Under the pieces are notes generated by a model, which had not been told where the DNA came from, did no database searches, and worked only from the letters and a program-made list of their open reading frames with translations. This document shows positions 1 to 64,000 of a stretch of DNA of 64,000 nt, in pieces; position 1 is the stretch's first letter; every line of letters starts with the position of its first letter. The stretch is from Microvirga ossetica (lineage in GTDB: Bacteria; Pseudomonadota; Alphaproteobacteria; Rhizobiales; Beijerinckiaceae), in assembly GCF_002741015.1 (NCBI RefSeq), contig NZ_CP016618.1:558001-622000 (forward strand), given 5' to 3'. A program made the position numbers and the translations under genes.

Positions 1-545
1 GCCGCGGTGGCGGTGACCACCCCGTCGGAATCGGCGCGAAGCTCGGCGTAGCCGAGCTGCTCCTCGGCCTTGTCGAGGTTTGCCCTGGCGCTCGTGACGC
101 CAGCCTCCGCAGACTCGCGGGCCTGCTTGGCGGCATCGTACTGGGCCTGTGTGGTGATGTTCTGCTGCAGCAGTGTGCGCTGGCGGGCCTCGGTCGAAGC
201 GGCATTCTCGAGGCGGGCGGTCGCGCTGGCCAGGTCGGCCTGCGCCGACCGCACCGCCAGCTGATAGGCAACCGGGTCGAGCGTGGCCAGGCGCTGTCCC
301 TTCCTGACGACGTCGCTTACATTGACGTCGCGGCTGATGACGCGCCCGAGCACCCGGAAGCCGAGGTCGGACTTGTACCGGGGCTCGACGGTTCCGGCAA
401 AGCCCACGGTCCGTGCCGTCTGCGGGGCGACAACAACGGTGAGAACGGGTCGGGGCGCCGGCGCCTCGGCATGGTGCTCTTCCTGGCAGGCGGCGAGCAG
501 GGCCATCATGCCCAGGGCAGCCAGGGATAGGGGGACGGGCTTCAT
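1..545 (-). CDS. RND efflux adaptor (membrane fusion protein), 3' end off window
   Basis: Only the first 181 or so codons lie in the window; the gene continues past base 1. It encodes the periplasmic adaptor of an RND-type efflux pump, which joins the inner-membrane pump to the outer-membrane channel. Seen: a hydrophobic N-terminus ending in the lipobox LLAAC (Cys20), so probably a lipoprotein; a lipoyl-type stretch FRVLGRV; then an Ala/Gln/Glu-rich helical hairpin. The ATG overlaps the stop codon of the preceding adaptor by 4 bp (ATGA), so the two are translationally coupled. Two adaptors in tandem are common in RND operons where a heterodimer forms; the pump gene would lie outside the window to the left. 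Substrate unknown. Confidence 0.9.
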   Translation of the reverse strand, partial: MKPVPLSLAALGMMALLAACQEEHHAEAPAPRPVLTVVVAPQTARTVGFAGTVEPRYKSDLGFRVLGRVISRDVNVSDVVRKGQRLATLDPVAYQLAVRSAQADLASATARLENAASTEARQRTLLQQNITTQAQYDAAKQARESAEAGVTSARANLDKAEEQLGYAELRADSDGVVTATA

Positions 546-1642
546 GAGGCCGCTCCTTCGGGGAATGCAACGACCTGGTCGGGCCGCAGGAACTGCGCCC
601 CGCCGGTGACGACGATCTCACCGGGCTGGAGCCCCTCACGCACGGCGACCTTTCCGGTCTCATAGCTTTCAACGGTGATCGACCTCAGCGACACTGTCTT
701 GGTCTGGGGATCGACGACCCACACGGCCGGTTGGCCGTTTGCGCTGGACAGAGCGCCCCACGGGATCACCACGAGCTTGCGGGTCTGGAACCGGCCCTCG
801 CCGACGACGGCGGCCCCGAGTGTCATCGCTGCCGGCGGATGCTCGATGGCGACCTTGGCCCTGACGGTTCCGGTTGCCCTGTCCACGGTCGGGGAGATCT
901 CACGCACGGTGCCCTTGGCCATCACGGCCGGATCGGACACCAGCGTCAGCGCAATGGTGGGATTGCCGAGCTCGCGAGTGAAGATCGACTCGTAGACGTT
1001 GAAGACCGCATCGCGTGGCCCGTCCTGGGCGATCGAGAAGACGGTCTGCGCCACCTGCACGACCTGCCCAGCCTCAGCATTGCGGGCCGTGACGACCCCA
1101 GGGGCGCCTGCTCTCAGCACCGTGTCGGAAAGATGGTCGCGGGCGGTGCCGAACTGGGCCCGTGCGGTGTCGAGTGCGGCCTGCGCGGTACGGAACGCTT
1201 CCTGAGCCTGATCGTGCTCCCGTTTGGTTGTGTAGCCCTGGGCGAGCAGCGCCTTCTGGCGTTCGTAGCTGGAGGTCGCCTGGCGGAGAATGGCCTCGGC
1301 GGACTGGACGGCGGCAGCGGCGGCGGTCACCGTCGCCTGTTGCTGCTGCGGGTCGAGCCGGGCCAGCACCTGATCGGCCGTCACGTGGTCGCCGACGTTG
1401 ACCAGGCGCTCGGTGATGCGGCCCCCGACCCGAAAGGACAGGTCGCTCTCGACCTGTGCGCGAACTTCGCCGGTCAGCCGCACCGTTGGTGCATAGTCAG
1501 TCAACCTAGCCGTCTCGACCTGAACTACGATTGGAGGATTCTCCGGGCGGCTGGTCTGCTGCTGGCAGCCGGCCAAGCCCGTCACGGCAAGCATTGCCAA
1601 GCAACAGATTGATTTAGGCCATTGAAGACCATGTCCCATCAT
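542..1642 (-). CDS. RND efflux adaptor (membrane fusion protein)
   Basis: A 366-residue periplasmic adaptor of an RND efflux system, normal length for the family. I start it at the ATG at 1642 because GGGAAAGGGCAA precedes it at good spacing; the reading frame is open further upstream but without a comparable ribosome site. A lipobox (LAGC, Cys26) follows a hydrophobic segment. Then come the lipoyl/barrel part (FRVGGRITERL), an Ala/Gln-rich coiled hairpin (about residues 95-170) and C-terminal beta-barrel and membrane-proximal parts. It overlaps the next adaptor by 4 bp and is the first gene of the operon. A copy of the repeated LysR-type promoter element lies about 70 bp upstream, so expression is likely tied to that regulon (inference). 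The transported compound cannot be told from the adaptor. Confidence 0.93.
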   Translation of the reverse strand: MMGHGLQWPKSICCLAMLAVTGLAGCQQQTSRPENPPIVVQVETARLTDYAPTVRLTGEVRAQVESDLSFRVGGRITERLVNVGDHVTADQVLARLDPQQQQATVTAAAAAVQSAEAILRQATSSYERQKALLAQGYTTKREHDQAQEAFRTAQAALDTARAQFGTARDHLSDTVLRAGAPGVVTARNAEAGQVVQVAQTVFSIAQDGPRDAVFNVYESIFTRELGNPTIALTLVSDPAVMAKGTVREISPTVDRATGTVRAKVAIEHPPAAMTLGAAVVGEGRFQTRKLVVIPWGALSSANGQPAVWVVDPQTKTVSLRSITVESYETGKVAVREGLQPGEIVVTGGAQFLRPDQVVAFPEGAAS

Positions 1643-1710
1643 TTGCCCTTTCCCTGGTTGTCCTCGGGAACCTCTGCCCATGAGGATGGGATAGCCCTGC
1701 TGTCTGCGCC

Positions 1711-1754
1711 GGTCCAATATATTGCTTTTGACCTTACGATTGGAAAAACATATC
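1711..1754 (-). promoter_or_regulatory. LysR-type promoter element, copy A (efflux operon)
   Basis: One of six gapless 44-bp copies in the window. On the plus strand it starts GGTCCAATATATTG, has TACGATT at element positions 25-31 and ends ATATC. GAT (28-30) and ATC (42-44) are separated by 11 bases, the T-N11-A geometry of LysR-type binding sites. Read toward the efflux genes, TATATT inside the palindromic AATATATT makes a plausible -10 box. Function as an operator is inferred. Confidence 0.7.
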
Positions 1755-2233
1755 GACTGCCTGAGTGTGTTTCGGCACCGCGGCTCAACCGCTGAAGGCC
1801 TGCAATTTAACGACCCTGCTGCATCAACCTTGGCGGCGAAAAGGAGAGCGGCAGCTGAGGAGCTCTCTTATTCCTTTCAAAGCTCCGCTGATGTCCAGCC
1901 GAAATCGACCTGCTGTACTTACTTACGCATTACTTGGCTGCCGCGAACTCTTTGCCAGTATCATCGCATCGGAAGCCAAGTACGATGAGACTATGTCCAG
2001 GCGCGAAGCGAGATCAGTCTCTTCGGTCGCAGCGATGTTCTGATGGGAAGGCGATCTCCATGTGTGGCAGCGCCGCGATAAAGGTGCCGCCCTTGCTGGA
2101 ACGCCAGCGCTGAGCGAAGCAAAGAACAGCTGTATTCGCTGGCTCAGCAGCACTTCTACCCGGAGCACTATGTTCTAAGATGCAATCACAGGTCAGATGA
2201 CCGGCAGCGTCTACAGATGGAGTCGAAGCTTTG
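1755..2233. other. No gene seen
   Basis: About 480 bases beside promoter element A. Short open frames on both strands have neither ribosome sites nor recognisable sequence. By analogy with copies B and E this flank may once have held the start of a LysR gene, but I could not align it convincingly. Confidence 0.5.
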
Positions 2234-2365
2234 TTAGAGAGAAGCCAGCAGAAGGCTTACACCAATCAATGCTACCATGGAGGCCACGAACCTAACGCTG
2301 GCTCGCATGAACTGAACGCTTAGGACAGCAGCCGTGTCATCGGCTGAAATGGCTTTCTGAGACAT
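2234..2365 (-). CDS. Small membrane protein, 43 aa, hypothetical
   Basis: A short frame with GGAG 11 bases before its ATG. The product starts MSQKAISADD and ends in one hydrophobic segment (about residues 27-43, rich in V, A, L, I), as expected for a single-pass or tail-anchored inner-membrane peptide. I do not recognise a family. The frame stays open upstream but without a ribosome site. It lies between the transglutaminase-like gene and a gene-free stretch, so context gives no function. It may be a chance frame. Confidence 0.35.
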   Translation of the reverse strand: MSQKAISADDTAAVLSVQFMRASVRFVASMVALIGVSLLLASL

Positions 2366-2428
2366 GGCAAACACTACTCCAGATGTGTGGCGCAACGGAT
2401 GCTGGCCGAACATGCCCATGTGTATATG

Positions 2429-3175
2429 CTAACGGCGCCGCAAGGGTCGGTTCTGCCGACCTGATCCCACGCTCAGGACTCTGGCGACTTGCGAAGGCGG
2501 CGCCAGCAAGCTGACCCAAGCAGGCCCGTCCTGGCCCTCGCGCTTGACAAAGCGATAGCCCGTCTCCCGCCAAGGCAGGACCGCCGAGGTCTTATTGTCC
2601 AGGACCAGGTCGCCTGCGGTGGTGCGCACCATCAGGACCGCATGGCCTTCACCGTTCTGATCGAGAACCACCGCCATCCGCAGTACGCGACGGGGCAGAC
2701 CGCTTTCGATGAGGCGCTTGCGCTTGACGAGTTGAAAATCCTCGCAATCCCCATAACCATCGTCCGGGTAACTCCAACGATCCTCCGCACCCCAATGCAC
2801 CATGTCGGTCATTGGCTTGATGGCCGCATTCACCTGCTCCGAAGTTGCCCGAAGTAGAGCCAGGACCTTGGTCGTGAGCTGAACTTCAGAGGACTCGGAG
2901 AGATCGACCGAGCACTCGTTGGGCATCCGTCGGCAGAAGGCGAGCCCGGCTGGCGTCGGACCGTCCGGGCCGGTCACCTGCGCAAAGGCCGGACTGGCCG
3001 GTTTTGGGACACCAGGACCTACGGACGTCAGCGCCGTCGTGTATGGCATCCGGGGGGCGGCTCCGTCGGCGCGGGCTGGGCTCGGCTGAAGGTTCACAAG
3101 GTGCAGAAACAGAGTGATCAGGACGACACCCTTCCAGGGGCGGGCCCAGCCGCGTCTGATCGCTACCGGGCTCAT
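2429..3175 (-). CDS. Transglutaminase-like cysteine proteinase (BTLCP family)
   Basis: A 248-residue exported protein of the bacterial transglutaminase-like cysteine proteinase family (PF06035). An N-terminal hydrophobic segment (residues 16-36, ending ARA) should be a signal peptide. The catalytic triad is visible: Cys in YGDCEDFQ, His in GHAVLMV and Asp in LVLDNK. In other proteobacteria such proteins process periplasmic or surface targets, LapG acting on adhesins being the best studied; whether this one does so is unknown, and no LapD-like partner is present. The ATG overlaps the stop of the small upstream gene by 4 bp, so the two form one transcription unit. The C-terminus is basic (RQNRPLRRR). 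Confidence 0.9.
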   Translation of the reverse strand: MSPVAIRRGWARPWKGVVLITLFLHLVNLQPSPARADGAAPRMPYTTALTSVGPGVPKPASPAFAQVTGPDGPTPAGLAFCRRMPNECSVDLSESSEVQLTTKVLALLRATSEQVNAAIKPMTDMVHWGAEDRWSYPDDGYGDCEDFQLVKRKRLIESGLPRRVLRMAVVLDQNGEGHAVLMVRTTAGDLVLDNKTSAVLPWRETGYRFVKREGQDGPAWVSLLAPPSQVARVLSVGSGRQNRPLRRR

Positions 3176-3420
3176 GCTGAACCGGCTCCCAAACCCCTTG
3201 TCCTCTCCTGCCCTGGAGTTGTTGATTGATCTGCCTCCATGTGCCGGATGTAAGCCGCAATCGGCACAGCCAGGAACTCCTTAATGCTGATCTCAAGGAC
3301 GCGCCCATCCAGAGTGTCGCGGATCCAGAAGATTCCATTATTTGAAAAATATTCCGTGCGATGTCCGACCCTGTGTTCGATCACGACGGTATCAATCTGC
3401 GCTGATATGATGGTCGCCAT
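3172..3420 (-). CDS. Hypothetical protein, 82 aa, coupled to BTLCP protease
   Basis: Start taken at the ATG at 3420 (MATIISAQID), preceded by GGAG and CTCC-type purine tracts; longer versions of the frame lack a ribosome site. The product is soluble, with no signal or membrane segment, and contains short beta-prone stretches (TVVIEHRVG, GIFWIRDTL). I do not recognise the family. The 4-bp overlap with the transglutaminase-like gene argues that it is real and co-translated. It may be a small cytosolic accessory of the protease. Confidence 0.6.
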   Translation of the reverse strand: MATIISAQIDTVVIEHRVGHRTEYFSNNGIFWIRDTLDGRVLEISIKEFLAVPIAAYIRHMEADQSTTPGQERTRGLGAGSA

Positions 3421-3765
3421 TGGAGGTTGCTCCGAAGTTTTGGCTAGTCGGGATGTTTGCAAGGCCAGCCTGGACCACACATGCTGCAGCGCTGAGATCG
3501 AGCTCCCGAAGGACCCGGCGCCTGGACCGCCGCCTCGTTGATCGTTTCATCCTGGCCTCCTACGAGCCAAAGTTGCACAGGTGCCGCTTGGATATGGCAG
3601 ACAGACTAGGATGATGCGGGGTGCTGCTCCATTCTACGCAGGTTCACCGGGAGCCTATGGAGGTTCAGCCGGAACCTTCCAACGTCTCGGGTCAGCTATC
3701 CTTTGGTGTTATCGCCGACGTCTTCGTCACCGGCTGCGAGGAGACGGTCACAACCTTCCTTCGCT

Positions 3766-4155
3766 TCAACGATCTAGTCCCTGCCGACCATTCGTCGGGA
3801 ACATGCCGCGCACAGGGGCCGCCCGATCCCCGACGTGGACTTGGCCGGTCACAGAGGATGCCGCATCCGAGCACTGGAACAGAACCGGTCCAGCTATTTC
3901 TTCCCGCTGCGCCGAGCAGCCGATTGGCACCGCCGCCCGCAAGGGCAACGCAAGTGCAGGATCGCTCGTTATGTCCGCAGTCCTCGGAGTCTCGACCCAG
4001 CTGGGGGCAAGCGCATTGAACTGGCCGTTTGCAACCGGTTCGATGCCGACCCCGGGCATTCGTAACGCGGGAAAGATCGGTGAAGAATGCGCTGTGATCC
4101 CAGACAAATGGCCTCGTGAACTCGCTCGCGCGAAGGAAAAACGATACGGCCTGAA
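3766..4155 (-). pseudogene. Gene debris, with a possible SDR C-terminal relic
   Basis: This stretch continues the frame of the glutamate synthase relic to its right but no longer resembles it. Near its left end it reads CSDAASSVTGQVHVGDR, which recalls the SDR C-terminal pattern of SDAAS-V-TGQ followed by VDGG. I read it as a decayed piece of an SDR gene joined to unrelated DNA. The rest (FRPYRFSF to SQREEI) is unrecognised. The bases from 3421 to 3765 contain no gene I can support. Confidence 0.35.
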
Positions 4156-4332
4156 GGCATGCTTTGCCTGGATCATGTCATAGATGCCGAGCAGGGAGAG
4201 CAGAGCGAAGGCCGCAGCCAGGGTCAGGCTGGCGGGCTGCTGAACGAGCGAGAAGGTGGCGCTCATCAGAAGGACGCAGCCCGCCAAAGTGGCGTAGCGG
4301 CTGACAACGGAAAAGTTTTGCATTCTGCGCAT
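4156..4332 (-). pseudogene. 5' relic of FMN-dependent glutamate synthase-like gene
   Basis: The 59 codons starting MRRMQNFSVV match the start of the intact gene at 21793-23415 (MRRMHNLSLA) closely, including the two hydrophobic segments and LLSLLGIYDM. Homology stops at QAKHA, after which the frame runs into unrelated sequence. The bases just before the ATG also match the citrate synthase / glutamate synthase spacer at 23416-23440. It is therefore the remnant of a duplicated citrate synthase - glutamate synthase operon. It could still make a short membrane peptide but not the enzyme. Confidence 0.8.
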
Positions 4333-4360
4333 GGCTTTGTGTCTCTGCCGGGGCGTTGCT

Positions 4361-4486
4361 TCAGCCCCGCTGGATCCCGGTCTGGGCATAGAGCTTGGAG
4401 ATGTCGACGACGCTCGGGCCGATGGTGCCTTCTTTGACCGGCTGTTCCTCGGGCTCGTTATCGACTGTGAGTGTGCTGGAGGTCAT
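4361..4486 (-). pseudogene. Citrate synthase relic: 41-codon internal-deletion mini-frame
   Basis: The frame starts MTSSTLTVDN and follows citrate synthase (23440-24732) to KLYAQTG at about codon 38. It then jumps to a short end, IQRG plus stop, that resembles the natural citrate synthase end ARRG plus stop. Almost all of the gene has thus been deleted, leaving an intact start, 5' leader (ACAGGATGGATTG) and stop. The true ATG-position codon two codons upstream is ACG here. It sits directly under promoter element B. Whether the 41-residue peptide is made is unknown. Confidence 0.8.
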
Positions 4487-4543
4487 GAGCGTCAATCCAT
4501 CCTGTCCGAAGGAATGGATACGGATAAATGTCGACTTGGCCAG

Positions 4544-4587
4544 CGTCCAATATATTGTTTTGCAAATCATAATATCAAAAGCATATC
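4544..4587 (-). promoter_or_regulatory. LysR-type promoter element, copy B (citrate synthase relic)
   Basis: Second copy of the 44-bp element: GTCCAATATATTG at the start, AAT-N11-ATC instead of GAT-N11-ATC, and CATATC at the end. It lies ahead of the citrate synthase relic on the minus strand. On the plus strand an ATG follows one base after the box, exactly as in the intact LysR locus. Confidence 0.65.
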
Positions 4588-4588
4588 A

Positions 4589-4621
4589 ATGGACCTCTAT
4601 CAGGTCCGGCACTTGGAATCT
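4589..4621 (+). pseudogene. LysR gene 5' relic
   Basis: The bases after element B read ATGGACCTCTATCAGGTCC, giving MDLYQVRHL. At the same place the intact LysR gene at 16741 gives MDLRQLRYF. Nucleotide agreement is high for about 11 codons and then disappears. I read this as the decayed start of a LysR gene that was once divergent from the citrate synthase copy. Confidence 0.55.
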
Positions 4622-5143
4622 ACGACCCTAGAACCGCTCGTTCGGAGGCGGATTAAAAACTGCTCCCAAAGGATAGAAGAGATGGCTCCCGCGTCTGGTC
4701 CGCTTGGTTGCACTTGTACAGCAACTGTCGAGTGCAATCGTACGTCTGGCCGTTTAATGCCGTTTTCTGGTGGTTGGGGACAGCCATGCCTTAGCGCCAT
4801 AGCCGTCTGCTTACAATCTGTTAAAGGCGAAAGCACTTCGCTAGCAGGCGCCTATGAACGCTATCGACGCCACACGGTGCAAAAGTCAGGGTTCTTCATG
4901 GAAGCGAAAGGGTAGCACTTTCCGTGATCACGCAACGCTGCGTATCTCACCGGTGCCGGACGAATTGGAAGTATAGCTCATCCTAAACGAAGGCATTACC
5001 CACTCAACCAATCCTGATCACCATGACACCCATGAAGACAATCGAACTTCACCTGAGGAACCTCTAGCTTCTGAGCATCACAATGCTCTCCAGAGCAACT
5101 TCGCCGACCGATGTCGTCGAAGCAGGCCTTGCAGGAAGATGCT
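4622..5143. other. No gene seen
   Basis: The LysR-like frame stays open for roughly a hundred codons beyond its recognisable start, but its sequence no longer resembles a regulator. No other frame has a ribosome site or recognisable content. Confidence 0.5.
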
Positions 5144-5560
5144 ATGGACCCAGTGCTGAAGGATTGCATCCTGATCGTGGACGGCGACCTTAACTTTCGC
5201 GAGCGTCTTGCGCAGGAGCTTCGTTCCGCGAGCTACAAGGTTCTCACGGCCGGTACAGGCGAGGAAGCCTTTGTCATCTTGACGCGCCGGTCCCACCAAA
5301 TCGGCTGGTTCTACAGCCGTGCCGTTCTTGCCGGCCTAATCGACGGCTGGATCTTGGCAGATGAGTATCGCGAGATCCATCCCGACCGCCCCGCGGTTAT
5401 CTCTGCGCACGATGCGCGGTTTACCGCTCGCGGCGACATTGTTCTGAGAGAACCTACAGTAGATGTGGCTTCGGAAACAATGCGGGACGTCATCGAGTCG
5501 CTGCGGCAGGGTCAGCAAACCATGGCTGCGGGGCTGAGCGGGCGTCGCCACGCCGCTTAA
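5144..5560 (+). CDS. Degenerate receiver-domain protein
   Basis: A 138-residue stand-alone receiver (CheY-like) domain. The acidic start is kept in part (ILIVDGDLNFRERL), and the middle follows the rhizobial receiver pattern (LAGLIDGWILADEYREIHPDRPAV). At the position where this subfamily has F-T-D-I, however, it reads YSRA, so the phospho-acceptor Asp is replaced by Arg. The usual Lys near the end (LRKP) is Glu (LREP). Phosphorylation by a kinase is therefore unlikely; it would be a pseudo-receiver or a decaying gene. I use the ATG at 5144 because AGGAAG precedes it; another ATG lies at 5111. Two normal receivers follow within 2 kb. Confidence 0.75.
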   Translation: MDPVLKDCILIVDGDLNFRERLAQELRSASYKVLTAGTGEEAFVILTRRSHQIGWFYSRAVLAGLIDGWILADEYREIHPDRPAVISAHDARFTARGDIVLREPTVDVASETMRDVIESLRQGQQTMAAGLSGRRHAA

Positions 5561-5633
5561 TCCTGCGGACTCTACCCGTCTGTCGCTCTTCAGCGCCACC
5601 CGGATCATTGCACGACAGCTATGGAGCCATCCA

Positions 5634-5987
5634 ATGTCATGGTCTCTCAACAGCGTTACGGACGGCGCCTCCTCTCATGCACTGTCTTTTGACGAAGTCG
5701 AGCAGCTTTTAGTTCGAGCTTATGCCCGGCTCATCTTCACGCCTAAGGATAGCAGAGGCTTGCGAACAGCGATCGTCGCACAGTTCTGCTCGCTTGAGGT
5801 GCGTATCACCGAGCTCTCTGATCCCTACATTTCCCAGCACGAGCCGCCGTACTGGGTTGAGATCTACTCCCGTGGCACCTCCTCGTTAGTCGATAGTTGC
5901 GGATTCCTCGAACTCGATGAAGACGAATTGTCGAAATCCGTGAGCTTTATCATCCAGGCGAAGCAGCTATGGGGGATCTACCATTAG
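5634..5987 (+). CDS. Hypothetical protein, 117 aa
   Basis: A soluble, mildly acidic protein with no signal peptide or membrane segment, starting MSWSLNSVTDG. It has an N-terminal helical part (FDEVEQLLVRAYARLIF) and a beta-like middle (EPPYWVEIYSRG). I do not recognise the family. It follows the degenerate receiver by 73 bp on the same strand and may be co-transcribed with it. Codon use looks like a real gene, but no strong ribosome site is seen. Confidence 0.5.
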   Translation: MSWSLNSVTDGASSHALSFDEVEQLLVRAYARLIFTPKDSRGLRTAIVAQFCSLEVRITELSDPYISQHEPPYWVEIYSRGTSSLVDSCGFLELDEDELSKSVSFIIQAKQLWGIYH

Positions 5988-6388
5988 AGCGCCGTAAGTC
6001 AGGTAATGCTTGTGGGTTTCTATATCGAGCTCGGATGCTCCTTTTCCAACGATCAACAAGCTGGCGCGAGAAACCGCTTTCCGCAACTGGCTCATCTCAG
6101 ACAGGACTCCGCGTGATGTCTCGAGGTATGAGATCTATATAGTGACGTTGGCTTGCGTGAGTGCCGGTCCGACGAGAAAAGAACGCTGCCGAGTATCCCT
6201 GGCGACGCTCAATATGTCATCACCTGTAACCTCGAAAACCCGGTTCGAAGAGGGCGGTAGAATTCGGGAGCTGTCGAAATTGCCCTCTGGTAAACCTATG
6301 TATGATTACTTCTTTCCCGGTCGAGGCGTATTTATCTACTATTCAAGGATTCATAATCGTAGCTTGCGTACCCCTCGCACGCAGAAGG
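5988..6388. other. No gene seen
   Basis: Four hundred bases between a hypothetical gene and a receiver gene. An open plus-strand frame covers part of it but has no ribosome site or recognisable sequence, and its composition is more AT-rich than the neighbours. It probably holds the promoter of the receiver gene. Confidence 0.45.
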
Positions 6389-6790
6389 ATGGGTCGCGTG
6401 CAAAATGCTCCAGGCGTTTCAGTTGTCGATGATGATGACGCTGTCCGAGAGGCAATCAGGAGCCTCCTGAGAGCACTCGGATACATTGTATACACGTTTG
6501 CGTCAGCGGAGGATTACTTGCAATCGCCTCTCCTGAACGATACCTCATGTCTGGTTACAGATATTCATATGCCAGGGATGAACGGATTTGAACTGCATCA
6601 CCGCCTCGTGAGCAAGGGGCTGCGCATGCCTGTAATCTTCATGACGGCTTTTCCGGACGAGACGGTCTATAGGCTTGCCAAGGATGCCGGAGCCGTCAGT
6701 TTGCTCAGCAAACCATTCGATGAACAAACCCTGGTTAGCTGTCTTGATCGAGCTCTGACTGGAAGGGGCGGGGATATTACCGCAAGCTAA
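6389..6790 (+). CDS. Single-domain response regulator (FixJ-type receiver)
   Basis: About 133 residues forming one receiver domain without an output domain. The acidic pocket is VVDDDD (residues 12-17), the phospho-acceptor is Asp58 in LVTDIHMPGMNG, the conserved Thr is in IFMTAF, and the Lys is in LLSKPF. It resembles the receiver half of FixJ/NodW regulators. Such proteins act as phosphate relays or sinks for a hybrid or HWE kinase. The start is uncertain: AGAAGG touches the ATG at 6389, so the GTG at 6398 (spacing 9) may be the true start. The FixJ-type gene follows 255 bp downstream. A sensor kinase of the right class sits at 15078-16643, but partnership is only a guess. Confidence 0.85.
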   Translation: MGRVQNAPGVSVVDDDDAVREAIRSLLRALGYIVYTFASAEDYLQSPLLNDTSCLVTDIHMPGMNGFELHHRLVSKGLRMPVIFMTAFPDETVYRLAKDAGAVSLLSKPFDEQTLVSCLDRALTGRGGDITAS

Positions 6791-7045
6791 GCTAAGCAGT
6801 TCATCACGGGAGTGAGCTTGGGCCAGCTGATCGAGGAGGGACAATTTATATGCAGCGACCAGCCAAACGGCAGAAATCATTCGATACATTATTCGCTGTC
6901 CTCCTCGTGTACTGCCGAGCTTGAGGGGGCTCGGAAGTGACGACTGCAAGGATGAACCTGCTACTCTGGACCGTTTGGCTCTCCTCTAGTGCCTTTTTAG
7001 GTGTTATTCTGGGCAGTGATCGTTTGGTAGTCGGACGGGAACCTC

Positions 7046-7720
7046 ATGCCGAGCCGTTCAACACCACCGCCGGTGGCTGCAGAGGAGTCGATCATCTTCA
7101 TCGTCGATGATGATGAATCCCTGCGGAATGCGCTCGGAAGCCTGTTTCGCTCAGTCGGATTCAAAGTCGGCATGTTCGGGTCTGCAGCCGAATTGCTGGA
7201 ACACAAGTTTCCCGACATACCAAGCTGCCTGGTGCTCGACGTTAGATTGCCGCGGCTGAGCGGTCTCGACTTTCAAACTGAATTGGCCAAAGCGAACATT
7301 CATATTCCGATTATTTTCATGACGGGTCATGGCGATATCCCGATGTCGGTAAGGGCCATGAAGGCTGGAGCCGTTGATTTCTTGGCCAAGCCTTTCCGCG
7401 ATCAAGATATGCTGGATGCCGTGACGTTAGCACTAGAGCGAGACCGCCAACGACGGCAATCGGATAAACAGCTTTCAGATGTGCGCGCTAAATTCGATAC
7501 TCTCACGCAACGCGAGCGGGAGGTGATGAGTCTTGTCGCGACGGGTCTGATGAACAAGCAAATCGCAGGGGAACTGGGGCTCAGCGAAATCACCGTCAAA
7601 ATTCATCGCGGCCAAGCCATGCGCAAAATGGGCGCGCGCTCGCTGCCGGATTTGGTAAGAATGGCAGAACTGCTCGGAGTCTACCCAGGTCAAAGCAGGT
7701 CTCGATCAGAGACGGGCTGA
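7046..7720 (+). CDS. FixJ/NodW-family response regulator with LuxR-type HTH
   Basis: A full-length (224 aa) two-domain regulator. The receiver has VDDDESL at residues 20-26, phospho-acceptor Asp65 in LVLDVRLP, Thr in IFMTGHGD and Lys in FLAKPF. A linker of about 20 residues follows, then a LuxR/FixJ helix-turn-helix (LTQREREVMSLVATG, NKQIAGELGLSEITVK). Phosphorylation would allow dimerisation and promoter binding. GGACGGGA precedes the ATG. No histidine kinase is adjacent, so it is an orphan regulator whose partner must lie elsewhere. FixJ itself controls oxygen-responsive genes, but close relatives serve other inputs, so I give no gene symbol. Confidence 0.92.
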   Translation: MPSRSTPPPVAAEESIIFIVDDDESLRNALGSLFRSVGFKVGMFGSAAELLEHKFPDIPSCLVLDVRLPRLSGLDFQTELAKANIHIPIIFMTGHGDIPMSVRAMKAGAVDFLAKPFRDQDMLDAVTLALERDRQRRQSDKQLSDVRAKFDTLTQREREVMSLVATGLMNKQIAGELGLSEITVKIHRGQAMRKMGARSLPDLVRMAELLGVYPGQSRSRSETG

Positions 7721-8056
7721 GCACAGATTGAAGGGGTAACTCCAACACGGCGGGTGCAACCGGTTGAGTCTCTCGGAAGGCTGAAGTCACCGTAACAAAC
7801 TCTTGGCCGGTTAGTAGGATAAACGTCTTGGTAGCAGGCGCCGTCAACTTAACGGGTTTTGCTTGCTTGATGAGGGTTCTTGGCCCGAGACCGGTCACGT
7901 CGATTCAGCGGCCTATGAGCAGGGAGTCGGCCAGTTGCCATGCCCTCCGCTTTCGCATGTGTCGGGTCTCGTTGCTCGGTTGGATGCCTTAAAGCTGTCA
8001 GGCGCTCACGATCCGTGACTGACCCAGCCAGGGCCTCAACGCTGCTTCCATTCAAT
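7721..8056. other. No gene seen
   Basis: The 336 bases between the FixJ-type gene and promoter element C. Minus-strand frames here are open but unrecognisable and lack ribosome sites. Confidence 0.5.
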
Positions 8057-8100
8057 GATATGTTTTTCCAATCGTAGGGCAAGAAACAAGATATTGGACC
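8057..8100 (+). promoter_or_regulatory. LysR-type promoter element, copy C (outer-membrane barrel)
   Basis: This copy is inverted relative to the other five, and its target gene is inverted as well. Its reverse complement starts GGTCCAATATCTTG, has TACGATT at positions 25-31 and ends CATATC; positions 25-44 are identical to copy A. GAT-N11-ATC is intact. It lies 104 bp before the outer-membrane barrel ATG, so orientation relative to the gene is conserved even though the strand is flipped. Confidence 0.7.
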
Positions 8101-8203
8101 TGAGAAGCGTTTGCGGCCAAGTTCGGGATGCATCTGCATGGGGTCGATGCCCAGCGCATCCCGCACCTTCTGATGTCAGTCCATCTCACTGAAAGGATAA
8201 GAA

Positions 8204-8881
8204 ATGAGAACGGGGCTCAACGCTCACCTCGCCGCCCTGGCTGTCGCGACCGCCCTTGGAACAGCGGCCCACGCGGCCGACCTGCCCTCCCGCTTCGCTC
8301 CGCCACCGGTCGCGGCGGCTGTTCCCGTCTTCACCTGGACGGGATTCTACGTTGGTGTGAACGCCGGCTATGGCTGGAACACCAATGACGATGACGTGGT
8401 GATCAACGGAACGGCGTTCGAAGTCGACGACGAGGGCGGCTTCGTCGGCGGCGCTCAGATCGGCTACAACTACCAGATCGGCTCCTTCGTGGTCGGCCTG
8501 GAGACGGACATCCAGTACGCCGACATCGGGGGCGACACCACCCTTCCTGGTCTCGACAGCCACGACGATGACGACAACTGGTTTGGGACCGTGCGCGGCC
8601 GCGCCGGCTACGCCTTCGATCGGGCGCTGATCTATGCCACCGGCGGTCTGGCGTACGGCAAGATCAGCAATGGATTCAGCAATTCGGACGACACGAACGT
8701 TGGCTGGACCCTTGGTGCCGGTGTCGAGTATGCCTTCACCAACAATCTGACCGCCAAGGTCGAAGGTCTGTACGTCAACCTCGAACAGGACGACGACGAC
8801 GTTCCCAACATCAGCGGCAAGGATGAAACTGAATTCGGTGTGATCCGCGCTGGTCTGAACTACAAGTTCACCACCTACTGA
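8204..8881 (+). CDS. Outer-membrane beta-barrel protein (Omp25/OmpA-like porin family)
   Basis: A 225-residue outer-membrane barrel typical of Hyphomicrobiales. A signal peptide ends AAHA (about residue 24) and is followed by ADLPSR, a common motif of mature Omp25-type proteins. Alternating beta-strands follow, with conserved WTGFYVGVNAGYGW near the start, GGAQIGYNYQ, and the C-terminal GLNYKFTTY ending in an aromatic residue as needed for barrel assembly. Loops are rich in Asp (DDDD), possibly metal-binding. It is monocistronic: AAAGGATAAGA precedes the ATG, a rho-independent terminator follows, and promoter element C lies upstream. A second gene of this kind survives only as 3' fragments at 46269 and 60313. 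Confidence 0.93.
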   Translation: MRTGLNAHLAALAVATALGTAAHAADLPSRFAPPPVAAAVPVFTWTGFYVGVNAGYGWNTNDDDVVINGTAFEVDDEGGFVGGAQIGYNYQIGSFVVGLETDIQYADIGGDTTLPGLDSHDDDDNWFGTVRGRAGYAFDRALIYATGGLAYGKISNGFSNSDDTNVGWTLGAGVEYAFTNNLTAKVEGLYVNLEQDDDDVPNISGKDETEFGVIRAGLNYKFTTY

Positions 8882-8900
8882 ACGGCTTAACCGAGGCAGG

Positions 8901-8933
8901 AGCAGCGCCCGATACCAATTGGGTGCTGCTTTT
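8901..8933 (+). terminator. Rho-independent terminator after outer-membrane barrel gene
   Basis: AGCAGCGCCC and GGGTGCTGCT form a 10-bp stem with one G-T pair around a 10-base loop, followed by TTTT. It begins 20 bases after the stop codon. Confidence 0.85.
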
Positions 8934-9045
8934 GTGCAAGAGATCTGATGCGAACGCCCACTTATCACGGTTAGCCCCGAGTCTCAAAACCACGCGATCC
9001 TATTTCCGAGAAGTAATCCGCTTAGCCTATTGCAGAGATCAAGTA

Positions 9046-9309
9046 ATGCGCTGCTATTTCCATCTTTCAAATGACCGGGAACTCTTGGCCGATCCATACG
9101 GCATCGGGGTTACAGACCTCACGATGGCGCATGCCGAGGCTCTCCGAGTCATTGAAGAACTGCTGCAGGAAGATCCAGCGCTCGAGCAGGACTTGAGCGG
9201 CTGGAGCTTGCTTGTCGCAGACGGCGCTGGAAAGTCCCTCCTCTCACTTCCTCTCGCGGGATCGTTGCAGTCGAACGTGCCGAGGAGATTAACCTCGTGC
9301 TTGAATTAA
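9046..9309 (+). CDS. DUF6894-type small protein
   Basis: An 87-residue protein that starts MRCYFHLSND and continues LLADPYGIGV, then AHAEALRVIEELL. This is the pattern of the DUF6894 family common in Methylobacteriaceae and Bradyrhizobium (a Y-F-H strand, D-x-x-G, an Ala-rich helix, then a W-x-L-x-V-x-D strand; here WSLLVADGAG). Function is unknown. I start at 9046 because that gives the normal family length; upstream extensions do not fit the family. Its end lies near the start of the hydrolase lipoprotein gene. Confidence 0.7.
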   Translation: MRCYFHLSNDRELLADPYGIGVTDLTMAHAEALRVIEELLQEDPALEQDLSGWSLLVADGAGKSLLSLPLAGSLQSNVPRRLTSCLN

Positions 9310-9347
9310 GAACGCCTGCATCACCTGATCAGTCGAAGCAGCAAGTG

Positions 9348-10550
9348 ATGAAACGGATGGTCAAAGCATCAGGGTCGCCCAAAAAGTCTCGCGCCCTGCA
9401 TCAAGCGATACGCCTTGCCACCGTTCTTTCCCTTTGCATCGGTGTGTCGGGATGTGCGGGCTTGCCCAAAGGAGTTTTAACGCCGGTACAGGCAACGGTT
9501 CCACGCGCCTCGCAAGTGAACCTCCTCGTCGCCACCACACGGGCGCCAGCGTCGGATCCAGCGGTCCTGTTCTCAGGAGAGCGCGGTCAGGGCTTGCACG
9601 CGACTGAGATCACGGTCTCCATTCCCCCGGAGGAGAACCGGCAGGTCGGACAGGTGCAATGGCCGAAGCGCCTGCCCCCGGATCCGTCGACAGAGTTCGC
9701 GACGACAAAGGTCAGGACCTTGACTGACCTCGGCGAGGTTCGTGGATGGTTGAAGCAGCACCTTCCGCGTAATCGTCACGTCCTGATCTTCGTGCACGGG
9801 TTCAACAACCGCTACGAAGACGCGGTGTACCGCTTCGCTCAGATCGTGCACGATTCCCACGCTGATGTCGCGCCGATCCTGTTCACCTGGCCTTCTCGGG
9901 GCAATGTCCTCGATTACGCCTATGACAGGGAAAGCACGAACTACTCCCGGACGCAGCTTGAGGAGGTTCTGCGGCGGGCTGCCCAGGACCCGTCGGTCAG
10001 CGATGTTACGATCATGGCCCACTCGATGGGAAGTTGGCTTGTGACCGAGGCCCTGCGTCAGATGGCGATCCGCGATGGTCGGGTTGCGCCGAAGATCAGG
10101 AACGTCATTCTGGCATCGCCGGATCTCGACATTGATGTCTTTCGCCGGCAGTCGCAGGAATTGGGCCCGTCTCGTCCGAAGCTTACGCTTTTCGTCTCGC
10201 AGGACGATCAGGCCCTGAGCGTGTCGCGCCATATCGGCGGCGACATCGATCGACTCGGCCAGATCAATCCAGCTACCGAACCCTATCGGTCCGAACTGGA
10301 GAAGGCCGGGGTGACGGTTCTCGACCTGACGGCGCTCAAGAGCGGCGATCCTCTCAACCACGGTAAGTTCGCGGAAAGTCCCGAGGTAGTCCGGGTGCTC
10401 GGCGAGCGGCTCGTGGCTGGGCAGACGATCACCGATGGCAAGATCGGCGTCGGCGGGCGTTTAGGGGTCGTGGCGGCGGGAGCGGCACAGACGGTAGGAA
10501 GCGCCGCTAGCCTTGCGGCTCAAGCCCCGCTGACCGTTTTCTCTCATTGA
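9348..10550 (+). CDS. Alpha/beta hydrolase lipoprotein (DUF900 family)
   Basis: About 400 residues. The N-terminus has a basic stretch, a hydrophobic segment and a lipobox VSGC (Cys36), so it is probably anchored to a membrane and faces the periplasm. The hydrolase fold of the DUF900 family (PF05990) follows: an oxyanion-hole strand LIFVHGFNNRYEDA, the acidic motif LFTWPSRG, the nucleophile elbow MAHSMGSW and a later Asp in SPDLDID. A C-terminal His lies in DPLNHGKF. Substrates are unknown; family members are predicted esterases or lipases. The start is uncertain because no ribosome site stands out; I use the ATG at 9348, which leaves a normal lipoprotein signal. It may be co-transcribed with the DUF6894 gene. 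Confidence 0.85.
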   Translation: MKRMVKASGSPKKSRALHQAIRLATVLSLCIGVSGCAGLPKGVLTPVQATVPRASQVNLLVATTRAPASDPAVLFSGERGQGLHATEITVSIPPEENRQVGQVQWPKRLPPDPSTEFATTKVRTLTDLGEVRGWLKQHLPRNRHVLIFVHGFNNRYEDAVYRFAQIVHDSHADVAPILFTWPSRGNVLDYAYDRESTNYSRTQLEEVLRRAAQDPSVSDVTIMAHSMGSWLVTEALRQMAIRDGRVAPKIRNVILASPDLDIDVFRRQSQELGPSRPKLTLFVSQDDQALSVSRHIGGDIDRLGQINPATEPYRSELEKAGVTVLDLTALKSGDPLNHGKFAESPEVVRVLGERLVAGQTITDGKIGVGGRLGVVAAGAAQTVGSAASLAAQAPLTVFSH

Positions 10551-10719
10551 GAGCCGCGACGCTAGTGCCTCGTGCGGGACAGGAGGTCCGCGTCAACAAG
10601 AAGAGGATCCGGTTCCCGAGAAGACAATGTGCTGCTCTATGAAGGGAGCATCGGGCACAAAAATAGTTTTCACTTTTCACGTCCGATGCCCTAGTGGGAT
10701 GTATTGAGGTAGAGGGAAG
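10551..10719. other. Intergenic, no gene seen
   Basis: Short convergent spacer between the hydrolase gene and the 53-codon gene on the other strand. No clear terminator hairpin was found. Confidence 0.4.
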
Positions 10720-10881
10720 TTACCGCTCCACCCGGACAGGAATGGGCTTTGGCGATTGAAAAGCCTGCGTAGTCGCTGGTCTCTTGGCTGTGTAATCTTC
10801 GCGGGAGCGAAGGATCTTCATGGCGCGGGTAACTGTATCATCCACGCGCTTAGCGAAGCCCGCGACAGGCAACTTAAACAT
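10720..10881 (-). CDS. Small basic protein, 53 aa, hypothetical
   Basis: A short frame with an ideal ribosome site: AGGAGA seven bases before ATG. The product begins MFKLPVAGFAKRVDD and ends PIPVRVER; it is basic and soluble, with a helical middle (TVTRAMKILRSREDY). No family recognised. The strong initiation signal and clean stop make it a likely real small gene. It stands alone between two opposite-strand units. Confidence 0.6.
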   Translation of the reverse strand: MFKLPVAGFAKRVDDTVTRAMKILRSREDYTAKRPATTQAFQSPKPIPVRVER

Positions 10882-11052
10882 AATGTGTTCTCCTGTTTAG
10901 AGTGAAGACGAGGATGCGCGCGCAACACAACGGCAAGGGGGGACGTAATCCTACATTGGTATTTTCAGGGGGTGATGACACGTTGCCTGAGAATAGCGAT
11001 TGAAGCGGCCGTGAGATCGGGATCAGAGCTTCTCGTGAGCTTTTTATCGCCC

Positions 11053-11304
11053 TCATGCGTGCCCGCTCGGCTCGATCATCGCAAGGAAGCACTCGAGCGA
11101 ATGGCAGGCGTACACCCCGACATCTCGCTTCAGATACCGACTGCCGTCCTCATCACGCGCCATCTCCTTCGTCTTGTGCTCGATCCTGGCGAGGATGCCG
11201 CGGCGGAACACATAGGGCCTTCTGCAGTGTGCACATCGGCTCCGCCGATTGAGCCGCGGGTTCGGCACCTTCGACGGGTCCATCAGGATTCCAAGGATTC
11301 TCAT
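11053..11304 (-). CDS. Small Cys-rich protein with zinc-ribbon-like pairs
   Basis: An 83-residue protein. CAHC (residues 24-27) and a later C-x6-C pair (CHSLEC) around residues 67-72 suggest a metal-binding ribbon; the segment between them is strongly basic. It contains RRPYVFRRG and ends MIEPSGHA. No family recognised. It lies 18 bp downstream of the membrane-anchored gene at 11323-11754 and is probably in the same transcription unit. It could be a small nucleic-acid- or redox-associated protein, but this is a guess. Confidence 0.55.
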   Translation of the reverse strand: MRILGILMDPSKVPNPRLNRRSRCAHCRRPYVFRRGILARIEHKTKEMARDEDGSRYLKRDVGVYACHSLECFLAMIEPSGHA

Positions 11305-11322
11305 GGAAGCCTCCCCGGGGTC

Positions 11323-11754
11323 TCAGGTGCCGCCACCGGGCTCGATGAAGCAGAACACCTCATCCTTTGGATATGCGGACCATGAAGGAGGCGGCGCGCA
11401 CAGGTGAGGTTCAGCGCCCAGTCCATCGGGCACCCGGTCCCGCGGGACGACCTTGCCGGGAGGAATGTCCACCCACGCACCGTATTTGAGCGCGATCCAA
11501 CGCTTCCTGACACTGTCCCACCTCGCTTCAGTGGGAGCGCAGTCCTGCTCACTGCAACAGCTCGAGTTTTTGACATCCGGGCGCATGATCCCGTTATAGA
11601 GGTGATGATACGCGCCGTGCGCCGTCTGATGCCCGGGAAAATGTCCCTCCTCAGCGTCAGACCGACCGAAATAGAAGAGAGCCGCGAGGACAATGATCGT
11701 CACCACGATGGCTAAGCCATTATCGAAGACCGTCCAGGTTTCACCACGCCTCAT
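11323..11754 (-). CDS. Membrane-anchored protein with CCSEQDC motif
   Basis: A 143-residue protein started at the ATG at 11754, which has GGAGG five or six bases upstream. A single transmembrane segment (about residues 13-31, AIVVTIIVLAALFYFG) anchors a periplasmic domain. That domain has HLYNGIMRP, the cluster SCCSEQDCAPTEARWD, a Trp-rich strand and a late LCAPPPSW. Rhizobial proteins with a C-C-S-x-x-D-C cluster are common but uncharacterised; the cysteines may form disulfides or bind metal. The gene is followed 18 bp later by another Cys-rich small gene. Confidence 0.65.
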   Translation of the reverse strand: MRRGETWTVFDNGLAIVVTIIVLAALFYFGRSDAEEGHFPGHQTAHGAYHHLYNGIMRPDVKNSSCCSEQDCAPTEARWDSVRKRWIALKYGAWVDIPPGKVVPRDRVPDGLGAEPHLCAPPPSWSAYPKDEVFCFIEPGGGT

Positions 11755-12180
11755 CGAAACCTCCACTTCTCCAAGGCCGGAGCTCGGCTCGGTTGGTGCC
11801 GCGCTCGGAGCGACCACGGGCGCCTCCAACAGCAGCCGCATGGGGTTAAGCTGACAAGGTGATGATGATTGCGTCCGCGCTTCATACCAATTGTCCGCGT
11901 GGTTGCCCCGATCACACCTTGGTATAGACGAGCGTGCGCGTGGTACAAGCAAGCTGCCCCTGACCGGGATTCTTGCGAGCGTTGCGCGGGTTCGCGCCGA
12001 GATGCCTCTTGGCCGATATTCCCTTGCGTGTGAAAGCTCTCGTTGTAGGCATTGGTTGTGCGTTCACCTTAAAAGTCACGCAGAGCCATTAAATGGCGGT
12101 CCGCCTCAAGAACGGAAGCGACCTCTTGCTCAAGGCTTGGCGAGTGGTTCGTCATACACCCGATGGCCGGCAGCATGAGG

Positions 12181-12200
12181 CGACGCTCTCTTGAGCGTCG
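12181..12200. terminator. Perfect 8-bp hairpin
   Basis: CGACGCTC, four-base loop TCTT, GAGCGTCG. No T-run follows closely. It lies in a gene-free stretch; terminator function is only possible. Confidence 0.35.
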
Positions 12201-12687
12201 ATCAAGAAAACGAAGGCGCCTATCGGTTTGGGAGGCGCTTCACGGTCCAGTCAGACAGGGTGCCGAAACATCTGGTGCACACACAGAGTTCGTCGCTTTG
12301 TGACCTCATCAAGGCGTGTCAATCCATACAACGATCTTATCGAGATAAACGAGAATACAGCTAAACCGACTGCTCTTTTCCGGTAATCTACCTCCTATTC
12401 CTCAGGCGGGAGATTTCTTCGAAAAGATGAAAACTTAACCTCGGCACTTCCCACCCGTGGGGGCAACTACGGGCCGAGGGCCGCGCACATGGTCATGAGA
12501 CCGGGCGCGGCCCCTTCCCCCGGTCCTGCCGGCCCGGCACCGGACTGATCTGGCCCTGCCAGATCGCACAGGCTGATGCCGCGGCACCACCATTGTATTG
12601 CGGACCATCTCTCCCTCCTGTCCCCCGTGAGGGCGGCCCGCAGCTTGTGACGGGCGAACCGTAAGACAGCCGTCCCGTCACAGGCTA

Positions 12688-12720
12688 GGCCCCGGATATA
12701 GCCCTCGATCCGGGGCCTTT
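12688..12720 (+). terminator. Perfect 10-bp hairpin with short T-run
   Basis: GGCCCCGGAT and ATCCGGGGCC pair perfectly around a 10-base loop and are followed by TTT. It has terminator form on the plus strand, yet no plus-strand gene ends before it, so it may mark a lost gene or an undetected small RNA. Confidence 0.45.
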
Positions 12721-12947
12721 GCTTGAGATAACGGGCGCGGGACAGCCCCCGGGAGCCGGAGCCAATCGCCACGAAAGGATTTCGACCTTGTCACGGAGGA
12801 AAGGGTGCCGTCTGGAAAGAGAGAGTTCGAGGCGTCGCACCCAACGGGCTTGCCCTCTCGAGGCAAGCAAGTGAAGCCGCAACGACATCCAGAGAAGGCG
12901 TGCAGCCCTGGTGAGAGCACGAGAATTGCACCGAAAGGGAAAAGAGA

Positions 12948-13169
12948 ATGACCACAATCACCGAACTTGGTGCAGCCGCTGCGGCCTGCACCTCCATCTT
13001 CCACCCCCAGCATCCGCTCCATCATCTGGTCCTCGACCTCGCGGAGCAGATCGACCAGACCCTTGAGCAGTGGTTAGCAGCGGACGCGCCCACGAACTCC
13101 TTCGACGTGAGCATGCCGCCGAAGACCGTCTCCACCTCGGATGACCTCCTCACGAATCGCGCGGCGTGA
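12948..13169 (+). CDS. Small hypothetical protein, 73 aa
   Basis: The frame starts MTTITELGAA after GGGAAAAGAGA, a good ribosome site. The product is Ala- and His-rich at first (CTSIFHPQHPLHHL), then amphipathic (VLDLAEQIDQTLEQWL), then Ser/Thr-rich. It has no signal or membrane segment. I do not recognise a family. The helical centre and the ribosome site favour a real gene, but frames on the other strand are equally open, so confidence is moderate. Confidence 0.4.
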   Translation: MTTITELGAAAAACTSIFHPQHPLHHLVLDLAEQIDQTLEQWLAADAPTNSFDVSMPPKTVSTSDDLLTNRAA

Positions 13170-13655
13170 CTGGTGCTGGATGGACGAGGGTGAGGTCTCG
13201 GCGATCCTTCGAGCGCAGAACAACTTAGCCGTCGCTCGACGCTCACTGCCAAGACGCGGGAATGGCGGCGGACGAATACGACGAACGGGTCCCGCACGGT
13301 GCGTAGCAATTCGCAACCTTAGGAAGCCGCTACTGCCTCAGCTCACGCTACGTCCGTCTTAGGGACGCTGCCAGACTGCGGTGGTGGTGGTACATAGATA
13401 ATAGAAACAGGGTACGACTCACTTGTTAGGCTCAGGATCACTGGATAACTTTTCTAGGCCTATGAGGATGCCACGCCGGTGAGAGGCGTTATGCCGATGT
13501 CCCGCTTACCGCAATCGCCCGACGGTAGACCTGTTCGAGGGCTGTCACAAACTTTCATCGCCGCTTTGCGTCATAGCAGGGGTTCGAAGCCATTGGTTCG
13601 ACATCTGCGGCGCAGGCCCGCTGGTATTGATAAGCAAAACACGATTGTGCGACCC
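13170..13655. other. No gene seen
   Basis: About 490 bases between a small plus-strand gene and the TetR operon on the minus strand. I see no gene, clear terminator or repeat. Confidence 0.45.
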
Positions 13656-13874
13656 TCAGTCCTTGAATTGCCGCGTGGCGTCAGTCCTCCTGCATTCGAG
13701 CCTGACGGTCTTTACCTGCGGGAACACTGCACCGAGTTCGGCGCCGATGTCCTTCATCAACTTCGCATCCTGCTGAAGCACGGTGCAAGCCGTGTCCGTC
13801 ATCGTGCTTGGGTGGGCTCTTGTAAGCGCGACCGATCCATCGCCCGACAGTCCCAAAATCATCAGTGCCATCAT
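13656..13874 (-). CDS. Small hypothetical protein coupled to TetR gene, 72 aa
   Basis: Its ATG overlaps the TetR stop codon by 4 bp (ATGA), which suggests translational coupling. The N-terminus is mildly hydrophobic (MMALMILGLSGDGSVAL) and might be a weak signal peptide; two Cys follow in the mature part (DTACTVLQQD and VRLECRR). I do not recognise a family. Small periplasmic proteins next to TetR regulators are sometimes their targets, but there is no direct evidence here. Confidence 0.5.
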   Translation of the reverse strand: MMALMILGLSGDGSVALTRAHPSTMTDTACTVLQQDAKLMKDIGAELGAVFPQVKTVRLECRRTDATRQFKD

Positions 13875-14440
13875 GGGACACCAGCCTCTTCACGAGGCTG
13901 GTTCGCAAGCACATCCGCTGCGTCCTCCAGCCGATTAAAGAAATGCTGGGCTTGTTCGGGCTTCAGGTGAGGGATGCGCGTCAGGCTCGCGAGAACCAAC
14001 CCGAGCGATGCAAACAGCAGCAGGCCGCCGTCGCGGCTGTCCGAGACGTCACTCCGCCGGATCAGGTTGGTCATGAGCGTTTGCAGCTCCGGGCATGGAT
14101 CCTGCTGCTCACGTGCGAGCAGCAGCGGCGCAAAGCAGCGCCCGCCAGCTTCGTAGCTCTGTCGCAGCTCGCGAAGGAAGGCGAGCAAGACAGGAAGCGG
14201 CTGATGCTTCGTGTCCCGCAGCCGTTCCTCGAGATGTTCCGCGAGGCGCTGTTGCAGACCGGAGATCAAGCAGTCCTTGGAGCGGAAGTGATAGAGAATT
14301 CCGCCCTTGCTGACATCGGCCATGTGAGCGACGGCTTCCAGCGTCAAGCTCCCGACGCCTCTGATGCAAATCAGCTCCTCCGCAGCGTCCAGGATACGAT
14401 CGCGGACGGGTGAGGAGGCAGAGATCTGATGCGCTATCAT
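13871..14440 (-). CDS. TetR/AcrR-family transcriptional regulator
   Basis: A 189-residue TetR regulator, normal length. The N-terminal helix-turn-helix is clear: RDRILDAAEELICIRGVGSLTLEAVAHMADVSKG in pieces, with the diagnostic recognition-helix end GGILYHFRSKDCL at about residues 47-59. The remainder is the helical ligand-binding domain. Such proteins usually repress nearby genes and are released by a small ligand. The only partner in its operon is the 72-residue protein that overlaps its end. The start at 14440 (MIAHQIS) gives a standard N-terminus, though no good ribosome site precedes it. The frame stays open for 40 more codons upstream. Confidence 0.88.
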   Translation of the reverse strand: MIAHQISASSPVRDRILDAAEELICIRGVGSLTLEAVAHMADVSKGGILYHFRSKDCLISGLQQRLAEHLEERLRDTKHQPLPVLLAFLRELRQSYEAGGRCFAPLLLAREQQDPCPELQTLMTNLIRRSDVSDSRDGGLLLFASLGLVLASLTRIPHLKPEQAQHFFNRLEDAADVLANQPREEAGVP

Positions 14441-14783
14441 GGTCAGTGTCCAACGCGGCCGGAGCAAGAAGAAAAGGGGCTGCCGTCGCCAGCAGCCCAA
14501 GTTCAGGGAGGAAACGCCCATGGAGGGCAGCGCTACAGCGACTGCATCGCCATCGCGCACGGCAGAATGTATGGGCCTCCATGCGCGGCAGCAATCACAT
14601 CAAAGTATGTCATCCTCATCCACTAGGCAGAGCGCAGTCGTACCTCAGTAGCTCCTAGCCAAGCGGCCTGATCTCTAAGTTGAGAGATCTGACAAGAGGT
14701 TGAATATTCCGCTCAGGCCGAGGGCTCAGAAGCGAAAACCTGTGCCCATCCCGCGTCCCATCATGATAGGCCCGATCGCAGGC
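14441..14783. other. No gene seen
   Basis: About 340 bases upstream of the TetR gene. A weak hairpin (GATCTCT / AGAGATC, 14670-14689) is present. The TetR promoter should lie here. Confidence 0.4.
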
Positions 14784-15014
14784 TCAGAAGCCGGGCGTTC
14801 CTTCGCATAAGAAGCAATCGGCGCTGGAGCCCCGGATGGTGCAGTTCGCGCCACCGCCGCGCGAGATGTAGCCTCGGAGGTGCTGGACAGTGATGGCGGG
14901 GGAGGGATCTCCGTGCGAGGGAGGACGCCGGCTTCCCCCGATCTGACAGCTCGTGTGAATAGCGCAGACGATGAGAAGGGCGCATGTTCTGGTTGATGCT
15001 TGCATGCTAGTCAC
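14784..15014 (-). CDS. Possible small lipoprotein, 76 aa
   Basis: The frame begins with GTG at 15014 (ATG also at 15005). It encodes a short basic N-terminus, a hydrophobic segment (CALLIVCAIHTSC) that could be a lipobox, and a mature part with C-x8-C-x-x-C spacing near the end (NCTIRGSSADCFLCEG). No family recognised. It lies 63 bp downstream of the sensor kinase on the same strand. AAGGT lies 14 bases before the GTG. Weak candidate. Confidence 0.35.
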   Translation of the reverse strand: MTSMQASTRTCALLIVCAIHTSCQIGGSRRPPSHGDPSPAITVQHLRGYISRGGGANCTIRGSSADCFLCEGTPGF

Positions 15015-15077
15015 CAGTGTGGTCGTACCTTGAAAGGGTGTTAGCGCTAGGCTTTATATCTCGCGTCGTGCAGGAAA

Positions 15078-16643
15078 TCATGATCGCGCCACACCCACTA
15101 AGGCCGCCTCAACCTCACCGCCGAGCTGACGGCTGAGCACTCGCTCCAGCAGCGTTGTTCCGAAGCCCTTGCGGTCCGGCACGGCCACGGGGGGGCCGCC
15201 TTGCTCCATCCATTCGAACCGGATCTTGCTCTTCTCGACGTCCGCGGCAGGCAAGCTCCATGTGACATGAACGCGTCCCTGCGGACTGGAAAGTGCTCCA
15301 TATTTCGCCGCGTTTGTCGTCAGCTCATGTACCGCCATCCCAACAGCCAGAGTGAGGTGGGAAGGCATGTCCAGGTCCGGCCCGGTCAGGATGCCGCGTG
15401 TGCCGGTCTGATCGTCATAAGGCTCGAGCTCACTGCGCAGAATATCCCGTAGCTGCACGCCCGCCATTTCGTTGTCGAACAAGAGTGTGTGGGTCTGTGC
15501 GAGGGACATGATCCTCTGGGTCAAGGAATCCCTGAAGTTCTGAATCGAGGGCGCGTTGCGGGCCGTGGAGTTCACCAAGGCCTGCACCGTGCTTAGTGTG
15601 TTCTTCACCCGGTGATGGAGCTCGCGCATGAGCAAGGCCTGCTGCTCCTCCAGACGCTTCTTCTCGCTCATGTCAGAGAACATGCCCAATGCACCCGAGA
15701 CCTGCCCCAACTCGTCACGCAGGGCGCTGGTGGCGGCCAAGACGGGAATGGCCGCACCGTCCTTACGCCGAAAGCGGATCTCGAACTGCTCGAATTCGCC
15801 TGCAAGATTGCGGCCAACCCGCTCGCGGTGGTTCGGCTCATCCTCGGGGAAGGTGAACTCCAGCGCCGAACGCCCGATCATCTCGTCCGGGGTACAGCCC
15901 AGCATGGCCGCCATGCGGGCATTCACGAACTGCGTCCGAGCATCCACGCCGATCAACCAGATCCCATCATTGGCGGTCTCGACAATGGTGCGGAACCGCG
16001 CCTCGCTGGCACGCAGGGCCTCTTCGACGAGCTTGCGGTCATGGATGTCGGTGCTTGTCCCAAACCAAGCTGTGATGGCTCCTTCGGCATTCCGAACCGG
16101 AATGGCCCGGGTAAGGAACCAGCGATACTCACCGTCATTGCGACGGATGCGGGTCTCAATTTCGAAGTTGCATCCGCTCCGCAGCGCGGCGGTCCATGCC
16201 TCCATGCAGCAGGCCTGATCATCGGGATGGAGCACCAACTCGGGCCAGCAGCGGACATTCTGTTCGGGTGTGATGCCACAGAAGCTGAACCATTGATCGT
16301 TGACGAAGGTAATCGTGCCGTCGGGAGCCGCGATCCAGACGATGGTTGGGATCATGTTGGCAAGGGTACGGAAACGAGCCTCGCTTTCCTCAAGGAAGTC
16401 GCCGTGCTTCCGGAGCTGGGTGATCGGGCTGTCACGAGAGAGCAGAATGCTTGTCTGGCCGTCGATATGGGCGATCTTCTCTTCCGTTGCTGCAGTCGAT
16501 GTGAAGCCCGGATCGGAAGTGAGCATCCCTGTCCGGTCATCGAGCTTTGAGGTGTCGATGACGCTCCGGCCGGTCAACCTTTCTTTAGCCGGTAGTCCGA
16601 CGAGCTTGTTGTCGACGGTGCGCGGGCGGGAGATCATGGGCAT
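15078..16643 (-). CDS. HWE-type PAS sensor histidine kinase with citrate-synthase-derived N-terminus
   Basis: A 521-residue chimera. Residues 1 to about 85 follow the N-terminus of the citrate synthase encoded at 23440-24732 (shared blocks [26 protein letters not shown]; about 57 of 86 identical by hand count). Two PAS domains follow (about 88-210 and 212-335), then an HWE/HisKA_2 phospho-acceptor region (ELHHRVKNTLSTVQALV) and an ATPase with HELTTNAAKYGALS, WMEQGGPPV and GFGTTLLERVL. The last strand of the ATPase is short (ends LVGVARS), so the C-terminus may be truncated. No membrane segments, so it is cytosolic. Start at the ATG at 16643 with AGGA upstream. Its promoter is element D, shared with the divergent LysR gene. 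Input signal and partner regulator are unknown. Confidence 0.9.
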   Translation of the reverse strand: MPMISRPRTVDNKLVGLPAKERLTGRSVIDTSKLDDRTGMLTSDPGFTSTAATEEKIAHIDGQTSILLSRDSPITQLRKHGDFLEESEARFRTLANMIPTIVWIAAPDGTITFVNDQWFSFCGITPEQNVRCWPELVLHPDDQACCMEAWTAALRSGCNFEIETRIRRNDGEYRWFLTRAIPVRNAEGAITAWFGTSTDIHDRKLVEEALRASEARFRTIVETANDGIWLIGVDARTQFVNARMAAMLGCTPDEMIGRSALEFTFPEDEPNHRERVGRNLAGEFEQFEIRFRRKDGAAIPVLAATSALRDELGQVSGALGMFSDMSEKKRLEEQQALLMRELHHRVKNTLSTVQALVNSTARNAPSIQNFRDSLTQRIMSLAQTHTLLFDNEMAGVQLRDILRSELEPYDDQTGTRGILTGPDLDMPSHLTLAVGMAVHELTTNAAKYGALSSPQGRVHVTWSLPAADVEKSKIRFEWMEQGGPPVAVPDRKGFGTTLLERVLSRQLGGEVEAALVGVARS

Positions 16644-16695
16644 CAATCTATCCTGTGCGAAGGCATGGATAGGGATTAGTTGCCCGTATGGCCCA

Positions 16696-16739
16696 GATCT
16701 AATATATTATTCTTAGCTTTACGATTAGAGAAACCTATC
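16696..16739 (-). promoter_or_regulatory. LysR-type promoter element, copy D (kinase / LysR divergent promoter)
   Basis: GATCTAATATATTA at the start, TACGATT at positions 25-31, CTATC at the end; GAT-N11-ATC is intact. The ATG of the LysR gene begins one base after the element, and the kinase lies on the other side. Because AATATATT is palindromic it could serve as a -10 box in both directions. A box this close to the LysR start would fit autoregulation (inference). Confidence 0.75.
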
Positions 16740-16740
16740 A

Positions 16741-17667
16741 ATGGATCTGCGCCAGCTCCGGTACTTCGTCGCGACCGCGGAGGAACTGCATTTTGGCCGG
16801 GCTGCGGAGCGGGTCCACATCGCGCAGCCGGCCTTGAGCATCCAGATCAAGGCCCTGGAGGACATGCTGGGTGTCCAGCTCCTCAGCCGGACCAACCGGG
16901 TGGTGACCCTGACAGAGGCGGGCCGCCTTTTCCTCAAGGAGGCCCGCCGCACCCTTGAACAGGCGCAGCATGCCGCCGTCGTGGCCCGTCGGGCCGGACG
17001 CGGCGAGATCGGTCGCATCGAAATCGGCTACTCCGCAGACACGTCTTATTCCGGGGTACTGTCAGGAGTCCTGCGGCAGTACAAGCGACGGGTTCCCGAC
17101 GTCGAACTCGGGCTCCACGAACTCCATCCGAGCACACAGATCGCACAGCTCCTGGAAGGTCGTATCCATATCGGGTTCATAGCCAACTTTGTTGACAGCC
17201 CTACCGGGAAGCTGCCGCCAGAACTGGATGCGATCCGCTTGGCGGAATGGCCGCTGAGGGTGGCGCTTCCAGCGGACCATCCTCTTGCGAAGCGGAGCCG
17301 AATTCCGCGAGAGGCACTCGCGGACGAACCGTTCATTGTCTACGTCGGATCAGACATTGAACAGGACCGCTCGTTGATCCAGATGGTGATCGGGTTCATG
17401 CCGCGTGTCGCATATGAAGTGCGGAGCGGGTTTTCTATCGTGAGCCTTGTCGGAGCCGGGTTGGGAGTGGCCATCGTTCCGTCGTCGGTCAGCTCGGTCA
17501 GCATCGGCGAGCACGTCGTCTACAGGCCCATCTCTGGCAACACGACGCAGGTCGGAACCGACGTCGTGTTCCGCCGGGACGCTGACGATCCAGCCGTGGT
17601 CAACTTCCTGGAGATCGTCCGGCCGGATCAGCATGATACCAAAGGAAAGCGACACCGGGGTGCCTGA
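16741..17667 (+). CDS. LysR-family transcriptional regulator
   Basis: A full-length (308 aa) LysR regulator. The N-terminal winged helix is canonical (MDLRQLRYFVATAEELHFGR, AAERVHIAQPALSIQIKALE), followed by the linker helix and a two-lobed effector domain with ALPADHPLAKRSRI and SIVSLVGAGLGVAIVPSS. The style is that of the CatR/BenM/CbnR branch, which senses aromatic or organic acids; the effector here is unknown. The gene is divergent from the chimeric sensor kinase and starts one base from a LysR-type box, so autoregulation is likely. It is the only LysR gene in the window and therefore the natural candidate regulator for the six 44-bp elements. Relics of a similar gene lie at 4589 and 24914, and possibly at 19243. 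Confidence 0.95.
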   Translation: MDLRQLRYFVATAEELHFGRAAERVHIAQPALSIQIKALEDMLGVQLLSRTNRVVTLTEAGRLFLKEARRTLEQAQHAAVVARRAGRGEIGRIEIGYSADTSYSGVLSGVLRQYKRRVPDVELGLHELHPSTQIAQLLEGRIHIGFIANFVDSPTGKLPPELDAIRLAEWPLRVALPADHPLAKRSRIPREALADEPFIVYVGSDIEQDRSLIQMVIGFMPRVAYEVRSGFSIVSLVGAGLGVAIVPSSVSSVSIGEHVVYRPISGNTTQVGTDVVFRRDADDPAVVNFLEIVRPDQHDTKGKRHRGA

Positions 17668-18415
17668 TGGGCTCTGAGAACCGATAGCAATCTGAGGGAT
17701 TGCAGAATGTTACTCATTCCCTATCGGCAGCTTCGAAGCAGGAAGGAGAGCGGCCTCGAGGAAGGCCCAAGCCCGCCGACTACTGTCGGTCTTGCGGAAA
17801 GCTACAGCAATGTGACTGGCCTTTGATTCTGATTTGTTACGGAACTGAAACTGAAGTAATGGAGATAGCGGCGACGCTCTGTCTCCGTCGGTGCACTGCC
17901 CGATAAGAGTTCTCAGCACGATTTTTCTTGGGCAAGCCATGCTCAGGATTGGCTGAGAGACCCGACACTCGATGGAGCGGTCTGGAGAGTTTCTCCACAG
18001 CTGAACCTTGACAGCAAATTATGCCAGACAGCCTGTTGGATGATACTGGGCGGAGACTGGTGGCGAGTATGGGAATGGGTTGCATCCTCGTCTCTCCCGT
18101 GCATCAGCCTATCGCGTCAGCAATTCCTGTAACACTCCAGTGTAGGAATACCTTTCCGCTCTGCGACCTGTCCGTTCGCTATGAGCACCGTGAGGACATC
18201 CATCCCGCCGTCACGACACTCGGATGCACTATCATCCGCTTCAACCAGTGCAGTTGGCTATATGAGATGCACTTGCTCCGCCGCAAAAAATTCCTATTGC
18301 CAAGGGATGTCCCACCTGTGTTGCAAAGGCCGCCCCGGTTCTGCGAGAACCGAGGCAGTCGCGAGCCAGTGAAGCCGCTGCTGCAAGCAAGGAACCGTGC
18401 ATCATTTCCTGTTTG
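17668..18415. other. No gene seen
   Basis: About 750 bases between the LysR gene and the glycine-rich gene, which converge. Open frames are short, unrecognisable and without ribosome sites. No clear terminator is seen after either gene. Confidence 0.5.
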
Positions 18416-19141
18416 TTAGCGGCATCGGTCGGTTGAGGACGAGGAGCGCTGATGAGAGGTTCCTGGGCTCGCGCCTCCACCAGAGTATCCGCTCCCGCTA
18501 TTATAATAGCTGCTTCCGTTGATATAGTATCCGTTGTTGTTATAGTAGCTGTTCGCGCTCGATGCGGCCGCAGTTCCAGTGGCGGCCCCCGCCGCATACG
18601 CCCCCCAATCGTAGGGATAATAGTAGCCGCTCCCATAGGATCCGTACCGGCCCCCAAAGGACCCGTACCGCCCACCATAGGATCCGTACCTGCCACCATA
18701 ATACGCGCCGGCAACGTCACCACCCCGGTTGACCGTGACGTTGCCGGAGCCGACCACGTTCCCAGAGCCCAAAGGACCGTGCGCCGCGACATTCCCGCCA
18801 CGAACGGGGGCCACCACGTTCCCGGAGCTCACGGGACCGTGTGCGACTCCTTTCCCGGCCCGTACGGGTGCCCCGAGATTCCTGGAACCGACACGACCAG
18901 GCGGCCCGAAATTCCTGCCACGAACGGGTGCCGCGACTTTTCCCGGTCTGACAGGGCCGCGGATTGCGCCGCTGCTTGGTGGGCCGGGTGGGCGACCTCT
19001 CATCATTGGACCAGCCATCGGCGGACGTGGAAAGCCGCCCATCGGTGGGCCGCCCATTGGCGGGCCTGGAAAGGCAACGGCCATATCCGTCGCTGCGGTT
19101 ACGGCAAGAAGACCCGCGAAAACCCGGATCAGATGCTTCAT
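18416..19141 (-). CDS. Secreted Gly/Ser/Tyr-rich repetitive protein
   Basis: A 241-residue low-complexity protein with AAAGGAGG upstream of its ATG. A signal peptide ends MAVA near residue 23. The mature part has a Pro/Gly/Met-rich segment (GPPMGG repeats), a Gly/Val/Arg segment with repeated PVR-G and GSGNVV units, a run of YGGRYGS-type repeats, an Ala-rich hydrophobic patch (YAAGAATGTAAASSA) that could insert in a membrane, and an Asn/Tyr/Ser tail ending TDRCR. It is paralogous to the protein at 20246-20848. The repeats explain why all frames look open here. It is likely an extracellular or envelope protein of disordered structure; function unknown. Promoter element E lies just upstream. 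Confidence 0.8.
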   Translation of the reverse strand: MKHLIRVFAGLLAVTAATDMAVAFPGPPMGGPPMGGFPRPPMAGPMMRGRPPGPPSSGAIRGPVRPGKVAAPVRGRNFGPPGRVGSRNLGAPVRAGKGVAHGPVSSGNVVAPVRGGNVAAHGPLGSGNVVGSGNVTVNRGGDVAGAYYGGRYGSYGGRYGSFGGRYGSYGSGYYYPYDWGAYAAGAATGTAAASSANSYYNNNGYYINGSSYYNSGSGYSGGGASPGTSHQRSSSSTDRCR

Positions 19142-19197
19142 CACTGCCTCCTTTGCTATGCCAAGGCATGGAAAGAGTTAGGTGCCAGGTTAACATG

Positions 19198-19241
19198 GGT
19201 CCAATATATTGTTTTTTGACCTATAATATTCAGGACATATC
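19198..19241 (-). promoter_or_regulatory. LysR-type promoter element, copy E (glycine-rich protein)
   Basis: GGTCCAATATATTG at the start, TATAATA at positions 25-31, CATATC at the end; the box is AAT-N11-ATC. The leader between it and the glycine-rich gene also shares TCCATGCCTT-GCA with copies D and F. An ATG follows one base after the element on the plus strand. Confidence 0.65.
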
Positions 19242-19242
19242 A

Positions 19243-19290
19243 ATGCACCGGCGTCCGCCTCAGTGTTTTGGCTGGATCGTCGAGGAGGTC
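19243..19290 (+). pseudogene. Possible LysR 5' relic
   Basis: The ATG beside element E opens MHRRPPQCFGW, then IVEEV. Against the LysR start, position 4 (Arg), 9 (Phe) and 14-15 (Glu-Glu) agree and several third-base differences are silent. The match is weak but sits at exactly the expected place. Confidence 0.3.
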
Positions 19291-19724
19291 ATGTGAACTT
19301 GGCGGCCACGGGCACAGCCGCCGCGGGCGCTGTCATCAAGCAGTTCGGTTCTGATGGGGCCGTCTTCGCGATGGACATGAGAGCCGCCGCATGGTGGGCT
19401 TTCGCAGGCCAGATGTTCCAATGCAGACGACGCACTCGGCTCATCGATGCGCAGGTGCACCATCAGAAGGAATCATCCTACCCACGTCCCAGCCGAGACG
19501 TTGCTGCTCATCCAGGTGGGATGCGAACGGGGCCGGACGAACCAGGTTCAGCGAGAGGGCATCGAGGCACGGCGGCGTGATCGATGGAGATGCCGTGCTC
19601 GGCCATTCTCTCCTCAAGAGGATGCTGGGTGCTTTCTTCTTGGACGCGTGGGAACTCAAGAGGGCCTGATCGCTAGCCGTCTGGATCCTGTGCGAGCCAT
19701 CAGGCATGGGAGCAGCGGTTCTCC
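19291..19724. other. No gene seen
   Basis: About 430 bases with several open but unrecognisable frames and no ribosome sites. It may contain further decayed LysR sequence, which I could not align. Confidence 0.45.
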
Positions 19725-20018
19725 CTATCGGATCAGGTCTGCGAGGGCATCCGCCACTGCCAGCGCGCCATGCTCGCGGATCCGAGCGAGCCTGGCGGCC
19801 CGCTCCACCTGCTCAAGACGGTAGAGGTAGGAATCGAACTCGAGCGGCAGAGCCGGGTCGCCCAGGTATTGAGGCTTCTCCCCTCGCTGAGAGTATTCCG
19901 CCCGTAGCTCCTGGCCGAGATGCTCTTGGACCGAATGGGGAAGCGGAGGCACATTGCTTCGCGACCGGGCATCGGTCCGAGGCAGCGACGTCTGGGATTT
20001 AGTCGTATCATTCATCAT
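19725..20018 (-). CDS. Hypothetical protein, 97 aa
   Basis: The ATG follows AGGGGCGAGTAG, a good ribosome site. The product is charged and soluble, with a central HSVQEHLGQELRAEYSQRG and a helical C-terminus (LYRLEQVERAARLARIREHG). The stretch HLGQELRAEY recalls the start of NepR, the anti-sigma factor of the alphaproteobacterial general stress response. The PVPDRF motif of NepR is missing, so I do not assign it. No PhyR or EcfG neighbour is present. Confidence 0.6.
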   Translation of the reverse strand: MMNDTTKSQTSLPRTDARSRSNVPPLPHSVQEHLGQELRAEYSQRGEKPQYLGDPALPLEFDSYLYRLEQVERAARLARIREHGALAVADALADLIR

Positions 20019-20245
20019 CTACTCGCCCCTGGTTCAATGTCTCGGGAGAGGATCGGTCGAGGAGATGGGCTCGTGCCCTGGCAAACGCAGCCGGCAAGAT
20101 TGGAAGGAGACGACCCTCGGTCTCAACAGCGCGGCTCCTGTCCAAATTGCAAGGAGTTCGCGCTCTGAGCTGCAGAAATCGCCGATAGGCCGGGACGCAG
20201 CAGATGGTCTCGGCCAGATCGGGGGTCACTGCCGAAGGCCTATAT
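20019..20245. other. Intergenic, no gene seen
   Basis: Spacer between the glycine-rich paralogue and the 97-residue gene. Nothing recognisable. Confidence 0.4.
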
Positions 20246-20848
20246 TTAGCGGCAGTTATCACTCGCGGACGACGAGCGCTGATGAGAGGTGCCCGACCTC
20301 GTGCTTCTGCCAAAGGATCCGCTCCCACTGCTCGAGTACCCATCGTCGTTGCTAGAGTAGCTGTTCCCACTGCTGTAGTAACCGCTTCCGCTGTTGTAGT
20401 AGTTGTTCGCGCTTGAGGCGGCCGCGGCTCCGGTGGCGGCCCCTGTCGCATAGGCCCAGTAGGGATTGTAGTAGCCGCTCCCATAGGATCCGGACCGGCC
20501 GCCATAGAACGCGCTGGCATGGACGTTGACGCCGCGGTTGACCGTGACGTTGCCGGAGCCAACCACGTTCCCGGAGCCCATGGGACCGTGCGCCGCGACA
20601 TTCCCGCCGCGAACGGGGGCCACCATGTTCCCCGATCCGACAGAGCCGCGGATTGCGCCGCCGTTAGGTGCGCCAGGCAGGCTGCCTCTCATCGGTGGGC
20701 CGCCGGTTGGCCCGCCCGATGGCGGGCGCGGCAAGCCACCCGACGGCGGACCCGGCAGCTGGGGCAGAGCCGGTTGGGCAACGGCCCCATCCGATGCTGC
20801 TGCGGTGGCGGCGAGAAGAGTCGCGAAAACCCATATCGAATGCTTCAT
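20246..20848 (-). CDS. Secreted Gly/Ser/Tyr-rich repetitive protein, paralogue
   Basis: A 200-residue paralogue of the protein at 18416-19141. It has the same start (MKH), a signal peptide ending AVAQ, a Pro/Gly-rich segment (PPSGG repeats) and the shared block NVVGSGNVTVNRG. There are fewer YGGR repeats, the same Ala-rich patch (YATGAATGAAAASSA), and a Ser/Tyr-rich tail ending SDNCR. Its ATG shares one base with the stop of the DUF2092 gene (TGATG), so the two are coupled; AGGAGGCAGTG precedes it. This copy has no 44-bp element of its own. Likely an envelope-associated disordered protein. Confidence 0.8.
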   Translation of the reverse strand: MKHSIWVFATLLAATAAASDGAVAQPALPQLPGPPSGGLPRPPSGGPTGGPPMRGSLPGAPNGGAIRGSVGSGNMVAPVRGGNVAAHGPMGSGNVVGSGNVTVNRGVNVHASAFYGGRSGSYGSGYYNPYWAYATGAATGAAAASSANNYYNSGSGYYSSGNSYSSNDDGYSSSGSGSFGRSTRSGTSHQRSSSASDNCR

Positions 20849-21645
20849 CACTGCCTCCTTGGCTGTCCCGGGGCAACGGCCGGCATCAACTCGACCTGTT
20901 TCGCGTCGGCGGGCGGCTGGAAGGCGAACACGGAGTCGGACGGGTGAGCTTTGCTGTCCCAGTTGGTGAATTCGGCGACGAAACGCGGCTGACCGGGCAG
21001 CAACCGGTAGGTGACGATCAACCGACGCGGGATGGCCGCGTTAGTGTTCTCGACCCACAATTCCATCTCGGTGCCGGCCATCTGATGAAAGAACAGATGC
21101 CGGCACTCGACGCCGTCGATGGTGGCTGTTCCAACTTGCCAGCCGGCGACCACCTTGCGCAGGAGCGATTGGTCCGGTGACACACCAAAGAAGTTGACCA
21201 GCGGAAAATCGATGTTGAGCCTGTCGAGCACCTCGGTCAGCGCTGCCGGGATGCCTCCCGGAGCGGGCATCACCGAATACACCTTGCGGTCAGGCGAGAA
21301 GAGGGACACCGTCTTGCCGTCGTAGAACAGGTCGTTGGCTCCGTCATCGCCGGTCACCTGGATTTTGAGCCGGTCGGGACGGCGCACGAGAACCTTCATC
21401 GTATGGAAGATGTGCAGCGGCTGTCCGGATTCGTTCAGGTAGACCCTGGAGGTTTTTGCCGAGAATGAGAGCTCCGAAGCCGAGAGCGTCTTGTTCAGCG
21501 TCGCGAGGGCGGCGTCGGCGTCCTCGCTGAGCGCCGGCCGGACCGGGAGAGCCGGTTCCTGGGCGTGCGCGGTCGGCACCGTGGCCAATCCCACAAGAGC
21601 GCCCAGCGCGCTCATGAACAAGCTGGGAAAAATCCTTCGTAACAT
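20848..21645 (-). CDS. DUF2092 periplasmic protein (LolA/LppX-like fold)
   Basis: A 265-residue exported protein of the DUF2092 family. A signal peptide ends AHA (about residue 28). The mature chain shows the family pattern: an Ala-rich helix (DADAALATLNKTL), the strand LSFSAKTSRVY, VLVRRPDRLKI, LFYDGKTVSLFSP, and a C-terminal block VECRHLFFHQ, ELWVEN and PRRLIVTY. Members are predicted to have the half-barrel fold of lipoprotein carriers such as LolA; no function is proven. It is translationally coupled to the downstream glycine-rich protein and may help export or chaperone it, which is inference. Confidence 0.85.
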   Translation of the reverse strand: MLRRIFPSLFMSALGALVGLATVPTAHAQEPALPVRPALSEDADAALATLNKTLSASELSFSAKTSRVYLNESGQPLHIFHTMKVLVRRPDRLKIQVTGDDGANDLFYDGKTVSLFSPDRKVYSVMPAPGGIPAALTEVLDRLNIDFPLVNFFGVSPDQSLLRKVVAGWQVGTATIDGVECRHLFFHQMAGTEMELWVENTNAAIPRRLIVTYRLLPGQPRFVAEFTNWDSKAHPSDSVFAFQPPADAKQVELMPAVAPGQPRRQ

Positions 21646-21792
21646 TGCGTATTTCCTGATCTGGATGGCGCCTTGGCGCCGGTGATACTTGTGTGTCTCA
21701 GGCTACCTCCTCACTCGATCGTGCGCGGGCTCTCGGATGTCCAAGAGGTTGAGTCCCGGGTGCTTTCGCAGAGCTGCCAGTAGTTTGCGTAA

Positions 21793-23415
21793 CTACGGTG
21801 CAGGAACCGAGAAGCGGTCCGGACGCGCCAAGGCCCAAGAGTTCGCATAAAAGGGATGGTCGTTCCTTTTGCTGAGCAGTTCGCCGGGCTCAAGGTAAGG
21901 AAGCAGCTGCGAGAACAGCTTGATCTCAGACGAACTGATCCGCCGGGCCAAATGATGGGGCTTCAAGTCGGAGGGATGGTTCAACCCCGCTGAGGCAAGA
22001 AGCTCGGCGAGAGCATGCATCGTGTTGCTGTGAAAGTTGGCGACCCGCTGTGCCTTGTCAGGAACAACGAGAGCGCGTTGCCGCAAGGGGTCCTGAGTCG
22101 CGACACCGGTCGGGCATTTGTTGGTGTGGCAGCTTTGTGCCTGTATGCAGCCGACAGCGAACATGAAGCCCCGGGCAGAATTGACCCAGTCGGCCCCAAT
22201 GCCAAGGGCACACGCAATATCGAATGCTGAGATGATCTTGCCGCTGACGCCGATCTTGATGCGGTCACGCAGCCCTGCTCCGACAAGAGTGTTGTGCACC
22301 AAGAGCAGGGCCTCACGCATAGGCACTCCTACGTGATCGGTGAACTCGAGTGGAGCTGCGCCCGTCCCGCCTTCCGCTCCATCAACGACGACAAAGTCTG
22401 GCACAATCCCGGTCTCAATCATCGCCTTTACGATTGCCATGAACTCCCAGGGGTGCCCGACAGCGAGTTTGAAACCAACGGGCTTCCCACCTGAGAGACT
22501 GCGGAGCTTCGCAACGAACAGCATCATCTCGACAGGTGTGCGGAAGCTGCTGTGGGCTGCGGGCGATATACATTCCTGGCCGACCGGGATCCCACGGGTC
22601 TGGGCAATTTCCGCACTCACCTTGTGCCCGGGCAGAATGCCGCCATGGCCCGGTTTAGCCCCCTGACTGAGCTTGATCTCGATCATCTTGACCTGATCGT
22701 CCGATGCCTGCTCCGAGAAGCGCTCTGGAGAGAAGCTGCCGTCCTCGTTGCGACAACCAAAGTACCCGCTGGCAATCTGCCAGATGAGGTTACCACCATA
22801 GCGTCGATGGTAGGGGCTGATACTCCCCTCGCCGGTATCGTGGGCGAATCCTCCGATCTTCGCGCCCTTGTTCAGGGCCATGATCGCATTGCCGCTGAGC
22901 GCCCCAAAGCTCATGGCCGAGATGTTGAGGATGGAACCCGAGTAGGGCATTACGCACTGATCGTTGCCAATGCTGATCCTGAATCCTGATGGGTCGGCCA
23001 CCGGTTTCGGACGGATGGAGTGACCGATGAACTCATGGCCATCTGAGTAGCCATCCACAAGGGTCCCGAAGGGGCGCTGGTCCGGCTCGTTCTTTGCCCG
23101 GGCATAGACCAAGGATCGTTGGGTTCTTGAGAACGGCAGCTTTTCGAACTCGGTCTCAAGGAGATATTGCCTCAGTTCCGGTCGTACGGCTTCGATCAGA
23201 AAGCGAACATGCCCGATAATCGGATAATTACGCGTAATTGCATGCTTTTCTTGGAGCATGTCGTAGATGCCGAGCAGGGAGAGCAGGCCGAAGGCCGCGG
23301 CCAGGGTCAGGCTGGCGGGCTGCAGAACGAGCCCGAAGGCGGCGCCCGTCAGGATGACGCAGCCGGCCAATGGGGCGTAGCGGCCGGCAAGGGAAAGGTT
23401 GTGCATTCTGCGCAT
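21793..23415 (-). CDS. FMN-binding glutamate synthase family protein
   Basis: A 540-residue protein of the family built on the FMN/Fe-S synthase domain of glutamate synthase (PF01645). The N-terminus has two hydrophobic segments (about residues 11-50), so it is membrane-attached. The catalytic domain shows MSFGALSGNAI, GGFAHDTGEG, KPGHGGILPG, VVDGAEGGTGAAP, and the cysteine motif SCHTNKCPTGVATQ that in relatives binds an Fe-S cluster. It lacks a glutaminase domain, so the nitrogen donor or even the reaction is open. It follows citrate synthase by 24 bp in the same operon, linking a 2-oxoglutarate/glutamate reaction to citrate entry. A 5' relic of a second copy lies at 4156-4332. Confidence 0.92.
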   Translation of the reverse strand: MRRMHNLSLAGRYAPLAGCVILTGAAFGLVLQPASLTLAAAFGLLSLLGIYDMLQEKHAITRNYPIIGHVRFLIEAVRPELRQYLLETEFEKLPFSRTQRSLVYARAKNEPDQRPFGTLVDGYSDGHEFIGHSIRPKPVADPSGFRISIGNDQCVMPYSGSILNISAMSFGALSGNAIMALNKGAKIGGFAHDTGEGSISPYHRRYGGNLIWQIASGYFGCRNEDGSFSPERFSEQASDDQVKMIEIKLSQGAKPGHGGILPGHKVSAEIAQTRGIPVGQECISPAAHSSFRTPVEMMLFVAKLRSLSGGKPVGFKLAVGHPWEFMAIVKAMIETGIVPDFVVVDGAEGGTGAAPLEFTDHVGVPMREALLLVHNTLVGAGLRDRIKIGVSGKIISAFDIACALGIGADWVNSARGFMFAVGCIQAQSCHTNKCPTGVATQDPLRQRALVVPDKAQRVANFHSNTMHALAELLASAGLNHPSDLKPHHLARRISSSEIKLFSQLLPYLEPGELLSKRNDHPFYANSWALARPDRFSVPAP

Positions 23416-23439
23416 GACTTTATCTCTGCGGAGCGTTTC

Positions 23440-24732
23440 TTAGCCGCGTCGGGCTTCGGTCACGTAGTCGCGCTCCGTCGCGCCGGTATAGAGCTGGCGC
23501 GGGCGGCCGATGCGCTGGGACGGGTCCTCGATCATCTCGCTCCACTGGGCGATCCAGCCGACCGTGCGGGCGAGCGCGAACAGCACCGTGAACATCGAGG
23601 TCGGGAAGCCCATCGCCTTCAGCGTGATGCCCGAATAGAAATCGATGTTCGGATAGAGCTTCTTCTCGACGAAGTAATCGTCCTTCAGCGCGATCTGCTC
23701 GAGCTCCACGGCCACATCGAGGAGCGGATCGTCCTTGATGCCGAGCTCGTTGAGCACCTCGTGGGTGGTCTTCTGCATGATGCGGGCGCGCGGGTCGTAG
23801 TTCTTGTAGACCCGGTGGCCGAAGCCCATGAGACGGAACGGGTCGTTCTTGTCCTTGGCCTTCGCGATGTATTCCGGAATGCGGTCGGGCGTTCCGATCT
23901 CCTCAAGCATCTTCAGCGCCGCTTCGTTGGCGCCGCCATGGGCAGGCCCCCACAGGCAGGCGATGCCGGCCGCGATGCAGGCGAAGGGGTTCGCGCCCGA
24001 GGATCCGGCGAGCCGCACCGTCGAGGTCGAGGCGTTCTGCTCGTGATCGGCGTGCAGAATGAAGATCCGGTCGAGCGCCCGCGAGAGCACCGGGTTGACC
24101 TTGTACTCTTCCGCCGGCACCGCGAAGCACATGCGCAGGAAGTTGGAGGTATAGTCCAGATCGTTCTGCGGATACACGAAGGGCTGGCCGATGGAGTACT
24201 TGTAGGCCATGGCGGCGAGCGTCGGCATCTTGGCGATCATGCGCATCGACGCGACCATGCGCTGGTGCGGATCGGAGATGTCGGTCGAGTCGTGATAGAA
24301 GGCCGAGAGTGCGCCGACGCAGGCCACCATGATCGCCATCGGATGCGCGTCGCGGCGGAAGCCGGTGAAGAACCGGTGCATCTGGTCGTGCACCATGGTG
24401 TGGCGCGTGACGCGATAGTCGAAATCAGCCTTCTGGGCTGCGGTCGGCAGCTCTCCGTAGAGGAGCAGATAGCAGGTCTCGAGGAAGTCGCCGTGCTCGG
24501 CGAGCTGGTCGATGGGATAGCCGCGATAGAGCAGGATGCCGGCGTCGCCATCGATATAGGTGATCTTCGACTCGGTGGCGGCCGTCGAGGTAAAGCCGGG
24601 ATCGTAGGTGAACATCCCGGTCTGGCCGTAGAGCTTGGAAATGTCGATGACGCTCGGGCCGATCGTGCCTTCTTTTACCGGCAGTTCCACGGACTTGTTG
24701 TCAACGGTGACTGTGCTGGAGGTCATGGGCAT
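23440..24732 (-). CDS. gltA: Citrate synthase (type II)
   Basis: A 430-residue citrate synthase, which condenses oxaloacetate and acetyl-CoA at the entry of the TCA cycle. The N-terminal strand domain ([32 protein letters not shown]) is that of proteobacterial hexameric, NADH-sensitive enzymes. The active site is complete: [26 protein letters not shown] and [15 protein letters not shown] use the ATG at 24732 because AGGATGG is at good spacing; ATG 24726 is possible. It is co-transcribed with the glutamate synthase-like gene, and promoter element F lies 53 bp upstream. The 5' leader and first 85 codons recur in the sensor kinase at 15078, and the first 38 codons in the relic at 4361. Confidence 0.96.
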
Positions 24733-24784
24733 CAATCCATCCTGTGCAAAGGTATGGAGAGGGGGTAGCAGCGGGCATGCTCCT

Positions 24785-24828
24785 GGTCTAATATATTGTC
24801 TTGCAGGTTATGATATCGAAACGATATC
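24785..24828 (-). promoter_or_regulatory. LysR-type promoter element, copy F (citrate synthase)
   Basis: GGTCTAATATATTG at the start, TATGATA at positions 25-31, GATATC at the end. GAT-N11-ATC is intact and is embedded in the near-palindrome GATATCGAAACGATATC. Citrate synthase lies on the minus side, and a LysR 3' relic lies within 200 bp on the plus side. Confidence 0.75.
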
Positions 24829-24913
24829 GCTTCAAGTGCCAGCCCCGCACTGCCTCATGACTGCCCAAGGTGTGCAATGAGGAACCGGTTTGAGGACCGG
24901 ACCCCGAGAATCG

Positions 24914-24995
24914 CAGTGGAGATCCGAACCGAGATCGTGTTCGCTGGAAAACCGGCGATCCAGCCGTGATCAACTTTCTGGAGGATGATCGAACG
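24914..24995 (+). pseudogene. LysR gene 3' relic
   Basis: Bases such as CGTGTTCGCTGG and GCGATCCAGCCGTGATCAAC, then TTTCTGGAGGATG, align with the end of the LysR gene at 17567-17630 (GATCCAGCCGTGGTCAACTT). The middle of the gene is missing. It shows that a LysR gene was once divergent from this citrate synthase, as at 16.7 kb. Confidence 0.65.
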
Positions 24996-25124
24996 AGAAA
25001 AATGGATTCCCGTTTGGGATTGGTCCGATGCTCCCGTCCAGGAGGAGCGCATCGTGCGGAGTTCCAGTTCCATACGATGCATTAGGGCTGAACGCCTCGT
25101 ACGAACTCTAAGACTTGCGTAGCA

Positions 25125-26153
25125 TCAGGGCGTGAGAAGCGCGCGCCCTGGCTTACCCTTCCTGACGTGGTCGAAAGCCTCGGCTGCTTCTTCGAATGGC
25201 TTGAGGAGTCCGATGGGAAGGCTGACACAGTTCTGTTCGACAAGCCGGCTCAGTTCGGACAGTGCCGCCTCATCCGGACGGAAGACGGTCCATGCGTAAT
25301 GCTTGATGCCTTTGGGCAGAGCGCTCCGGTGACGCTTTTTGTCAGAGATGGTCCTCAGCCCCCCGCGCACCCAGCCGAGTTCGTCGAAGTTTCGCAGCAT
25401 CGGATGCACCGTCGTTGCATGACCGAGCGCGCGGTCGCGTAGGCAGCCGAGCAGCGAGAGATCATCGTCCCACGTAGCGAAGTTGAGCGTCGCATCAAAC
25501 GAGCGGCCGAGTGAAGAAAACGGCTTCTTCGTGCAGTCGACCACATCGGCAGCCCCAGCGCCGATGCAGGCGTCGAAGGTAGAGGGCCGGGCGATCGCCG
25601 TGACCTTTGCGCCCCATTCGGACAGCATCTGCAACGCCAGCGTTCCGAGGCTCCCAGCGGCACCGTGGACCAGCACGCTCTTTTCGGACGCATTCTCCCG
25701 CGTGAGCCCCGCTCCGAAGGTTGCCAGCCACATCGTTACAAAGCAGTAGGGAAGCGCGGCGAGTGCAAGAAGATCCCGCTCTTCGGGTACAGGCAACAGG
25801 TAGTTCGCCTTGACCTGGACATGGCTGGCATGGGTCCCCTCCGCTGAGGTTGGCTTCACTCCGTAGACGCGATCGCCGACCTTGAACCTTGACACTCCAG
25901 TGCCCAGGGCCGTGACAGTGCCGGCAAGGTCGTTGCCGAGCACCATCGGAAACTTGCCGGCACCAAGAAGCGAGAGCAGCCGTCGGCCATAGCCTTGGGC
26001 GCGGTGCACGTCGATCGGATTGACTGAGGCTGCCGCTACGGCGACCCCGACCTCGTCGGCCGCGGGCTTTCGACGAGGGACCTGCCTCATCATGAATCCG
26101 CCGCGACCGCTGGGGTCGAGACACATCGCCGCGTTGGCTGTTGCCATGCTCAT
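25125..26153 (-). CDS. MDR-family NADPH:quinone-type oxidoreductase
   Basis: A 342-residue medium-chain dehydrogenase/reductase of the zinc-free quinone oxidoreductase branch. The N-terminal GroES-like part has VAAASVNPIDVHRAQG, PMVLGNDLAGTV and FKVGDRVYG. The Rossmann part has VLVHGAAGSLGTLALQM and later KVTAIAR. The ends match the family (KPFEEAAEAFDHV, KGKPGRALL). The enzyme probably reduces an alpha,beta-unsaturated or quinone-like carbonyl with NADPH. Its ATG overlaps the stop of the acyl-CoA synthetase gene by 4 bp, and it is the last gene of the putative meta-cleavage operon. Confidence 0.88.
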   Translation of the reverse strand: MSMATANAAMCLDPSGRGGFMMRQVPRRKPAADEVGVAVAAASVNPIDVHRAQGYGRRLLSLLGAGKFPMVLGNDLAGTVTALGTGVSRFKVGDRVYGVKPTSAEGTHASHVQVKANYLLPVPEERDLLALAALPYCFVTMWLATFGAGLTRENASEKSVLVHGAAGSLGTLALQMLSEWGAKVTAIARPSTFDACIGAGAADVVDCTKKPFSSLGRSFDATLNFATWDDDLSLLGCLRDRALGHATTVHPMLRNFDELGWVRGGLRTISDKKRHRSALPKGIKHYAWTVFRPDEAALSELSRLVEQNCVSLPIGLLKPFEEAAEAFDHVRKGKPGRALLTP

Positions 26154-28081
26154 GACTTCGCCTCTTCACCAGTGGATGGGCTGATGGTCCCTTCCAGCAC
26201 CTCCGACTTGAATGCATAGCGGTCGAGCGCCGATCGCAGCGCCGTTACTCCCGCATCGGTCCTGACTCGGATCACGTGTGCTCCCCGCGCATCCCGAACA
26301 TGCTCGACTTCGGCAATGGTCGCGCCGGTGTTCAGCGCCTCGGCACGGACGACGGTCTCGATCTCAAGCTGCTGCAGCGCCGGCTTGAAGATCTTTCCGA
26401 CACCTGTCATCGGCAGCGCCGGCACGACCTTCACCTGCTTGGGAACCGCAGCGCGTTCGGGGATGCTCGCCGTCGCAAAGTCGAGCAGCTCCTGGCCGGT
26501 GACCATCGTGCCGGGCTGCGTTTGTACATAGGCCACCGGGATTTCGCCCGCATAAGCGTCGGGGCGGGCGATTGCTGCGGCCAATGCAACAGCCGGATGC
26601 CGGAGCAAAGCATCCTCGATCAGTTTCGGATCGATGTTGTGTCCACTTCTGACGATAAGTTCCTTGCGCCGGCCCGAGAGCCAGAAACGTCCATCTTCGT
26701 CCTGCCGGCCGAGATCGCCGGTGTTGAGCCAAGGCTCCCCTTCGATGTCGATCCACACGTCCTTGTTGTGTTCGGCATCCAGATAGCCAGAGAAGACGTT
26801 TGGACCTTTGATCGCAAGTGTTCCGGTCTCGTGGATTTCCGCCATGCGCAGGAAACGCCCGTCATCGTCGAGGATGACAGCACGCATCTGCTGATAGGGA
26901 ATGCGCATTCCAATTGAGCCTGCGCGCCGCTCGCCTTCCGGCAGGTTGACCGATGAAGCACAAGTGCCTTCGGTCAGTCCGTAGCCCTCAAGGATCTTGA
27001 TTCCGGTCTTGGCCTCGAAGCTCTCGATCAGCTTGGCCGGCATGGGTGCTGCGCCACACAGCGCGAACTCAAGGCTCGAGACGTCGTTGTCCCCGATCGG
27101 CAGGTCGAGCAGTGGGGCATAGATCGTCGGCACTCCGGAGAACATTGAGACGCGGAAGCGGGAAACGATCTCCCAGAACCGTGTGATGAGCCCCTTGCCT
27201 CGGTAACCCTCGGGCGTACCGAGCACGACGTGATCGCCCTGCATCCACGGCAGTAGTCCGGTGACGATCTGCGCGTTGACATGGAAGAGCGGTAACCCGC
27301 AGAAAAAGGTGCGCTGTGTAGCGCTGGGGCCGAGGATCTGGGCGAGGGCCCAGGCATCAAAGACTTCGTTGCCGTGCGTGCGGGCCGCAATCTTGGGCAA
27401 TCCTGTGGTTCCGCCGGTGCAGACATAGGACGAGCTCGAGGCTTGAGAGATTCCCCGCGGTGCGACGAGCCGATCCGACGGCTGTTCCTGCAGTGCCCGA
27501 CGGAAGTCGACGATTTCGAGACCGGATGCAGGCGGCCTCGGCTCCCCGTCTCGGGGCGGACCCGCCGCGTCTCCCGCATATGGCGAGAGATCAACCCAGG
27601 CGACGACCCGAAGGTCCGGCAGCGTCTGAACATGCGGCGCGAGCTTCGTCCACAGATCCAGGCCGGGCGCAGGCGCCAAGGTCACCAGCACCCGCACGCG
27701 TGCGGCGCGCAACAGCTCCGCGATCAGGCTGGGCTCCAGCAGATGATTGATAGCGAATGCTACGCCGGCCGCTTCGCCTCCCCAGATCGTGAAGTGGGTT
27801 TCGGGCAGGTTTGGCAGCACGAAGGCGACCGGGTGGTCGGCACTAACGCCAAATGCATGAAACGCGTTTGCAACTCGGGTCACGTCGGCCAGCAATTCGG
27901 CATAGGTCCACGTGAATACGCGCTCAAAGCTATCGGGCGTCAGAAAGAAGGACAGTGCCCTGGCGTCGGGCGTGCGTTTGGCGGCGGCGGCGAGCGCCTC
28001 GTATGTCGTCTGAGGCAAGCCGCGGTCTGCGAGCGGCTGCGTCTCGATGGCTTCAATATCGGCGAGATTCCGGATCGGCAT
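26150..28081 (-). CDS. Acyl-CoA synthetase (AMP-forming)
   Basis: A 643-residue ANL-superfamily enzyme that activates a carboxylic acid with ATP and CoA. Motifs seen: SYVCTGGTTGLPKIAARTH (phosphate loop), LEGYGLTEGTC (adenine and acyl site), WLNTGDLGRQDEDGRFWL with the hinge Asp, SGRRKELIVRSGHN, and the C-terminal Lys in GVGKIFKP. It is longer than typical by a C-terminal extension of about 60 residues. It lies between an extradiol-type dioxygenase and the MDR enzyme and overlaps the latter by 4 bp. The substrate is probably an aromatic acid or a ring-cleavage product, but this cannot be read from the sequence. Confidence 0.9.
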   Translation of the reverse strand: MPIRNLADIEAIETQPLADRGLPQTTYEALAAAAKRTPDARALSFFLTPDSFERVFTWTYAELLADVTRVANAFHAFGVSADHPVAFVLPNLPETHFTIWGGEAAGVAFAINHLLEPSLIAELLRAARVRVLVTLAPAPGLDLWTKLAPHVQTLPDLRVVAWVDLSPYAGDAAGPPRDGEPRPPASGLEIVDFRRALQEQPSDRLVAPRGISQASSSSYVCTGGTTGLPKIAARTHGNEVFDAWALAQILGPSATQRTFFCGLPLFHVNAQIVTGLLPWMQGDHVVLGTPEGYRGKGLITRFWEIVSRFRVSMFSGVPTIYAPLLDLPIGDNDVSSLEFALCGAAPMPAKLIESFEAKTGIKILEGYGLTEGTCASSVNLPEGERRAGSIGMRIPYQQMRAVILDDDGRFLRMAEIHETGTLAIKGPNVFSGYLDAEHNKDVWIDIEGEPWLNTGDLGRQDEDGRFWLSGRRKELIVRSGHNIDPKLIEDALLRHPAVALAAAIARPDAYAGEIPVAYVQTQPGTMVTGQELLDFATASIPERAAVPKQVKVVPALPMTGVGKIFKPALQQLEIETVVRAEALNTGATIAEVEHVRDARGAHVIRVRTDAGVTALRSALDRYAFKSEVLEGTISPSTGEEAKS

Positions 28082-28143
28082 CGAACAGCTTTCCTATCCA
28101 GCAATGAAGAACAACGGATGAGGTCGCGGCAGCGCTAGCACCG

Positions 28144-29256
28144 TCAACGCTGCCACTTGCGGCTGGGCCTCGATAGGCTGTCCTTCAGGGCAAGCATCCG
28201 TCTGAAGCGTGCCCTGTCGTTGGCCGCTATCTTGAGCAGGTTCCACAGACGCCGCGCGGTCAGCCGGGCATCGATGAAATCATCCGGCAGGTCAGGCCCC
28301 CACTGGTAAAGCCCCTCTCGATCCATCAGGTGGTATCCAGGTGGTTGGTCTGCATCGAACAGGTCGCCATCGGCATAATGTTCGTGCTTCTGGCCCCACG
28401 GATCGCGCCAGTAGTCGAAAATCTGGCTCCCGAGGAGATGGCGGCCGACGCCCCAGGCATGCCTATAGCTGTTCGCCATCATCACCTGTTGGCCCATTTC
28501 CACCGCGTCGAGATCAATGACTTCGAATGCCACGTGATCGACCTTCGACTCCAAGCCCGTGGAAACGAAGAGGGTGTGATGGTCCGTGGGTTCAGCGCCA
28601 CGATCCAAACGCATGAAGGAGCCGATCGGCGTACCGTCGGGCAGGCACATCACATCGGACGGGATGAAGCCGAATGTGTCTATGTACCAACGCACGCTTC
28701 GATCGAAGTCCGGCGTTTCCAGGACGAGGTGCCCGAGCTTCGTGACCTGCGGCGGCTCGAACTTCGGACGCTGGGTATCGTTGACGCGAACGATATGTGT
28801 TGGGGCATTGTGCTGGATCGGTGGACGGACCGGCAAAGGCGTGCTTGGCGTCATTCCATGCAAGACCTCCACCTCAATGCCTTGAGGATCGCGAAGCCGC
28901 ACGACAAACCCGCCGCCCGGTCCGCCAGCACACTCCACGCGGCTGCCAAAAGCTTTGGCCAGCGTTTCGAGATTCTCCGCCTCCGAGACCGAAAGGCCGA
29001 GACCGAGGAAGCGGGCCCGAGGCCCGCGCGTTATCCGGTAGATATAGGGTTTCGGCCCGGCGCCCCGCATGAACAACTCGTTGTCACTCTTTTCAGCGCG
29101 AACCAGCCCGAAGTCGCAGAGGTAAGCCTCGGCTTTGTCGAGGTCGGGACGTTCAAAATGGGCAAATAGAAGTTCGTGTGCCTTCACCAGCGGAGAAGGA
29201 CCGCGCGGCAACTCGATGCTGCCGGGGCCATGCTTGACTGTAGTTTGGAGAGACAT
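28144..29256 (-). CDS. VOC-family extradiol-type dioxygenase
   Basis: A 370-residue protein with two vicinal-oxygen-chelate modules (about residues 20-130 and 150-290), the layout of type I extradiol ring-cleavage dioxygenases. Likely Fe(II) ligands are His in TKLGHLVLET, His in KVDHVAFEV and Glu in GQKHEHYADGD. The start at 29256 is chosen because GGAAGGAATTGCCG precedes it; the longer frame runs back into the hydroxylase gene. The partner hydroxylase lies 17 bp upstream, so together they could hydroxylate and cleave a phenolic ring. Substrate unknown. Confidence 0.88.
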   Translation of the reverse strand: MSLQTTVKHGPGSIELPRGPSPLVKAHELLFAHFERPDLDKAEAYLCDFGLVRAEKSDNELFMRGAGPKPYIYRITRGPRARFLGLGLSVSEAENLETLAKAFGSRVECAGGPGGGFVVRLRDPQGIEVEVLHGMTPSTPLPVRPPIQHNAPTHIVRVNDTQRPKFEPPQVTKLGHLVLETPDFDRSVRWYIDTFGFIPSDVMCLPDGTPIGSFMRLDRGAEPTDHHTLFVSTGLESKVDHVAFEVIDLDAVEMGQQVMMANSYRHAWGVGRHLLGSQIFDYWRDPWGQKHEHYADGDLFDADQPPGYHLMDREGLYQWGPDLPDDFIDARLTARRLWNLLKIAANDRARFRRMLALKDSLSRPSRKWQR

Positions 29257-29273
29257 CGGCAATTCCTTCCGGG

Positions 29274-30890
29274 CTAGGCTGCAATCCGACGGGCAGTCTC
29301 GCGGCTGCACGCGGCGAACATGTTCAGGACAGTCAGATCCCGCGTCTGCGGATCGAGGCGCGCGGCGATGAAGCGGTCGGGCCGGATGAGAAGCGCGCGG
29401 ACGCCATGACGTTTCACCCACGCCGCAAAGGATGGGTCATCGCATCGTAGCGACGTTGCCGAGATGCGCTCATCGTGGCCGTTCAGGCAGACGAAGCGTG
29501 TGCCAAGAGCTTCGAGGATTGAGAGATCGCGCGGAGACAGCATGCTGATCGGATCGGCCCCGATACCGAGCGCCAGCCACTGGTGGCAGTCCTGAAACGT
29601 GTCCAACGGCGCCGCTCCCTGCGTTGATTGAACACAAGGTTGCGGCATCATCTGACCGATCAACGGATCCCTGGTTCCGGCGGTCAGCACGCTGCGGCCG
29701 ATAGCGGGCGGCGGCAGCACGCCGCCACGACGGATGAAGGCCCGAAAACGGCGCGACATGTTGAGGCAGGCGAAGATGTAGTCCCGCGCCATGGCGACAA
29801 CCCGGTTTGTCGGCATGATGACGAAGGCGAGACGGCGGGATACGTTGACTAATCGGCGCACCACGGGGGCTCGTTCGGCCTCGTAGCTATCGAGGAATGC
29901 GGTCGGCGCGAGCCCTTTGACGACATAGGCTATCTTCCAAGCGAGATTGACCGCATCTTTGATCCCGCTGTTCATGCCTTGGCCCGCGAAGGGCGGCATC
30001 AGATGAGCGGCGTCGCCGGCGAGGAACCCGCGATTGTTGCGCCAGCAATCCGCGACGCGGGCGTGAAAAGTATAGACCGCCTTCCGTTCGATCCGGAATG
30101 AACGGTGTCCAAAATTGTCGGCGATCAGCGAATGGATCCTGTCTTCCTCCAGCAACTCTTCCTGGCGCTCGTTAGGAAGACGCATGAATTCCCAGCGGAC
30201 GCGATCACCAACGGCTGGGATTTCGACACGAGGGCGCCGCGGGTCACAGTGGAAGCTTATCTGCTTGACAGCGTGATCCTGTACAAGCGCATCGACGACG
30301 AGCCAGTGCTGCGCGAAGGTCGAGCCGACGAGTGTCGAACCAAGCATGTCGCGCACCTGGCTTGTGCCGCCGTCACACCCGACGATGAACTTCGCCCGAA
30401 GAGTGCGCATCCCATCCGGCGTCGACACCATTAAGACCACGTGATCACGATGTTGCTGCAGACCCGTTACCATGTGTTCGAACAACGCCCTGACGTTGGC
30501 GAACCTCGATAATCCATGAAACAGGACTCTCTCGAACTGCGGCTGATAGAAGATGCCCAAAGGGGAATGACCGTGAGACCCACGAGCGGGAAAATCCATT
30601 TCCATCAAGGTACGGCCGCGGGCATTGACGTGGCGAACATGCGGACTTTGGACGAGTTCGGGCGCGATCTCGTCGAGAAGACCGGCTATCGAGAAGGACC
30701 GCAACGTCTCGGCATCATAGGCAATGGCCCGCGGGATGCCGCGAAGACCTCCGCTGCCTTCGAGAAGAGCGACTTCCAAACCTGAAAGACCAAGCAGATT
30801 CGCCATCATCAGCCCGACGGGCCCTGCTCCGATAACGTCAACGTCGACCTCGGCCAACGGCGTTGGCTGGACGATAGGCTCCATTGTCAT
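29274..30890 (-). CDS. FAD-dependent aromatic hydroxylase (MhpA/PheA-like)
   Basis: A 538-residue flavoprotein monooxygenase of the class that hydroxylates phenolic compounds with NAD(P)H and oxygen. It shows the N-terminal dinucleotide fold (VDVIGAGPVGLMMANLL), the central DG motif (FIVGCDGGTSQVR) and the second FAD motif (GFLAGDAAHLMPPFAGQGMN). The C-terminal part (about 400-538) is thioredoxin-like, as in MhpA and phenol hydroxylases. It is the first gene of a minus-strand operon with the VOC dioxygenase, acyl-CoA synthetase and MDR enzyme. The divergent FAH-type gene starts about 180 bp away, with a candidate TetR operator between them. Confidence 0.9.
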   Translation of the reverse strand: MTMEPIVQPTPLAEVDVDVIGAGPVGLMMANLLGLSGLEVALLEGSGGLRGIPRAIAYDAETLRSFSIAGLLDEIAPELVQSPHVRHVNARGRTLMEMDFPARGSHGHSPLGIFYQPQFERVLFHGLSRFANVRALFEHMVTGLQQHRDHVVLMVSTPDGMRTLRAKFIVGCDGGTSQVRDMLGSTLVGSTFAQHWLVVDALVQDHAVKQISFHCDPRRPRVEIPAVGDRVRWEFMRLPNERQEELLEEDRIHSLIADNFGHRSFRIERKAVYTFHARVADCWRNNRGFLAGDAAHLMPPFAGQGMNSGIKDAVNLAWKIAYVVKGLAPTAFLDSYEAERAPVVRRLVNVSRRLAFVIMPTNRVVAMARDYIFACLNMSRRFRAFIRRGGVLPPPAIGRSVLTAGTRDPLIGQMMPQPCVQSTQGAAPLDTFQDCHQWLALGIGADPISMLSPRDLSILEALGTRFVCLNGHDERISATSLRCDDPSFAAWVKRHGVRALLIRPDRFIAARLDPQTRDLTVLNMFAACSRETARRIAA

Positions 30891-30940
30891 TTTTGTTTCC
30901 TCCCGCTGGCGTGTTAGCCGCCAGCAGATACTTGAACATG

Positions 30941-30970
30941 ATAGTCAAAACGACTAGATGGTCAATATGA
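30941..30970. promoter_or_regulatory. Candidate TetR operator between hydroxylase and FAH genes
   Basis: The stretch ATAGTCAAAACGACTAGATG, then GTCAATATGA, lies in the divergent promoter. Its reverse complement reads TCATATTGAC, six bases, GTC, then TGAC. The same pattern stands at 32777-32805 before the TetR gene. Shared sites at both promoters suggest control by that TetR protein. Confidence 0.5.
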
Positions 30971-31068
30971 GATTGAACCCTACGGCATCGCGCGCCGCGG
31001 TTTGGTATGTTGGGACGCACGAGAGGACAACGGCGCGATCTATGGGCAGACGATCAAGGGAGGAAAAT

Positions 31069-32019
31069 ATGACTATTAATCTTGTACGATTCATGAAGCA
31101 GGACAGAGCGTGGTGGGGGGTTGCGTCGGGAGAGCAGATCACACCGCTCGCCGACAATTATCCCACCACTGCCGCCTTGATCGAACGGGGTGAAGACGAT
31201 TGGCGTCAGGCACGCGAGCGGAAGCCGAGCGTCAGCATCAACGACATCCAGATCCTGTCGCCGATCACCACCCCGTGCCGGATTTATTGCCAGGGCGCGA
31301 ACTACCGCCAGCACATGATTGAATCCGGTATGAATCCGGATGCTAAGCTGTTCAACATGTTCTTCACGAAGTCCGACGCTTCGATCGGTTCGGCATATGA
31401 GGCAGTCGCGCGACCGCCCCATGTGAAGCTGCTGGACTACGAGATCGAACTTGCACTGGTCTTCCGTCGGCCGATCTCCTCCGCAGTGACTATCACCCCG
31501 GACATGCTGGCCGACTATGTCTTCGCCGTCGCGATCGCGAACGACCTCAGCGCGCGCGATGTCCAGTTGCCGCAGACACAATTCTTCAAGGGAAAGAGCT
31601 ATCGCGGCTTTTGTCCGATCGGCCCCTGGCTCACCGTTCTGGATAGAGAAGAGTTTCCCAGAATTGACGATCTGGAGCTCCAGCTCTCAGTAAACGGAAC
31701 GGTGCGGCAGCGCGACAACACCTCCGCTCTCGTGTTCAAGCCTGCCGAGACGATTTCCGAATTGTCCACTTTCGCCAACATCGCTCCCGGGGATGTTCTC
31801 CTGACGGGCACGCCGAGCGGCTGTGCGCTTCGCGTCCCACCCCCGCCCTTGCGGCGCTTGCTGCAATTGCTGCCTGAGCGCAGGTTCTGGAAGATGTTTC
31901 TCAAGTCGCAGGGACGCCGGCCCGAGTATCTGAAACCCGGCGACCGCATCAACGCACGGATCTGGAGCCGCGATGGCTCACTCGATCTCGGCGAACAGAT
32001 TACGGAGATTGTTGTCTGA
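31069..32019 (+). CDS. Fumarylacetoacetate hydrolase-family enzyme
   Basis: A 316-residue FAH-family protein; relatives hydrolyse, hydrate or isomerise ring-cleavage products. The metal site is visible: YEIELALVFRR (Glu), then IANDLSARDVQ (Asp), with FFKGKSYRGFCPIGPW and the late GTPSGCA. The start at 31069 has the ideal GGGAGGAAAAT. An insertion near residues 258-290 (PPPLRRLLQLLPERRFW) is unusual for the family. It is divergent from the hydroxylase operon and likely acts after the VOC dioxygenase. The TetR gene is convergent with it, 20 bp from its stop. Confidence 0.88.
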   Translation: MTINLVRFMKQDRAWWGVASGEQITPLADNYPTTAALIERGEDDWRQARERKPSVSINDIQILSPITTPCRIYCQGANYRQHMIESGMNPDAKLFNMFFTKSDASIGSAYEAVARPPHVKLLDYEIELALVFRRPISSAVTITPDMLADYVFAVAIANDLSARDVQLPQTQFFKGKSYRGFCPIGPWLTVLDREEFPRIDDLELQLSVNGTVRQRDNTSALVFKPAETISELSTFANIAPGDVLLTGTPSGCALRVPPPPLRRLLQLLPERRFWKMFLKSQGRRPEYLKPGDRINARIWSRDGSLDLGEQITEIVV

Positions 32020-32039
32020 GGGAATTGGGGGCTGCGAGA

Positions 32040-32741
32040 TCAGGCGGCGCTGGCGGTCGTGCGCTTCGGCTGCGACGTCGAGCGCCCTGGTTTAGCCCGG
32101 GATGCGTCCTTTTGAGGGGGCGGCAAGTGCGCGAGAACGGATTTCGTCCGCCGGGCATCAAGACCGATTGCCCGCAGGATTGCGCCGATAGACGGGTTGC
32201 GATCTTGGGATGACAGCCTGCCTTGGCCGAGGGCGCGCATCAGCTGGAGAATGATCCCGACGACGATCTCGAGGTTGAGCTCGACAGAGGCCGCGCGGCG
32301 CGGCAAGCCCTTTGAGAGCTGCTGGAGGTCCTCGAGGAGGCGGCGGCGGACGACCTCGCCCCATTTGGGACTTGCCAACAAGAACTTTGAGGTAAGCGCC
32401 CCCCATCGAGCGTCGTCGAGAGCCTTGTCGATGAATGAGCTGCATCCGAACGCAATACGGAGTGCGGGGTCGTCGAGGGAGAGCCTGACTGGCTGCAGCA
32501 ATTCGTCGAAAGACCTGACCAACTCCTCCGCGACCGCTGCATTCAGGGCGTCAAGTCCGGTGAAATGGACGTAGAATGTCCCCTTCGCGACCCCAGCCTC
32601 CCGGACCACGTCGTCGACGGTGACGGATTCCACCCCCTGCTTCGCATAAAGCGAGTTGGCAGCAGCGATGAGCTGAGCACGGGTTCTCGCGCGCTTCTCG
32701 CGCCCGATTTCGGCGCGGCGGATTGGATTGACTTTTGCCAT
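32040..32741 (-). CDS. TetR-family transcriptional regulator of the meta-cleavage cluster
   Basis: A 233-residue TetR regulator. The DNA-binding part has RTRAQLIAAANSLYAKQG, SVTVDDVVREAGVAKGTFYV and HFTGLDAL; the C-terminal ligand domain is followed by a basic, Pro/Ser-rich tail (about residues 205-233). The start MAKVNPIRR gives a normal N-terminus; an ATG 13 codons upstream is possible. It sits beside the aromatic-degradation genes. A DNA pattern upstream of it (32777-32805) recurs in the hydroxylase/FAH promoter, so it probably represses itself and both operons until a pathway compound binds. Confidence 0.88.
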   Translation of the reverse strand: MAKVNPIRRAEIGREKRARTRAQLIAAANSLYAKQGVESVTVDDVVREAGVAKGTFYVHFTGLDALNAAVAEELVRSFDELLQPVRLSLDDPALRIAFGCSSFIDKALDDARWGALTSKFLLASPKWGEVVRRRLLEDLQQLSKGLPRRAASVELNLEIVVGIILQLMRALGQGRLSSQDRNPSIGAILRAIGLDARRTKSVLAHLPPPQKDASRAKPGRSTSQPKRTTASAA

Positions 32742-33075
32742 AACTAACGAGGTCCCAAGGTCACATTGCACATAAGTCATATTGACGACAACGTCCAGAC
32801 TGACCGTGACGGTCGCGATGCATTGCACAGGCGTCCGCCTTCTTCAGTCTTCATGATGACAATCGGATACCTGTTCGAAACTATTGCGTGGACCCGCTTT
32901 CTCGAACCTATCCGGACAATAACGCTCCTCACAGGCGACACTTTGAGGAGCAGTGCCCTTCTCTAGCAATTGTTGAGTCATGCATATGGCGTAGAAGCCA
33001 AAGTCAAAGCTGTATTCAGCTATTGCGGCGGTCTCTCCTTCGGTTCCTGAGGCCACGTTCTTGCTACGTACTCCG
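32742..33075. promoter_or_regulatory. TetR promoter region with candidate operator at 32777-32805
   Basis: Contains TCATATTGAC at 32777-32786, GTC at 32793-32795 and TGACC ending at 32805, matching the pattern at 30941-30970 apart from one base of spacing. The rest of the stretch up to the AraC gene holds no gene I can support. Confidence 0.45.
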
Positions 33076-34143
33076 TTACCGTGTGTTTGAGAGCAGCTCT
33101 TGCTCCGGCCCTAAGATCGCAGGTCCAATACTCGCCTGCCGGCGAACTGAGCGCGGGCTTGCGCCGAAGCGATGTCGGAATGCTCGCGAGAACGCTGACA
33201 CCTCGGCATAACCGAGGCTTGCGGCGATCTCTCCGATCGGCTGGCTGCCGCTCTCCAGAAGCGAGCGGGCGAGCCCAAATCGCTCATCGTCGCGCAGTTC
33301 GCTGAACGACAGGCCGCGCTCGGCAAGCGCCCGCTGCAAACTCCGCCGGGATATCCTGAGCCGCTCGGCGACGAAGGGAAGATCGGCCCGACCCAGGGCA
33401 ATGCCGTCGCGGATGGCCATACGGATGGCGTCGCTGACATTGGTGGTGGCCGCCCCCCGCTCCGAGAGGTAATGGGCGTAAGTCGATAGCAGCGCGTGCA
33501 AGCGAGGATCAACATCCGCCTTCTCGGCGCGGAGATCGTCACGTCTAAACTCAATTGCGTTCACCGGCGCGTTGAACACGACGGGACACCCCAGAATTTC
33601 ACGGTATCGTTCCGCACGCTTGGGCTCCGGCATGGCGTGGAGCACCCGAAGCGGTCGCCAGGATGGACCCCGGTGAGCTTGGAGCATCCGTACGAGATAC
33701 GCGCTGGAGTGACCCGTGAACTGCGTGGCAGGGCCGACGTCCGCGATGATTGACCAGAGGAACGCCGGCGGCTCCCGGTCCTCCACCAGCTCAACCAGAA
33801 CGCCTCCGACAAGAGATGGCAGTGTCCAGGCGAGGTCGCGGACCGCATCGCGAAAATAGCGCGCGTTCATCAAAAGATAGCCCGGGATGCCGGAGCGCAG
33901 TGCCCGGGTTCTCGCCCCCAGCCGGAGACCGAATAGCGGATCGCCGGTGAGGTGAGCTGCGACCTCAAAGTAGGCAACATATTTGCGGAACGCCGTTCTC
34001 TGCCCGGGGCGATCTATCACGGTGAGCGGAACATCGATTGCCTGGAAGACCGCTGCAGCGCCGCCGGGAGCGTGCCGTACCGCGTGGTCAAAGCCAGACC
34101 AAGCCATCCCATCGACCAATGCTTCCATTTTGAGTGTGGGCAT
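33076..34143 (-). CDS. AraC-family regulator (OruR/ArgR-like, Arabinose_bd type)
   Basis: A 355-residue regulator. The N-terminal domain (about residues 20-210) is of the PF12625 type (HLTGDPLFGLRLGARTR, GIPGYLLMNA). The C-terminal AraC helix-turn-helix pair has DLPFVAERLRISRRSLQRAL and PIGEIAASLGYAEVSAFSRA, then FRHRFGASPRSVR. I start at 34143 (MPTLKMEALV), which gives the normal family N-terminus. It is divergent from the acyl-CoA ligase gene and is the likely activator of the catabolic cluster to its right. The effector is unknown. Confidence 0.9.
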   Translation of the reverse strand: MPTLKMEALVDGMAWSGFDHAVRHAPGGAAAVFQAIDVPLTVIDRPGQRTAFRKYVAYFEVAAHLTGDPLFGLRLGARTRALRSGIPGYLLMNARYFRDAVRDLAWTLPSLVGGVLVELVEDREPPAFLWSIIADVGPATQFTGHSSAYLVRMLQAHRGPSWRPLRVLHAMPEPKRAERYREILGCPVVFNAPVNAIEFRRDDLRAEKADVDPRLHALLSTYAHYLSERGAATTNVSDAIRMAIRDGIALGRADLPFVAERLRISRRSLQRALAERGLSFSELRDDERFGLARSLLESGSQPIGEIAASLGYAEVSAFSRAFRHRFGASPRSVRRQASIGPAILGPEQELLSNTR

Positions 34144-34558
34144 GCCGCAATCTCTCGCCGGGGTCCTGGCGTATAATATCAGAAAATCGGCGCATTGAGA
34201 CAACTCATGCGCCGTCGCCGATGAATTCCGGCCTGCCGTCGACAGGATCGATCCGAACAGCGGCCCAATGGGCTCGCCACCCTTCGGCAAAGGACAGGGG
34301 CATCGCCCTAATCATCGAGCGGCTGTGAGCACGGAACACGGGCATGGAGCAATGGCCCAGAGACGCTCCGGGTAGAACTAATAGACTACGCCACGGCGCA
34401 TTCTGCCAACAACGTGGCGCATATTGGCAATTCCAGTCCGGACTTCGGTGCCATGCTTACGGCGAGACAATAGCTGCATCCGAACAGGGAAAGAGACCAC
34501 AGGGTCCCGGGCAGCAAGTCAAACAACATAACTGCCAGCATTAAGGGAGTTTGGCACC
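34144..34558. other. Divergent promoter region, no gene seen
   Basis: About 415 bases between the AraC gene and the ligase. Several short open frames lack ribosome sites. Promoters for both genes must lie here; I could not single out an operator. Confidence 0.45.
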
Positions 34559-36265
34559 ATGCCTATATCAGGCAAATCCCTGGCGCGCGACGCAGCCGGC
34601 ACGGCTCACCAAGCGGCGCCAACGAAGCTGATCGAGAGCACCCCGTCCGCCTATGGCTATCCTCTGCTGATCAAGCACCTGCTTCACACGCCGCTGCGGC
34701 ACGCTCCGGACCAGGAGATCGTGTACCGCGACCTGGTGCGTTACGATTATCGGACGCTTGCGCAGCGGATCGGACGGCTTGCCAACGGTCTCGCCAGCCT
34801 GGGCGTTGGACCGGGCGACACGGTGGGCGTGCTCGACTGGGACAGCCACCGCTACCTGGAAGGTTACTTCGCCGTCCCGAGCATGGGCGCGGTGCTCCAC
34901 ATGGTGAACATCCGCCTGTCGCCGGAACAGATCCTCTACACGATCAATCACGCCGAGGATGACGTTCTCCTGGTCCACGCCGACTTCCTGCCGCTCATCG
35001 AGGGCCTCCGGGACCGGATCGAGCGGGTAAGAACGATCATCGTCATGGTCGACGAGGGCAACGTACCCGCCACCCCGCTCGAGATCGCCGCGGAGTACGA
35101 GGCGCTGCTCGCCTCCTCGTCCGCCGAGTATGACTTCCCCGACTTCGACGAGAACACCCGCGCCACGACCTTCTACACCACCGGCACGACCGGCCTGCCC
35201 AAGGGTGTGTATTTCAGCCATCGCCAGCTTGTCCTGCATACGCTCGCCACGGCGACGGCCCTCGGCACTGCGGCAGAGCAGGGGCGGCTCCATCGCAGCG
35301 ACGTGTACATGCCGATCACGCCCATGTTCCACGTCCACGCATGGGGGCTGCCGTTCATCGCGACCATGCTGGGCATCAAGCAGGTCTATCCTGGCCGCTA
35401 TGCTCCCGAAATGCTGCTCAAGCTGATTGAAACCGAGAAGGTGACGTTCTCCCACTGCATCCCGACCCTGCTCCACATGCTTCTCAATTGTCCGGCCAGC
35501 GCGAATGTCGACTTCCGGGGGCTGACGATGATCATCGGCGGCTCGGCCCTGCCCAAGGGTCTTGCCCAGGCCGCGCTCGATCGGGGAATCGACATCTACT
35601 CGGGTTACGGGATGTCCGAGACCTGTCCCGTCCTGACCTTGGCGCAGCTCACCCCCGCGATGCTCGAGGACCCGGCCGAGCGGCAGATCGACGTCCGGAC
35701 CCGGACGGGATTGCCTCTCCCCCTGGTCGACCTGCGGGTCGTCGACCCCGAGATGAACGACGTCCCGCACGATGGCAAGTGCACCGGCGAAGTCGTGGTG
35801 CGGGCGCCCTGGCTGACGCAGGGCTACTTCAAAGACCCTGGAAATTCGGAGGCGCTCTGGCAGGGCGCTTACCTGCACACCAACGACGTCGGGTACATCG
35901 ACCCAGCTGGATACTTGCAGATCACCGATCGGCTGAAGGACGTGATCAAAACCGGGGGCGAGTGGATTTCGTCTCTGGAGATCGAGGACATCCTTTCTCA
36001 GCATCCAAGCGTCAGCGAGGTCGCGGTCATCGGGGTGCCGGATACGAGATGGGGGGAGCGACCGCTCGCAATCATCGTCCCCAAGGCCGGCCACGAGCAA
36101 AGCCTCACCGAGAAGGTCGTCAAGGCCCACATCGCCGCGTACGCCGACAAGGGCATCATCTCCAAGTGGGCTGTGCCAGATCGAATCGTCTTCACGACCG
36201 CGATCACGCGAACGAGTGTCGGCAAGACCAACAAGAGGGCCCTGCGAGATCTTTACGCGCCGTAG
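34559..36265 (+). CDS. Fatty-acid/aryl acyl-CoA ligase (AMP-forming)
   Basis: A 568-residue ANL-superfamily ligase resembling AlkK-type medium-chain acyl-CoA synthetases. Motifs: FYTTGTTGLPKGVYFSHRQ (phosphate loop), MFHVHAWGLPF, SGYGMSETCPV, HTNDVGYIDPAGYLQITD, RLKDVIKTGGEWISSLEIED and the C-terminal Lys in TSVGKTNKRAL. GGGAG precedes the ATG by about 8 bases. It is the first gene of a plus-strand catabolic cluster and probably activates the imported acid. A strong terminator-like hairpin follows, so it may form its own unit. Confidence 0.92.
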   Translation: MPISGKSLARDAAGTAHQAAPTKLIESTPSAYGYPLLIKHLLHTPLRHAPDQEIVYRDLVRYDYRTLAQRIGRLANGLASLGVGPGDTVGVLDWDSHRYLEGYFAVPSMGAVLHMVNIRLSPEQILYTINHAEDDVLLVHADFLPLIEGLRDRIERVRTIIVMVDEGNVPATPLEIAAEYEALLASSSAEYDFPDFDENTRATTFYTTGTTGLPKGVYFSHRQLVLHTLATATALGTAAEQGRLHRSDVYMPITPMFHVHAWGLPFIATMLGIKQVYPGRYAPEMLLKLIETEKVTFSHCIPTLLHMLLNCPASANVDFRGLTMIIGGSALPKGLAQAALDRGIDIYSGYGMSETCPVLTLAQLTPAMLEDPAERQIDVRTRTGLPLPLVDLRVVDPEMNDVPHDGKCTGEVVVRAPWLTQGYFKDPGNSEALWQGAYLHTNDVGYIDPAGYLQITDRLKDVIKTGGEWISSLEIEDILSQHPSVSEVAVIGVPDTRWGERPLAIIVPKAGHEQSLTEKVVKAHIAAYADKGIISKWAVPDRIVFTTAITRTSVGKTNKRALRDLYAP

Positions 36266-36330
36266 TCGAGCCAAAGGCCGATGCCGAGGCGGTCTGCTCC
36301 TGCGCAAGAGCCTATGAAGTCAGCGCGCTT

Positions 36331-36388
36331 GTGGTGGAGCGCGCAATCATCGCCCTCAGTGCTTTCGTCTGAGGGCGATGTCCACCAC
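36331..36388 (+). terminator. Two-tier hairpin after ligase gene
   Basis: CATCGCCCTCAG (36348-36359) and CTGAGGGCGATG (36369-36380) form a perfect 12-bp stem with a 9-base loop; outer arms GTGGTGG and CCACCAC also pair. No T-run follows. Confidence 0.6.
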
Positions 36389-36544
36389 CACGCAACAGAG
36401 GGCAGTGTCGTCGGACCAACGGATAAAAACACGAACGGAACTCCCGGGGTATGGGAGCGGGCCGTTCCCGATGACACCGTAGCCTTTTTCTCACGCACTG
36501 CCGGATCCGGTCTGGTTCGGGTGAAACAGGAAATGGAGGAAACG

Positions 36545-37741
36545 ATGAGGTTGAGTTTTGTCTGTAGTGTTGTCATGGGGCTGGCCCTGACAGGAGCCGC
36601 CCATGCTCAGATATCCGTGAAGCTTGGAGTGTTGAACGACCGATCGGGGGTCTATTCCGACCTGACCGGTGAGGGCTCTGTCGTAGCGGCGCGCATGGCC
36701 GTTGAAGACTTCAAGGCTGCCGAGAAGGGGATCACGGTCGACATCGTCGCGGCGGACCATCAGAACAGGCCGGACATCGGCGCCAGCATTACCCGGCAAT
36801 GGTACGATCAGGACGGCGTTGACGCCATCCTGGACGTCCCGACCTCGTCGGTGGCGCTCGCGGTCAATACCATCACGCGGGAGCGGAACAGGATATTCAT
36901 CAACTCGGGCGGTGGCACCTCGGATCTGACTGGGCCGCAATGCTCCCCCAACACCGTTCACTGGACCTATGACACCTGGGCGCTGGCGAACGGTACCAGC
37001 ACCGCAATGGTCCAGCGTGGAGCGGACACGTGGTTCTTCCTCACGGCGGATTATGCGTTCGGACATGCGCTCGAGCGTGACGCCGTGGCTAAGGTCACCA
37101 AGGCTGGCGGCAAGGTGCTCGGCACTGTCCGGCATCCCTTCCCCGGCCAGGATTTCGCGTCGTTCATCCTCCAGGCGCAGTCATCGGGAGCAAAGGTCAT
37201 TGGGTTTGCGAATGCCGGCGGCGACTTCGTCAATGGGATGAAGCAGGCGGCCGAGTTCGGGGTCATCCAGGGCGGCCAGAAGCTCGCCGGGCTTCTGACC
37301 ACGGTCATAGACGTTCACTCCCTTGGTCTTCAGACAGCTCAGGGCCTGGTGCTGACAGAGGGTTTCTACTGGGACATGAACGACCGGGCCCGGGCCTGGA
37401 CGAAGCGCTTCGTCGACAAGAGCGGTGGCAAGATACCATCGATGGTTCATGCCGGGGTCTATGACGGGGTTCTTCACTATCTCAAGGCCGTCGAGGCCCT
37501 GAAGGACAAGGATGCGACGAAGGTCATAGCCAAAATGAAGGAGACGCCCACAGACGACCTGTTCGGAAAAGGCAGGATCCGTCCGGACGGCCGCAAGATC
37601 CATGACATGTACGTCTTCGAGGTCAAGAAACCGAGCGAATCCAAGGGTGAGTGGGATCTCTACAAGGTCATCGCCACAATTCCTGCCGAACAGGCCTTTC
37701 GCCCCATGAGCGAGGGTGGCTGTCCGCTCGTGAAGAGCTGA
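36545..37741 (+). CDS. ABC-transporter periplasmic binding protein (branched-chain amino acid / aromatic type)
   Basis: A 398-residue type I periplasmic binding protein (Peripla_BP_6). GGAGGAAACG precedes the ATG, and a signal peptide ends AAHA at residue 21, giving mature QISVKLGVLND. The fold shows the typical start GVLNDRSGVYSDLTG, the hinge FINSGGGTSDLTG and a second lobe with PGQDFASFILQ and KVIGFANAGGDF. The pair of Cys near QCSPN and GGCPL could form a disulfide. Relatives bind branched-chain amino acids, aromatic acids or amides. No permease or ATPase gene is nearby, so it is an orphan that must share a transporter. Confidence 0.9.
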   Translation: MRLSFVCSVVMGLALTGAAHAQISVKLGVLNDRSGVYSDLTGEGSVVAARMAVEDFKAAEKGITVDIVAADHQNRPDIGASITRQWYDQDGVDAILDVPTSSVALAVNTITRERNRIFINSGGGTSDLTGPQCSPNTVHWTYDTWALANGTSTAMVQRGADTWFFLTADYAFGHALERDAVAKVTKAGGKVLGTVRHPFPGQDFASFILQAQSSGAKVIGFANAGGDFVNGMKQAAEFGVIQGGQKLAGLLTTVIDVHSLGLQTAQGLVLTEGFYWDMNDRARAWTKRFVDKSGGKIPSMVHAGVYDGVLHYLKAVEALKDKDATKVIAKMKETPTDDLFGKGRIRPDGRKIHDMYVFEVKKPSESKGEWDLYKVIATIPAEQAFRPMSEGGCPLVKS

Positions 37742-37752
37742 TCGAAGCGCAT

Positions 37753-37781
37753 CGGCGAGGGTGGCACCTCCACCCTCGCCG
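37753..37781 (+). terminator. Perfect 12-bp hairpin after binding-protein gene
   Basis: CGGCGAGGGTGG, loop CACCT, CCACCCTCGCCG, starting 11 bases after the stop. No T-run follows; it may stabilise the abundant binding-protein mRNA or attenuate readthrough. Confidence 0.65.
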
Positions 37782-37892
37782 GTCCGCGACGCTGCTTCAG
37801 CTCCTTTGGGCCGCATGACAGCCGGAGAGCACTCGTTTTGGTCCTGTCATCGTGATGAGAGCCGGCCAGCAAGGTATCGGGAGAACAAGGAA

Positions 37893-39062
37893 ATGGATCG
37901 ATTTCGCAAGGAAGTGGCAGATTGGCTGGAGGTCAATTGTCCGGACGAGATGCGCCAGTCCAAACGCAGCGAGGCGGATACCTGCTGGGGCGGACGGCAA
38001 TGGGCCTTTGCCTCCGAGGCGCAACGCTTTTGGCTGGAGCGCATGGCCGCGCGCGGTTGGACCGTCCCCACTTGGCCGCGCGAGTATGGCGGCGGAGGTT
38101 TGAGTCCCGAAGAGGCGGCCATCCTCCAGGAGGAAATGGACCGCATCGGGGCTCGTGCTCCGTTGGAAAATTTCGGCATCTCGATGCTCGGGCCGGCATT
38201 GCTCAAGTTCGGCAATGAGGCGCAGAAGCGCGAGCATCTCCCCAAAATCGCGCGGGGCGAGATTCGCTGGTGCCAAGGCTATTCCGAGCCCGGCGCCGGT
38301 TCGGACCTCGCGTCTCTGCGGACCCGTGCGGTCGACAACGGAGATCATTTTCTTGTCAACGGACAGAAGATCTGGACCTCCTACGCCGACAAAGCCGACT
38401 GGATCTTCTGTCTGGTCAGAACGGATCCGGATGCCAAGAAGCAGCAGGGCATCTCCTTCCTCTTGTTCGACATGGAGACCCCCGGCGTAACGGCGCGTCC
38501 TATCCGCCTGATCTCCGGCAAATCACCGTTTTGCGAGACCTTCCTGGAGGACGTGCGGGTACCGAAGGAAAACCTCGTGGGCGAGCTCAACCGCGGGTGG
38601 GATGTCGCAAAATATCTGCTCACCCACGAGCGCGAGATGATCGCCAGCGGCGGCAGCAATCTATTCGACGTTCATTTGTTGGACGATGCAGCCGCCAAGG
38701 CAGCGAGCAAGAACGGCGAGCTGCACGACAAGCTGCTTCGAGCCAGGATCGCCGAGGCTGCCGTTGACACTTATGCATTCGAAGCAACCAGGGAGCGCTA
38801 CATTGCCGAGGCCAATGCGGGGCGGGAGATCGGCGCGCGCTCGGCTGTTCTGAAATACCAGGGAACCGAGCTGAACAAGCGCCGGCTTGCACTGCTGATG
38901 TCACTTGGCGGCGTCGACGCACTCGCCTGGGATGAAAACTTGGAGACCGACAGCGCAGCAGGACTGTGGCTGCGCAGCCGTGGCAATTCAATCGAGGGCG
39001 GCACCTCGGAGATCATGCTCGAGATCATCTCGAAGTCCATTCTTCAACTTCCTACCGCCTGA
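37893..39062 (+). CDS. Acyl-CoA dehydrogenase, subunit A
   Basis: A 389-residue FAD-dependent acyl-CoA dehydrogenase. Motifs: WPREYGGGGLSPEEAAIL, the FAD/substrate segment RWCQGYSEPGAGSDLASL, QKIWTSYADKADWIF, and the C-terminal SIEGGTSEIMLEII. The start at 37893 has CAAGGAA next to it. It is followed 11 bp later by a second dehydrogenase of different sequence. Such pairs are typical of the alpha2beta2 dehydrogenases that act on bulky CoA thioesters such as steroid side chains; that role is suggested by analogy, not shown. Confidence 0.92.
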   Translation: MDRFRKEVADWLEVNCPDEMRQSKRSEADTCWGGRQWAFASEAQRFWLERMAARGWTVPTWPREYGGGGLSPEEAAILQEEMDRIGARAPLENFGISMLGPALLKFGNEAQKREHLPKIARGEIRWCQGYSEPGAGSDLASLRTRAVDNGDHFLVNGQKIWTSYADKADWIFCLVRTDPDAKKQQGISFLLFDMETPGVTARPIRLISGKSPFCETFLEDVRVPKENLVGELNRGWDVAKYLLTHEREMIASGGSNLFDVHLLDDAAAKAASKNGELHDKLLRARIAEAAVDTYAFEATRERYIAEANAGREIGARSAVLKYQGTELNKRRLALLMSLGGVDALAWDENLETDSAAGLWLRSRGNSIEGGTSEIMLEIISKSILQLPTA

Positions 39063-39073
39063 GGAGTGCAGCA

Positions 39074-40183
39074 ATGAACCAGGAAGAACGAGAGATGCTG
39101 CAGGACAGCGCACGCAGCTTTATCTCGGAGTGCTCGCCTCTCGCATCGCTACGTGCAATCCGCGATGGCGCTGACATGCGTGGCTATCATCCAGAGTTCT
39201 GGCGGCAGGCCTGTGCGTTGGGGTGGTCAGGTATTACGGCGCCAGTCGCAAGCGGCGGCTCCGAACTCGGGGTCACAGGTGCCGGTATTGTCGCCAGAGA
39301 GATGGGGCGTCGACTGGTCTTGTCGTCGTTCATCTCGTCCTCCGTCATGTCGGTGATGGCCCTCTCAGGCGTTGAAGGAGTGGCCGAGGACCGGTTGGCG
39401 CGGATCGCGACCGGCGACGCGTCGGTCGCAGTAGCGGTCGAACATATCAGCATTCAACAAGGTCAGCGGCTGAAGGCCAGGCGCGGCAAAGACGGCTACA
39501 ACCTGACTGGCACCCTTGCGGCTGTCCCGGACGGACACATTGCCGATGCCCTGTTTGTCGCCGCAACGGCCGATGATGAAGGCCAGGAGCCGTTGCTGTT
39601 CCTGGTTGAGGGAATACCCGAAGGGCTTATCCGCCAAGTGCGCAAGCTCGTCGACGGGCGACGTGTTTGCGACCTGCATCTTGAAGGAATTCCGGCCGGC
39701 GCGCCGCTCTCCTTGAAGAGCGGACAGGCCCCGAGGGAACTCGTCGAGCGTGTCCTCGACGCAGGTCGGATATGTGTAGCGGCTCGATTATGTGGAACGG
39801 CGGAGGCAGCTTTCGAGCGCACGCTCGACTATCTTAAGGAGCGCCAGCAGTTCGGCCGCCCCATCGGGTCCTTTCAGGCCCTCCAGCATCGGGCTGCGCA
39901 CCTCCACTGCCAAATCGAGGACGCATGGTCTGCGACCTTGAAGGCGATGAGAGCCTTCGACGATGAGGCCACTGACCGGGCATTCACGACCGCTGTAGCC
40001 AAAGCGAAAGCCAGCGACGTGGCCTGTCGTGTCACGGCGGAATGCCTCCAACTGCATGGAGGTATTGGCATGACGGATGAATGCGACATCGGCCTTTATC
40101 TGAAATATGCGCATGTCGATGCGGAGTGGCTTGGAAGCGTCACCTTCCATACTGACCGTGTGGCACGTCATCTCGGCTACTAG
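39074..40183 (+). CDS. Acyl-CoA dehydrogenase, subunit B
   Basis: A 369-residue acyl-CoA dehydrogenase homologue. It keeps the family frame (GWSGITAPVASGGSELG, YLKERQQFGRPIGSFQALQH, CLQLHGGIGMTDEC), but the middle FAD-binding loop is poorly conserved. GAGGAGTGCAGCA precedes the ATG, 11 bp after the previous stop. It probably pairs with subunit A, one half supplying FAD and catalytic residues and the other completing the site. The conserved Arg of the FAD-contact motif (ERQQFGR) is present. Confidence 0.9.
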   Translation: MNQEEREMLQDSARSFISECSPLASLRAIRDGADMRGYHPEFWRQACALGWSGITAPVASGGSELGVTGAGIVAREMGRRLVLSSFISSSVMSVMALSGVEGVAEDRLARIATGDASVAVAVEHISIQQGQRLKARRGKDGYNLTGTLAAVPDGHIADALFVAATADDEGQEPLLFLVEGIPEGLIRQVRKLVDGRRVCDLHLEGIPAGAPLSLKSGQAPRELVERVLDAGRICVAARLCGTAEAAFERTLDYLKERQQFGRPIGSFQALQHRAAHLHCQIEDAWSATLKAMRAFDDEATDRAFTTAVAKAKASDVACRVTAECLQLHGGIGMTDECDIGLYLKYAHVDAEWLGSVTFHTDRVARHLGY

Positions 40184-40231
40184 AGCGACTTCTATCGCCG
40201 GAAAATGCTCCGCACGATTCGCTCAGCAAGG

Positions 40232-40303
40232 AAAGAAGCATCGGATGGACTCCGAAAAGTGCAAGTCCACTATTCTCATCCGAGACTCTAGGAGCGTTAA
40301 AGG
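40232..40303. repeat. Imperfect palindromic intergenic repeat
   Basis: GCATCGGATGGACTCCGAAA on the left and CCACTATTCTCATCCGAGAC on the right form an imperfect inverted repeat. It resembles the dispersed palindromic repeats found between genes in rhizobial genomes. Only one clear copy is in this window, so the call rests on style. Confidence 0.35.
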
Positions 40304-40312
40304 AGGAGCACT

Positions 40313-41128
40313 TTGAAAAAACTGGAATCGCTCTTTTCTGTGCGGGGCAAAACCGCTCTGGTGACAGGCGGCGCGACCGGAATTGGCAGGATTTGCGCCG
40401 AGACGCTGGTGGCCGCGGGTGCACGAGTGCTGATCGCGTCCCGCAAGGCCGATCAGTGCCGGAAAGTGGCGGATGAACTGGCAGCCCAGGGCGCATGCGA
40501 GGGGTTCGGCGGCGATGTCGCGACGGAAGCCGGTGTCAACGCTCTGACCCAGGAGGTTCGCCAGCGCACGGAGCGCCTCGACATTCTGGTCAACAATGCC
40601 GGCACGACCTGGGGAGCTCCCTTCGAGAAGTTTGACTGGGCCGCCTGGGAAAAGGTGTTGTCAGTCAATCTCGTCGGGCTGTTCACCCTGACCCGCAACC
40701 TGATGCCGATGCTCATCGCTTCCGCAAAACCCGGCGATCCGTCGCGGGTCGTCAACATCGGTTCGATGACGGGGACTTTGCCTCTGGCTGACGGCGCCTA
40801 TTCTTATGCGACATCGAAGGCTGCCGTGCATCACCTAACACGTATCCTAGCCAACGAATTCGCCGAACGCGGCGTCAATGTGAACACAATTGCCCCCGGT
40901 CCCTTCAATACGCGTATGACAGCCTTCGCGCTGGGAGAGGAACCGAAGCGCGAACATGCGGCTTCTACAGTTCCCGTGGGGCGCATTGGAGAGCCCCACG
41001 ACCTCGCAGCCAGCATTCTCTATCTGTGCGGAGCAGGCGGAGGCTTCGTCACCGGCGCAATCCTGCCTCTCGATGGCGGCTTGTCGGTTCAGACTCGGAA
41101 GCACATGTTCCGGGAGGATGAAGCATGA
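40313..41128 (+). CDS. Short-chain dehydrogenase/reductase (RhlG/FabG-like)
   Basis: A 271-residue SDR starting with TTG, supported by AGGAGGAGCAC just before it. Cofactor motif TGGATGIGR, NNAG motif (VNNAGTTWG), catalytic Ser in NIGSMTG and Tyr/Lys in YSYATSKAAV. The C-terminus carries LPLDGGLSV. It should oxidise or reduce a hydroxyacyl/ketoacyl thioester or related alcohol with NAD(P). Its stop overlaps the start of the MaoC-like gene by 4 bp, placing it in a tight beta-oxidation-like operon. Confidence 0.9.
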   Translation: MKKLESLFSVRGKTALVTGGATGIGRICAETLVAAGARVLIASRKADQCRKVADELAAQGACEGFGGDVATEAGVNALTQEVRQRTERLDILVNNAGTTWGAPFEKFDWAAWEKVLSVNLVGLFTLTRNLMPMLIASAKPGDPSRVVNIGSMTGTLPLADGAYSYATSKAAVHHLTRILANEFAERGVNVNTIAPGPFNTRMTAFALGEEPKREHAASTVPVGRIGEPHDLAASILYLCGAGGGFVTGAILPLDGGLSVQTRKHMFREDEA

Positions 41129-41625
41129 GTGTGCAGACCAGCAGTCCGGTTCTGTCCAGGACAGTTGCGGAGATGCACGAACTGGTCGGCGCTTCAGTCG
41201 GCATCTCAAACTGGCTTTTGGTCGATCAGAGCCGCATCAACGGCTTCGCAGACGTTACCGAGGACCAGCAGTTCATTCACGTCGACCCGGAGGCTGCAGC
41301 GTCGGGGCCGTTCGGAGACACCATAGCGCATGGTTTCCTGTCGCTCTCCTTGCTTTCGCGGATGGCTGAGACGGGCCTCCCCAAGATCGACGGCGTGACG
41401 ACCAGCCTAAACTATGGGTTCGATCGGATCCGGTTCCTCAACCCTGTCCCTTCGGGTTCGCGAATCCGGGCCAGGTTCACGCTCGACAAGGTCACGCCAC
41501 GCGGCGGAGGGCAGACGCTGTTCCACTACACGGTAGAGGTCGAGATTGAGGGCAGTCATCGTCCGGCATTGGCCGCCGACTGGCTCGTGCTGACCATTTC
41601 ACAGGAAAAGGAGGATTCAGAATGA
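41125..41625 (+). CDS. MaoC-family (R)-specific enoyl-CoA hydratase
   Basis: A 166-residue hot-dog-fold protein of the MaoC/PhaJ type. The hydratase motif is complete: the strand RINGFADVTEDQQFIHVDPEAA followed by GPFGDTIAHGFLSLSLL, in which Asp and His of the D-x-x-x-x-H pattern are catalytic. It should hydrate trans-enoyl-CoA in the pathway. It overlaps both neighbours by 4 bp (SDR before, SDR after), so the three genes are translationally coupled. Confidence 0.92.
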   Translation: MSVQTSSPVLSRTVAEMHELVGASVGISNWLLVDQSRINGFADVTEDQQFIHVDPEAAASGPFGDTIAHGFLSLSLLSRMAETGLPKIDGVTTSLNYGFDRIRFLNPVPSGSRIRARFTLDKVTPRGGGQTLFHYTVEVEIEGSHRPALAADWLVLTISQEKEDSE

Positions 41626-42458
41626 GCGGCTTCCAAGGGAGGGTGGCGATCGTCACCGGCGCCGGGGCTGGGCTTGGGCGTAGCCATGCACTCGGGCTTG
41701 CAAAAGCGGGCGCCAAGGTTGTGGTCAGTGACATTTCCAGGGATGCTGCCGCGGCGGTGGCCGCAGAAATCACGGACATGGGTGCTGAGGCAATGGCGGC
41801 GGCGGCCGATGTCGCAAACGGGGATCAGGTGCGCGCGATGGTGGAGAAGGCCGTCGCTGCCTGGGGTCGGATCGACATCCTCGTCAACAATGCGGGCATC
41901 TTGCGTGACAAGAGTTTCGGCAAGCTCGATCCGGTCGATTTCGCGCTGGTCATGAAAGTGCATGTCATGGGCACCTTCAACTGCACCCAAGCTGTCTGGG
42001 ATCAAATGCGGCAGCAAGGCTACGGCCGCATCCTGTTCACCTCATCGGCCTCTGGCCTGTACGGGAATTTCGGCCAAGCGAACTACGGTGCCGCGAAGGC
42101 GGCCATGGTCGGGCTGATGAATGTCCTGCACATCGAAGGTGCCAAATACGACATCCGCGTGAACACCCTGGCTCCGACGGCCGCGACCCAGATGACGGTC
42201 GGCCTTGTTTCGGACGAGGTCGCGGCGCTGCTTGCGCCAGAGACGGTCACGCCAGCGGTACTCTATCTGGTCAGCGAACAGGCGCCATCACGCATGATCA
42301 TGGGCGCCGGGGCGGGCGTTTTCGCTGTCACGCATATCCGCGAGACCGAAGGCGTGTTTCTGCCGGAAGGGGAGCGAACTCCCGAGCGCATCGCTGCCCG
42401 GATCGCTGAAATCACTGACACGTCAGGCGAACGTATCCTCGATAGCGCATTCGACTAG
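41622..42458 (+). CDS. Short-chain dehydrogenase (hydroxyacyl-CoA dehydrogenase type)
   Basis: A 278-residue SDR. TGAGAGLGR is the cofactor motif, VNNAGILRDKSF follows, catalytic Ser lies in TSSASGLYG and Tyr/Lys in NYGAAKAAM. Sequence style is close to the (3R)-hydroxyacyl-CoA dehydrogenase domain of peroxisomal multifunctional enzymes, which also pair with MaoC hydratases. It would oxidise the hydroxyacyl-CoA made by the overlapping MaoC gene. GGAGGATTCAGA lies before the ATG. Confidence 0.92.
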   Translation: MSGFQGRVAIVTGAGAGLGRSHALGLAKAGAKVVVSDISRDAAAAVAAEITDMGAEAMAAAADVANGDQVRAMVEKAVAAWGRIDILVNNAGILRDKSFGKLDPVDFALVMKVHVMGTFNCTQAVWDQMRQQGYGRILFTSSASGLYGNFGQANYGAAKAAMVGLMNVLHIEGAKYDIRVNTLAPTAATQMTVGLVSDEVAALLAPETVTPAVLYLVSEQAPSRMIMGAGAGVFAVTHIRETEGVFLPEGERTPERIAARIAEITDTSGERILDSAFD

Positions 42459-42525
42459 ACCAACAAATTCGCCACGATCGCCGCGCGGTCGCTGGCAGGC
42501 AACCCGATCGAGAAGGTGAAGTGAC

Positions 42526-43728
42526 ATGAGAGACGCCGTCATCGTATCCACTGCGCGCACGCCGATCGGCAAGGCCTATCGCGGCGCGTTCAACGACACG
42601 CAGGCTCAGGAACTTGGTGGCCATGTGATTGCTCACGCTGTGTCCCGCGCGGGTGTCGAACCAGGCGAAGTTGATGATGTTGTTATGGGCGCGGCGATCC
42701 AGCAGGGCTCGACGCACATGAACATCGCCCGGCAGGCAGCCATTCGTGCCGGCCTGCCGACATCTGTCGCAGGCATGTCCGTTGACCGCCAGTGCGCTTC
42801 CGGCCTCATGGCGATCGCCATAGCCGCCAAGCAGATCATTGCCGACGGCATGACAGTGACCGTCGGGGGCGGGGTGGAGTCGATCTCGCTCGTTCAGGCG
42901 CCGAAGATGAATGTCGACCGTTTCCAGGACCCGTGGCTGGTTCACCATCGGCCGGACCTGTACATGACGATGCTGGAGACCGCTGAAATCGTTGCTGAGC
43001 GGTACGGAGTCTCGCGAGAGCGTCAGGATGAGTTTTCCCTGCAGTCGCAGCAGCGCACCGCGACCGCCCAGAAGGCTGGTCGTTTTGATGCCGAGATCGT
43101 CCCGCTGAAGAGCATGATGAAGGTCATCGACAAGGCGACAGGCGCGGAGAGTCGCGTGGAAGTGACGCTCGACCGCGATGAGGGCAACCGCCCTGACACG
43201 ACGCTCGAGGGTCTCAGTGCCCTTAAGCCGGTACTCAGTGGCGGCATGAAAGTCGCTCAGGGCAGATACATTACGGCGGGAAATGCCTCACAGCTGTCAG
43301 ACGGCGCCTCGGCAAGCCTGCTCATGGAAGCCAGGGCGGCAGAAAAGCGAGGACTGCAGCCGCTCGGTATCTATCGTGGGATTGCGGTTGCCGGCTGCGA
43401 TCCGGAGGAAATGGGGATCGGCCCGATCTTTGCCGTGCCGAAGCTGCTCAAGCAGCACGGATTGTCCGTCAAGGATATCGGCCTATGGGAATTGAACGAG
43501 GCATTTGCCGTTCAGGCTCTGTATTGCCGTGACAAACTGGGCATCGATCCCGAAATCTACAATGTCAATGGCGGTGGCATTTCCATCGGTCATCCCTACG
43601 GAATGTCGGGAGCGCGGCTCGTCGGTCACGCGCTCATCGAGGGCAAGCGGCGCGGTGCCCGCTACGTGGTCGTGACCATGTGCGTTGGCGGCGGCATGGG
43701 CGCGGCCGGCCTGTTCGAGATCTGCTGA
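42526..43728 (+). CDS. Acetyl-CoA acyltransferase (thiolase)
   Basis: A 400-residue thiolase. The nucleophilic Cys is in [11 protein letters not shown], the His in [16 protein letters not shown] and the second Cys in [19 protein letters not shown] is also present. It should cleave the ketoacyl-CoA made by the two SDRs and the hydratase, releasing acetyl-CoA or propionyl-CoA. GAAGGTGA lies upstream of the ATG, 67 bp after the previous gene. With the two dehydrogenases, hydratase and SDR it completes one beta-oxidation cycle. Confidence 0.94.
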
Positions 43729-43830
43729 TGGCACCGTCAAGTTGTCTGACGTGTCATTCAACTTCGAACCCAGACTCCGTCTCATGCTCCGCACAGACCT
43801 CCGAGTGGCTTGCGGTTTTTGCTCAGGGTG

Positions 43831-43864
43831 AGAGGGTCACGACCGGCGCCAACTGTGACCCTCT
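43831..43864. promoter_or_regulatory. AGAGGGTCAC inverted repeat plus third half-site at 43911
   Basis: AGAGGGTCAC (43831-43840) and GTGACCCTCT (43855-43864) form a perfect 10-bp inverted repeat. A third half, AGAGGGTCAA, stands at 43911-43920, just ahead of the BKACE gene. No T-run follows, so an operator is as likely as a terminator. Confidence 0.4.
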
Positions 43865-43976
43865 GTTATAGCTATTTGTTTCGAATGTTCAGCCGGTTGC
43901 GCCTGCTCTGAGAGGGTCAACGTTTCCGAGCCGATTTACATTCGAGGACTGAGCCGCCCCACCGGAGGAGAAGGCC

Positions 43977-44939
43977 TTGTCTGACGTAACTGCCCCCAAG
44001 CCGAAGAAGCCTTCGGCGAAGATCATCATCACCTGCGCCGTGACCGGCGGCATTCACACGCCGACCATGTCGGATGCGCTGCCGTATCGCCCCGAGGACA
44101 TTGCAAGGGAGGCAATCGCCGCCGCGGAGGCCGGGGCGTCCATCCTTCACCTCCATGCGCGCGATCCGAAGGATGGCCGGCCCACGCCGGACCCCAACGT
44201 GTTCATGCAGTTCCTGCCGCGTATCAAGCAATCGACGAACGCGATCATCAACATCACGACCGGCGGCGGGCTGAACATGACGGTCGAGGACCGCCTCGCG
44301 GCGCCGCTCGTCGCCAAGCCGGAGATGTGCTCGCTGAACATGGGCTCAATGAACTTCGGCATCTACCCGATGGCGGATCGCTACAAGGACTGGAAGTTCG
44401 ACTGGGAGGAACCCTATCTCCGCCATACCGACGACTTCATCTTCCGCAACACCTTCCGCGACATTGAGCGCATCCTGAAGATGCTCGGCGAGGAGCACGG
44501 CACCCGCTTCGAGCACGAGTGCTACGATGTCGGCCATCTCTACAACGTGGCGCATTTCGTGGACCGGGGACTGCTCAAGCCGCCCTTCTTTGTGCAGATG
44601 ATCTTCGGCATCCTGGGCGGGATCGGCGCTGACCTCGACAACCTGCTGTTCATGAAGCGCACCGCCGACAAGATCTTCGGTGATAACTATCAGTGGTCAG
44701 TGCTCGCCGCTGGGCGCCACCAGATGAACTTCGCGACTCAGGCCGCATTGCTGGGCGGAAGCGTGCGGGTCGGGCTCGAGGACAGCCTCTACATCGGCAA
44801 GGGCATGCTTGCCTCCTCCAACGCCGAGCAGGTGTCCAAGATCCGCCGCATCCTAGAGGAGCTCGGCCATGAGATCGCTACTCCGGACGAGGCGCGCGTC
44901 ATGCTGGGCCTCAAGGGCGGTGACCGTGTCGACTTCTGA
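43977..44939 (+). CDS. BKACE-family enzyme (3-keto-5-aminohexanoate cleavage type)
   Basis: A 320-residue beta-keto acid cleavage enzyme (DUF849/BKACE). It starts with TTG after GGAGGAGAAGGCC. The Zn site is visible: ILHLHARDPKDGRPTPD gives His-x-His, and the Glu near the end lies in VRVGLEDSLYIG; TTGGG and NMGSMNFG complete the pocket. These enzymes take a beta-keto acid and acetyl-CoA and give a CoA ester plus acetoacetate. Substrate class depends on pocket residues that I cannot assign. It ends the catabolic cluster next to the thiolase; a ribosome site (AGGAGG) follows its stop, but the next gene is lost at the inverted-repeat boundary. Confidence 0.92.
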   Translation: MSDVTAPKPKKPSAKIIITCAVTGGIHTPTMSDALPYRPEDIAREAIAAAEAGASILHLHARDPKDGRPTPDPNVFMQFLPRIKQSTNAIINITTGGGLNMTVEDRLAAPLVAKPEMCSLNMGSMNFGIYPMADRYKDWKFDWEEPYLRHTDDFIFRNTFRDIERILKMLGEEHGTRFEHECYDVGHLYNVAHFVDRGLLKPPFFVQMIFGILGGIGADLDNLLFMKRTADKIFGDNYQWSVLAAGRHQMNFATQAALLGGSVRVGLEDSLYIGKGMLASSNAEQVSKIRRILEELGHEIATPDEARVMLGLKGGDRVDF

Positions 44940-45149
44940 GAGGAGGTCCCAATGAGCTGGCAGCCCCAATCCGATCGGCGGCTTCTCGGTCAATCACTCG
45001 GACATCTCGTCCATTGGATATGATCTCCAGTGTCCGGAATGCATCATGGTCTCTCCCCCGAGCCGTACCCCTTGCGTCAGTCGGATCCATGACCGTTCTG
45101 GTATGATTGGCATCCGGACGCGCGGTCTGGGCGATGGGAGACTGTCGCC

Positions 45150-45896
45150 ATGGCTCAGGCGATGAAAGTCGAGGAACAGACGAACCAACTCCTGGCGGCT
45201 GTGGCGCCGGAGGACTTTGCCTTCCTCGCACCTCACCTTGAACTCGTCGCGCTGACCCGTGGACAGGTGCTCTATGAGCCCGGTGACGTCATCCACTACG
45301 CCTACTTTCCGCACCGGGCCGTAATCTCGCTCGTGAATGTCCTGAATGATGGTCGGACCGTCGAGGTGGGGGTGTTCGGGCGCGGGGCCGTGATGGGCCT
45401 GCTGAGTGCGTCGACCACGCGGGAATCCTTTGGCCGCTATGTCGTGCAGATGTCCGGCTCCGCCTCGCGCATCCCCGTCGATCGCCTCGAGGAGGTGAGG
45501 AACGCCCGGCCCAAACTGCGGCAGTTGATTGCCGGCTATGGCAAGGTCCTGCTCGCACACACGTTCCAACTGCTGACCTGCAATGCCGTTCATCCGGTGG
45601 AAGCGCGCTGCTGCCGCTGGATCCTCATGCTGCACCTGCATCTCGGCCAGGACACGCTGCCGCTCACGCACGAGTTCCTGGCCGAGATGCTGGGGGTGCA
45701 ACGCTCCACGGTGAGCGCCGTGACCAAAACCCTCCAGACCGCTGGGCTGATCCGGCAGAACCGCGGCAGCATCACTGTGACCGACTGGACCGGTCTCGAA
45801 GCGAGGACCTGCGAATGCTACGGCCGGATCCTGCACATTTATCGGCGTCTGCTGCGACCCACCCCTGACCTGCCACAGGATCGGTCTCAACCGTGA
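45150..45896 (+). CDS. Crp/Fnr-family transcriptional regulator, left copy
   Basis: A 248-residue regulator with an N-terminal cyclic-nucleotide-like domain (LLAAVAPEDFAFLAPHLELV, LYEPGDVIHYAYFPHRAVIS, VEVGVFGRGAVMG) and a C-terminal Crp-type helix-turn-helix (LTHEFLAEMLGVQRSTVSAV). It lacks the Cys set of Fnr and the cAMP pocket Arg pattern, as do most members of this rhizobial subgroup, so the signal is unknown. The gene is duplicated exactly at 60946-61692. Its control targets are unknown; the neighbouring catabolic genes are candidates only by position. Confidence 0.92.
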   Translation: MAQAMKVEEQTNQLLAAVAPEDFAFLAPHLELVALTRGQVLYEPGDVIHYAYFPHRAVISLVNVLNDGRTVEVGVFGRGAVMGLLSASTTRESFGRYVVQMSGSASRIPVDRLEEVRNARPKLRQLIAGYGKVLLAHTFQLLTCNAVHPVEARCCRWILMLHLHLGQDTLPLTHEFLAEMLGVQRSTVSAVTKTLQTAGLIRQNRGSITVTDWTGLEARTCECYGRILHIYRRLLRPTPDLPQDRSQP

Positions 45897-45978
45897 TCGC
45901 CCTGATGGCCAAACCCTGCAGCCGCAAAAAGGGTCCGTCGCAAGTGGGCGTTTAAAGTTTTGGATCCGTGCGGTTGAG

Positions 45979-46248
45979 ATGATGACCCGAGTAATTCGCA
46001 GGAGGATTTTATGGAACTGGATGCGGCGTCATCTGAGCATATTTGGAAGATACACGCTCCAGCGCATGGAAGTTGAGCAGAGCGCCAGTTTGCGGGATGT
46101 GTTCGGAACCGTGCGCTTGGTGCACAACTGGGGCCGGATCGGCATTAACGGGCAAGAGAAGGTTGAGGAATTCGCCGGCGAGGTCGAGGTCATTGTGAGC
46201 GCCATATTCAGCAATCAAAATGGCCCGGGGTATCCCGGGCCCCTTTAG
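45979..46248 (+). CDS. WGR-domain mini-protein, left copy
   Basis: An 89-residue protein with a WGR domain: TLQRMEVEQSASLRDVFGTV, then RLVHNWGRIGINGQEKVEEF. WGR domains in small rhizobial proteins and at the end of DNA-repair and PARP proteins bind nucleic acid. The first 25 residues are basic. Its last codons run through the hairpin that terminates the convergent barrel gene, so the C-terminus (NGPGYPGPL) is an accident of that terminator. Identical copy at 60594-60863. Confidence 0.6.
   Translation: MMTRVIRRRILWNWMRRHLSIFGRYTLQRMEVEQSASLRDVFGTVRLVHNWGRIGINGQEKVEEFAGEVEVIVSAIFSNQNGPGYPGPL
46222..46241 (-). terminator. Terminator of truncated barrel gene, left copy
   Basis: GGCCCGGG, loop of four, CCCGGGCC: a perfect 8-bp stem. 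On the minus strand it is followed by ATTTTGATT. It lies inside the end of the WGR frame. Confidence 0.75.
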
Positions 46249-46268
46249 CTGCTGTTGCTGCGGCGATC

Positions 46269-46340
46269 TTAGTAGGCGCCAAACTTGAAGTTCAGCTTGG
46301 CCCGGGCGACGAAGAAGTCCTGCTCGTCATCGTCGCGCGG
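46269..46340 (-). pseudogene. Outer-membrane barrel gene, last 24 codons, left copy
   Basis: Encodes DDDEQDFFVARAKLNFKFGAY and stop, the C-terminal strand of an Omp25-type barrel ending in an aromatic residue. It is cut off exactly where the IS6-type element begins; the right-hand copy continues further. Confidence 0.85.
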
Positions 46341-46365
46341 GTGTTGTCATGTCTGGATGGCGCCC

Positions 46366-46618
46366 GTTTGGCAATGTGATTGTTGATGACGTTTGGGCCT
46401 AGCGGGGCGGGTGCGGTCATGTCTCCGGCCTTTAAGCGCGGTGCTGCATGACCACAGGCCCTGATGTTTTACGCTGAACCTGGTCCCTTTCACGTTATCG
46501 CGCTCGACTGGCGCAAGACAACACCACGGGTTTGCCAGTTCCGGCGGTCCATGTCCGCTTTGGCTTCACATCATCTCATCATCACCGTGCCAACTGGATG
46601 CCCCGAGGGGCGAATAAT
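46366..46618 (-). ncRNA. Candidate bridge-RNA region of the IS110-family element
   Basis: In IS110-family elements a structured bridge RNA is encoded in the long non-coding end; for IS1111 members this is the end after the transposase. This 253-base stretch has that position and length. I did not fold it, so boundaries and function are inferred. Confidence 0.3.
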
Positions 46619-47683
46619 CTAAGCTGCCGTGTATGATGCCGTCGGCGCGGCAGCTCCCTTGTTCCCAGGCTGGTAAGCCGTGCTCCTGGCCATCACCGCC
46701 CAGGCGATCCGGGCGATCTTGTTGGCCAGCGCGACGGCCACCACCTCGAACGGCTTCTTGGCCAGAAGCGACCGGGCCCAGTCCGCCAAGACCGTCTTGG
46801 TCTTGCCGGACTTCATGCTGTAGAGCGCCGCGTGCGCTCCCACGACCAGCAGCTTGCGCAGATGCCGGTTGCCCATCTTGGAGATGGAGCCAAGCCGCGG
46901 CTTGCCGCCGGTTGAGTGCTGCCGCGGCACGAGGCCGAGATAGGCGGCAAACTCCCGACTGCCCTGGAACAGGCTGGCGTCCGGGATGCTGGAGGAGAGA
47001 CAAGAGGCCACAATCGGGCCGATGCCCGGAATGCCGGCGAGCCTCGTGCTGACTGGATCGCTGCGGTGGGCCGCCAGAATGGCCTTGTCGAGCTTGGCAA
47101 TCTGCGCCTCGATCTCCATCAGCATCGCTGCCAGAGGCTGGAGCGCTATCCGGGCCGTATCCGGCAGATCCGGGTTGGTCTCGTCCTGAAGATAGGCGAT
47201 CAGCTGGCGCGTGTTGCGAGCGCCCTGCGCCACCACGATGCCCAGCTCTGCAAAGTGACCGCGCAGGGCATTGATCAAGGCCGTCCGCTGCCCGATCAGA
47301 AGATCGCGGGCTCCATGCAGCATGAGGGTGCTCTGCTGCTGCGGGCTCTTGACCGGGACGAAGCGCATCGACGGCCGTGTGACGGCTTCGCAGATCGCCG
47401 CCGCGTCCGCGGCATCATTCTTCTGTCGGCGCAGATAGGGTTTGACGTAGGCGGGCGGGATCAAGCGGACATCGTGCCCGAAGGCCATGAGCGTGCGCGC
47501 CCAGTGATGAGCGGTCGCGCAGGCCTCCAATCCGATCAGGCAAGGGGAAAGGGTTTTGAAGAAACCTGGAACCTGGCTGCGCCACAGCACCTTGCGCAGG
47601 ACGATCTTTCCACTTCTGTCGACGCCGTGGACCTGGAAGACGTTCTTTGCGATATCATGGCCGATCGTGGCAATCTCTGGCAT
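46619..47683 (-). CDS. IS110-family transposase
   Basis: A 354-residue transposase. The N-terminal DEDD domain has HDIAKNVFQVHGVD, IGLEACATAHHW and YLRRQKNDAADAAAICEA. The C-terminal Transposase_20 part has LAGIPGIGPIVASCL, then SREFAAYLGLVPRQHSTGG and the Ser-containing GSISKMGNRHLRKLL. Length is normal and the frame is intact, so it may be active. It catalyses RNA-guided strand exchange according to recent work on the family. It interrupts the IS6 element's terminal repeat. Confidence 0.95.
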   Translation of the reverse strand: MPEIATIGHDIAKNVFQVHGVDRSGKIVLRKVLWRSQVPGFFKTLSPCLIGLEACATAHHWARTLMAFGHDVRLIPPAYVKPYLRRQKNDAADAAAICEAVTRPSMRFVPVKSPQQQSTLMLHGARDLLIGQRTALINALRGHFAELGIVVAQGARNTRQLIAYLQDETNPDLPDTARIALQPLAAMLMEIEAQIAKLDKAILAAHRSDPVSTRLAGIPGIGPIVASCLSSSIPDASLFQGSREFAAYLGLVPRQHSTGGKPRLGSISKMGNRHLRKLLVVGAHAALYSMKSGKTKTVLADWARSLLAKKPFEVVAVALANKIARIAWAVMARSTAYQPGNKGAAAPTASYTAA

Positions 47684-47806
47684 GATGAGGGGTTCCTCTC
47701 CGGTTCTTCAACATGTCTATTTTGGCACATCTGACGCTGGTGGAGGGCGCCATCCACGACATCACGTTAACTCGGACATGAGAGCGAGCGGTGTAGATAG
47801 CCCGGC

Positions 47807-48508
47807 ATGAGCAAGCTCACCAGCTACAAACGCCATCGCTTCCCGCCTGAGATCATCGCCCATGCGGTCTGGTTGTACTTCCGGTTCCCGTTGAGCCTGC
47901 GGCTGGTCGAGGAGATGTTGCTCGAGCGCGGCATCGTCGTGTCCTATGAGACCGTCCGCCGGTGGACGCTGAAGTTCGGGCCGGCTTACGCCCGCCGCCT
48001 CAAGCGTAAGACGCCGAGCCGCCGCGACGTTTGGCATCTCGACGAAGTCGTGGTAACCATTGCCGGCCAGAAGCACTGGCTGTGGCGGGCTGTTGATCAG
48101 GACGGCTACGTGCTTGAGGAGATCCTTCAGGCACGCGGCAACACCAAGGCGGCCAAGCGCTTGCTGAAGCGTCTCTTGCGGAAGCAGGGCTGCCTACCCC
48201 GGCGGATGATCACCGATAAACTCGGCTCCTACGCTGCCGCCCGGCGCCAAATCATGCCAGCGGTCGAGCATCGCTCGCACAAGGGTTTGAATAATCGGGC
48301 GGAGAATTCTCATCTGCCCTTACGCCGACGAGAGCACGCGATGCAGGGCTTTCGATCCCCGGGAGGCCTGCAGAAGTTCGTGGCCGTCTTCTCCGCCGTT
48401 CGCAATCTCTTCGTTCCACCCCGTTCCCGACGCTCCGCTCTTGCCACCCATCTTCACCGCCTCAACGCCATGGCTGAGTGGAAAGCCGCGGCCTGTGTCA
48501 CCGCTTGA
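47807..48508 (+). CDS. IS6-family transposase
   Basis: A 233-residue DDE transposase. An N-terminal helix-turn-helix (SLRLVEEMLLERGIVVSYET) precedes the catalytic core: Asp in DVWHLDEVVV, Asp in RMITDKLGSY and Glu in LNNRAENSHLPLRRRE. The frame is complete. IS6 elements move by replicative routes and cause adjacent deletions, inversions and cointegrates. Its left terminal repeat is split by the IS110 element, so its ability to move on its own is doubtful. It lies at the edge of the left inverted-repeat arm. Confidence 0.95.
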   Translation: MSKLTSYKRHRFPPEIIAHAVWLYFRFPLSLRLVEEMLLERGIVVSYETVRRWTLKFGPAYARRLKRKTPSRRDVWHLDEVVVTIAGQKHWLWRAVDQDGYVLEEILQARGNTKAAKRLLKRLLRKQGCLPRRMITDKLGSYAAARRQIMPAVEHRSHKGLNNRAENSHLPLRRREHAMQGFRSPGGLQKFVAVFSAVRNLFVPPRSRRSALATHLHRLNAMAEWKAAACVTA

Positions 48509-48568
48509 GCCCATCAGGCAGCGGCATGTGCCTCATTGCGCCCAATGCCGGTTAACGTGACAACACCC

Positions 48569-49299
48569 CTTTGACTCACGCTATATTGGCGAGGGAAGTG
48601 GTGTCGATTTGCACTCGATCATTTGAATCTTCCAAACCGGTTCCGTGTCTCTGCACTTCACGTGACGGACCTGGCATCACGGACCCGAAAAAAATTTGCT
48701 GGGTGGAGGCCGCTCCCGAGTGGATCAGCGAGGCACGGCAGTTCGTAGTCAACATGGGACCGCATGTTCGTTTGCACTTCCTGTGAGACTCAGGAGGTTC
48801 TTTAGTCTCACAGGAAGTGCCTAAAGTGGCTGCCAAATCGCGCAATCCCATCATGAGTGCAAATCGGCACCAAGGACTACGGGTTCTCCAGGCTGAGCAT
48901 GGAGGAGCGCCGGTGCGCCGGCCACCACGAGCCGTCCGCGCCTTGCGTCACCCGCAAGTGCTGGAGCGACTCACCAATCACGAAGGGTCTCTGCTTTCGA
49001 TCTTGCCGTAGATGGGCGTGAGTGAGAGCGGAGTCCGACGGAAAGCGGACCTCTCAGACACCGTGGGACCATCGAGTGAAGGGTGGAGACATCGCGGCTG
49101 GACGCGTGTCCGCAGATGGAAAGCAAGGTCCGCGGCTCCGGGCGTCCGCGTCCAGCGTGGTTCCGAGCGATTCTGCCGGTTCGAACCTCGCTCTGAGAGT
49201 TGGACGTGCTCCCCACCCCGGGATATCGGCAACTAACTGACGCATGCGCGCCGTCCCGCACCATCGCGCACGGTTTGTCCGCGGGCCCGCCGCGAGTCG
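48569..49299. other. Gene-free stretch with a long hairpin
   Basis: About 730 bases between the IS6 element and the PaaG-like gene. Open frames on both strands lack ribosome sites and recognisable content. The one structured item is the hairpin at 48774-48820. Confidence 0.5.
48774..48820. repeat. 17-bp perfect inverted repeat (hairpin)
   Basis: GCACTTCCTGTGAGACT (48774-48790), 13-base spacer, AGTCTCACAGGAAGTGC (48804-48820). No T-run. It could be an operator, a transcript hairpin or a relic of a mobile-element end. Confidence 0.7.
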
Positions 49300-50076
49300 C
49301 TAGTGGCCCTGGTACCGCGCGGGCCGTTTCCCCAGAAAGGCCATGACCCCTTCGCGGAAGTCGTGGCTCCGGCCCGCCTCCGCTTGGAGCCGCGCCTCAA
49401 GCGCGAGCTGCTCGTCGATCCGGTTGTCGAGGCCCCGGCGCAGCGCCTGTTTGGCCAGCCGATAGGCGGTCGTCGGCCCCGCAGCAAGATGGATGGCGCG
49501 GGCCTGGACCGTGGCGGCGAGGTCGGCATCGGGAACCGCCTCCCAGATCATCCCCCACGCCGCGGCCTGCTCAGCGGTGATCGGCTCGGCAAAAAGCACC
49601 GCGCCCATCGCCCTGGCGAAGCTCACCTGACGCGGCAGCCAATAGGTGCCGCCCGCATCGGGGATCAGCCCGATGCGGGCGAACGCCTGGACGAAGACCG
49701 CTGAATGCGCCGCGATGACCACGTCCGCCGCCAGGGCCAGGTTCGCCCCGGCGCCCGCCGCCGGTCCGTTGACCGCGGCGATGGTCGGCACTGGGCAGTC
49801 GTAGAGCGCGTTCAGCATCGGCTCGTACTCCTCGCGCAGGACGCGCTCGAAGTCGGCGGCATCCAGGCTTTTCGCGTCGCCGAGATCCTGGCCGGAGCAG
49901 AAGCCGCGCCCCGCGCCGGTCAGCACGATCACCCGTGCCTCCGCGCTCGCCTCTGTCACGGCCGCCGCAATCTCGCGCCGCATCGTGGCGTTCAGCCCGT
50001 TCATGACCTCGGGGCGGTTGAGGGTGATGGTGGCGATGCCACCTTCCTGGCTGAGCAGAATTGTCTGGTAGCTCAT
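49300..50076 (-). CDS. Enoyl-CoA hydratase/isomerase (PaaG-like)
   Basis: A 258-residue crotonase-fold enzyme close in style to PaaG, the ring-epoxide isomerase of phenylacetate breakdown. Motifs: ATITLNRPEVMNGLN, LTGAGRGFCSGQDLGD, AVNGPAAGAGANLALAADVV (oxyanion loop) and ARIGLIPDAGGTYWLPR with the PaaG-type Asp. The end KRPARYQGH also fits. GGAAGGCCCCG precedes the ATG. No other paa genes are present, so it may act on another CoA thioester. It is the last gene of the minus-strand island, 38 bp downstream of the SDR. Confidence 0.9.
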   Translation of the reverse strand: MSYQTILLSQEGGIATITLNRPEVMNGLNATMRREIAAAVTEASAEARVIVLTGAGRGFCSGQDLGDAKSLDAADFERVLREEYEPMLNALYDCPVPTIAAVNGPAAGAGANLALAADVVIAAHSAVFVQAFARIGLIPDAGGTYWLPRQVSFARAMGAVLFAEPITAEQAAAWGMIWEAVPDADLAATVQARAIHLAAGPTTAYRLAKQALRRGLDNRIDEQLALEARLQAEAGRSHDFREGVMAFLGKRPARYQGH

Positions 50077-50114
50077 CGGGGCCTTCCTGGAAAACCGTTG
50101 CGGGGAGGAGGCGC

Positions 50115-50900
50115 CTAGACGGCGTCGAGGCTCATCGGCGCGCCGTTCAGAATCCAGCCGCCGTCGGCCGGCAGGATCGCGCCGCTTACGTAGCGCGCCG
50201 CGTCCGAGCCGAGGAAGAGGCAGGCGGCGGCGACATCGTCGGGGTTGCCCATGCGCCGCAGCGGCACGCTCGCCGCTGTCCGGTCCCGCGCCTCGGGGGT
50301 AGGCGCCAGCCGGGCCATGCCCTCGGTGCCCGCGATCGGGCCGGGAATGACGCCGTTGACCCGCAGGCCCTCGGGACCCCACTCGATGGCGAGGCAGCGC
50401 GTGAGCATGTCGACGCCGGCCTTGGCGGCGCAGACGTGAACCTGGTGCGACATCGCCACCTGCGCCTGCGGCGCGGAAATGTTGATGACGCTGCCGCCGG
50501 GACGGCGCAGCAACGGATAGGCCGCCTTCATCACGTGGAAGGTCCCAAGCAAGTCGATGTCGATGACCGCCTTGAACCCGTTCGGGCTGATGTCCTTGGC
50601 GAGTGCCGGGAAATTGCCGGCAGCCCCTGACACCAGCACGTCGATCGGGCCGGCCGCCTCGGTGAAGGCGGCCAGTGCCGTGGCCACCGCTGTGTGGTCG
50701 CGAACGTCGAACACGTAGCCGAGCGCTGGCTCCGCCCCCGAGAGCTCGGCCACGGCGGCGTCCACCTTCGCCTGGCTCCGGCTTCCCACGCCGATCCGGC
50801 CGCCGGCCGCGGCGAAGGCCTTGGCGATGCCAAGGTTGATCCCGCTGGTGCCGCCCGCGACGAAAATGTTCCGGCCGGTGTAGTCAAATGTTGCGTTCAT
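50115..50900 (-). CDS. SDR of the 2,4-dienoyl-CoA reductase type
   Basis: A 261-residue SDR. The cofactor motif is VAGGTSGINLGIAKAF, and VLVSGAAGNFPA replaces NNAG. At the usual Y-x-x-x-K site it reads HVCAAKAGVD, so the catalytic Tyr is absent while the Lys remains. This is the pattern of 2,4-dienoyl-CoA reductase-like SDRs, so it is a family trait and not damage. The C-terminus has ILPADGGWIL. It would reduce a dienoyl-CoA or act on a related thioester. Start at 50900 (MNATFDYTG). Confidence 0.9.
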   Translation of the reverse strand: MNATFDYTGRNIFVAGGTSGINLGIAKAFAAAGGRIGVGSRSQAKVDAAVAELSGAEPALGYVFDVRDHTAVATALAAFTEAAGPIDVLVSGAAGNFPALAKDISPNGFKAVIDIDLLGTFHVMKAAYPLLRRPGGSVINISAPQAQVAMSHQVHVCAAKAGVDMLTRCLAIEWGPEGLRVNGVIPGPIAGTEGMARLAPTPEARDRTAASVPLRRMGNPDDVAAACLFLGSDAARYVSGAILPADGGWILNGAPMSLDAV

Positions 50901-51221
50901 GACTTCGCGCTCCATCGATGCACGGTCGAACCGTGTCTTCCTCCCAAGAAACAAGGGGCGGGCGTCGGTGCCGTCGGCAAGGACGCACGCTGCTCGAGTT
51001 TGCGACCCTTAAGAAGACTGGAGCGCTGCGCCAAGCTCGGGAGGACTTGGAATCGGTCCGCCACCAGTCCGTAATCAGCAACCTGGAAGATCGTGCCTCC
51101 TCGTGCTTGTTGATGGCGACGAGCCGCTTGTCAGTCCCTCGCACGCGCGACGGATCCGCCTGGGGAGCGCTCTCCTGCCTTCGGGCTGGATCTGCCACCG
51201 GGAGCACACCTGGGCCGGACT
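50901..51221. other. No gene seen
   Basis: About 320 bases between the TTT binding protein and the SDR. It probably carries the SDR promoter. No hairpin of note. Confidence 0.45.
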
Positions 51222-52193
51222 TTACTCAGGCTGAATGCCAGCCGCCTTCACGATATCGGCCCACTTCCGGGTTTCCGAGACCACGAACGCCTTCAGCTCC
51301 TCCGGCGTGCTCGACTCGGGCTCGCTGCCGGCCGCGTAGAACTGCTCCTGGACTGCCTTATCGGAGAGAGCCTCGGTGAATGCCGCGTGCAGTTTCTCGA
51401 CGATCGGCTTCGGCGTCTTCGCCGGCACGAACGCTGCGGACCACGCGGAGAGATCGTAGCCCGGCACGCCCGCCTCGGTCATCGTCGGGAGCTCAGGTGC
51501 GAGCTTGCTCCGCTGCGCGGCCGAGATCGCAAGACCTTTCACCGTGCCGGCCTTGATCTGAGGCAAAGTGGTCCAGATGTCGGCAAATACCAGCGAGATC
51601 TGCCCGCCGAGAATGTCAGTGATCGCCTGCGGGGTGCTGCGATAGGGCACGTTGAGAATATCGATGCCGCCAAGGGTTTTCAGCATCTCGCCGGCGATCC
51701 GGGATGAGCTGTTACCGCTGCCGAACGTGAGCTTGCCAGGGTTGGCCTTCGCGTAAGCGAGCAGTTCTTGGACGTTGCTTGCCGGGACCGACGGGTTGGC
51801 GATCAACGCCAGGCCGACCGTGCCGAGCTTCGTGATCGGCTCGAAGTCGGCGACTGCGTCATAGGGCACCTTCTTCAGCATGCTCTGATTGGCGGCATGG
51901 GTCGTGTTCGTGGTGATCAAGACGGTGTAGCCATCCGGCGCTGCCCTCGCGACGTTCTGGGCGGCGATCACGCCACTCGCTCCCGCCATGTTCTCGACGA
52001 TGATCGGCTGGCCGAGCGTCTCGGACATCTTCGACCCGAGGATGCGCGCCACTGAATCGGTGGCGCTGCCGGCCGCAAAGGGAACGATGAACTTGATCAC
52101 CCGCGTCGGATAATTCTGCGCGGTCGCGCTTAGCGGGACCGCCGCTAGGCTGAGCGCTGCCAAGCAGGCGCCGATGAAAGTCTTTTTCCTCAT
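51222..52193 (-). CDS. TTT-family periplasmic binding protein (Bug family)
   Basis: A 323-residue binding protein of the tripartite tricarboxylate transporter class. A signal peptide ends ATA near residue 25. The Bug pattern is clear: YPTRVIKFIVPFAAGSATD near the start, GQPIIVENMAGASGVIAA, PDGYTVLITT, VPYRSTPQAITDILGGQI and late PELPTMTEAG. These proteins bind carboxylates or aromatic acids. The membrane subunits are not in the window, and Bug proteins are often orphans. It probably feeds the acid degraded by the island. Confidence 0.93.
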   Translation of the reverse strand: MRKKTFIGACLAALSLAAVPLSATAQNYPTRVIKFIVPFAAGSATDSVARILGSKMSETLGQPIIVENMAGASGVIAAQNVARAAPDGYTVLITTNTTHAANQSMLKKVPYDAVADFEPITKLGTVGLALIANPSVPASNVQELLAYAKANPGKLTFGSGNSSSRIAGEMLKTLGGIDILNVPYRSTPQAITDILGGQISLVFADIWTTLPQIKAGTVKGLAISAAQRSKLAPELPTMTEAGVPGYDLSAWSAAFVPAKTPKPIVEKLHAAFTEALSDKAVQEQFYAAGSEPESSTPEELKAFVVSETRKWADIVKAAGIQPE

Positions 52194-52214
52194 GGTTCTT
52201 GCCTCTCGTAAAGG

Positions 52215-52402
52215 TTATTCGGCTGCGGGTCCAACAGATGTGGGATCGACAAGGCGCGCGAGGAGCGCCGCATCGAGCCGCCCCGTCGCGGCAAGGAGCA
52301 GGAACGACAGGGACTTGCCGGGCCCGTCGAGGCCGAGGCTCGCGTTGACGCCGCCTTCGAGCATGGCGTCGAGCACGAAGTTGAAGGCCGCGAGCCCGTA
52401 AG
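52215..52402 (-). pseudogene. 3' fragment of an AtuA-family gene
   Basis: Encodes AAFNFVLDAMLEGGVNASLG, then LDGPGKSLSFLLLA, and ends with a stop. The pattern matches the end of AtuA-family proteins; the intact one here has AINLVCEHALGGGG and LGKGMAQMLL. It is fused out of frame to the etfA fragment, so it is dead. Confidence 0.6.
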
Positions 52403-52504
52403 AACGTCAATCTCGCCGCCGATTGCGCGGGCGGCCGCGACGGTCGCCGCCGTAGCGGATCGGAGGGCGCCGTTCTCGTGCTCGGCGATGATGAGGACGG
52501 CCAT
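52403..52504 (-). pseudogene. etfA: 5' fragment of electron transfer flavoprotein alpha gene
   Basis: The first 34 codons, starting MAVLIIAEHENGALRSAT and ending IGGEIDVL, are the typical start of ETF alpha. The gene is then broken and joined to the AtuA fragment. Confidence 0.75.
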
Positions 52505-52506
52505 GG

Positions 52507-52632
52507 TCAGCTCACCCTCGCTTCGTTGCGGAGCTCTTGGACGAGGGTCGCGACGTCGGGGACGAGGACGCCCGCCTGCCGCTTCGCTGGTTCCTCGACC
52601 CTCAAGGTGACGAGCCGCGGCGCCATGTCGAC
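52507..52632 (-). pseudogene. etfB: 3' fragment of electron transfer flavoprotein beta gene
   Basis: Encodes VDMAPRLVTLRVEEPAKRQA, then GVLVPDVATLVQELRNEA and stop, the end of ETF beta. Stop and etfA start are two bases apart, the normal etfBA layout. The 5' part is missing; the beta-propeller gene ends directly beside it. Confidence 0.8.
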
Positions 52633-52641
52633 TCTGACCGG

Positions 52642-53718
52642 TCATTTCGAAATGCTCGGTATCTGCCTGTTGATTTTCGAGATCGTGTGGACCTTCACCT
52701 GGTGAGCCCACGGTCCATCGATCGTCCGCAGATTCTGGGCCACCAGATGCGCCAAGCCAAGCTCGTCACTAAGCTGCGGGACGGCCGCGCCAAAATTGAA
52801 CGACAGGTTGGTGACAAGAACGTCGTCACCGTGGAATACGAGGCTATTCGACCAGAGAAAGCCTATGGGTGTACCGTCGCGATCGATGCCGCCGAAGTCG
52901 CCGAGCTTGGCAATCACTTGGCCCTGCGTCGGCTCGAGCACAAGAATCTCGTTGGACTGGTTGCACGCGATCCAGAGGTTGTCGTGCTCGTCAATGATCA
53001 GACCGTCGGGCCCGCCGCCGACGCGGTGGACGAAGACTTCAGGCGTGCCGGGTTCAAGCGTCGAGCCAGTCACCGGTATCTTGACAATGGTGTCGTTCGC
53101 CGTATTGGCGACGAACAACGCCGTCTTCTTAGTATTGAACGCCAGACCATTCGCGCCGATCCCTGGTGGTAGCCTCATCGGCTTGAGCAGTAGGCTTTTG
53201 ACCCACTCCACCGCTTCGCCGCCGCCTGGTCCGACTTTCCAGATGATGCCCTGGTGGGCATCGGTCACGTACACGTTGCCGGCGGTGTCGAACATCATCC
53301 CGTCGAGGCGCGCGTCCTTGCCCGTGACCGTCATGAACACGGATGAGGCACCCGTTTCGGGATCGGCGCTCAGGACCTTCGCGTCCTTGTAATCGATCAC
53401 GAGCAACTTGCCGGTCTGCGGGTGGAAGCCAAGGTCGAGCAATAACCTGCTCGAGCCCTTGATCTGGACAGTCCGCAGGTGCTTGCCCTGTGGGTCGAAC
53501 ACAAGGAGCGTTCCCTCACTCGTCTTGGGTTTGTTCACCGCCACCGTGACGACATAGACGTTGCCGTCGCGGTCCATGGCGATCCCCTCGGGATGCGCCT
53601 CACCCGGGGGCAACGTGGCGAATGTCTCGACCTTGCCGCGCTCCCAGGCCTTTGCGGCGAGCGGCGTCGCCAGCAACGCTGGTAAGAGCAGCATCGTCCA
53701 GACTCTGTTCATCGTCAT
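52642..53718 (-). CDS. Exported SMP-30/NHL-like beta-propeller protein
   Basis: A 358-residue protein with a signal peptide ending AAKA (about residue 23) and repeating blades: HPEGIAMDRDGNVYVVTV, LDGMMFDTAGNVYVTDAH, GANGLAFNTKKTALFVANT and GGPDGLIIDEHDNLWIAC. The pattern is that of SMP-30/gluconolactonase or strictosidine synthase-like propellers, which include lactone hydrolases. A periplasmic hydrolase or sugar/lactone-binding role is possible. The end (ISKINRQIPSISK) lies beside the etf fragments and might be altered by that junction. Confidence 0.85.
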   Translation of the reverse strand: MTMNRVWTMLLLPALLATPLAAKAWERGKVETFATLPPGEAHPEGIAMDRDGNVYVVTVAVNKPKTSEGTLLVFDPQGKHLRTVQIKGSSRLLLDLGFHPQTGKLLVIDYKDAKVLSADPETGASSVFMTVTGKDARLDGMMFDTAGNVYVTDAHQGIIWKVGPGGGEAVEWVKSLLLKPMRLPPGIGANGLAFNTKKTALFVANTANDTIVKIPVTGSTLEPGTPEVFVHRVGGGPDGLIIDEHDNLWIACNQSNEILVLEPTQGQVIAKLGDFGGIDRDGTPIGFLWSNSLVFHGDDVLVTNLSFNFGAAVPQLSDELGLAHLVAQNLRTIDGPWAHQVKVHTISKINRQIPSISK

Positions 53719-53736
53719 GTCGCTCTCTATCGAAGT

Positions 53737-55542
53737 TCATGCGGGAAGCTCGGGCAGCAAGTTTTCGGGCACCTCGACCGGCATGTCGAGCAGCATCTGC
53801 GCCATGCCCTTGCCGAGCGGATCGTTGCGCAACGAGGCCATGCCGCCGCCGCCCAGCGCGTGCTCGCAGACCAGGTTGATGGCATGGATGCCGGGCAGCT
53901 CGTAACGGTGGACGGGCCCCTGCACGAGGTGCCGGAGGTACTCCTTGACGCGTTCGGGCGTTACCTGCTCCATGAGCACCGCCAGCAGTTCCGGACGGCG
54001 CGCGATCAGGCCGATGTTGGAGCTATCGCCCTTGTCGCCGCTGCGCCCCCACGCAATCTGCACGAGCGGCACGGTCTTGCGCGGCCTGGCGGGCAGCGCG
54101 CCTGCGGCGCTCGCCAGCGGTTCCGGCGCGACCTGCGGTTTGGCTGGCGGCAGCTGCACCGCGAAGGTCGTGTCGCCGATCATGACCGTCGGTTCGACCT
54201 GCTCCTTCGGCAAGAGAAAGGCGAACTGCCGCAGCACGGGCGCCACCGAGGGGCGGCCGCCCACGCCGGTCGTGCCCGGCGACCAGGAGGTGCCGGGTGC
54301 GGCGAACTCGCGGCTGAACATCACCAGCGCCTGCCGATCGGCATGCGTCACGGTCAGGCGCAGCACGACTTCGCGCGTCGGCAAGGGCTGGGCATGCGGC
54401 CCATAGGCGGACTCCGTGCCGAGCAGCTCGACATGGGTGGCCAGGAAATCCGCGGCGCCAGCTTCGCGCAGCAGCCAGCGGCCGCGCTCGATCAGCGCCT
54501 CGCCCGTGCGTTTCGCCTTCGCGGCGGCGTCAACCCCAACGATGGTGAGCTGCGCGGACAGCTTGAAGCCCACTGCGGCCGTCGCGCTGACCTTGTAGGT
54601 GCCGGTGGGTGGGCGCCCGCGGGCGCCGGTCACGAGCACCCGATGCAGCCCGGCCTGTTCCATCCGCACCTGGCGGAAGTCGCAGGTCACGTCCGGCAGC
54701 AGATAGCTGGCCGGATCGCCGATTTCGTAAAGCAGTTGCTCACCGACGGTCGCGGGCGTGACGAGCCCGCCGGTCTCGGGCGGTTTGGTAAGGATGAAGC
54801 TGCCGTCTTCGTGGCATTCGACGATCGGATAGCCGATGTTGGCCCAGTCAGGGACTGCGGCCCAGTCGGTGTGCAAACCGCCCGTGGCCTGGCAGCCGCA
54901 TTCGATGATGTGGCCGGCGAGGCTGCCCGCGGCAAGCCGGTCGAAGTCGTCGGCCGGCCAGCTGAATTCGTGCAACAGCACGCCCAGGGTCACCGCGCTG
55001 TCGACGCAGCGGCCGGTGATGACGATGTCGGCGCCCGCGTCCAGCGCCCGCGCGATCGGCAGCGCCCCCAGGTAGGCATTGGCGGTCACCAGTTTTTCGG
55101 GCAGGGGATCGCCGCTGGACATGTCGACCGCGCCGGCTGCTCGCATCGCGGGGGCGAGCGCGAGCACGTCGTCGCCTGTCACGATCGCGATGCGCACCGG
55201 CACCCCGAGCTCGTCGGCGAGGGCCTGCACTGCTGCAGCGCAGCCCCTGGGGTTCACGCCGCCGGCGTTGCTGACGATGCGAATGCCCTGCGCGACGGCC
55301 TGCCTCAGCACCGAGCGCAGCGCCACCGCGACGAAGTCGGTCGCGTAGCCTTCCTCCGGGCGCTTCATGCGCGCGCCCGCGAGGATCGACATGGTCAGCT
55401 CGGCGAGGTAGTCGAACACCAGATAGTCGATGCTGCCCTCGCGCACCAGTTGCACTGGCCCCAGGCTGCTGTCGCCCCAGAAGCCCGAGGCGCCGCCGAT
55501 GCGGACAACCTTGCCCGACGTCGCGTTCATTGCTTGGTCCAT
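53737..55542 (-). CDS. AtuA-family (acyclic terpene utilisation, DUF1446) protein
   Basis: A 601-residue member of the AtuA/DUF1446 family. It starts VRIGGASGFWGDSSLG and has GIRIVSNAGGVNPRGCAAAV, ADIVITGRCVDSAVTLGVLL and HIIECGCQATGG. The C-terminal domain has QIAWGRSGDKGDSSNIG and ends AINLVCEHALGGGG. In Pseudomonas atuA belongs to citronellol/geraniol breakdown, but the family is wider and its reaction is unproven. GGAG precedes the ATG at 55542; the ATG at 55530 overlaps the hydratase stop by 4 bp and is an alternative. The gene lies in an operon with a hydratase and a CoA transferase. Confidence 0.92.
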   Translation of the reverse strand: MDQAMNATSGKVVRIGGASGFWGDSSLGPVQLVREGSIDYLVFDYLAELTMSILAGARMKRPEEGYATDFVAVALRSVLRQAVAQGIRIVSNAGGVNPRGCAAAVQALADELGVPVRIAIVTGDDVLALAPAMRAAGAVDMSSGDPLPEKLVTANAYLGALPIARALDAGADIVITGRCVDSAVTLGVLLHEFSWPADDFDRLAAGSLAGHIIECGCQATGGLHTDWAAVPDWANIGYPIVECHEDGSFILTKPPETGGLVTPATVGEQLLYEIGDPASYLLPDVTCDFRQVRMEQAGLHRVLVTGARGRPPTGTYKVSATAAVGFKLSAQLTIVGVDAAAKAKRTGEALIERGRWLLREAGAADFLATHVELLGTESAYGPHAQPLPTREVVLRLTVTHADRQALVMFSREFAAPGTSWSPGTTGVGGRPSVAPVLRQFAFLLPKEQVEPTVMIGDTTFAVQLPPAKPQVAPEPLASAAGALPARPRKTVPLVQIAWGRSGDKGDSSNIGLIARRPELLAVLMEQVTPERVKEYLRHLVQGPVHRYELPGIHAINLVCEHALGGGGMASLRNDPLGKGMAQMLLDMPVEVPENLLPELPA

Positions 55543-56291
55543 TGCGGTTTTCTCCTTTCATTAAATGCGGCCAAGCCCTCGCGCGCGTCCTGCGTCATCG
55601 CCAGCAGGCCGATCTGGCCTTCGGCGAACGCGATCGCCTCCTCGAAGGACATCGAGCGCATCGCCTTCATCGCATACAGGCCACGCCGCAGCGCGGTGGG
55701 CGAGTTGGACAGCAGGCGCGACAGCAGGCGCTCAAGCGCGCCGTCGAGGTCTTCCGCCACCTCGTTGACCAGGCCGATTTCACGGGCCCGCGCGGCGTCG
55801 ATCGGGTCGCCCGTCAGGCACAACTGCGCGAGGCAGCGCTGCGGCACCTGGGCCTGCAGCACCGCGAGCACCTGCATCGGGAACACGCCGACCTTGGCCT
55901 CGGGCAGGCCGAAGATCGCGCGCGGGGCGGCGATGGCGAGGTCGCACATCGCGAGTAGGCCCATGCCGCCGGCCATGCATGCGCCGTTGACCCGGGCGAC
56001 GAGCGGCACGTCGAGCGTGCGCGCCGTGCGCAGCAGGTCGGCATAAGCGTTGGTCGGCGTGGCGTAGTCGAACGCGAAGGCATCCGCGCCCAGGTCGGCG
56101 CCGGCGCAGAACGCCTCGTCCCCGGCGCCAGTGAGCACTATGGCGCGGATCGCCTTATCCGCCTTCACGCCATCCAAGGCTTGCCGCAAGGCGCCGATCA
56201 CTTCCGCGTTGAGCGCATTTCGGCGCTCCGGGCGGTCGATGGTGAGCACCAGCCGGCCGTCCTGCCGGCTGACATTGACAACGTTCGTCAT
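55527..56291 (-). CDS. Enoyl-CoA hydratase/isomerase family protein
   Basis: A 254-residue crotonase-fold enzyme: LVLTIDRPERRNALNAEV, LTGAGDEAFCAGADLGAD, VNGACMAGGMGLLAMCDL (oxyanion loop with Gly-Gly) and GLPEAKVGVFPMQVL. The glutamates of true hydratases are partly replaced, so hydratase, isomerase and thioesterase-like roles are all possible. Its start overlaps the CoA transferase stop by 4 bp, and its stop overlaps the AtuA gene, so the three form one coupled operon. Confidence 0.9.
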   Translation of the reverse strand: MTNVVNVSRQDGRLVLTIDRPERRNALNAEVIGALRQALDGVKADKAIRAIVLTGAGDEAFCAGADLGADAFAFDYATPTNAYADLLRTARTLDVPLVARVNGACMAGGMGLLAMCDLAIAAPRAIFGLPEAKVGVFPMQVLAVLQAQVPQRCLAQLCLTGDPIDAARAREIGLVNEVAEDLDGALERLLSRLLSNSPTALRRGLYAMKAMRSMSFEEAIAFAEGQIGLLAMTQDAREGLAAFNERRKPQWTKQ

Positions 56292-57535
56292 GGTGCAGAT
56301 TCCCTTTCTTTCGGTGCCGCCGTCGCTTGCGTCACGCCAGTCTCGATCATCCCGCGGATCTGCTGCGGGGAGTAGCCGGCCTCGGCCAGTACCTCCGCGC
56401 TGTGCTCGCCCAGCAGCGGCGGCGGACGCAACGGCGGCAGCGGCGTTTGCGGCCACTCGCTGGGCACGGCCATGGTCCGCAGCACGCCCTCGGTGGGATG
56501 CTCGAGTTGCTGGAAGAACCCGATGTCCTGCAGGTGCGGATCGTCGAGCAGAGACTCGAAGGTATGCGCCGGCAATACCGGGATGCCGAGCGGCTGCAGC
56601 AGCTCGCGCCATTGCTGCGTGGTCTTCGTTTTCAGATTGTCGGCGAGGATCTCGTACAGCGCTTCGATATGCTGCGTGCGCGATTCGCCATCGGCAAACC
56701 GCGGGTCGGTCTCGAAGCGCTCGGCTTCGCCGACCGCGCGCATGAAGGCTTTCCACTGTTCGTCGGTGTAGACGACGCAGCACACCAAGCCGTCCTTGGT
56801 GGCGTACGGCCGCCGCTGCGGGTTGAGCAGCCGTGGATAGCCGAAGCCGCCGCGCGGCGGAACGAAGGTGTGGCCGTAGAGATGATCGCCCAGCATCATC
56901 TGCGCGGTGGTCTCGAACATCGGCACGTCCACCGCCTGCCCGCAGCCCGTGCGTTCGCGCGCGAGCAGCGCGGCGCAGATCACGCCGAAGGCGTACAGGC
57001 CCGTCGCCCGGTCCGAGAGGTTAAGCGGGGCATAGCGCGGCACGTCGGAACCGGCCCGCACGCTGGCCTCGGGGATCGCGACGGCCGCCTGAATCGAGTC
57101 GTCGAAGGCGCGCGAGTCCGCATAGCGGCCGCGCTGGCTGAAACCGAAGGTGCCGACATAGACGATGCGCGGGTTCACCAGCCGCACCGCCTCGTAATCC
57201 AGCCCGAGGCGCTGCATCGCCTGCGGCCGCACGTTGTAGACCAGCGCGTCGGCGCCTTCCGCGAGCTTCAGCAGCGCTTCCTTGCCGGCAGGCGTCTTCA
57301 GGTCCAGGACCACGCTGCGCTTGTTGCGGTTCAGGTTGAGGAATAGCGGGCCGGCCCCCGCACGCCCGCCAGGACCGGTGGCGCGCAGCATGTCGCCGCC
57401 GGGCGGCTCCACCTTGATCACGTCGGCCCCCAGGTCGGCCAGCATCTGCGTGGCCGACGGTCCCATGACGACTTCGGTGATGTCGATGATGCGCAGGCCC
57501 GCCAGCGGACCGCCGTGGCTTGAGTTGTTCTTCAT
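56288..57535 (-). CDS. CaiB/BaiF-family (class III) CoA transferase
   Basis: A 415-residue class III CoA transferase. The N-terminal block GPLAGLRIIDITEVVMGPSA, then ADLGADVIKVEPPGGDMLR and FLNLNRNKRSVVLDLKTPAG, are diagnostic. The catalytic Asp is expected in the AFDDSIQA region. The large C-terminal loop domain has VLPAHTFESLLDDPHLQ. It moves CoA from one acid to another, activating the pathway substrate without ATP. It is coupled to the hydratase gene by a 4-bp overlap and follows two cupin genes. Confidence 0.94.
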   Translation of the reverse strand: MKNNSSHGGPLAGLRIIDITEVVMGPSATQMLADLGADVIKVEPPGGDMLRATGPGGRAGAGPLFLNLNRNKRSVVLDLKTPAGKEALLKLAEGADALVYNVRPQAMQRLGLDYEAVRLVNPRIVYVGTFGFSQRGRYADSRAFDDSIQAAVAIPEASVRAGSDVPRYAPLNLSDRATGLYAFGVICAALLARERTGCGQAVDVPMFETTAQMMLGDHLYGHTFVPPRGGFGYPRLLNPQRRPYATKDGLVCCVVYTDEQWKAFMRAVGEAERFETDPRFADGESRTQHIEALYEILADNLKTKTTQQWRELLQPLGIPVLPAHTFESLLDDPHLQDIGFFQQLEHPTEGVLRTMAVPSEWPQTPLPPLRPPPLLGEHSAEVLAEAGYSPQQIRGMIETGVTQATAAPKERESAP

Positions 57536-57659
57536 CCTTGCTGTGCACCTTTATCAGTAGAGGAAGGAACCGTCCTTTAGATCAGGCAGCCCCAACGCGC
57601 GCCGGGCCGCCGAGAAGAGCAGGGCGGCCCCGCGCTTCCTTTTGACGGTCAGGAATGGA

Positions 57660-58196
57660 TCACTCGGCGCTGCCGCCCCGGATGTAGCCCACCGGTCCGA
57701 TGCCAAGCTTCGCCGCGATGGTCTCGATCGCGTACTGGATCGAGGTCGCGTCATTGAGCCCGTGGAACGTGCCGTCCTCGTTGAAGCTGACTTGCGCGCC
57801 TTCGATCCAGGCGATGGTGATGGTGTCCTCGGTGTTGTCCTCGGGGGTGTAGAAGGTGTGCACCGAGCCGCCGGGTTCGTACAGGTAGGAGCCCGCCGTC
57901 TGCGGCTGGTCGGGGTACTCGCGATACATCCAGCAGCCCTGGATCGTCCACACCTGCGCCGTGCCGGTGTGGTAGTGAATCGGCAGGGAGCAACCGGGTT
58001 CGACGATGGCCATAAAGACCCACTCTCCGCGTTCCGGGTCCAGGCGCAGCGGCCTGATGTGGATGCCTGGGAAGACGTCCTTGATCAGCGGGATCTGCTC
58101 GATGTTGACGGTCAGGAGCTTGTCCTGCGGCAGGGCGGGAAGCGGCAGCGGGGCACCACTGGATGTGGTGGGCTGCGTAAGAAGTCTTGCGGTCAT
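57660..58196 (-). CDS. Cupin dioxygenase, 2,4'-dihydroxyacetophenone dioxygenase-like
   Basis: A 178-residue cupin. The metal site is IHYHTGTAQVW (His-x-His) with a downstream GGSVHTFYTP (His). Sequence style (GCWMYREYP, YLYEPGGSVHTF) fits the 2,4'-dihydroxyacetophenone dioxygenase family, which cleaves a C-C bond of hydroxy-ketones. It overlaps the upstream bicupin by 4 bp. The substrate is not provable from sequence, but it suggests an aryl or hydroxyketone intermediate in the island's pathway. Confidence 0.85.
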   Translation of the reverse strand: MTARLLTQPTTSSGAPLPLPALPQDKLLTVNIEQIPLIKDVFPGIHIRPLRLDPERGEWVFMAIVEPGCSLPIHYHTGTAQVWTIQGCWMYREYPDQPQTAGSYLYEPGGSVHTFYTPEDNTEDTITIAWIEGAQVSFNEDGTFHGLNDATSIQYAIETIAAKLGIGPVGYIRGGSAE

Positions 58197-58963
58197 GAGC
58201 CGCTCCTTTCACTGGCGGGTACTGAAGCAGTGCCTGGAAGCCGCCCTTTGATGAAGAAGCCGGACGCGGGCCGTTCCGGCGCGCAGCGCAGGGAGGCGGC
58301 GGCCCCGCGTGGAAGGAAAAGGAAGTCGCCCGGGGCGAGACCGAAGTCCTGCCCGCCGGCACGCGCGTCGATCCGTCCGTCTTCGACGTAGAGAACCTGC
58401 TCGGCGTCAGGCTCCGTCGTGCAGGCCGATGCGCTGCCGGCAGGCATCCGCAGCGCCGAGATATCAACCCAGCGCGCGCCGACCGTCTCGCGGTCGATGA
58501 GGGGAATCGTGCCGGTGGCGGCGTCGCCGGCGGCAAGCACGCGGACCTCGCCGCGAGCGGGTCCGGCGGCAGCGCCGTTGGGTTCCGTGATCGTGTGGGC
58601 CGGGTTCTCGCAATAAGGCGGCGCATAGACGACCAGCAGTCGCCCGGGCTGGTCGCTGGTCACGCGAAACGAATGGAACACGCCTGCCGGCACGTAGGCC
58701 CAGGTCCCGGCACCCAGCGCTTCCACACGGCCCTCCGCCTCCGACTCACCGGTTCCGTCGATCATGTAGGCGCATTGCTCCAGGTGGGGATGTGCATGCG
58801 GCCGCGCGCCCTGCGATTTCACGATCGTGCCGACCAGCACTTCGAGCACCGTCGCGCCGACGGTCTCAGGACCGATCACGCGCACGTTGGAGGTGCCGGT
58901 GTGGTTGGCCGGCGCGTAGGCGGCCAGATCGGCCGCCCGGATGACGGTAGGGAGTGTCTTCAT
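58193..58963 (-). CDS. Bicupin protein (possible dioxygenase or regulator of ketoacid type)
   Basis: A 256-residue protein with two cupin barrels (about residues 35-120 and 150-245). The first has ARPHAHPHLEQCAYMIDGTG and GVFHSFRV, keeping His-x-His and the later His, so it probably binds a metal. The second (EPDAEQVLYVEDGRID, APGDFLFLPRG) lacks the His pair. It begins the operon that runs through cupin, CoA transferase, hydratase and AtuA. A candidate GntR operator lies just upstream of its ATG. Confidence 0.85.
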   Translation of the reverse strand: MKTLPTVIRAADLAAYAPANHTGTSNVRVIGPETVGATVLEVLVGTIVKSQGARPHAHPHLEQCAYMIDGTGESEAEGRVEALGAGTWAYVPAGVFHSFRVTSDQPGRLLVVYAPPYCENPAHTITEPNGAAAGPARGEVRVLAAGDAATGTIPLIDRETVGARWVDISALRMPAGSASACTTEPDAEQVLYVEDGRIDARAGGQDFGLAPGDFLFLPRGAAASLRCAPERPASGFFIKGRLPGTASVPASERSGS

Positions 58964-59010
58964 TCCGGCTAGATTCCTGCGATCTGGATAGTAACTTATC
59001 CGTCTAAATG

Positions 59011-59022
59011 TCTAATGTTAGA
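59011..59022. promoter_or_regulatory. Candidate GntR operator in cupin promoter
   Basis: TCTAATGTTAGA is an interrupted palindrome 48 bases before the bicupin ATG. A similar CTAACATT lies in the GntR promoter at 60038, so both may be bound by the GntR protein. Confidence 0.4.
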
Positions 59023-59028
59023 ACTTTA

Positions 59029-59157
59029 GGCATGACGAGCAGCTGCGTCAAGTACGAATTGGGTGTGACCGCAGAGAACGTCGCCAAGCGGTGCGCGATC
59101 TCGCGCACCCGGCAGGACGAGTTCGCAGTCGCTTCACAGCGGACGGCGGAGGAGGTG
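59029..59157 (+). pseudogene. Thiolase gene internal fragment
   Basis: Encodes LGVTAENVAKRCAISRTRQD, then EFAVASQRTAEEV. This is the thiolase loop-domain pattern M-G-x-T-A-E-N-V-A-x-x-x-x-I-S-R-x-x-Q-D. Start, catalytic Cys region and end are missing. It lies between the cupin operon and the GntR gene on the opposite strand. Confidence 0.7.
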
Positions 59158-59193
59158 CCGCTCCGGGTTACCCGGAGGTTCGAACGAGAGCTT

Positions 59194-60018
59194 TCAGCCC
59201 CGCTTGCGCTCGCGGACGGGCTGCGGTTGAGGTTCGGCGATCCCGGGCACGATCTTCAAGGCGGACACGGGGACGTCGATCTCTGAGACGTAGCGGTCGC
59301 CTCGATACCAGGTGACACCGGCGTACAGCACGTTGCCTTTGCCGTCGACCAAGAGGCGCAGCATTTTCGCGACGGGAGAGGCAAACGGGATCTTCAGCAT
59401 CTCGCACAGAGGAAAATCCGCGGGCATCACGGTCAGGCGCTGCCGCAAACGCTTGCAATGCGCGCCCAGTTCGTCGAGCACTGCGGCGAGCAGTTTCCTC
59501 TTCCTAGCGATGTTCCTGGGCAGCGATTCAAAGACCGGCGTCGGCACATAGATTTCGGCGTAGCAGAACGGCTCGCCGGAATAGGTGTGCAGCTTGCGGA
59601 CGTACACGTATTCGTCGGCCGACCGGTCACCTGGCCCGAGCAGCTCTTGCGGGACCAGGGTGCTGCGCCGGACTTCGAGTATCTCGAAGGCAAGCGCCTG
59701 CGGCACGGCGAAGGGATCATTGATCGCCGGTTGGAGGTCGCCCGTGGCGGCGGGCAGCGCGGTCACGTGGGTGCCGACGCCACGCTGGCTGCGGATCAGC
59801 CCTTCCTTGGAAAGCAGCTCGTACGCCTGCCTGACGGTGACGACGGCGACGCCCAGGTCGCCCGCGAGTTGCGTGATCGGCGGCAGCTGCGTGCCGAGCG
59901 GGTACTCGCCCTTCGCAATCCGGTGCCTCAGCAGGGAAGCCAAACGCTGATATTGCGCAACGCCGCGTTCGGCCCCCAGTTCAGGCCACTCGGTTCTACT
60001 AGGTCGCACATCCGCCAT
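59194..60018 (-). CDS. GntR-family regulator with UTRA domain
   Basis: A 274-residue HutC-type GntR regulator. The N-terminal winged helix reads YQRLASLLRHRIAKGEYPLG, LPPITQLAGDLGVAVVTVRQ and LSKEGLIRSQRGVGTHV. The UTRA ligand domain follows (about 95-255; YSGEPFCYAEIYVP, VLYAGVTWYRGDRY). It precedes the cupin-CoA transferase operon on the same strand, separated only by a thiolase fragment, and is likely its repressor. Similar short palindromes lie before it (60038) and before the bicupin (59011). Confidence 0.92.
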   Translation of the reverse strand: MADVRPSRTEWPELGAERGVAQYQRLASLLRHRIAKGEYPLGTQLPPITQLAGDLGVAVVTVRQAYELLSKEGLIRSQRGVGTHVTALPAATGDLQPAINDPFAVPQALAFEILEVRRSTLVPQELLGPGDRSADEYVYVRKLHTYSGEPFCYAEIYVPTPVFESLPRNIARKRKLLAAVLDELGAHCKRLRQRLTVMPADFPLCEMLKIPFASPVAKMLRLLVDGKGNVLYAGVTWYRGDRYVSEIDVPVSALKIVPGIAEPQPQPVRERKRG

Positions 60019-60037
60019 GGCCGCTCCTCTTAAATAC

Positions 60038-60054
60038 CTAACATTCGAATTATA
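60038..60054. promoter_or_regulatory. Candidate GntR auto-operator
   Basis: CTAACATTCGAATTATA, 20 bases before the GntR ATG; it shares CTAACATT with the complement of the site at 59011 and contains TTCGAA. Confidence 0.35.
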
Positions 60055-60312
60055 TATCAGGACCGCCGATGGGGACCAAGCTTCAAATCGGCGTCTTCAA
60101 GTTAACAAGGTGGTTATCGGGACATGGGCAGATGTGAGGGATGAAACCATCCCACCATCCTCGTTATGCCAGCTACCGCTACCTGCTGAAGTGATCAGCC
60201 ACGCGGTGTGTTAACATCGTCAACTTAATGGCTTGAGGGTAGTGCGCCTCTCAAGCGTCAAATCAGTTGGCTCTCGCGACGCCCGTCACCTCTGCCCAAG
60301 CTCGGACGGCAT
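60055..60312. other. No gene seen
   Basis: About 260 bases between the GntR promoter and the barrel-gene fragment. It contains the junction where the 5' part of the barrel gene was lost. Confidence 0.45.
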
Positions 60313-60573
60313 GAGGAAGATAACACCGGCTGGACGGCCGCCGGTGGTGTCGAGTGGGCCCTGCCGGTGAACTGGTTCGGCTCCTCAGCCGTCACCCTTG
60401 GCCTGGAAGGCCTGTGGGTTAGCCTCGATGAAGACGATGACAACAACGGCATCATCAGGACCTTCACCCCGGCCGGGGGAGCCCCCGTCGATGTGTCGCT
60501 GCCGCGCGACGATGACGAGCAGGACTTCTTCGTCGCCCGGGCCAAGCTGAACTTCAAGTTTGGCGCCTACTAA
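60313..60573 (+). pseudogene. Outer-membrane barrel gene 3' fragment, right copy
   Basis: From EEDNTGWTAAGGVEWALPVN to FFVARAKLNFKFGAY this is the C-terminal third of an Omp25-type barrel; compare VGWTLGAGVEYAF and GLNYKFTTY in the intact gene at 8204. The signal peptide and first strands are missing. Only its last 72 bases belong to the inverted repeat. A terminator follows. Confidence 0.85.
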
Positions 60574-60593
60574 GATCGCCGCAGCAACAGCAG

Positions 60594-60863
60594 CTAAAGG
60601 GGCCCGGGATACCCCGGGCCATTTTGATTGCTGAATATGGCGCTCACAATGACCTCGACCTCGCCGGCGAATTCCTCAACCTTCTCTTGCCCGTTAATGC
60701 CGATCCGGCCCCAGTTGTGCACCAAGCGCACGGTTCCGAACACATCCCGCAAACTGGCGCTCTGCTCAACTTCCATGCGCTGGAGCGTGTATCTTCCAAA
60801 TATGCTCAGATGACGCCGCATCCAGTTCCATAAAATCCTCCTGCGAATTACTCGGGTCATCAT
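60594..60863 (-). CDS. WGR-domain mini-protein, right copy
   Basis: Identical in protein sequence to the product of 45979-46248, including NWGRIGINGQ. It is convergent with the barrel-gene fragment, whose terminator hairpin lies inside its last codons. Confidence 0.6.
   Translation of the reverse strand: MMTRVIRRRILWNWMRRHLSIFGRYTLQRMEVEQSASLRDVFGTVRLVHNWGRIGINGQEKVEEFAGEVEVIVSAIFSNQNGPGYPGPL
60601..60620 (+). terminator. Terminator of barrel gene, right copy
   Basis: GGCCCGGG, ATAC, CCCGGGCC, then ATTTTGATT; 28 bases after the stop codon. Confidence 0.8.
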
Positions 60864-60945
60864 CTCAACCGCACGGATCCAAAACTTTAAACGCCCACTT
60901 GCGACGGACCCTTTTTGCGGCTGCAGGGTTTGGCCATCAGGGCGA

Positions 60946-61692
60946 TCACGGTTGAGACCGATCCTGTGGCAGGTCAGGGGTGGGTCGCAGCAGACGCCGA
61001 TAAATGTGCAGGATCCGGCCGTAGCATTCGCAGGTCCTCGCTTCGAGACCGGTCCAGTCGGTCACAGTGATGCTGCCGCGGTTCTGCCGGATCAGCCCAG
61101 CGGTCTGGAGGGTTTTGGTCACGGCGCTCACCGTGGAGCGTTGCACCCCCAGCATCTCGGCCAGGAACTCGTGCGTGAGCGGCAGCGTGTCCTGGCCGAG
61201 ATGCAGGTGCAGCATGAGGATCCAGCGGCAGCAGCGCGCTTCCACCGGATGAACGGCATTGCAGGTCAGCAGTTGGAACGTGTGTGCGAGCAGGACCTTG
61301 CCATAGCCGGCAATCAACTGCCGCAGTTTGGGCCGGGCGTTCCTCACCTCCTCGAGGCGATCGACGGGGATGCGCGAGGCGGAGCCGGACATCTGCACGA
61401 CATAGCGGCCAAAGGATTCCCGCGTGGTCGACGCACTCAGCAGGCCCATCACGGCCCCGCGCCCGAACACCCCCACCTCGACGGTCCGACCATCATTCAG
61501 GACATTCACGAGCGAGATTACGGCCCGGTGCGGAAAGTAGGCGTAGTGGATGACGTCACCGGGCTCATAGAGCACCTGTCCACGGGTCAGCGCGACGAGT
61601 TCAAGGTGAGGTGCGAGGAAGGCAAAGTCCTCCGGCGCCACAGCCGCCAGGAGTTGGTTCGTCTGTTCCTCGACTTTCATCGCCTGAGCCAT
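60946..61692 (-). CDS. Crp/Fnr-family transcriptional regulator, right copy
   Basis: The 248-residue product is identical to that of 45150-45896. Since its 200-bp upstream region is also inside the repeat, both copies should be expressed and regulated alike. It may be the original copy: here the neighbouring barrel gene is longer, while the left one is cut by the IS6 element. Confidence 0.92.
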   Translation of the reverse strand: MAQAMKVEEQTNQLLAAVAPEDFAFLAPHLELVALTRGQVLYEPGDVIHYAYFPHRAVISLVNVLNDGRTVEVGVFGRGAVMGLLSASTTRESFGRYVVQMSGSASRIPVDRLEEVRNARPKLRQLIAGYGKVLLAHTFQLLTCNAVHPVEARCCRWILMLHLHLGQDTLPLTHEFLAEMLGVQRSTVSAVTKTLQTAGLIRQNRGSITVTDWTGLEARTCECYGRILHIYRRLLRPTPDLPQDRSQP

Positions 61693-61913
61693 GGCGACAG
61701 TCTCCCATCGCCCAGACCGCGCGTCCGGATGCCAATCATACCAGAACGGTCATGGATCCGACTGACGCAAGGGGTACGGCTCGGGGGAGAGACCATGATG
61801 CATTCCGGACACTGGAGATCATATCCAATGGACGAGATGTCCGAGTGATTGACCGAGAAGCCGCCGATCGGATTGGGGCTGCCAGCTCATTCTTCCCTCG
61901 GGTGATGATTTGC

Positions 61914-63674
61914 TTAGAAAAATTCTGCTTCGAGCTCCATGAGCGCTCTTGCCTTATTTGTGATTGACGCCTCAAGACCGATGGTCTGCGGGAGCATGCG
62001 CTCCGCAAAGAACTGAGCGACAGCAATTTTCCGTCGGTGGAACGGCGTGAATTCCTCGGCAGTCAAGGACTTCGCAGCCATTCTCGTCCACATCCAACCG
62101 AAGGAAACCAGCACAAACAGGCGCAGGTAATCGGTCGCAGCGGCGCCGATCTCTGCGGAGTTGTCCGCGTGCGACAACAAATACTCAGTTGCTCGCTCGA
62201 GCCGGCCGAGAGCCTCGGCCGTTGGCTCGGCGATTGAATTGGCACCTGGGACCGCGGTTTCCAGATCCACTTTCATGCTTGCAAAAAAGCGCGTCGCGAG
62301 CTTGCCACCTTCGATCGGCAGCTTGCGGCCGGCAAGATCCATGGCTTGTACACCGTTGGTGCCTTCGTAGATCTGGGTGATGCGGGCATCGCGGACATAT
62401 TGTTCCATCCCCCACTCCCGGATGTAGCCATGGCCGCCGAAGACTTGCTGGGACAGAACGGCAGTCTCGAAGCCGAAGTCGGTGAAGGCCGCCTTGACCA
62501 CCGGCGTCAGGAGGGCCACGAGCCCATTCGCATCCCGACGAGCCGTCTCCTCTGGGTGACGAGATGCGATATCCATCTGTATGGCGGTCCAGGTCGCCAG
62601 GGCGCGGGCGGCATCGGCGAAGGCACGTCCGGACAGCAGCATCTTGCGCACATCAGGGTGTTCGATGATTGGCACTGGTGCACGCGCACCGTCGAGCGAG
62701 CGACCCTGTAAGCGCTCCCGGGCATACGCGACTGCTTTCTGATTTGCGGCTTCGGAGATGCCAAGACCCTGAATGCCGACAAAAAGCCGCTCGGCGTTCA
62801 TCATGGTGAACATGGCGTTCAGACCGCGCCCGGGCTCTCCGACGAGCCAGCCGGTGGCATCGTCATAGTTCATAACGCAGGTCGGCTGGGCATGGATACC
62901 CATCTTGTGTTCGAGCGATCCGACGGACAGGCTGTTGCGATTCCCAAGGCTGCCGTCATCCTTGACAAGGAATTTCGGCACCAAGAACAGGCTGATACCC
63001 TTCACACCCTTCGGCGCGTCGGGCAAGCGGGCGAGGACCAGATGGATGATGTTGCCGCCAAAATCATGATCGCCGGAGGAAATAAAGATCTTCGTGCTTT
63101 TGATCCTATAGGAACCATCACCAGCCGGTTCAGCCCGTGAGGAAAGGAGGCCGAGATCCGTGCCGGCGGAGGCTTCCGTCAGGGCCATCGCACCAGTCCA
63201 TTCGCCGGAGATCATCTTTGGCAGATACTTGGCCTTCAGCTCGTCGGTGGCGTAATGGGCGATCGCCTCGACAGCGCCGCGAGTGAGACCGGGAAAGAGG
63301 CCGAAGGACATGTTGGCGGAGGAGAGCATTTCATCGAACAGGACTTGCAAGACACGCGGCAGGCCCTGGCCCCCGAACTGCGGGTCGCCGGAGAGGCCAC
63401 CCCAGCCAGCCTCGACGAAGGCTTTGTAGGCTTCGGGAAAGCCTCTCGGAGTTGCAACGAGGCCATGTTCAAGCTTGCACCCCTCCTCATCTCCGGTGCG
63501 GTTCAGGGGCTCCAGGATATCGGCGCAAAACTTGCCGCCCTCCTCGAGAATGCTTACTGCGAGCTCGGCATTAACTTCCTCATAGCCGGGCAATGCCGCC
63601 ATCTGCGCGTCGAAATCGAAAACGTCTGACAGCAGGAAGCGCATGTCGTCGACGGGTGGATTGTACCGTGTCAT
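61914..63674 (-). CDS. Acyl-CoA dehydrogenase with C-terminal extension
   Basis: A 586-residue acyl-CoA dehydrogenase of the long bacterial type. Motifs: MALTEASAGTDLGLLSSRAE (FAD and substrate), KIFISSGDHDF, VFGGHGYIREWGMEQYVRD and RITQIYEGTNGVQAMDLAGR. The extra C-terminal domain (about residues 470-586) is usual for this group. I use the ATG at 63674 (MTRYNPPVDD), the family's standard start. It is co-directional with the FadB/FadJ-type gene to its right, 17 bp away, so the two form a fatty-acid oxidation operon. Unlike the island genes, it lies outside the inverted repeat. Confidence 0.94.
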   Translation of the reverse strand: MTRYNPPVDDMRFLLSDVFDFDAQMAALPGYEEVNAELAVSILEEGGKFCADILEPLNRTGDEEGCKLEHGLVATPRGFPEAYKAFVEAGWGGLSGDPQFGGQGLPRVLQVLFDEMLSSANMSFGLFPGLTRGAVEAIAHYATDELKAKYLPKMISGEWTGAMALTEASAGTDLGLLSSRAEPAGDGSYRIKSTKIFISSGDHDFGGNIIHLVLARLPDAPKGVKGISLFLVPKFLVKDDGSLGNRNSLSVGSLEHKMGIHAQPTCVMNYDDATGWLVGEPGRGLNAMFTMMNAERLFVGIQGLGISEAANQKAVAYARERLQGRSLDGARAPVPIIEHPDVRKMLLSGRAFADAARALATWTAIQMDIASRHPEETARRDANGLVALLTPVVKAAFTDFGFETAVLSQQVFGGHGYIREWGMEQYVRDARITQIYEGTNGVQAMDLAGRKLPIEGGKLATRFFASMKVDLETAVPGANSIAEPTAEALGRLERATEYLLSHADNSAEIGAAATDYLRLFVLVSFGWMWTRMAAKSLTAEEFTPFHRRKIAVAQFFAERMLPQTIGLEASITNKARALMELEAEFF

Positions 63675-63691
63675 GGAATTCACTCTCGGTG

Positions 63692-64000
63692 TCAGTTACG
63701 CAGTGGCTTGCCGGTCGCAAGCATGTGCTTCATGCGTTCGATGGTTGCGGCCGTGCTGAGGAGGTCAAGGAAGGCCTCCTTTTCGAGCGCCGTCACGTCG
63801 TCCTCGCTCAAGGGTCTCAGCGGGTCGGCCGACGCTCCGCCGGTCAAGACACCGATCAAAGCCTCTCCGACCACAAGGTCATGAGCGGTTGCGCGTCCAG
63901 CCAAGGCTTCGCCTTCGAGAATATTGCGGATGGCCGCGGCGCCGGATGGGCCTGAAAGCGCCAGCAGGGGCGGTTGCGGAGCAACATAGTTTTCAGCGAG
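63692..64000 (-). CDS. 3-hydroxyacyl-CoA dehydrogenase (FadB/FadJ type), C-terminal end only
   Basis: The last 102 codons of a gene that enters from the right edge. ATAHDLVVGEALIGVLTGG, LSEDDVTALEKEAFLDLL and the end HMLATGKPLRN match the C-terminus of long hydroxyacyl-CoA dehydrogenase / enoyl-CoA hydratase proteins that pair with the neighbouring acyl-CoA dehydrogenase. The catalytic domains are outside the window. Confidence 0.85.
   Translation of the reverse strand, partial: LAENYVAPQPPLLALSGPSGAAAIRNILEGEALAGRATAHDLVVGEALIGVLTGGASADPLRPLSEDDVTALEKEAFLDLLSTAATIERMKHMLATGKPLRN

Follow-up and report, generated by a model that had tools for sequence, protein, structure and literature searches.

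Predicted LysR-regulated control regions repeated before dissimilar genes of Microvirga ossetica

Most known LysR circuits control a single adjacent operon or a small number of them. The closest described systems are the divergent operator-promoters of BenM, CatM, CbnR and AlsR, where a T-N11-A site lies near -65, a second site occupies the -35 position and the regulator gene is divergent from its target. For the geometry of the recognition (RBS) and activation (ABS) sites of LysR-type promoters we follow PMC8407307 and PMC6018408. The element reported here appears to share these three traits but, unlike those systems, it is repeated within a single genome, where 13 similar copies are spread over three contigs and stand before functionally dissimilar genes.

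It is a common view that genes join a regulon through point mutations that make new sites. Judged by their titles, Matus-Garcia et al. 2012 and van Passel et al. 2014 reportedly deal with promoter propagation and mobile promoters, in which promoters are copied or moved within prokaryotic genomes. On this comparison by title, the copying or moving of promoters within genomes is common to both cases, whereas the unit copied here is a regulated operator-promoter with traces of the regulator gene. Lineage-specific regulon expansion is likewise similar in that members are gained in one lineage, but in the present case the route is partly readable, with relics of the regulator and of the donor target beside some sites. 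The LysR mechanism itself is of a known kind, and the mode of regulon growth is the interesting part. Literature searches for LysR with patatin, acetoacetate decarboxylase and efflux found no paper, and a search for Microvirga LysR promoters gave nothing related, judged by title. In this soil bacterium, very similar copies of the switch stand before genes for efflux pumps, membrane lipids, signalling and citrate synthase.

Copies of the element and their neighbours

The window is the whole stretch of 64,000 nucleotides that was analysed. An earlier note claimed six copies of a 44-bp LysR-type element in it, and all six were recovered at the positions below, aligning without a gap over all 44 bases. 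Copy A (1711..1754, reverse strand; dyad or RBS 1738-1754, palindrome or ABS 1715-1724, -35 TTGGAC 1712-1717, -10 CTATCC 1689-1694) precedes the gene of an RND efflux periplasmic adaptor (542..1681, reverse; HlyD/RND_mfp, TIGR01730 6.2e-66). Copy B (4544..4587, reverse; RBS 4571-4587, ABS 4548-4557, -35 4545-4550, -10 TTATCC 4522-4527) faces a relic of the citrate synthase (gltA) N-terminus (4373..4486, reverse; 79% of 38 aa), after which comes a second relic (4153-4332), that of the gene located downstream of gltA. Copy C is inverted (8057..8100, forward; RBS 8057-8073, ABS 8087-8096, where one base is mismatched, -35 8094-8099, and 17 bp on no clear -10) and precedes an outer-membrane beta-barrel protein gene (8204..8881, forward), with an alpha/beta hydrolase (DUF900) gene further downstream (9297-10550). 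Copy D (16696..16739, reverse; RBS 16723-16739, ABS 16700-16709, -35 TTAGAT 16697-16702, -10 CTAATC 16674-16679) lies between the gene of a PAS-PAS-HWE sensor histidine kinase (15078..16646, reverse) and that of a LysR-type regulator (16741..17667, forward), the start codon of which abuts it. Copy E (19198..19241, reverse; RBS 19225-19241, ABS 19202-19211, -35 19199-19204, -10 CTAACT 19176-19181) precedes the gene of a glycine-rich protein (18416..19144, reverse) with, by eye, a signal-peptide-like start and no Pfam match. Finally, copy F (24785..24828, reverse; RBS 24812-24828, ABS 24789-24798, -35 TTAGAC 24786-24791, -10 CTACCC 24763-24768) precedes a citrate synthase gene (23440..24735, reverse) followed by that of a Glutamate-synthase-domain protein (21793..23415, reverse). 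This citrate synthase is a second copy in the genome, and for the chromosomal one no element with up to 5 mismatches was found within the 8 kb examined.

Self-comparison of the window (blastn, positions 1-26500, E<=1e-3) showed that copies A and C are alike over exactly 44 bases (86%), while B and F have 215 and D and F 320 bases in common at 75-80%, with the element wholly or partly included; copy E gave no match. A 14-base scan of the window allowing up to 3 mismatches returned the six copies and one unrelated site. At the same tolerance the whole genome holds 13 copies, against none for a reversed control pattern. A genome-wide profile search recovered the same 13 (E 3e-12 to 1e-7) and nothing else at E<=0.1; the profile comprised 33 copies, among them 12 of these 13, the remaining one being identical to D. 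Copy D is duplicated on contig C1, with 99.7% identity over 2569 bases.

The 712-kb contig C3 carries nine copies, the 5.84-Mb C1 three and C4 one, so the regulon is not only the local one of the earlier note. The same side faces a gene, as first noticed in the window, since 11 of the 13 copies stand before an open frame and two (B and C3:465130) before citrate-synthase relics. Across genomes, the targets that recur are RND adaptors (8 copies), patatins (5), kinases (4) and DUF900 hydrolases (3), of which the adaptors, patatins and hydrolases are retained as targets in other genera. Co-regulation would be predicted for RND pumps together with lipid enzymes, an outer-membrane protein, a kinase and the second citrate synthase. 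As natural variants of a single LysR promoter within one genome, the 13 copies could serve to dissect recognition and activation sites.

Anatomy of the element and position of the promoter

The T and the A of the T-N11-A motif (T3 and A15) are invariant in the 33 aligned copies and lie in a dyad with GATAT...ATC/ATATC halves, which bears out the reading as a LysR-type site. When 25 distinct copies from three genomes of the genus are compared pairwise, they average 0.74 identity within the element and 0.28 in the stretch 61-120 bases upstream of it. Comparison of 12 orthologous pairs gave 294/312 identical bases in the core, 141/204 in the spacers, 257/360 in the leaders and 302/480 upstream; conservation is therefore block-wise within the element, and the spacers diverge like the leaders.

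A different matter is the promoter. In the initial interpretation AATATATT supplied the -10 box of the target genes, with the dyad over their -35. TATATT is indeed a good -10 match and the block is the most conserved part of the element (positions 30-39, mean identity 0.95), but conservation runs on into GGAC, as for a -35, and TTGGAC (positions 37-42) overlaps the end of AATATATT. Exactly 17 bases after TTGGAC, a C/T-T-A hexamer occurs in 21 of 37 copies, which are not independent because several leaders are homologous; every other spacing from 0 to 59 accounts for 2 copies at most. The 16 copies lacking it at 17, a point in favour of the initial interpretation, are those of the OMP/hydrolase/DUF892 group (6), patatins (4), NIPSNAP (2), lysR-abutting sites (2), the glycine-rich gene (1) and one unassigned. 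In the four patatin copies TA is found at 18 instead of 17, and the glycine-rich copy is also offset by one.

A TTGGAC-N17-CTATCC-like promoter just downstream would put AATATATT at about -38, i.e., at the activation-site/-35 position, and only with this downstream promoter does the dyad reach the usual -65. The predicted layout is probably that of textbook LysR promoters, with the dyad at around -64 and the palindrome at around -38, for the 21 of 37 copies where the start was taken, by assumption, as 7 bases past the -10, the other 16 having no -10 at that spacing. Moreover, copy D read toward lysR offers TTGCCC-17-TATATT, so that a -10 role fits the opposite direction, and AATATATT may be lysR's own -10. 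A role of AATATATT as the -10 box of the targets is thus unlikely. The palindrome itself is not a T-N11-A site.

From the computed copies, geometry, conservation, co-occurrence and relics, we regard it as highly likely that the copies are LysR-regulated control regions with a recognition site, an activation site, a -35 and mostly a -10, in a regulon grown partly by module duplication. LysR binding, activation, autorepression, start sites and an inducer are what we infer. The recognition site would be GATAT-N7-ATATC or GAT-N11-ATC, centred at about -64, the activation site would cover the palindrome CAATATATTG, centred at about -38, and a -35 box TTGGAC would be followed in most copies by a CTATCC-like -10 box 17 bases on. 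Presumably as a tetramer, LysR made from 16741 would occupy the recognition site; with inducer it would also contact the activation site and so bring RNA polymerase to the genes for efflux, envelope, kinase, patatin and citrate synthase. In the opposite direction, AATATATT may serve as the lysR -10, and the recognition site just downstream would then allow autorepression.

The LysR protein as candidate regulator

The protein encoded at 16741 matches Pfam HTH_1 (2.7e-23) in its N-terminal part and LysR_substrate (1.8e-36) in its C-terminal part, as well as solved LysR structures including CatM, BenM and 1ixc, which we take to be CbnR. It also matches the AlsR, HcaR, GltC, CatM and BenM models, every one under cut-off; identity as AlsR, the acetoin regulator, was rejected (NCBIfam NF045775, 237 bits against a 430-bit cut-off). 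A second lysR (G000:C1:594215) is 100% identical over residues 1-307 as printed.

Among 199 genomes of the family, with at most 11 LysR candidates scored per genome, all four having a LysR at least 79% identical to this one have the element, which at <=2 mismatches occurs in 7 of the 199 (p 5.5e-7 for the overlap if genomes are independent). Within the genus, G009 and G015 hold 5 and 8 copies, both with a 93% LysR, and multi-copy families were found solely in the three genomes with this LysR. The profile had no match in 11 other same-genus genomes; nine of them, searched deeply, gave a best LysR of 41% (G007), and the remaining two none at 1e-60. At <=3 mismatches the pattern occurs also once each in 3 other same-genus genomes; of 16 genomes from other families, 5 contain it (1-8 matches), and 2 of these 5 have reversed-control matches too. 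Three more family genomes with the pattern carry a LysR of 37-40% nearby, at ~15-150 bases in G051 and G092, the elements of which profile R1 missed, and at 1.8 kb in G087. G204 has a 47% LysR and the element is absent. Nothing in a plasmid collection matched the LysR at 1e-60, although that collection may lack records close to the window's own genome.

With regard to position, the element abuts or precedes lysR in 6/6 genomes with an orthologue; the lysR-abutting sites are degenerate in Bosea sp. Tri-44, while in G148 and G105 no site of this kind was found. A common control region separates lysR from a divergent target in the case of the kinase at copy D, RND adaptors in G105, G148 and G169, and a patatin in G169. 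Because of this co-occurrence and of the sites beside or upstream of lysR, the earlier proposal holds well, and LysR at 16741 is very probably the regulator of the element; that the copies look like one regulon is supported.

The same data bear on whether what is repeated is just a small mobile element, or a mobile promoter, inserting alone and with no regulon behind it. Its 13 copies in one genome, the likeness of A and C over the 44 bp only and the several copies without lysR or gltA remains would suit this, which we nevertheless consider very unlikely: lysR or gltA sequence flanks many copies, among genomes in which both were sought, multi-copy families were found solely alongside the LysR gene, conservation is block-wise and, by eye, the consensus ends are not inverted repeats of each other. 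Likewise, the same regulon could be under another protein encoded nearby, such as the response-regulator-like genes seen by eye at 6302-7720, inside the same 23 kb. This appears quite improbable, given that T-N11-A is the LysR signature, that the elements track and adjoin the LysR gene across genomes, and that 19 of 77 more distant LysR loci also have TCYAATATATWW at 38-55 bases upstream of lysR, against 0.06 expected.

Relics and growth of the regulon

Beside several copies there is a decayed lysR end or, on the opposite side, a captured citrate-synthase start, and some have both; at others neither remains. Decayed lysR ends occur in Microvirga at the patatin, glycine-rich, gltA and gltA-relic sites, together with one kind of intact lysR. 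In the window, a relic of the lysR 3' end (24920..24983, forward; 80% over 65 nt) lies on the lysR side of copy F, and the far side of copy E has a weak lysR 5' relic (1/200 resamples). Recent non-functional segmental duplication, with likeness due to youth alone, would account for the long B-F and D-F matches and for the 99.7% duplicate of D, but is hardly credible when identity outside the element has dropped to background, orthologous copies still agree at 94% in their core blocks, spacers within the element diverge like leaders, and adaptor, patatin and hydrolase targets are kept in other genera.

The relics suggest that at least part of the copies spread via duplication; several copies are related by duplicated lysR or gltA ends, as read from sequence, and not by independent site evolution. 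Since decayed remains adjoin some copies, the switch seems to have been copied together with the regulator gene. Duplication of the module would have taken along the ends of the adjoining lysR and gltA, and these ends would later have decayed or become fused to new genes. Bosea sp. Tri-44 carries lysR twice, in both cases with 85% identity to the query; one copy is divergent from an efflux adaptor and the other, cut by a contig end, from a patatin. A tentative scenario, somewhat less probable than even, is that the regulon grew via disposable regulators: lysR and its operator would have been copied beside new genes, each time bringing switch and activator, and the redundant lysR would have decayed, leaving the switch under a surviving lysR, with Bosea sp. 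Tri-44 as an early stage and Microvirga as a late one. The citrate synthase 5' end would have been captured likewise, giving a kinase with a relaxed N-terminus. The regulon would then keep the debris of a route other than point mutation, in which an operator-promoter is copied with a regulator end, a housekeeping 5' end is captured and decay follows, and the one-step wiring of a gene to an existing regulator becomes testable in one genome group.

A captured start is also seen in the sensor kinase at copy D, which begins with about 83 residues derived from citrate synthase (16386..16634, reverse; tblastn). This N-terminus shows a dN/dS of 0.47-0.69 against 0.16-0.27 for the rest of the kinase, and in the G009 kinase it carries a 23-residue in-frame gap, both of which disfavour a functional domain.

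Genomic copies of the element and their putative targets

The six copies of the 44-bp element described in the earlier note proved to be real, aligning over 44 bases without a gap at positions 1711-1754 (A), 4544-4587 (B), 8057-8100 (C), 16696-16739 (D), 19198-19241 (E) and 24785-24828 (F) of the window. A scan of the whole genome (9.63 Mb, six contigs) at up to three mismatches gave 13 matches against none for the reversed pattern, spread over contigs C3 (712 kb, nine copies), C1 (5.84 Mb, three, within 592-600 kb) and C4 (one); the window itself corresponds to C3:558001-622000. The identical 13 copies, and none further at E ≤ 0.1, were recovered with a profile made from 33 copies, whose building set contained 12 of the 13; the remaining one has the same sequence as copy D. 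In the target orientation, an RND adaptor follows copy A and C1:592379, citrate synthase (gltA, 23440-24735, minus strand) follows F, and citrate-synthase relics follow B and C3:465130. Downstream of C comes a gene for an outer-membrane barrel and, beyond it, one for a DUF900 hydrolase, and downstream of E one for a glycine-rich protein. A patatin phospholipase and then an acetoacetate decarboxylase follow C1:599391 and C3:530675; C3:551269 precedes a 166-aa protein with no Pfam match, and the C4 copy a DUF892/zinc-ribbon frame. Copy D and its C1 twin have an HWE kinase (15078-16646, minus strand) on one side and lysR (16741-17667, plus strand), the gene of the proposed regulator, on the other. 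This kinase-element-lysR block is doubled, window 15100-17668 matching C1 (locus L031:8574-11142) at 99.7% over 2569 bases. Two glycine-rich genes with no Pfam match (18416-19144 and 20246-20851) are about 69% alike in DNA, with the element only at the first, and two genes between B and C (6302-6790 and 7046-7720) are response-regulator-like by eye.

Among 38 copies, drawn from the six genomes that carry a LysR orthologue and from G051 and G092, the putative targets are RND adaptors (8), patatins (5), kinases (4), gltA relics (4), DUF900 hydrolases (3) and two each of OMP, glycine-rich, gltA, 166-aa and NIPSNAP genes, the remainder being two degenerate copies abutting lysR, one DUF892 and one unassigned. 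One extra copy, detected by profile near a lysR in genome G148 (L078:4002-4038), precedes a globin-type (protoglobin) diguanylate cyclase (4129-5511). A physiological theme of efflux, membrane lipids, outer membrane and overflow carbon is suggestive only. Our literature search found no description of this regulon, and ideas related to promoter propagation have reportedly been put forward.

Anatomy of the element and its association with LysR

The LysR-type T-N11-A geometry proposed earlier is borne out by an alignment of 33 sequences, where the T and the A are invariant. When 25 distinct copies from three genomes of the genus are compared, three conserved blocks stand out, GATAT (positions 0-4), AATC (13-16) and AAAACAATATATTGGACC (26-43), separated by stretches of variable sequence and fixed length. 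CTA or TTA occurs exactly 17 bases past TTGGAC (37-42) in 21 of 37 copies, any other spacing from 0 to 59 being found at most twice, and in four patatin copies the TA is shifted one base later. The six copies of the OMP/hydrolase/DUF892 group keep the -35 with no clear -10, so the -10 box claimed for the element does not hold for every copy. If CTATCC is taken as the -10 and transcription starts 7 bases after it, the dyad would be centred at about -64 and the palindrome at about -38. With these positions the element has the layout of recognition site and activation site that passages of two papers describe for LysR-type regulators (PMC8407307; PMC6018408). Towards lysR, copy D is accompanied by TTGCCC-17-TATATT upstream of the gene, which would put the recognition site just downstream of the lysR transcription start, a position that fits autorepression. 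From knowledge of the LysR family we infer binding, an inducer, the start sites, activation and autorepression.

The protein encoded at 16741 is a full LysR, closest to AlsR, PRK09986 and HcaR among curated models, with GltC scoring lower and all of them below cut-off; its best matches among solved structures are 7w06, 1ixc (which we take to be CbnR), CatM and BenM. An identical copy lies on C1, and the next best protein of the genome has 32% identity (E 1.4e-27). A LysR of at least 79% identity was found in 4 of 199 family genomes, all four with the element (hypergeometric p 5.5e-7, genomes treated as independent); up to 11 candidates were scored per genome, so that weaker LysRs could escape. 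At up to two mismatches, three further family genomes have the element pattern, with a LysR of 39-40% identity at about 15-150 bases from it in G051 and G092, and of 37% at 1.8 kb in G087. The fifth LysR match (47%, G204) lacks the element, with none at up to five mismatches in the surrounding 14 kb. Within 25 same-genus genomes, element families occur only in M. ossetica, G009 and G015, the latter two with a LysR of 93% identity. A profile search of eleven other same-genus genomes gave no hits, and a deep LysR search reached at best 41% in nine of them (G007), with none at 1e-60 in the other two. Counting against this association, hits at up to three mismatches occurred once each in same-genus G001, G016 and G023 and 1-8 times in five members (G027, G031, G032, G035, G038) of a set of 16 genomes from other families; they are taken as noise at that threshold, and the reversed control hit G023, G027, G032 and G021.

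Gene remnants beside the copies

Remnants of lysR and gltA were sought by local alignment against Markov-resampled sequence (200 resamples each). On the far side, a lysR 5′ relic whose score no resample reached accompanies seven copies (L031:8379, L031:15391, L032:10130, L033:9675, L085:1919, L085:5071 and L086:1934), with weaker ones at E (1/200), B and F (2/200 each) and L085:170 (3/200). A lysR 3′ relic at 0/200 accompanies F, where 65 bases of the gene end are kept at 80%, L033 and L085:5071. On the near side, gltA 5′ sequence, with F as reference, occurs at B, the four kinase copies, L032, L034, L083:10772, L085:170, L085:5071 and, in Bosea, L081. Results pointing the other way include five copies with neither relic (C, L035, L083:14006, L087 and L088). 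Of the copies before efflux adaptors in the three same-genus genomes, L031:8379 alone has a lysR relic at 0/200, the others being reached by 10/200 (A), 10/200 (L085:14813) and 107/200 (L083:2900) resamples; the G009 patatin copy L084 gave 11/200. Comparison of the window with itself showed 215 bases common to B and F, ending at the element edge, and 320 common to D and F. In Bosea sp. Tri-44, lysR is present twice, in one case divergent from an RND adaptor and in the other, where a contig end truncates it, from a patatin; the Microvirga patatin copies L031:15391, L033 and L086 have lysR remains in its place. From these remains we infer that a lysR-operator unit would have been copied and the redundant lysR then lost. 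In the same Bosea genome, a 117-aa frame (L081:473-826) has a gltA-derived start (50% over 44 aa) followed by hydrophobic sequence with no Pfam match, and is another citrate synthase start capture.

Citrate synthase, selection and depth

The claim that the regulon includes central carbon entry stands for the second gltA copy only, since the 8 kb inspected at the chromosomal gltA (C1:5798224-5799507, L036) contain no copy of the element. Both genes are identical at 1270 of 1290 aligned bases (98.4%), the similarity breaking off abruptly close to the second codon on one side and close to the stop on the other. Their leaders differ, that of the window copy belonging to the element family, a pattern that points to a recent overwriting through gene conversion, or to promoter exchange. 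G009 yielded only a single such gltA (97%). In G015, gltA pieces lie on contigs C72, C61, C22 and C26, each confined to the protein before about residue 38 or beyond about residue 401, and those on the first three sit at contig starts; identical cores seemingly collapsed in assembly, suggesting repeated conversion there too.

In 12 orthologous pairs, 294 of 312 positions are identical in the conserved blocks and 141 of 204 in the spacers of the element, the blocks having been picked from the same data and the pairs overlapping; outside the element, identity is 257/360 in leaders and 302/480 upstream. The first ~83 residues of the HWE kinase derive from citrate synthase in M. ossetica (two copies), G009 and G015. 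In these three genomes, dN/dS is 0.47-0.69 in the citrate-synthase-derived part versus 0.16-0.27 in the rest of the kinase, a sign of relaxed selection that makes this part look like a passenger of promoter capture; lysR shows 0.11-0.15.

Of 578 candidate stretches encoding a LysR, the best 80 were covered. The strong profile hits among them (8, in three loci) belong to Microvirga and Bosea, and each of the three weak hits (L178, L138 and L164) sits at most 60 bases upstream of the start of lysR. In 19 of the 77 other loci of these best 80 (L113-L189), TCYAATATATWW occurs 38-55 bases upstream of lysR, where 0.06 were expected from its density. The activation-site/-35 block thus seems ancient and linked to this LysR branch, the loci including non-independent groups of close relatives. 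Its presence before more distantly related lysR genes could make TCYAATATATWW a general landmark of the branch.
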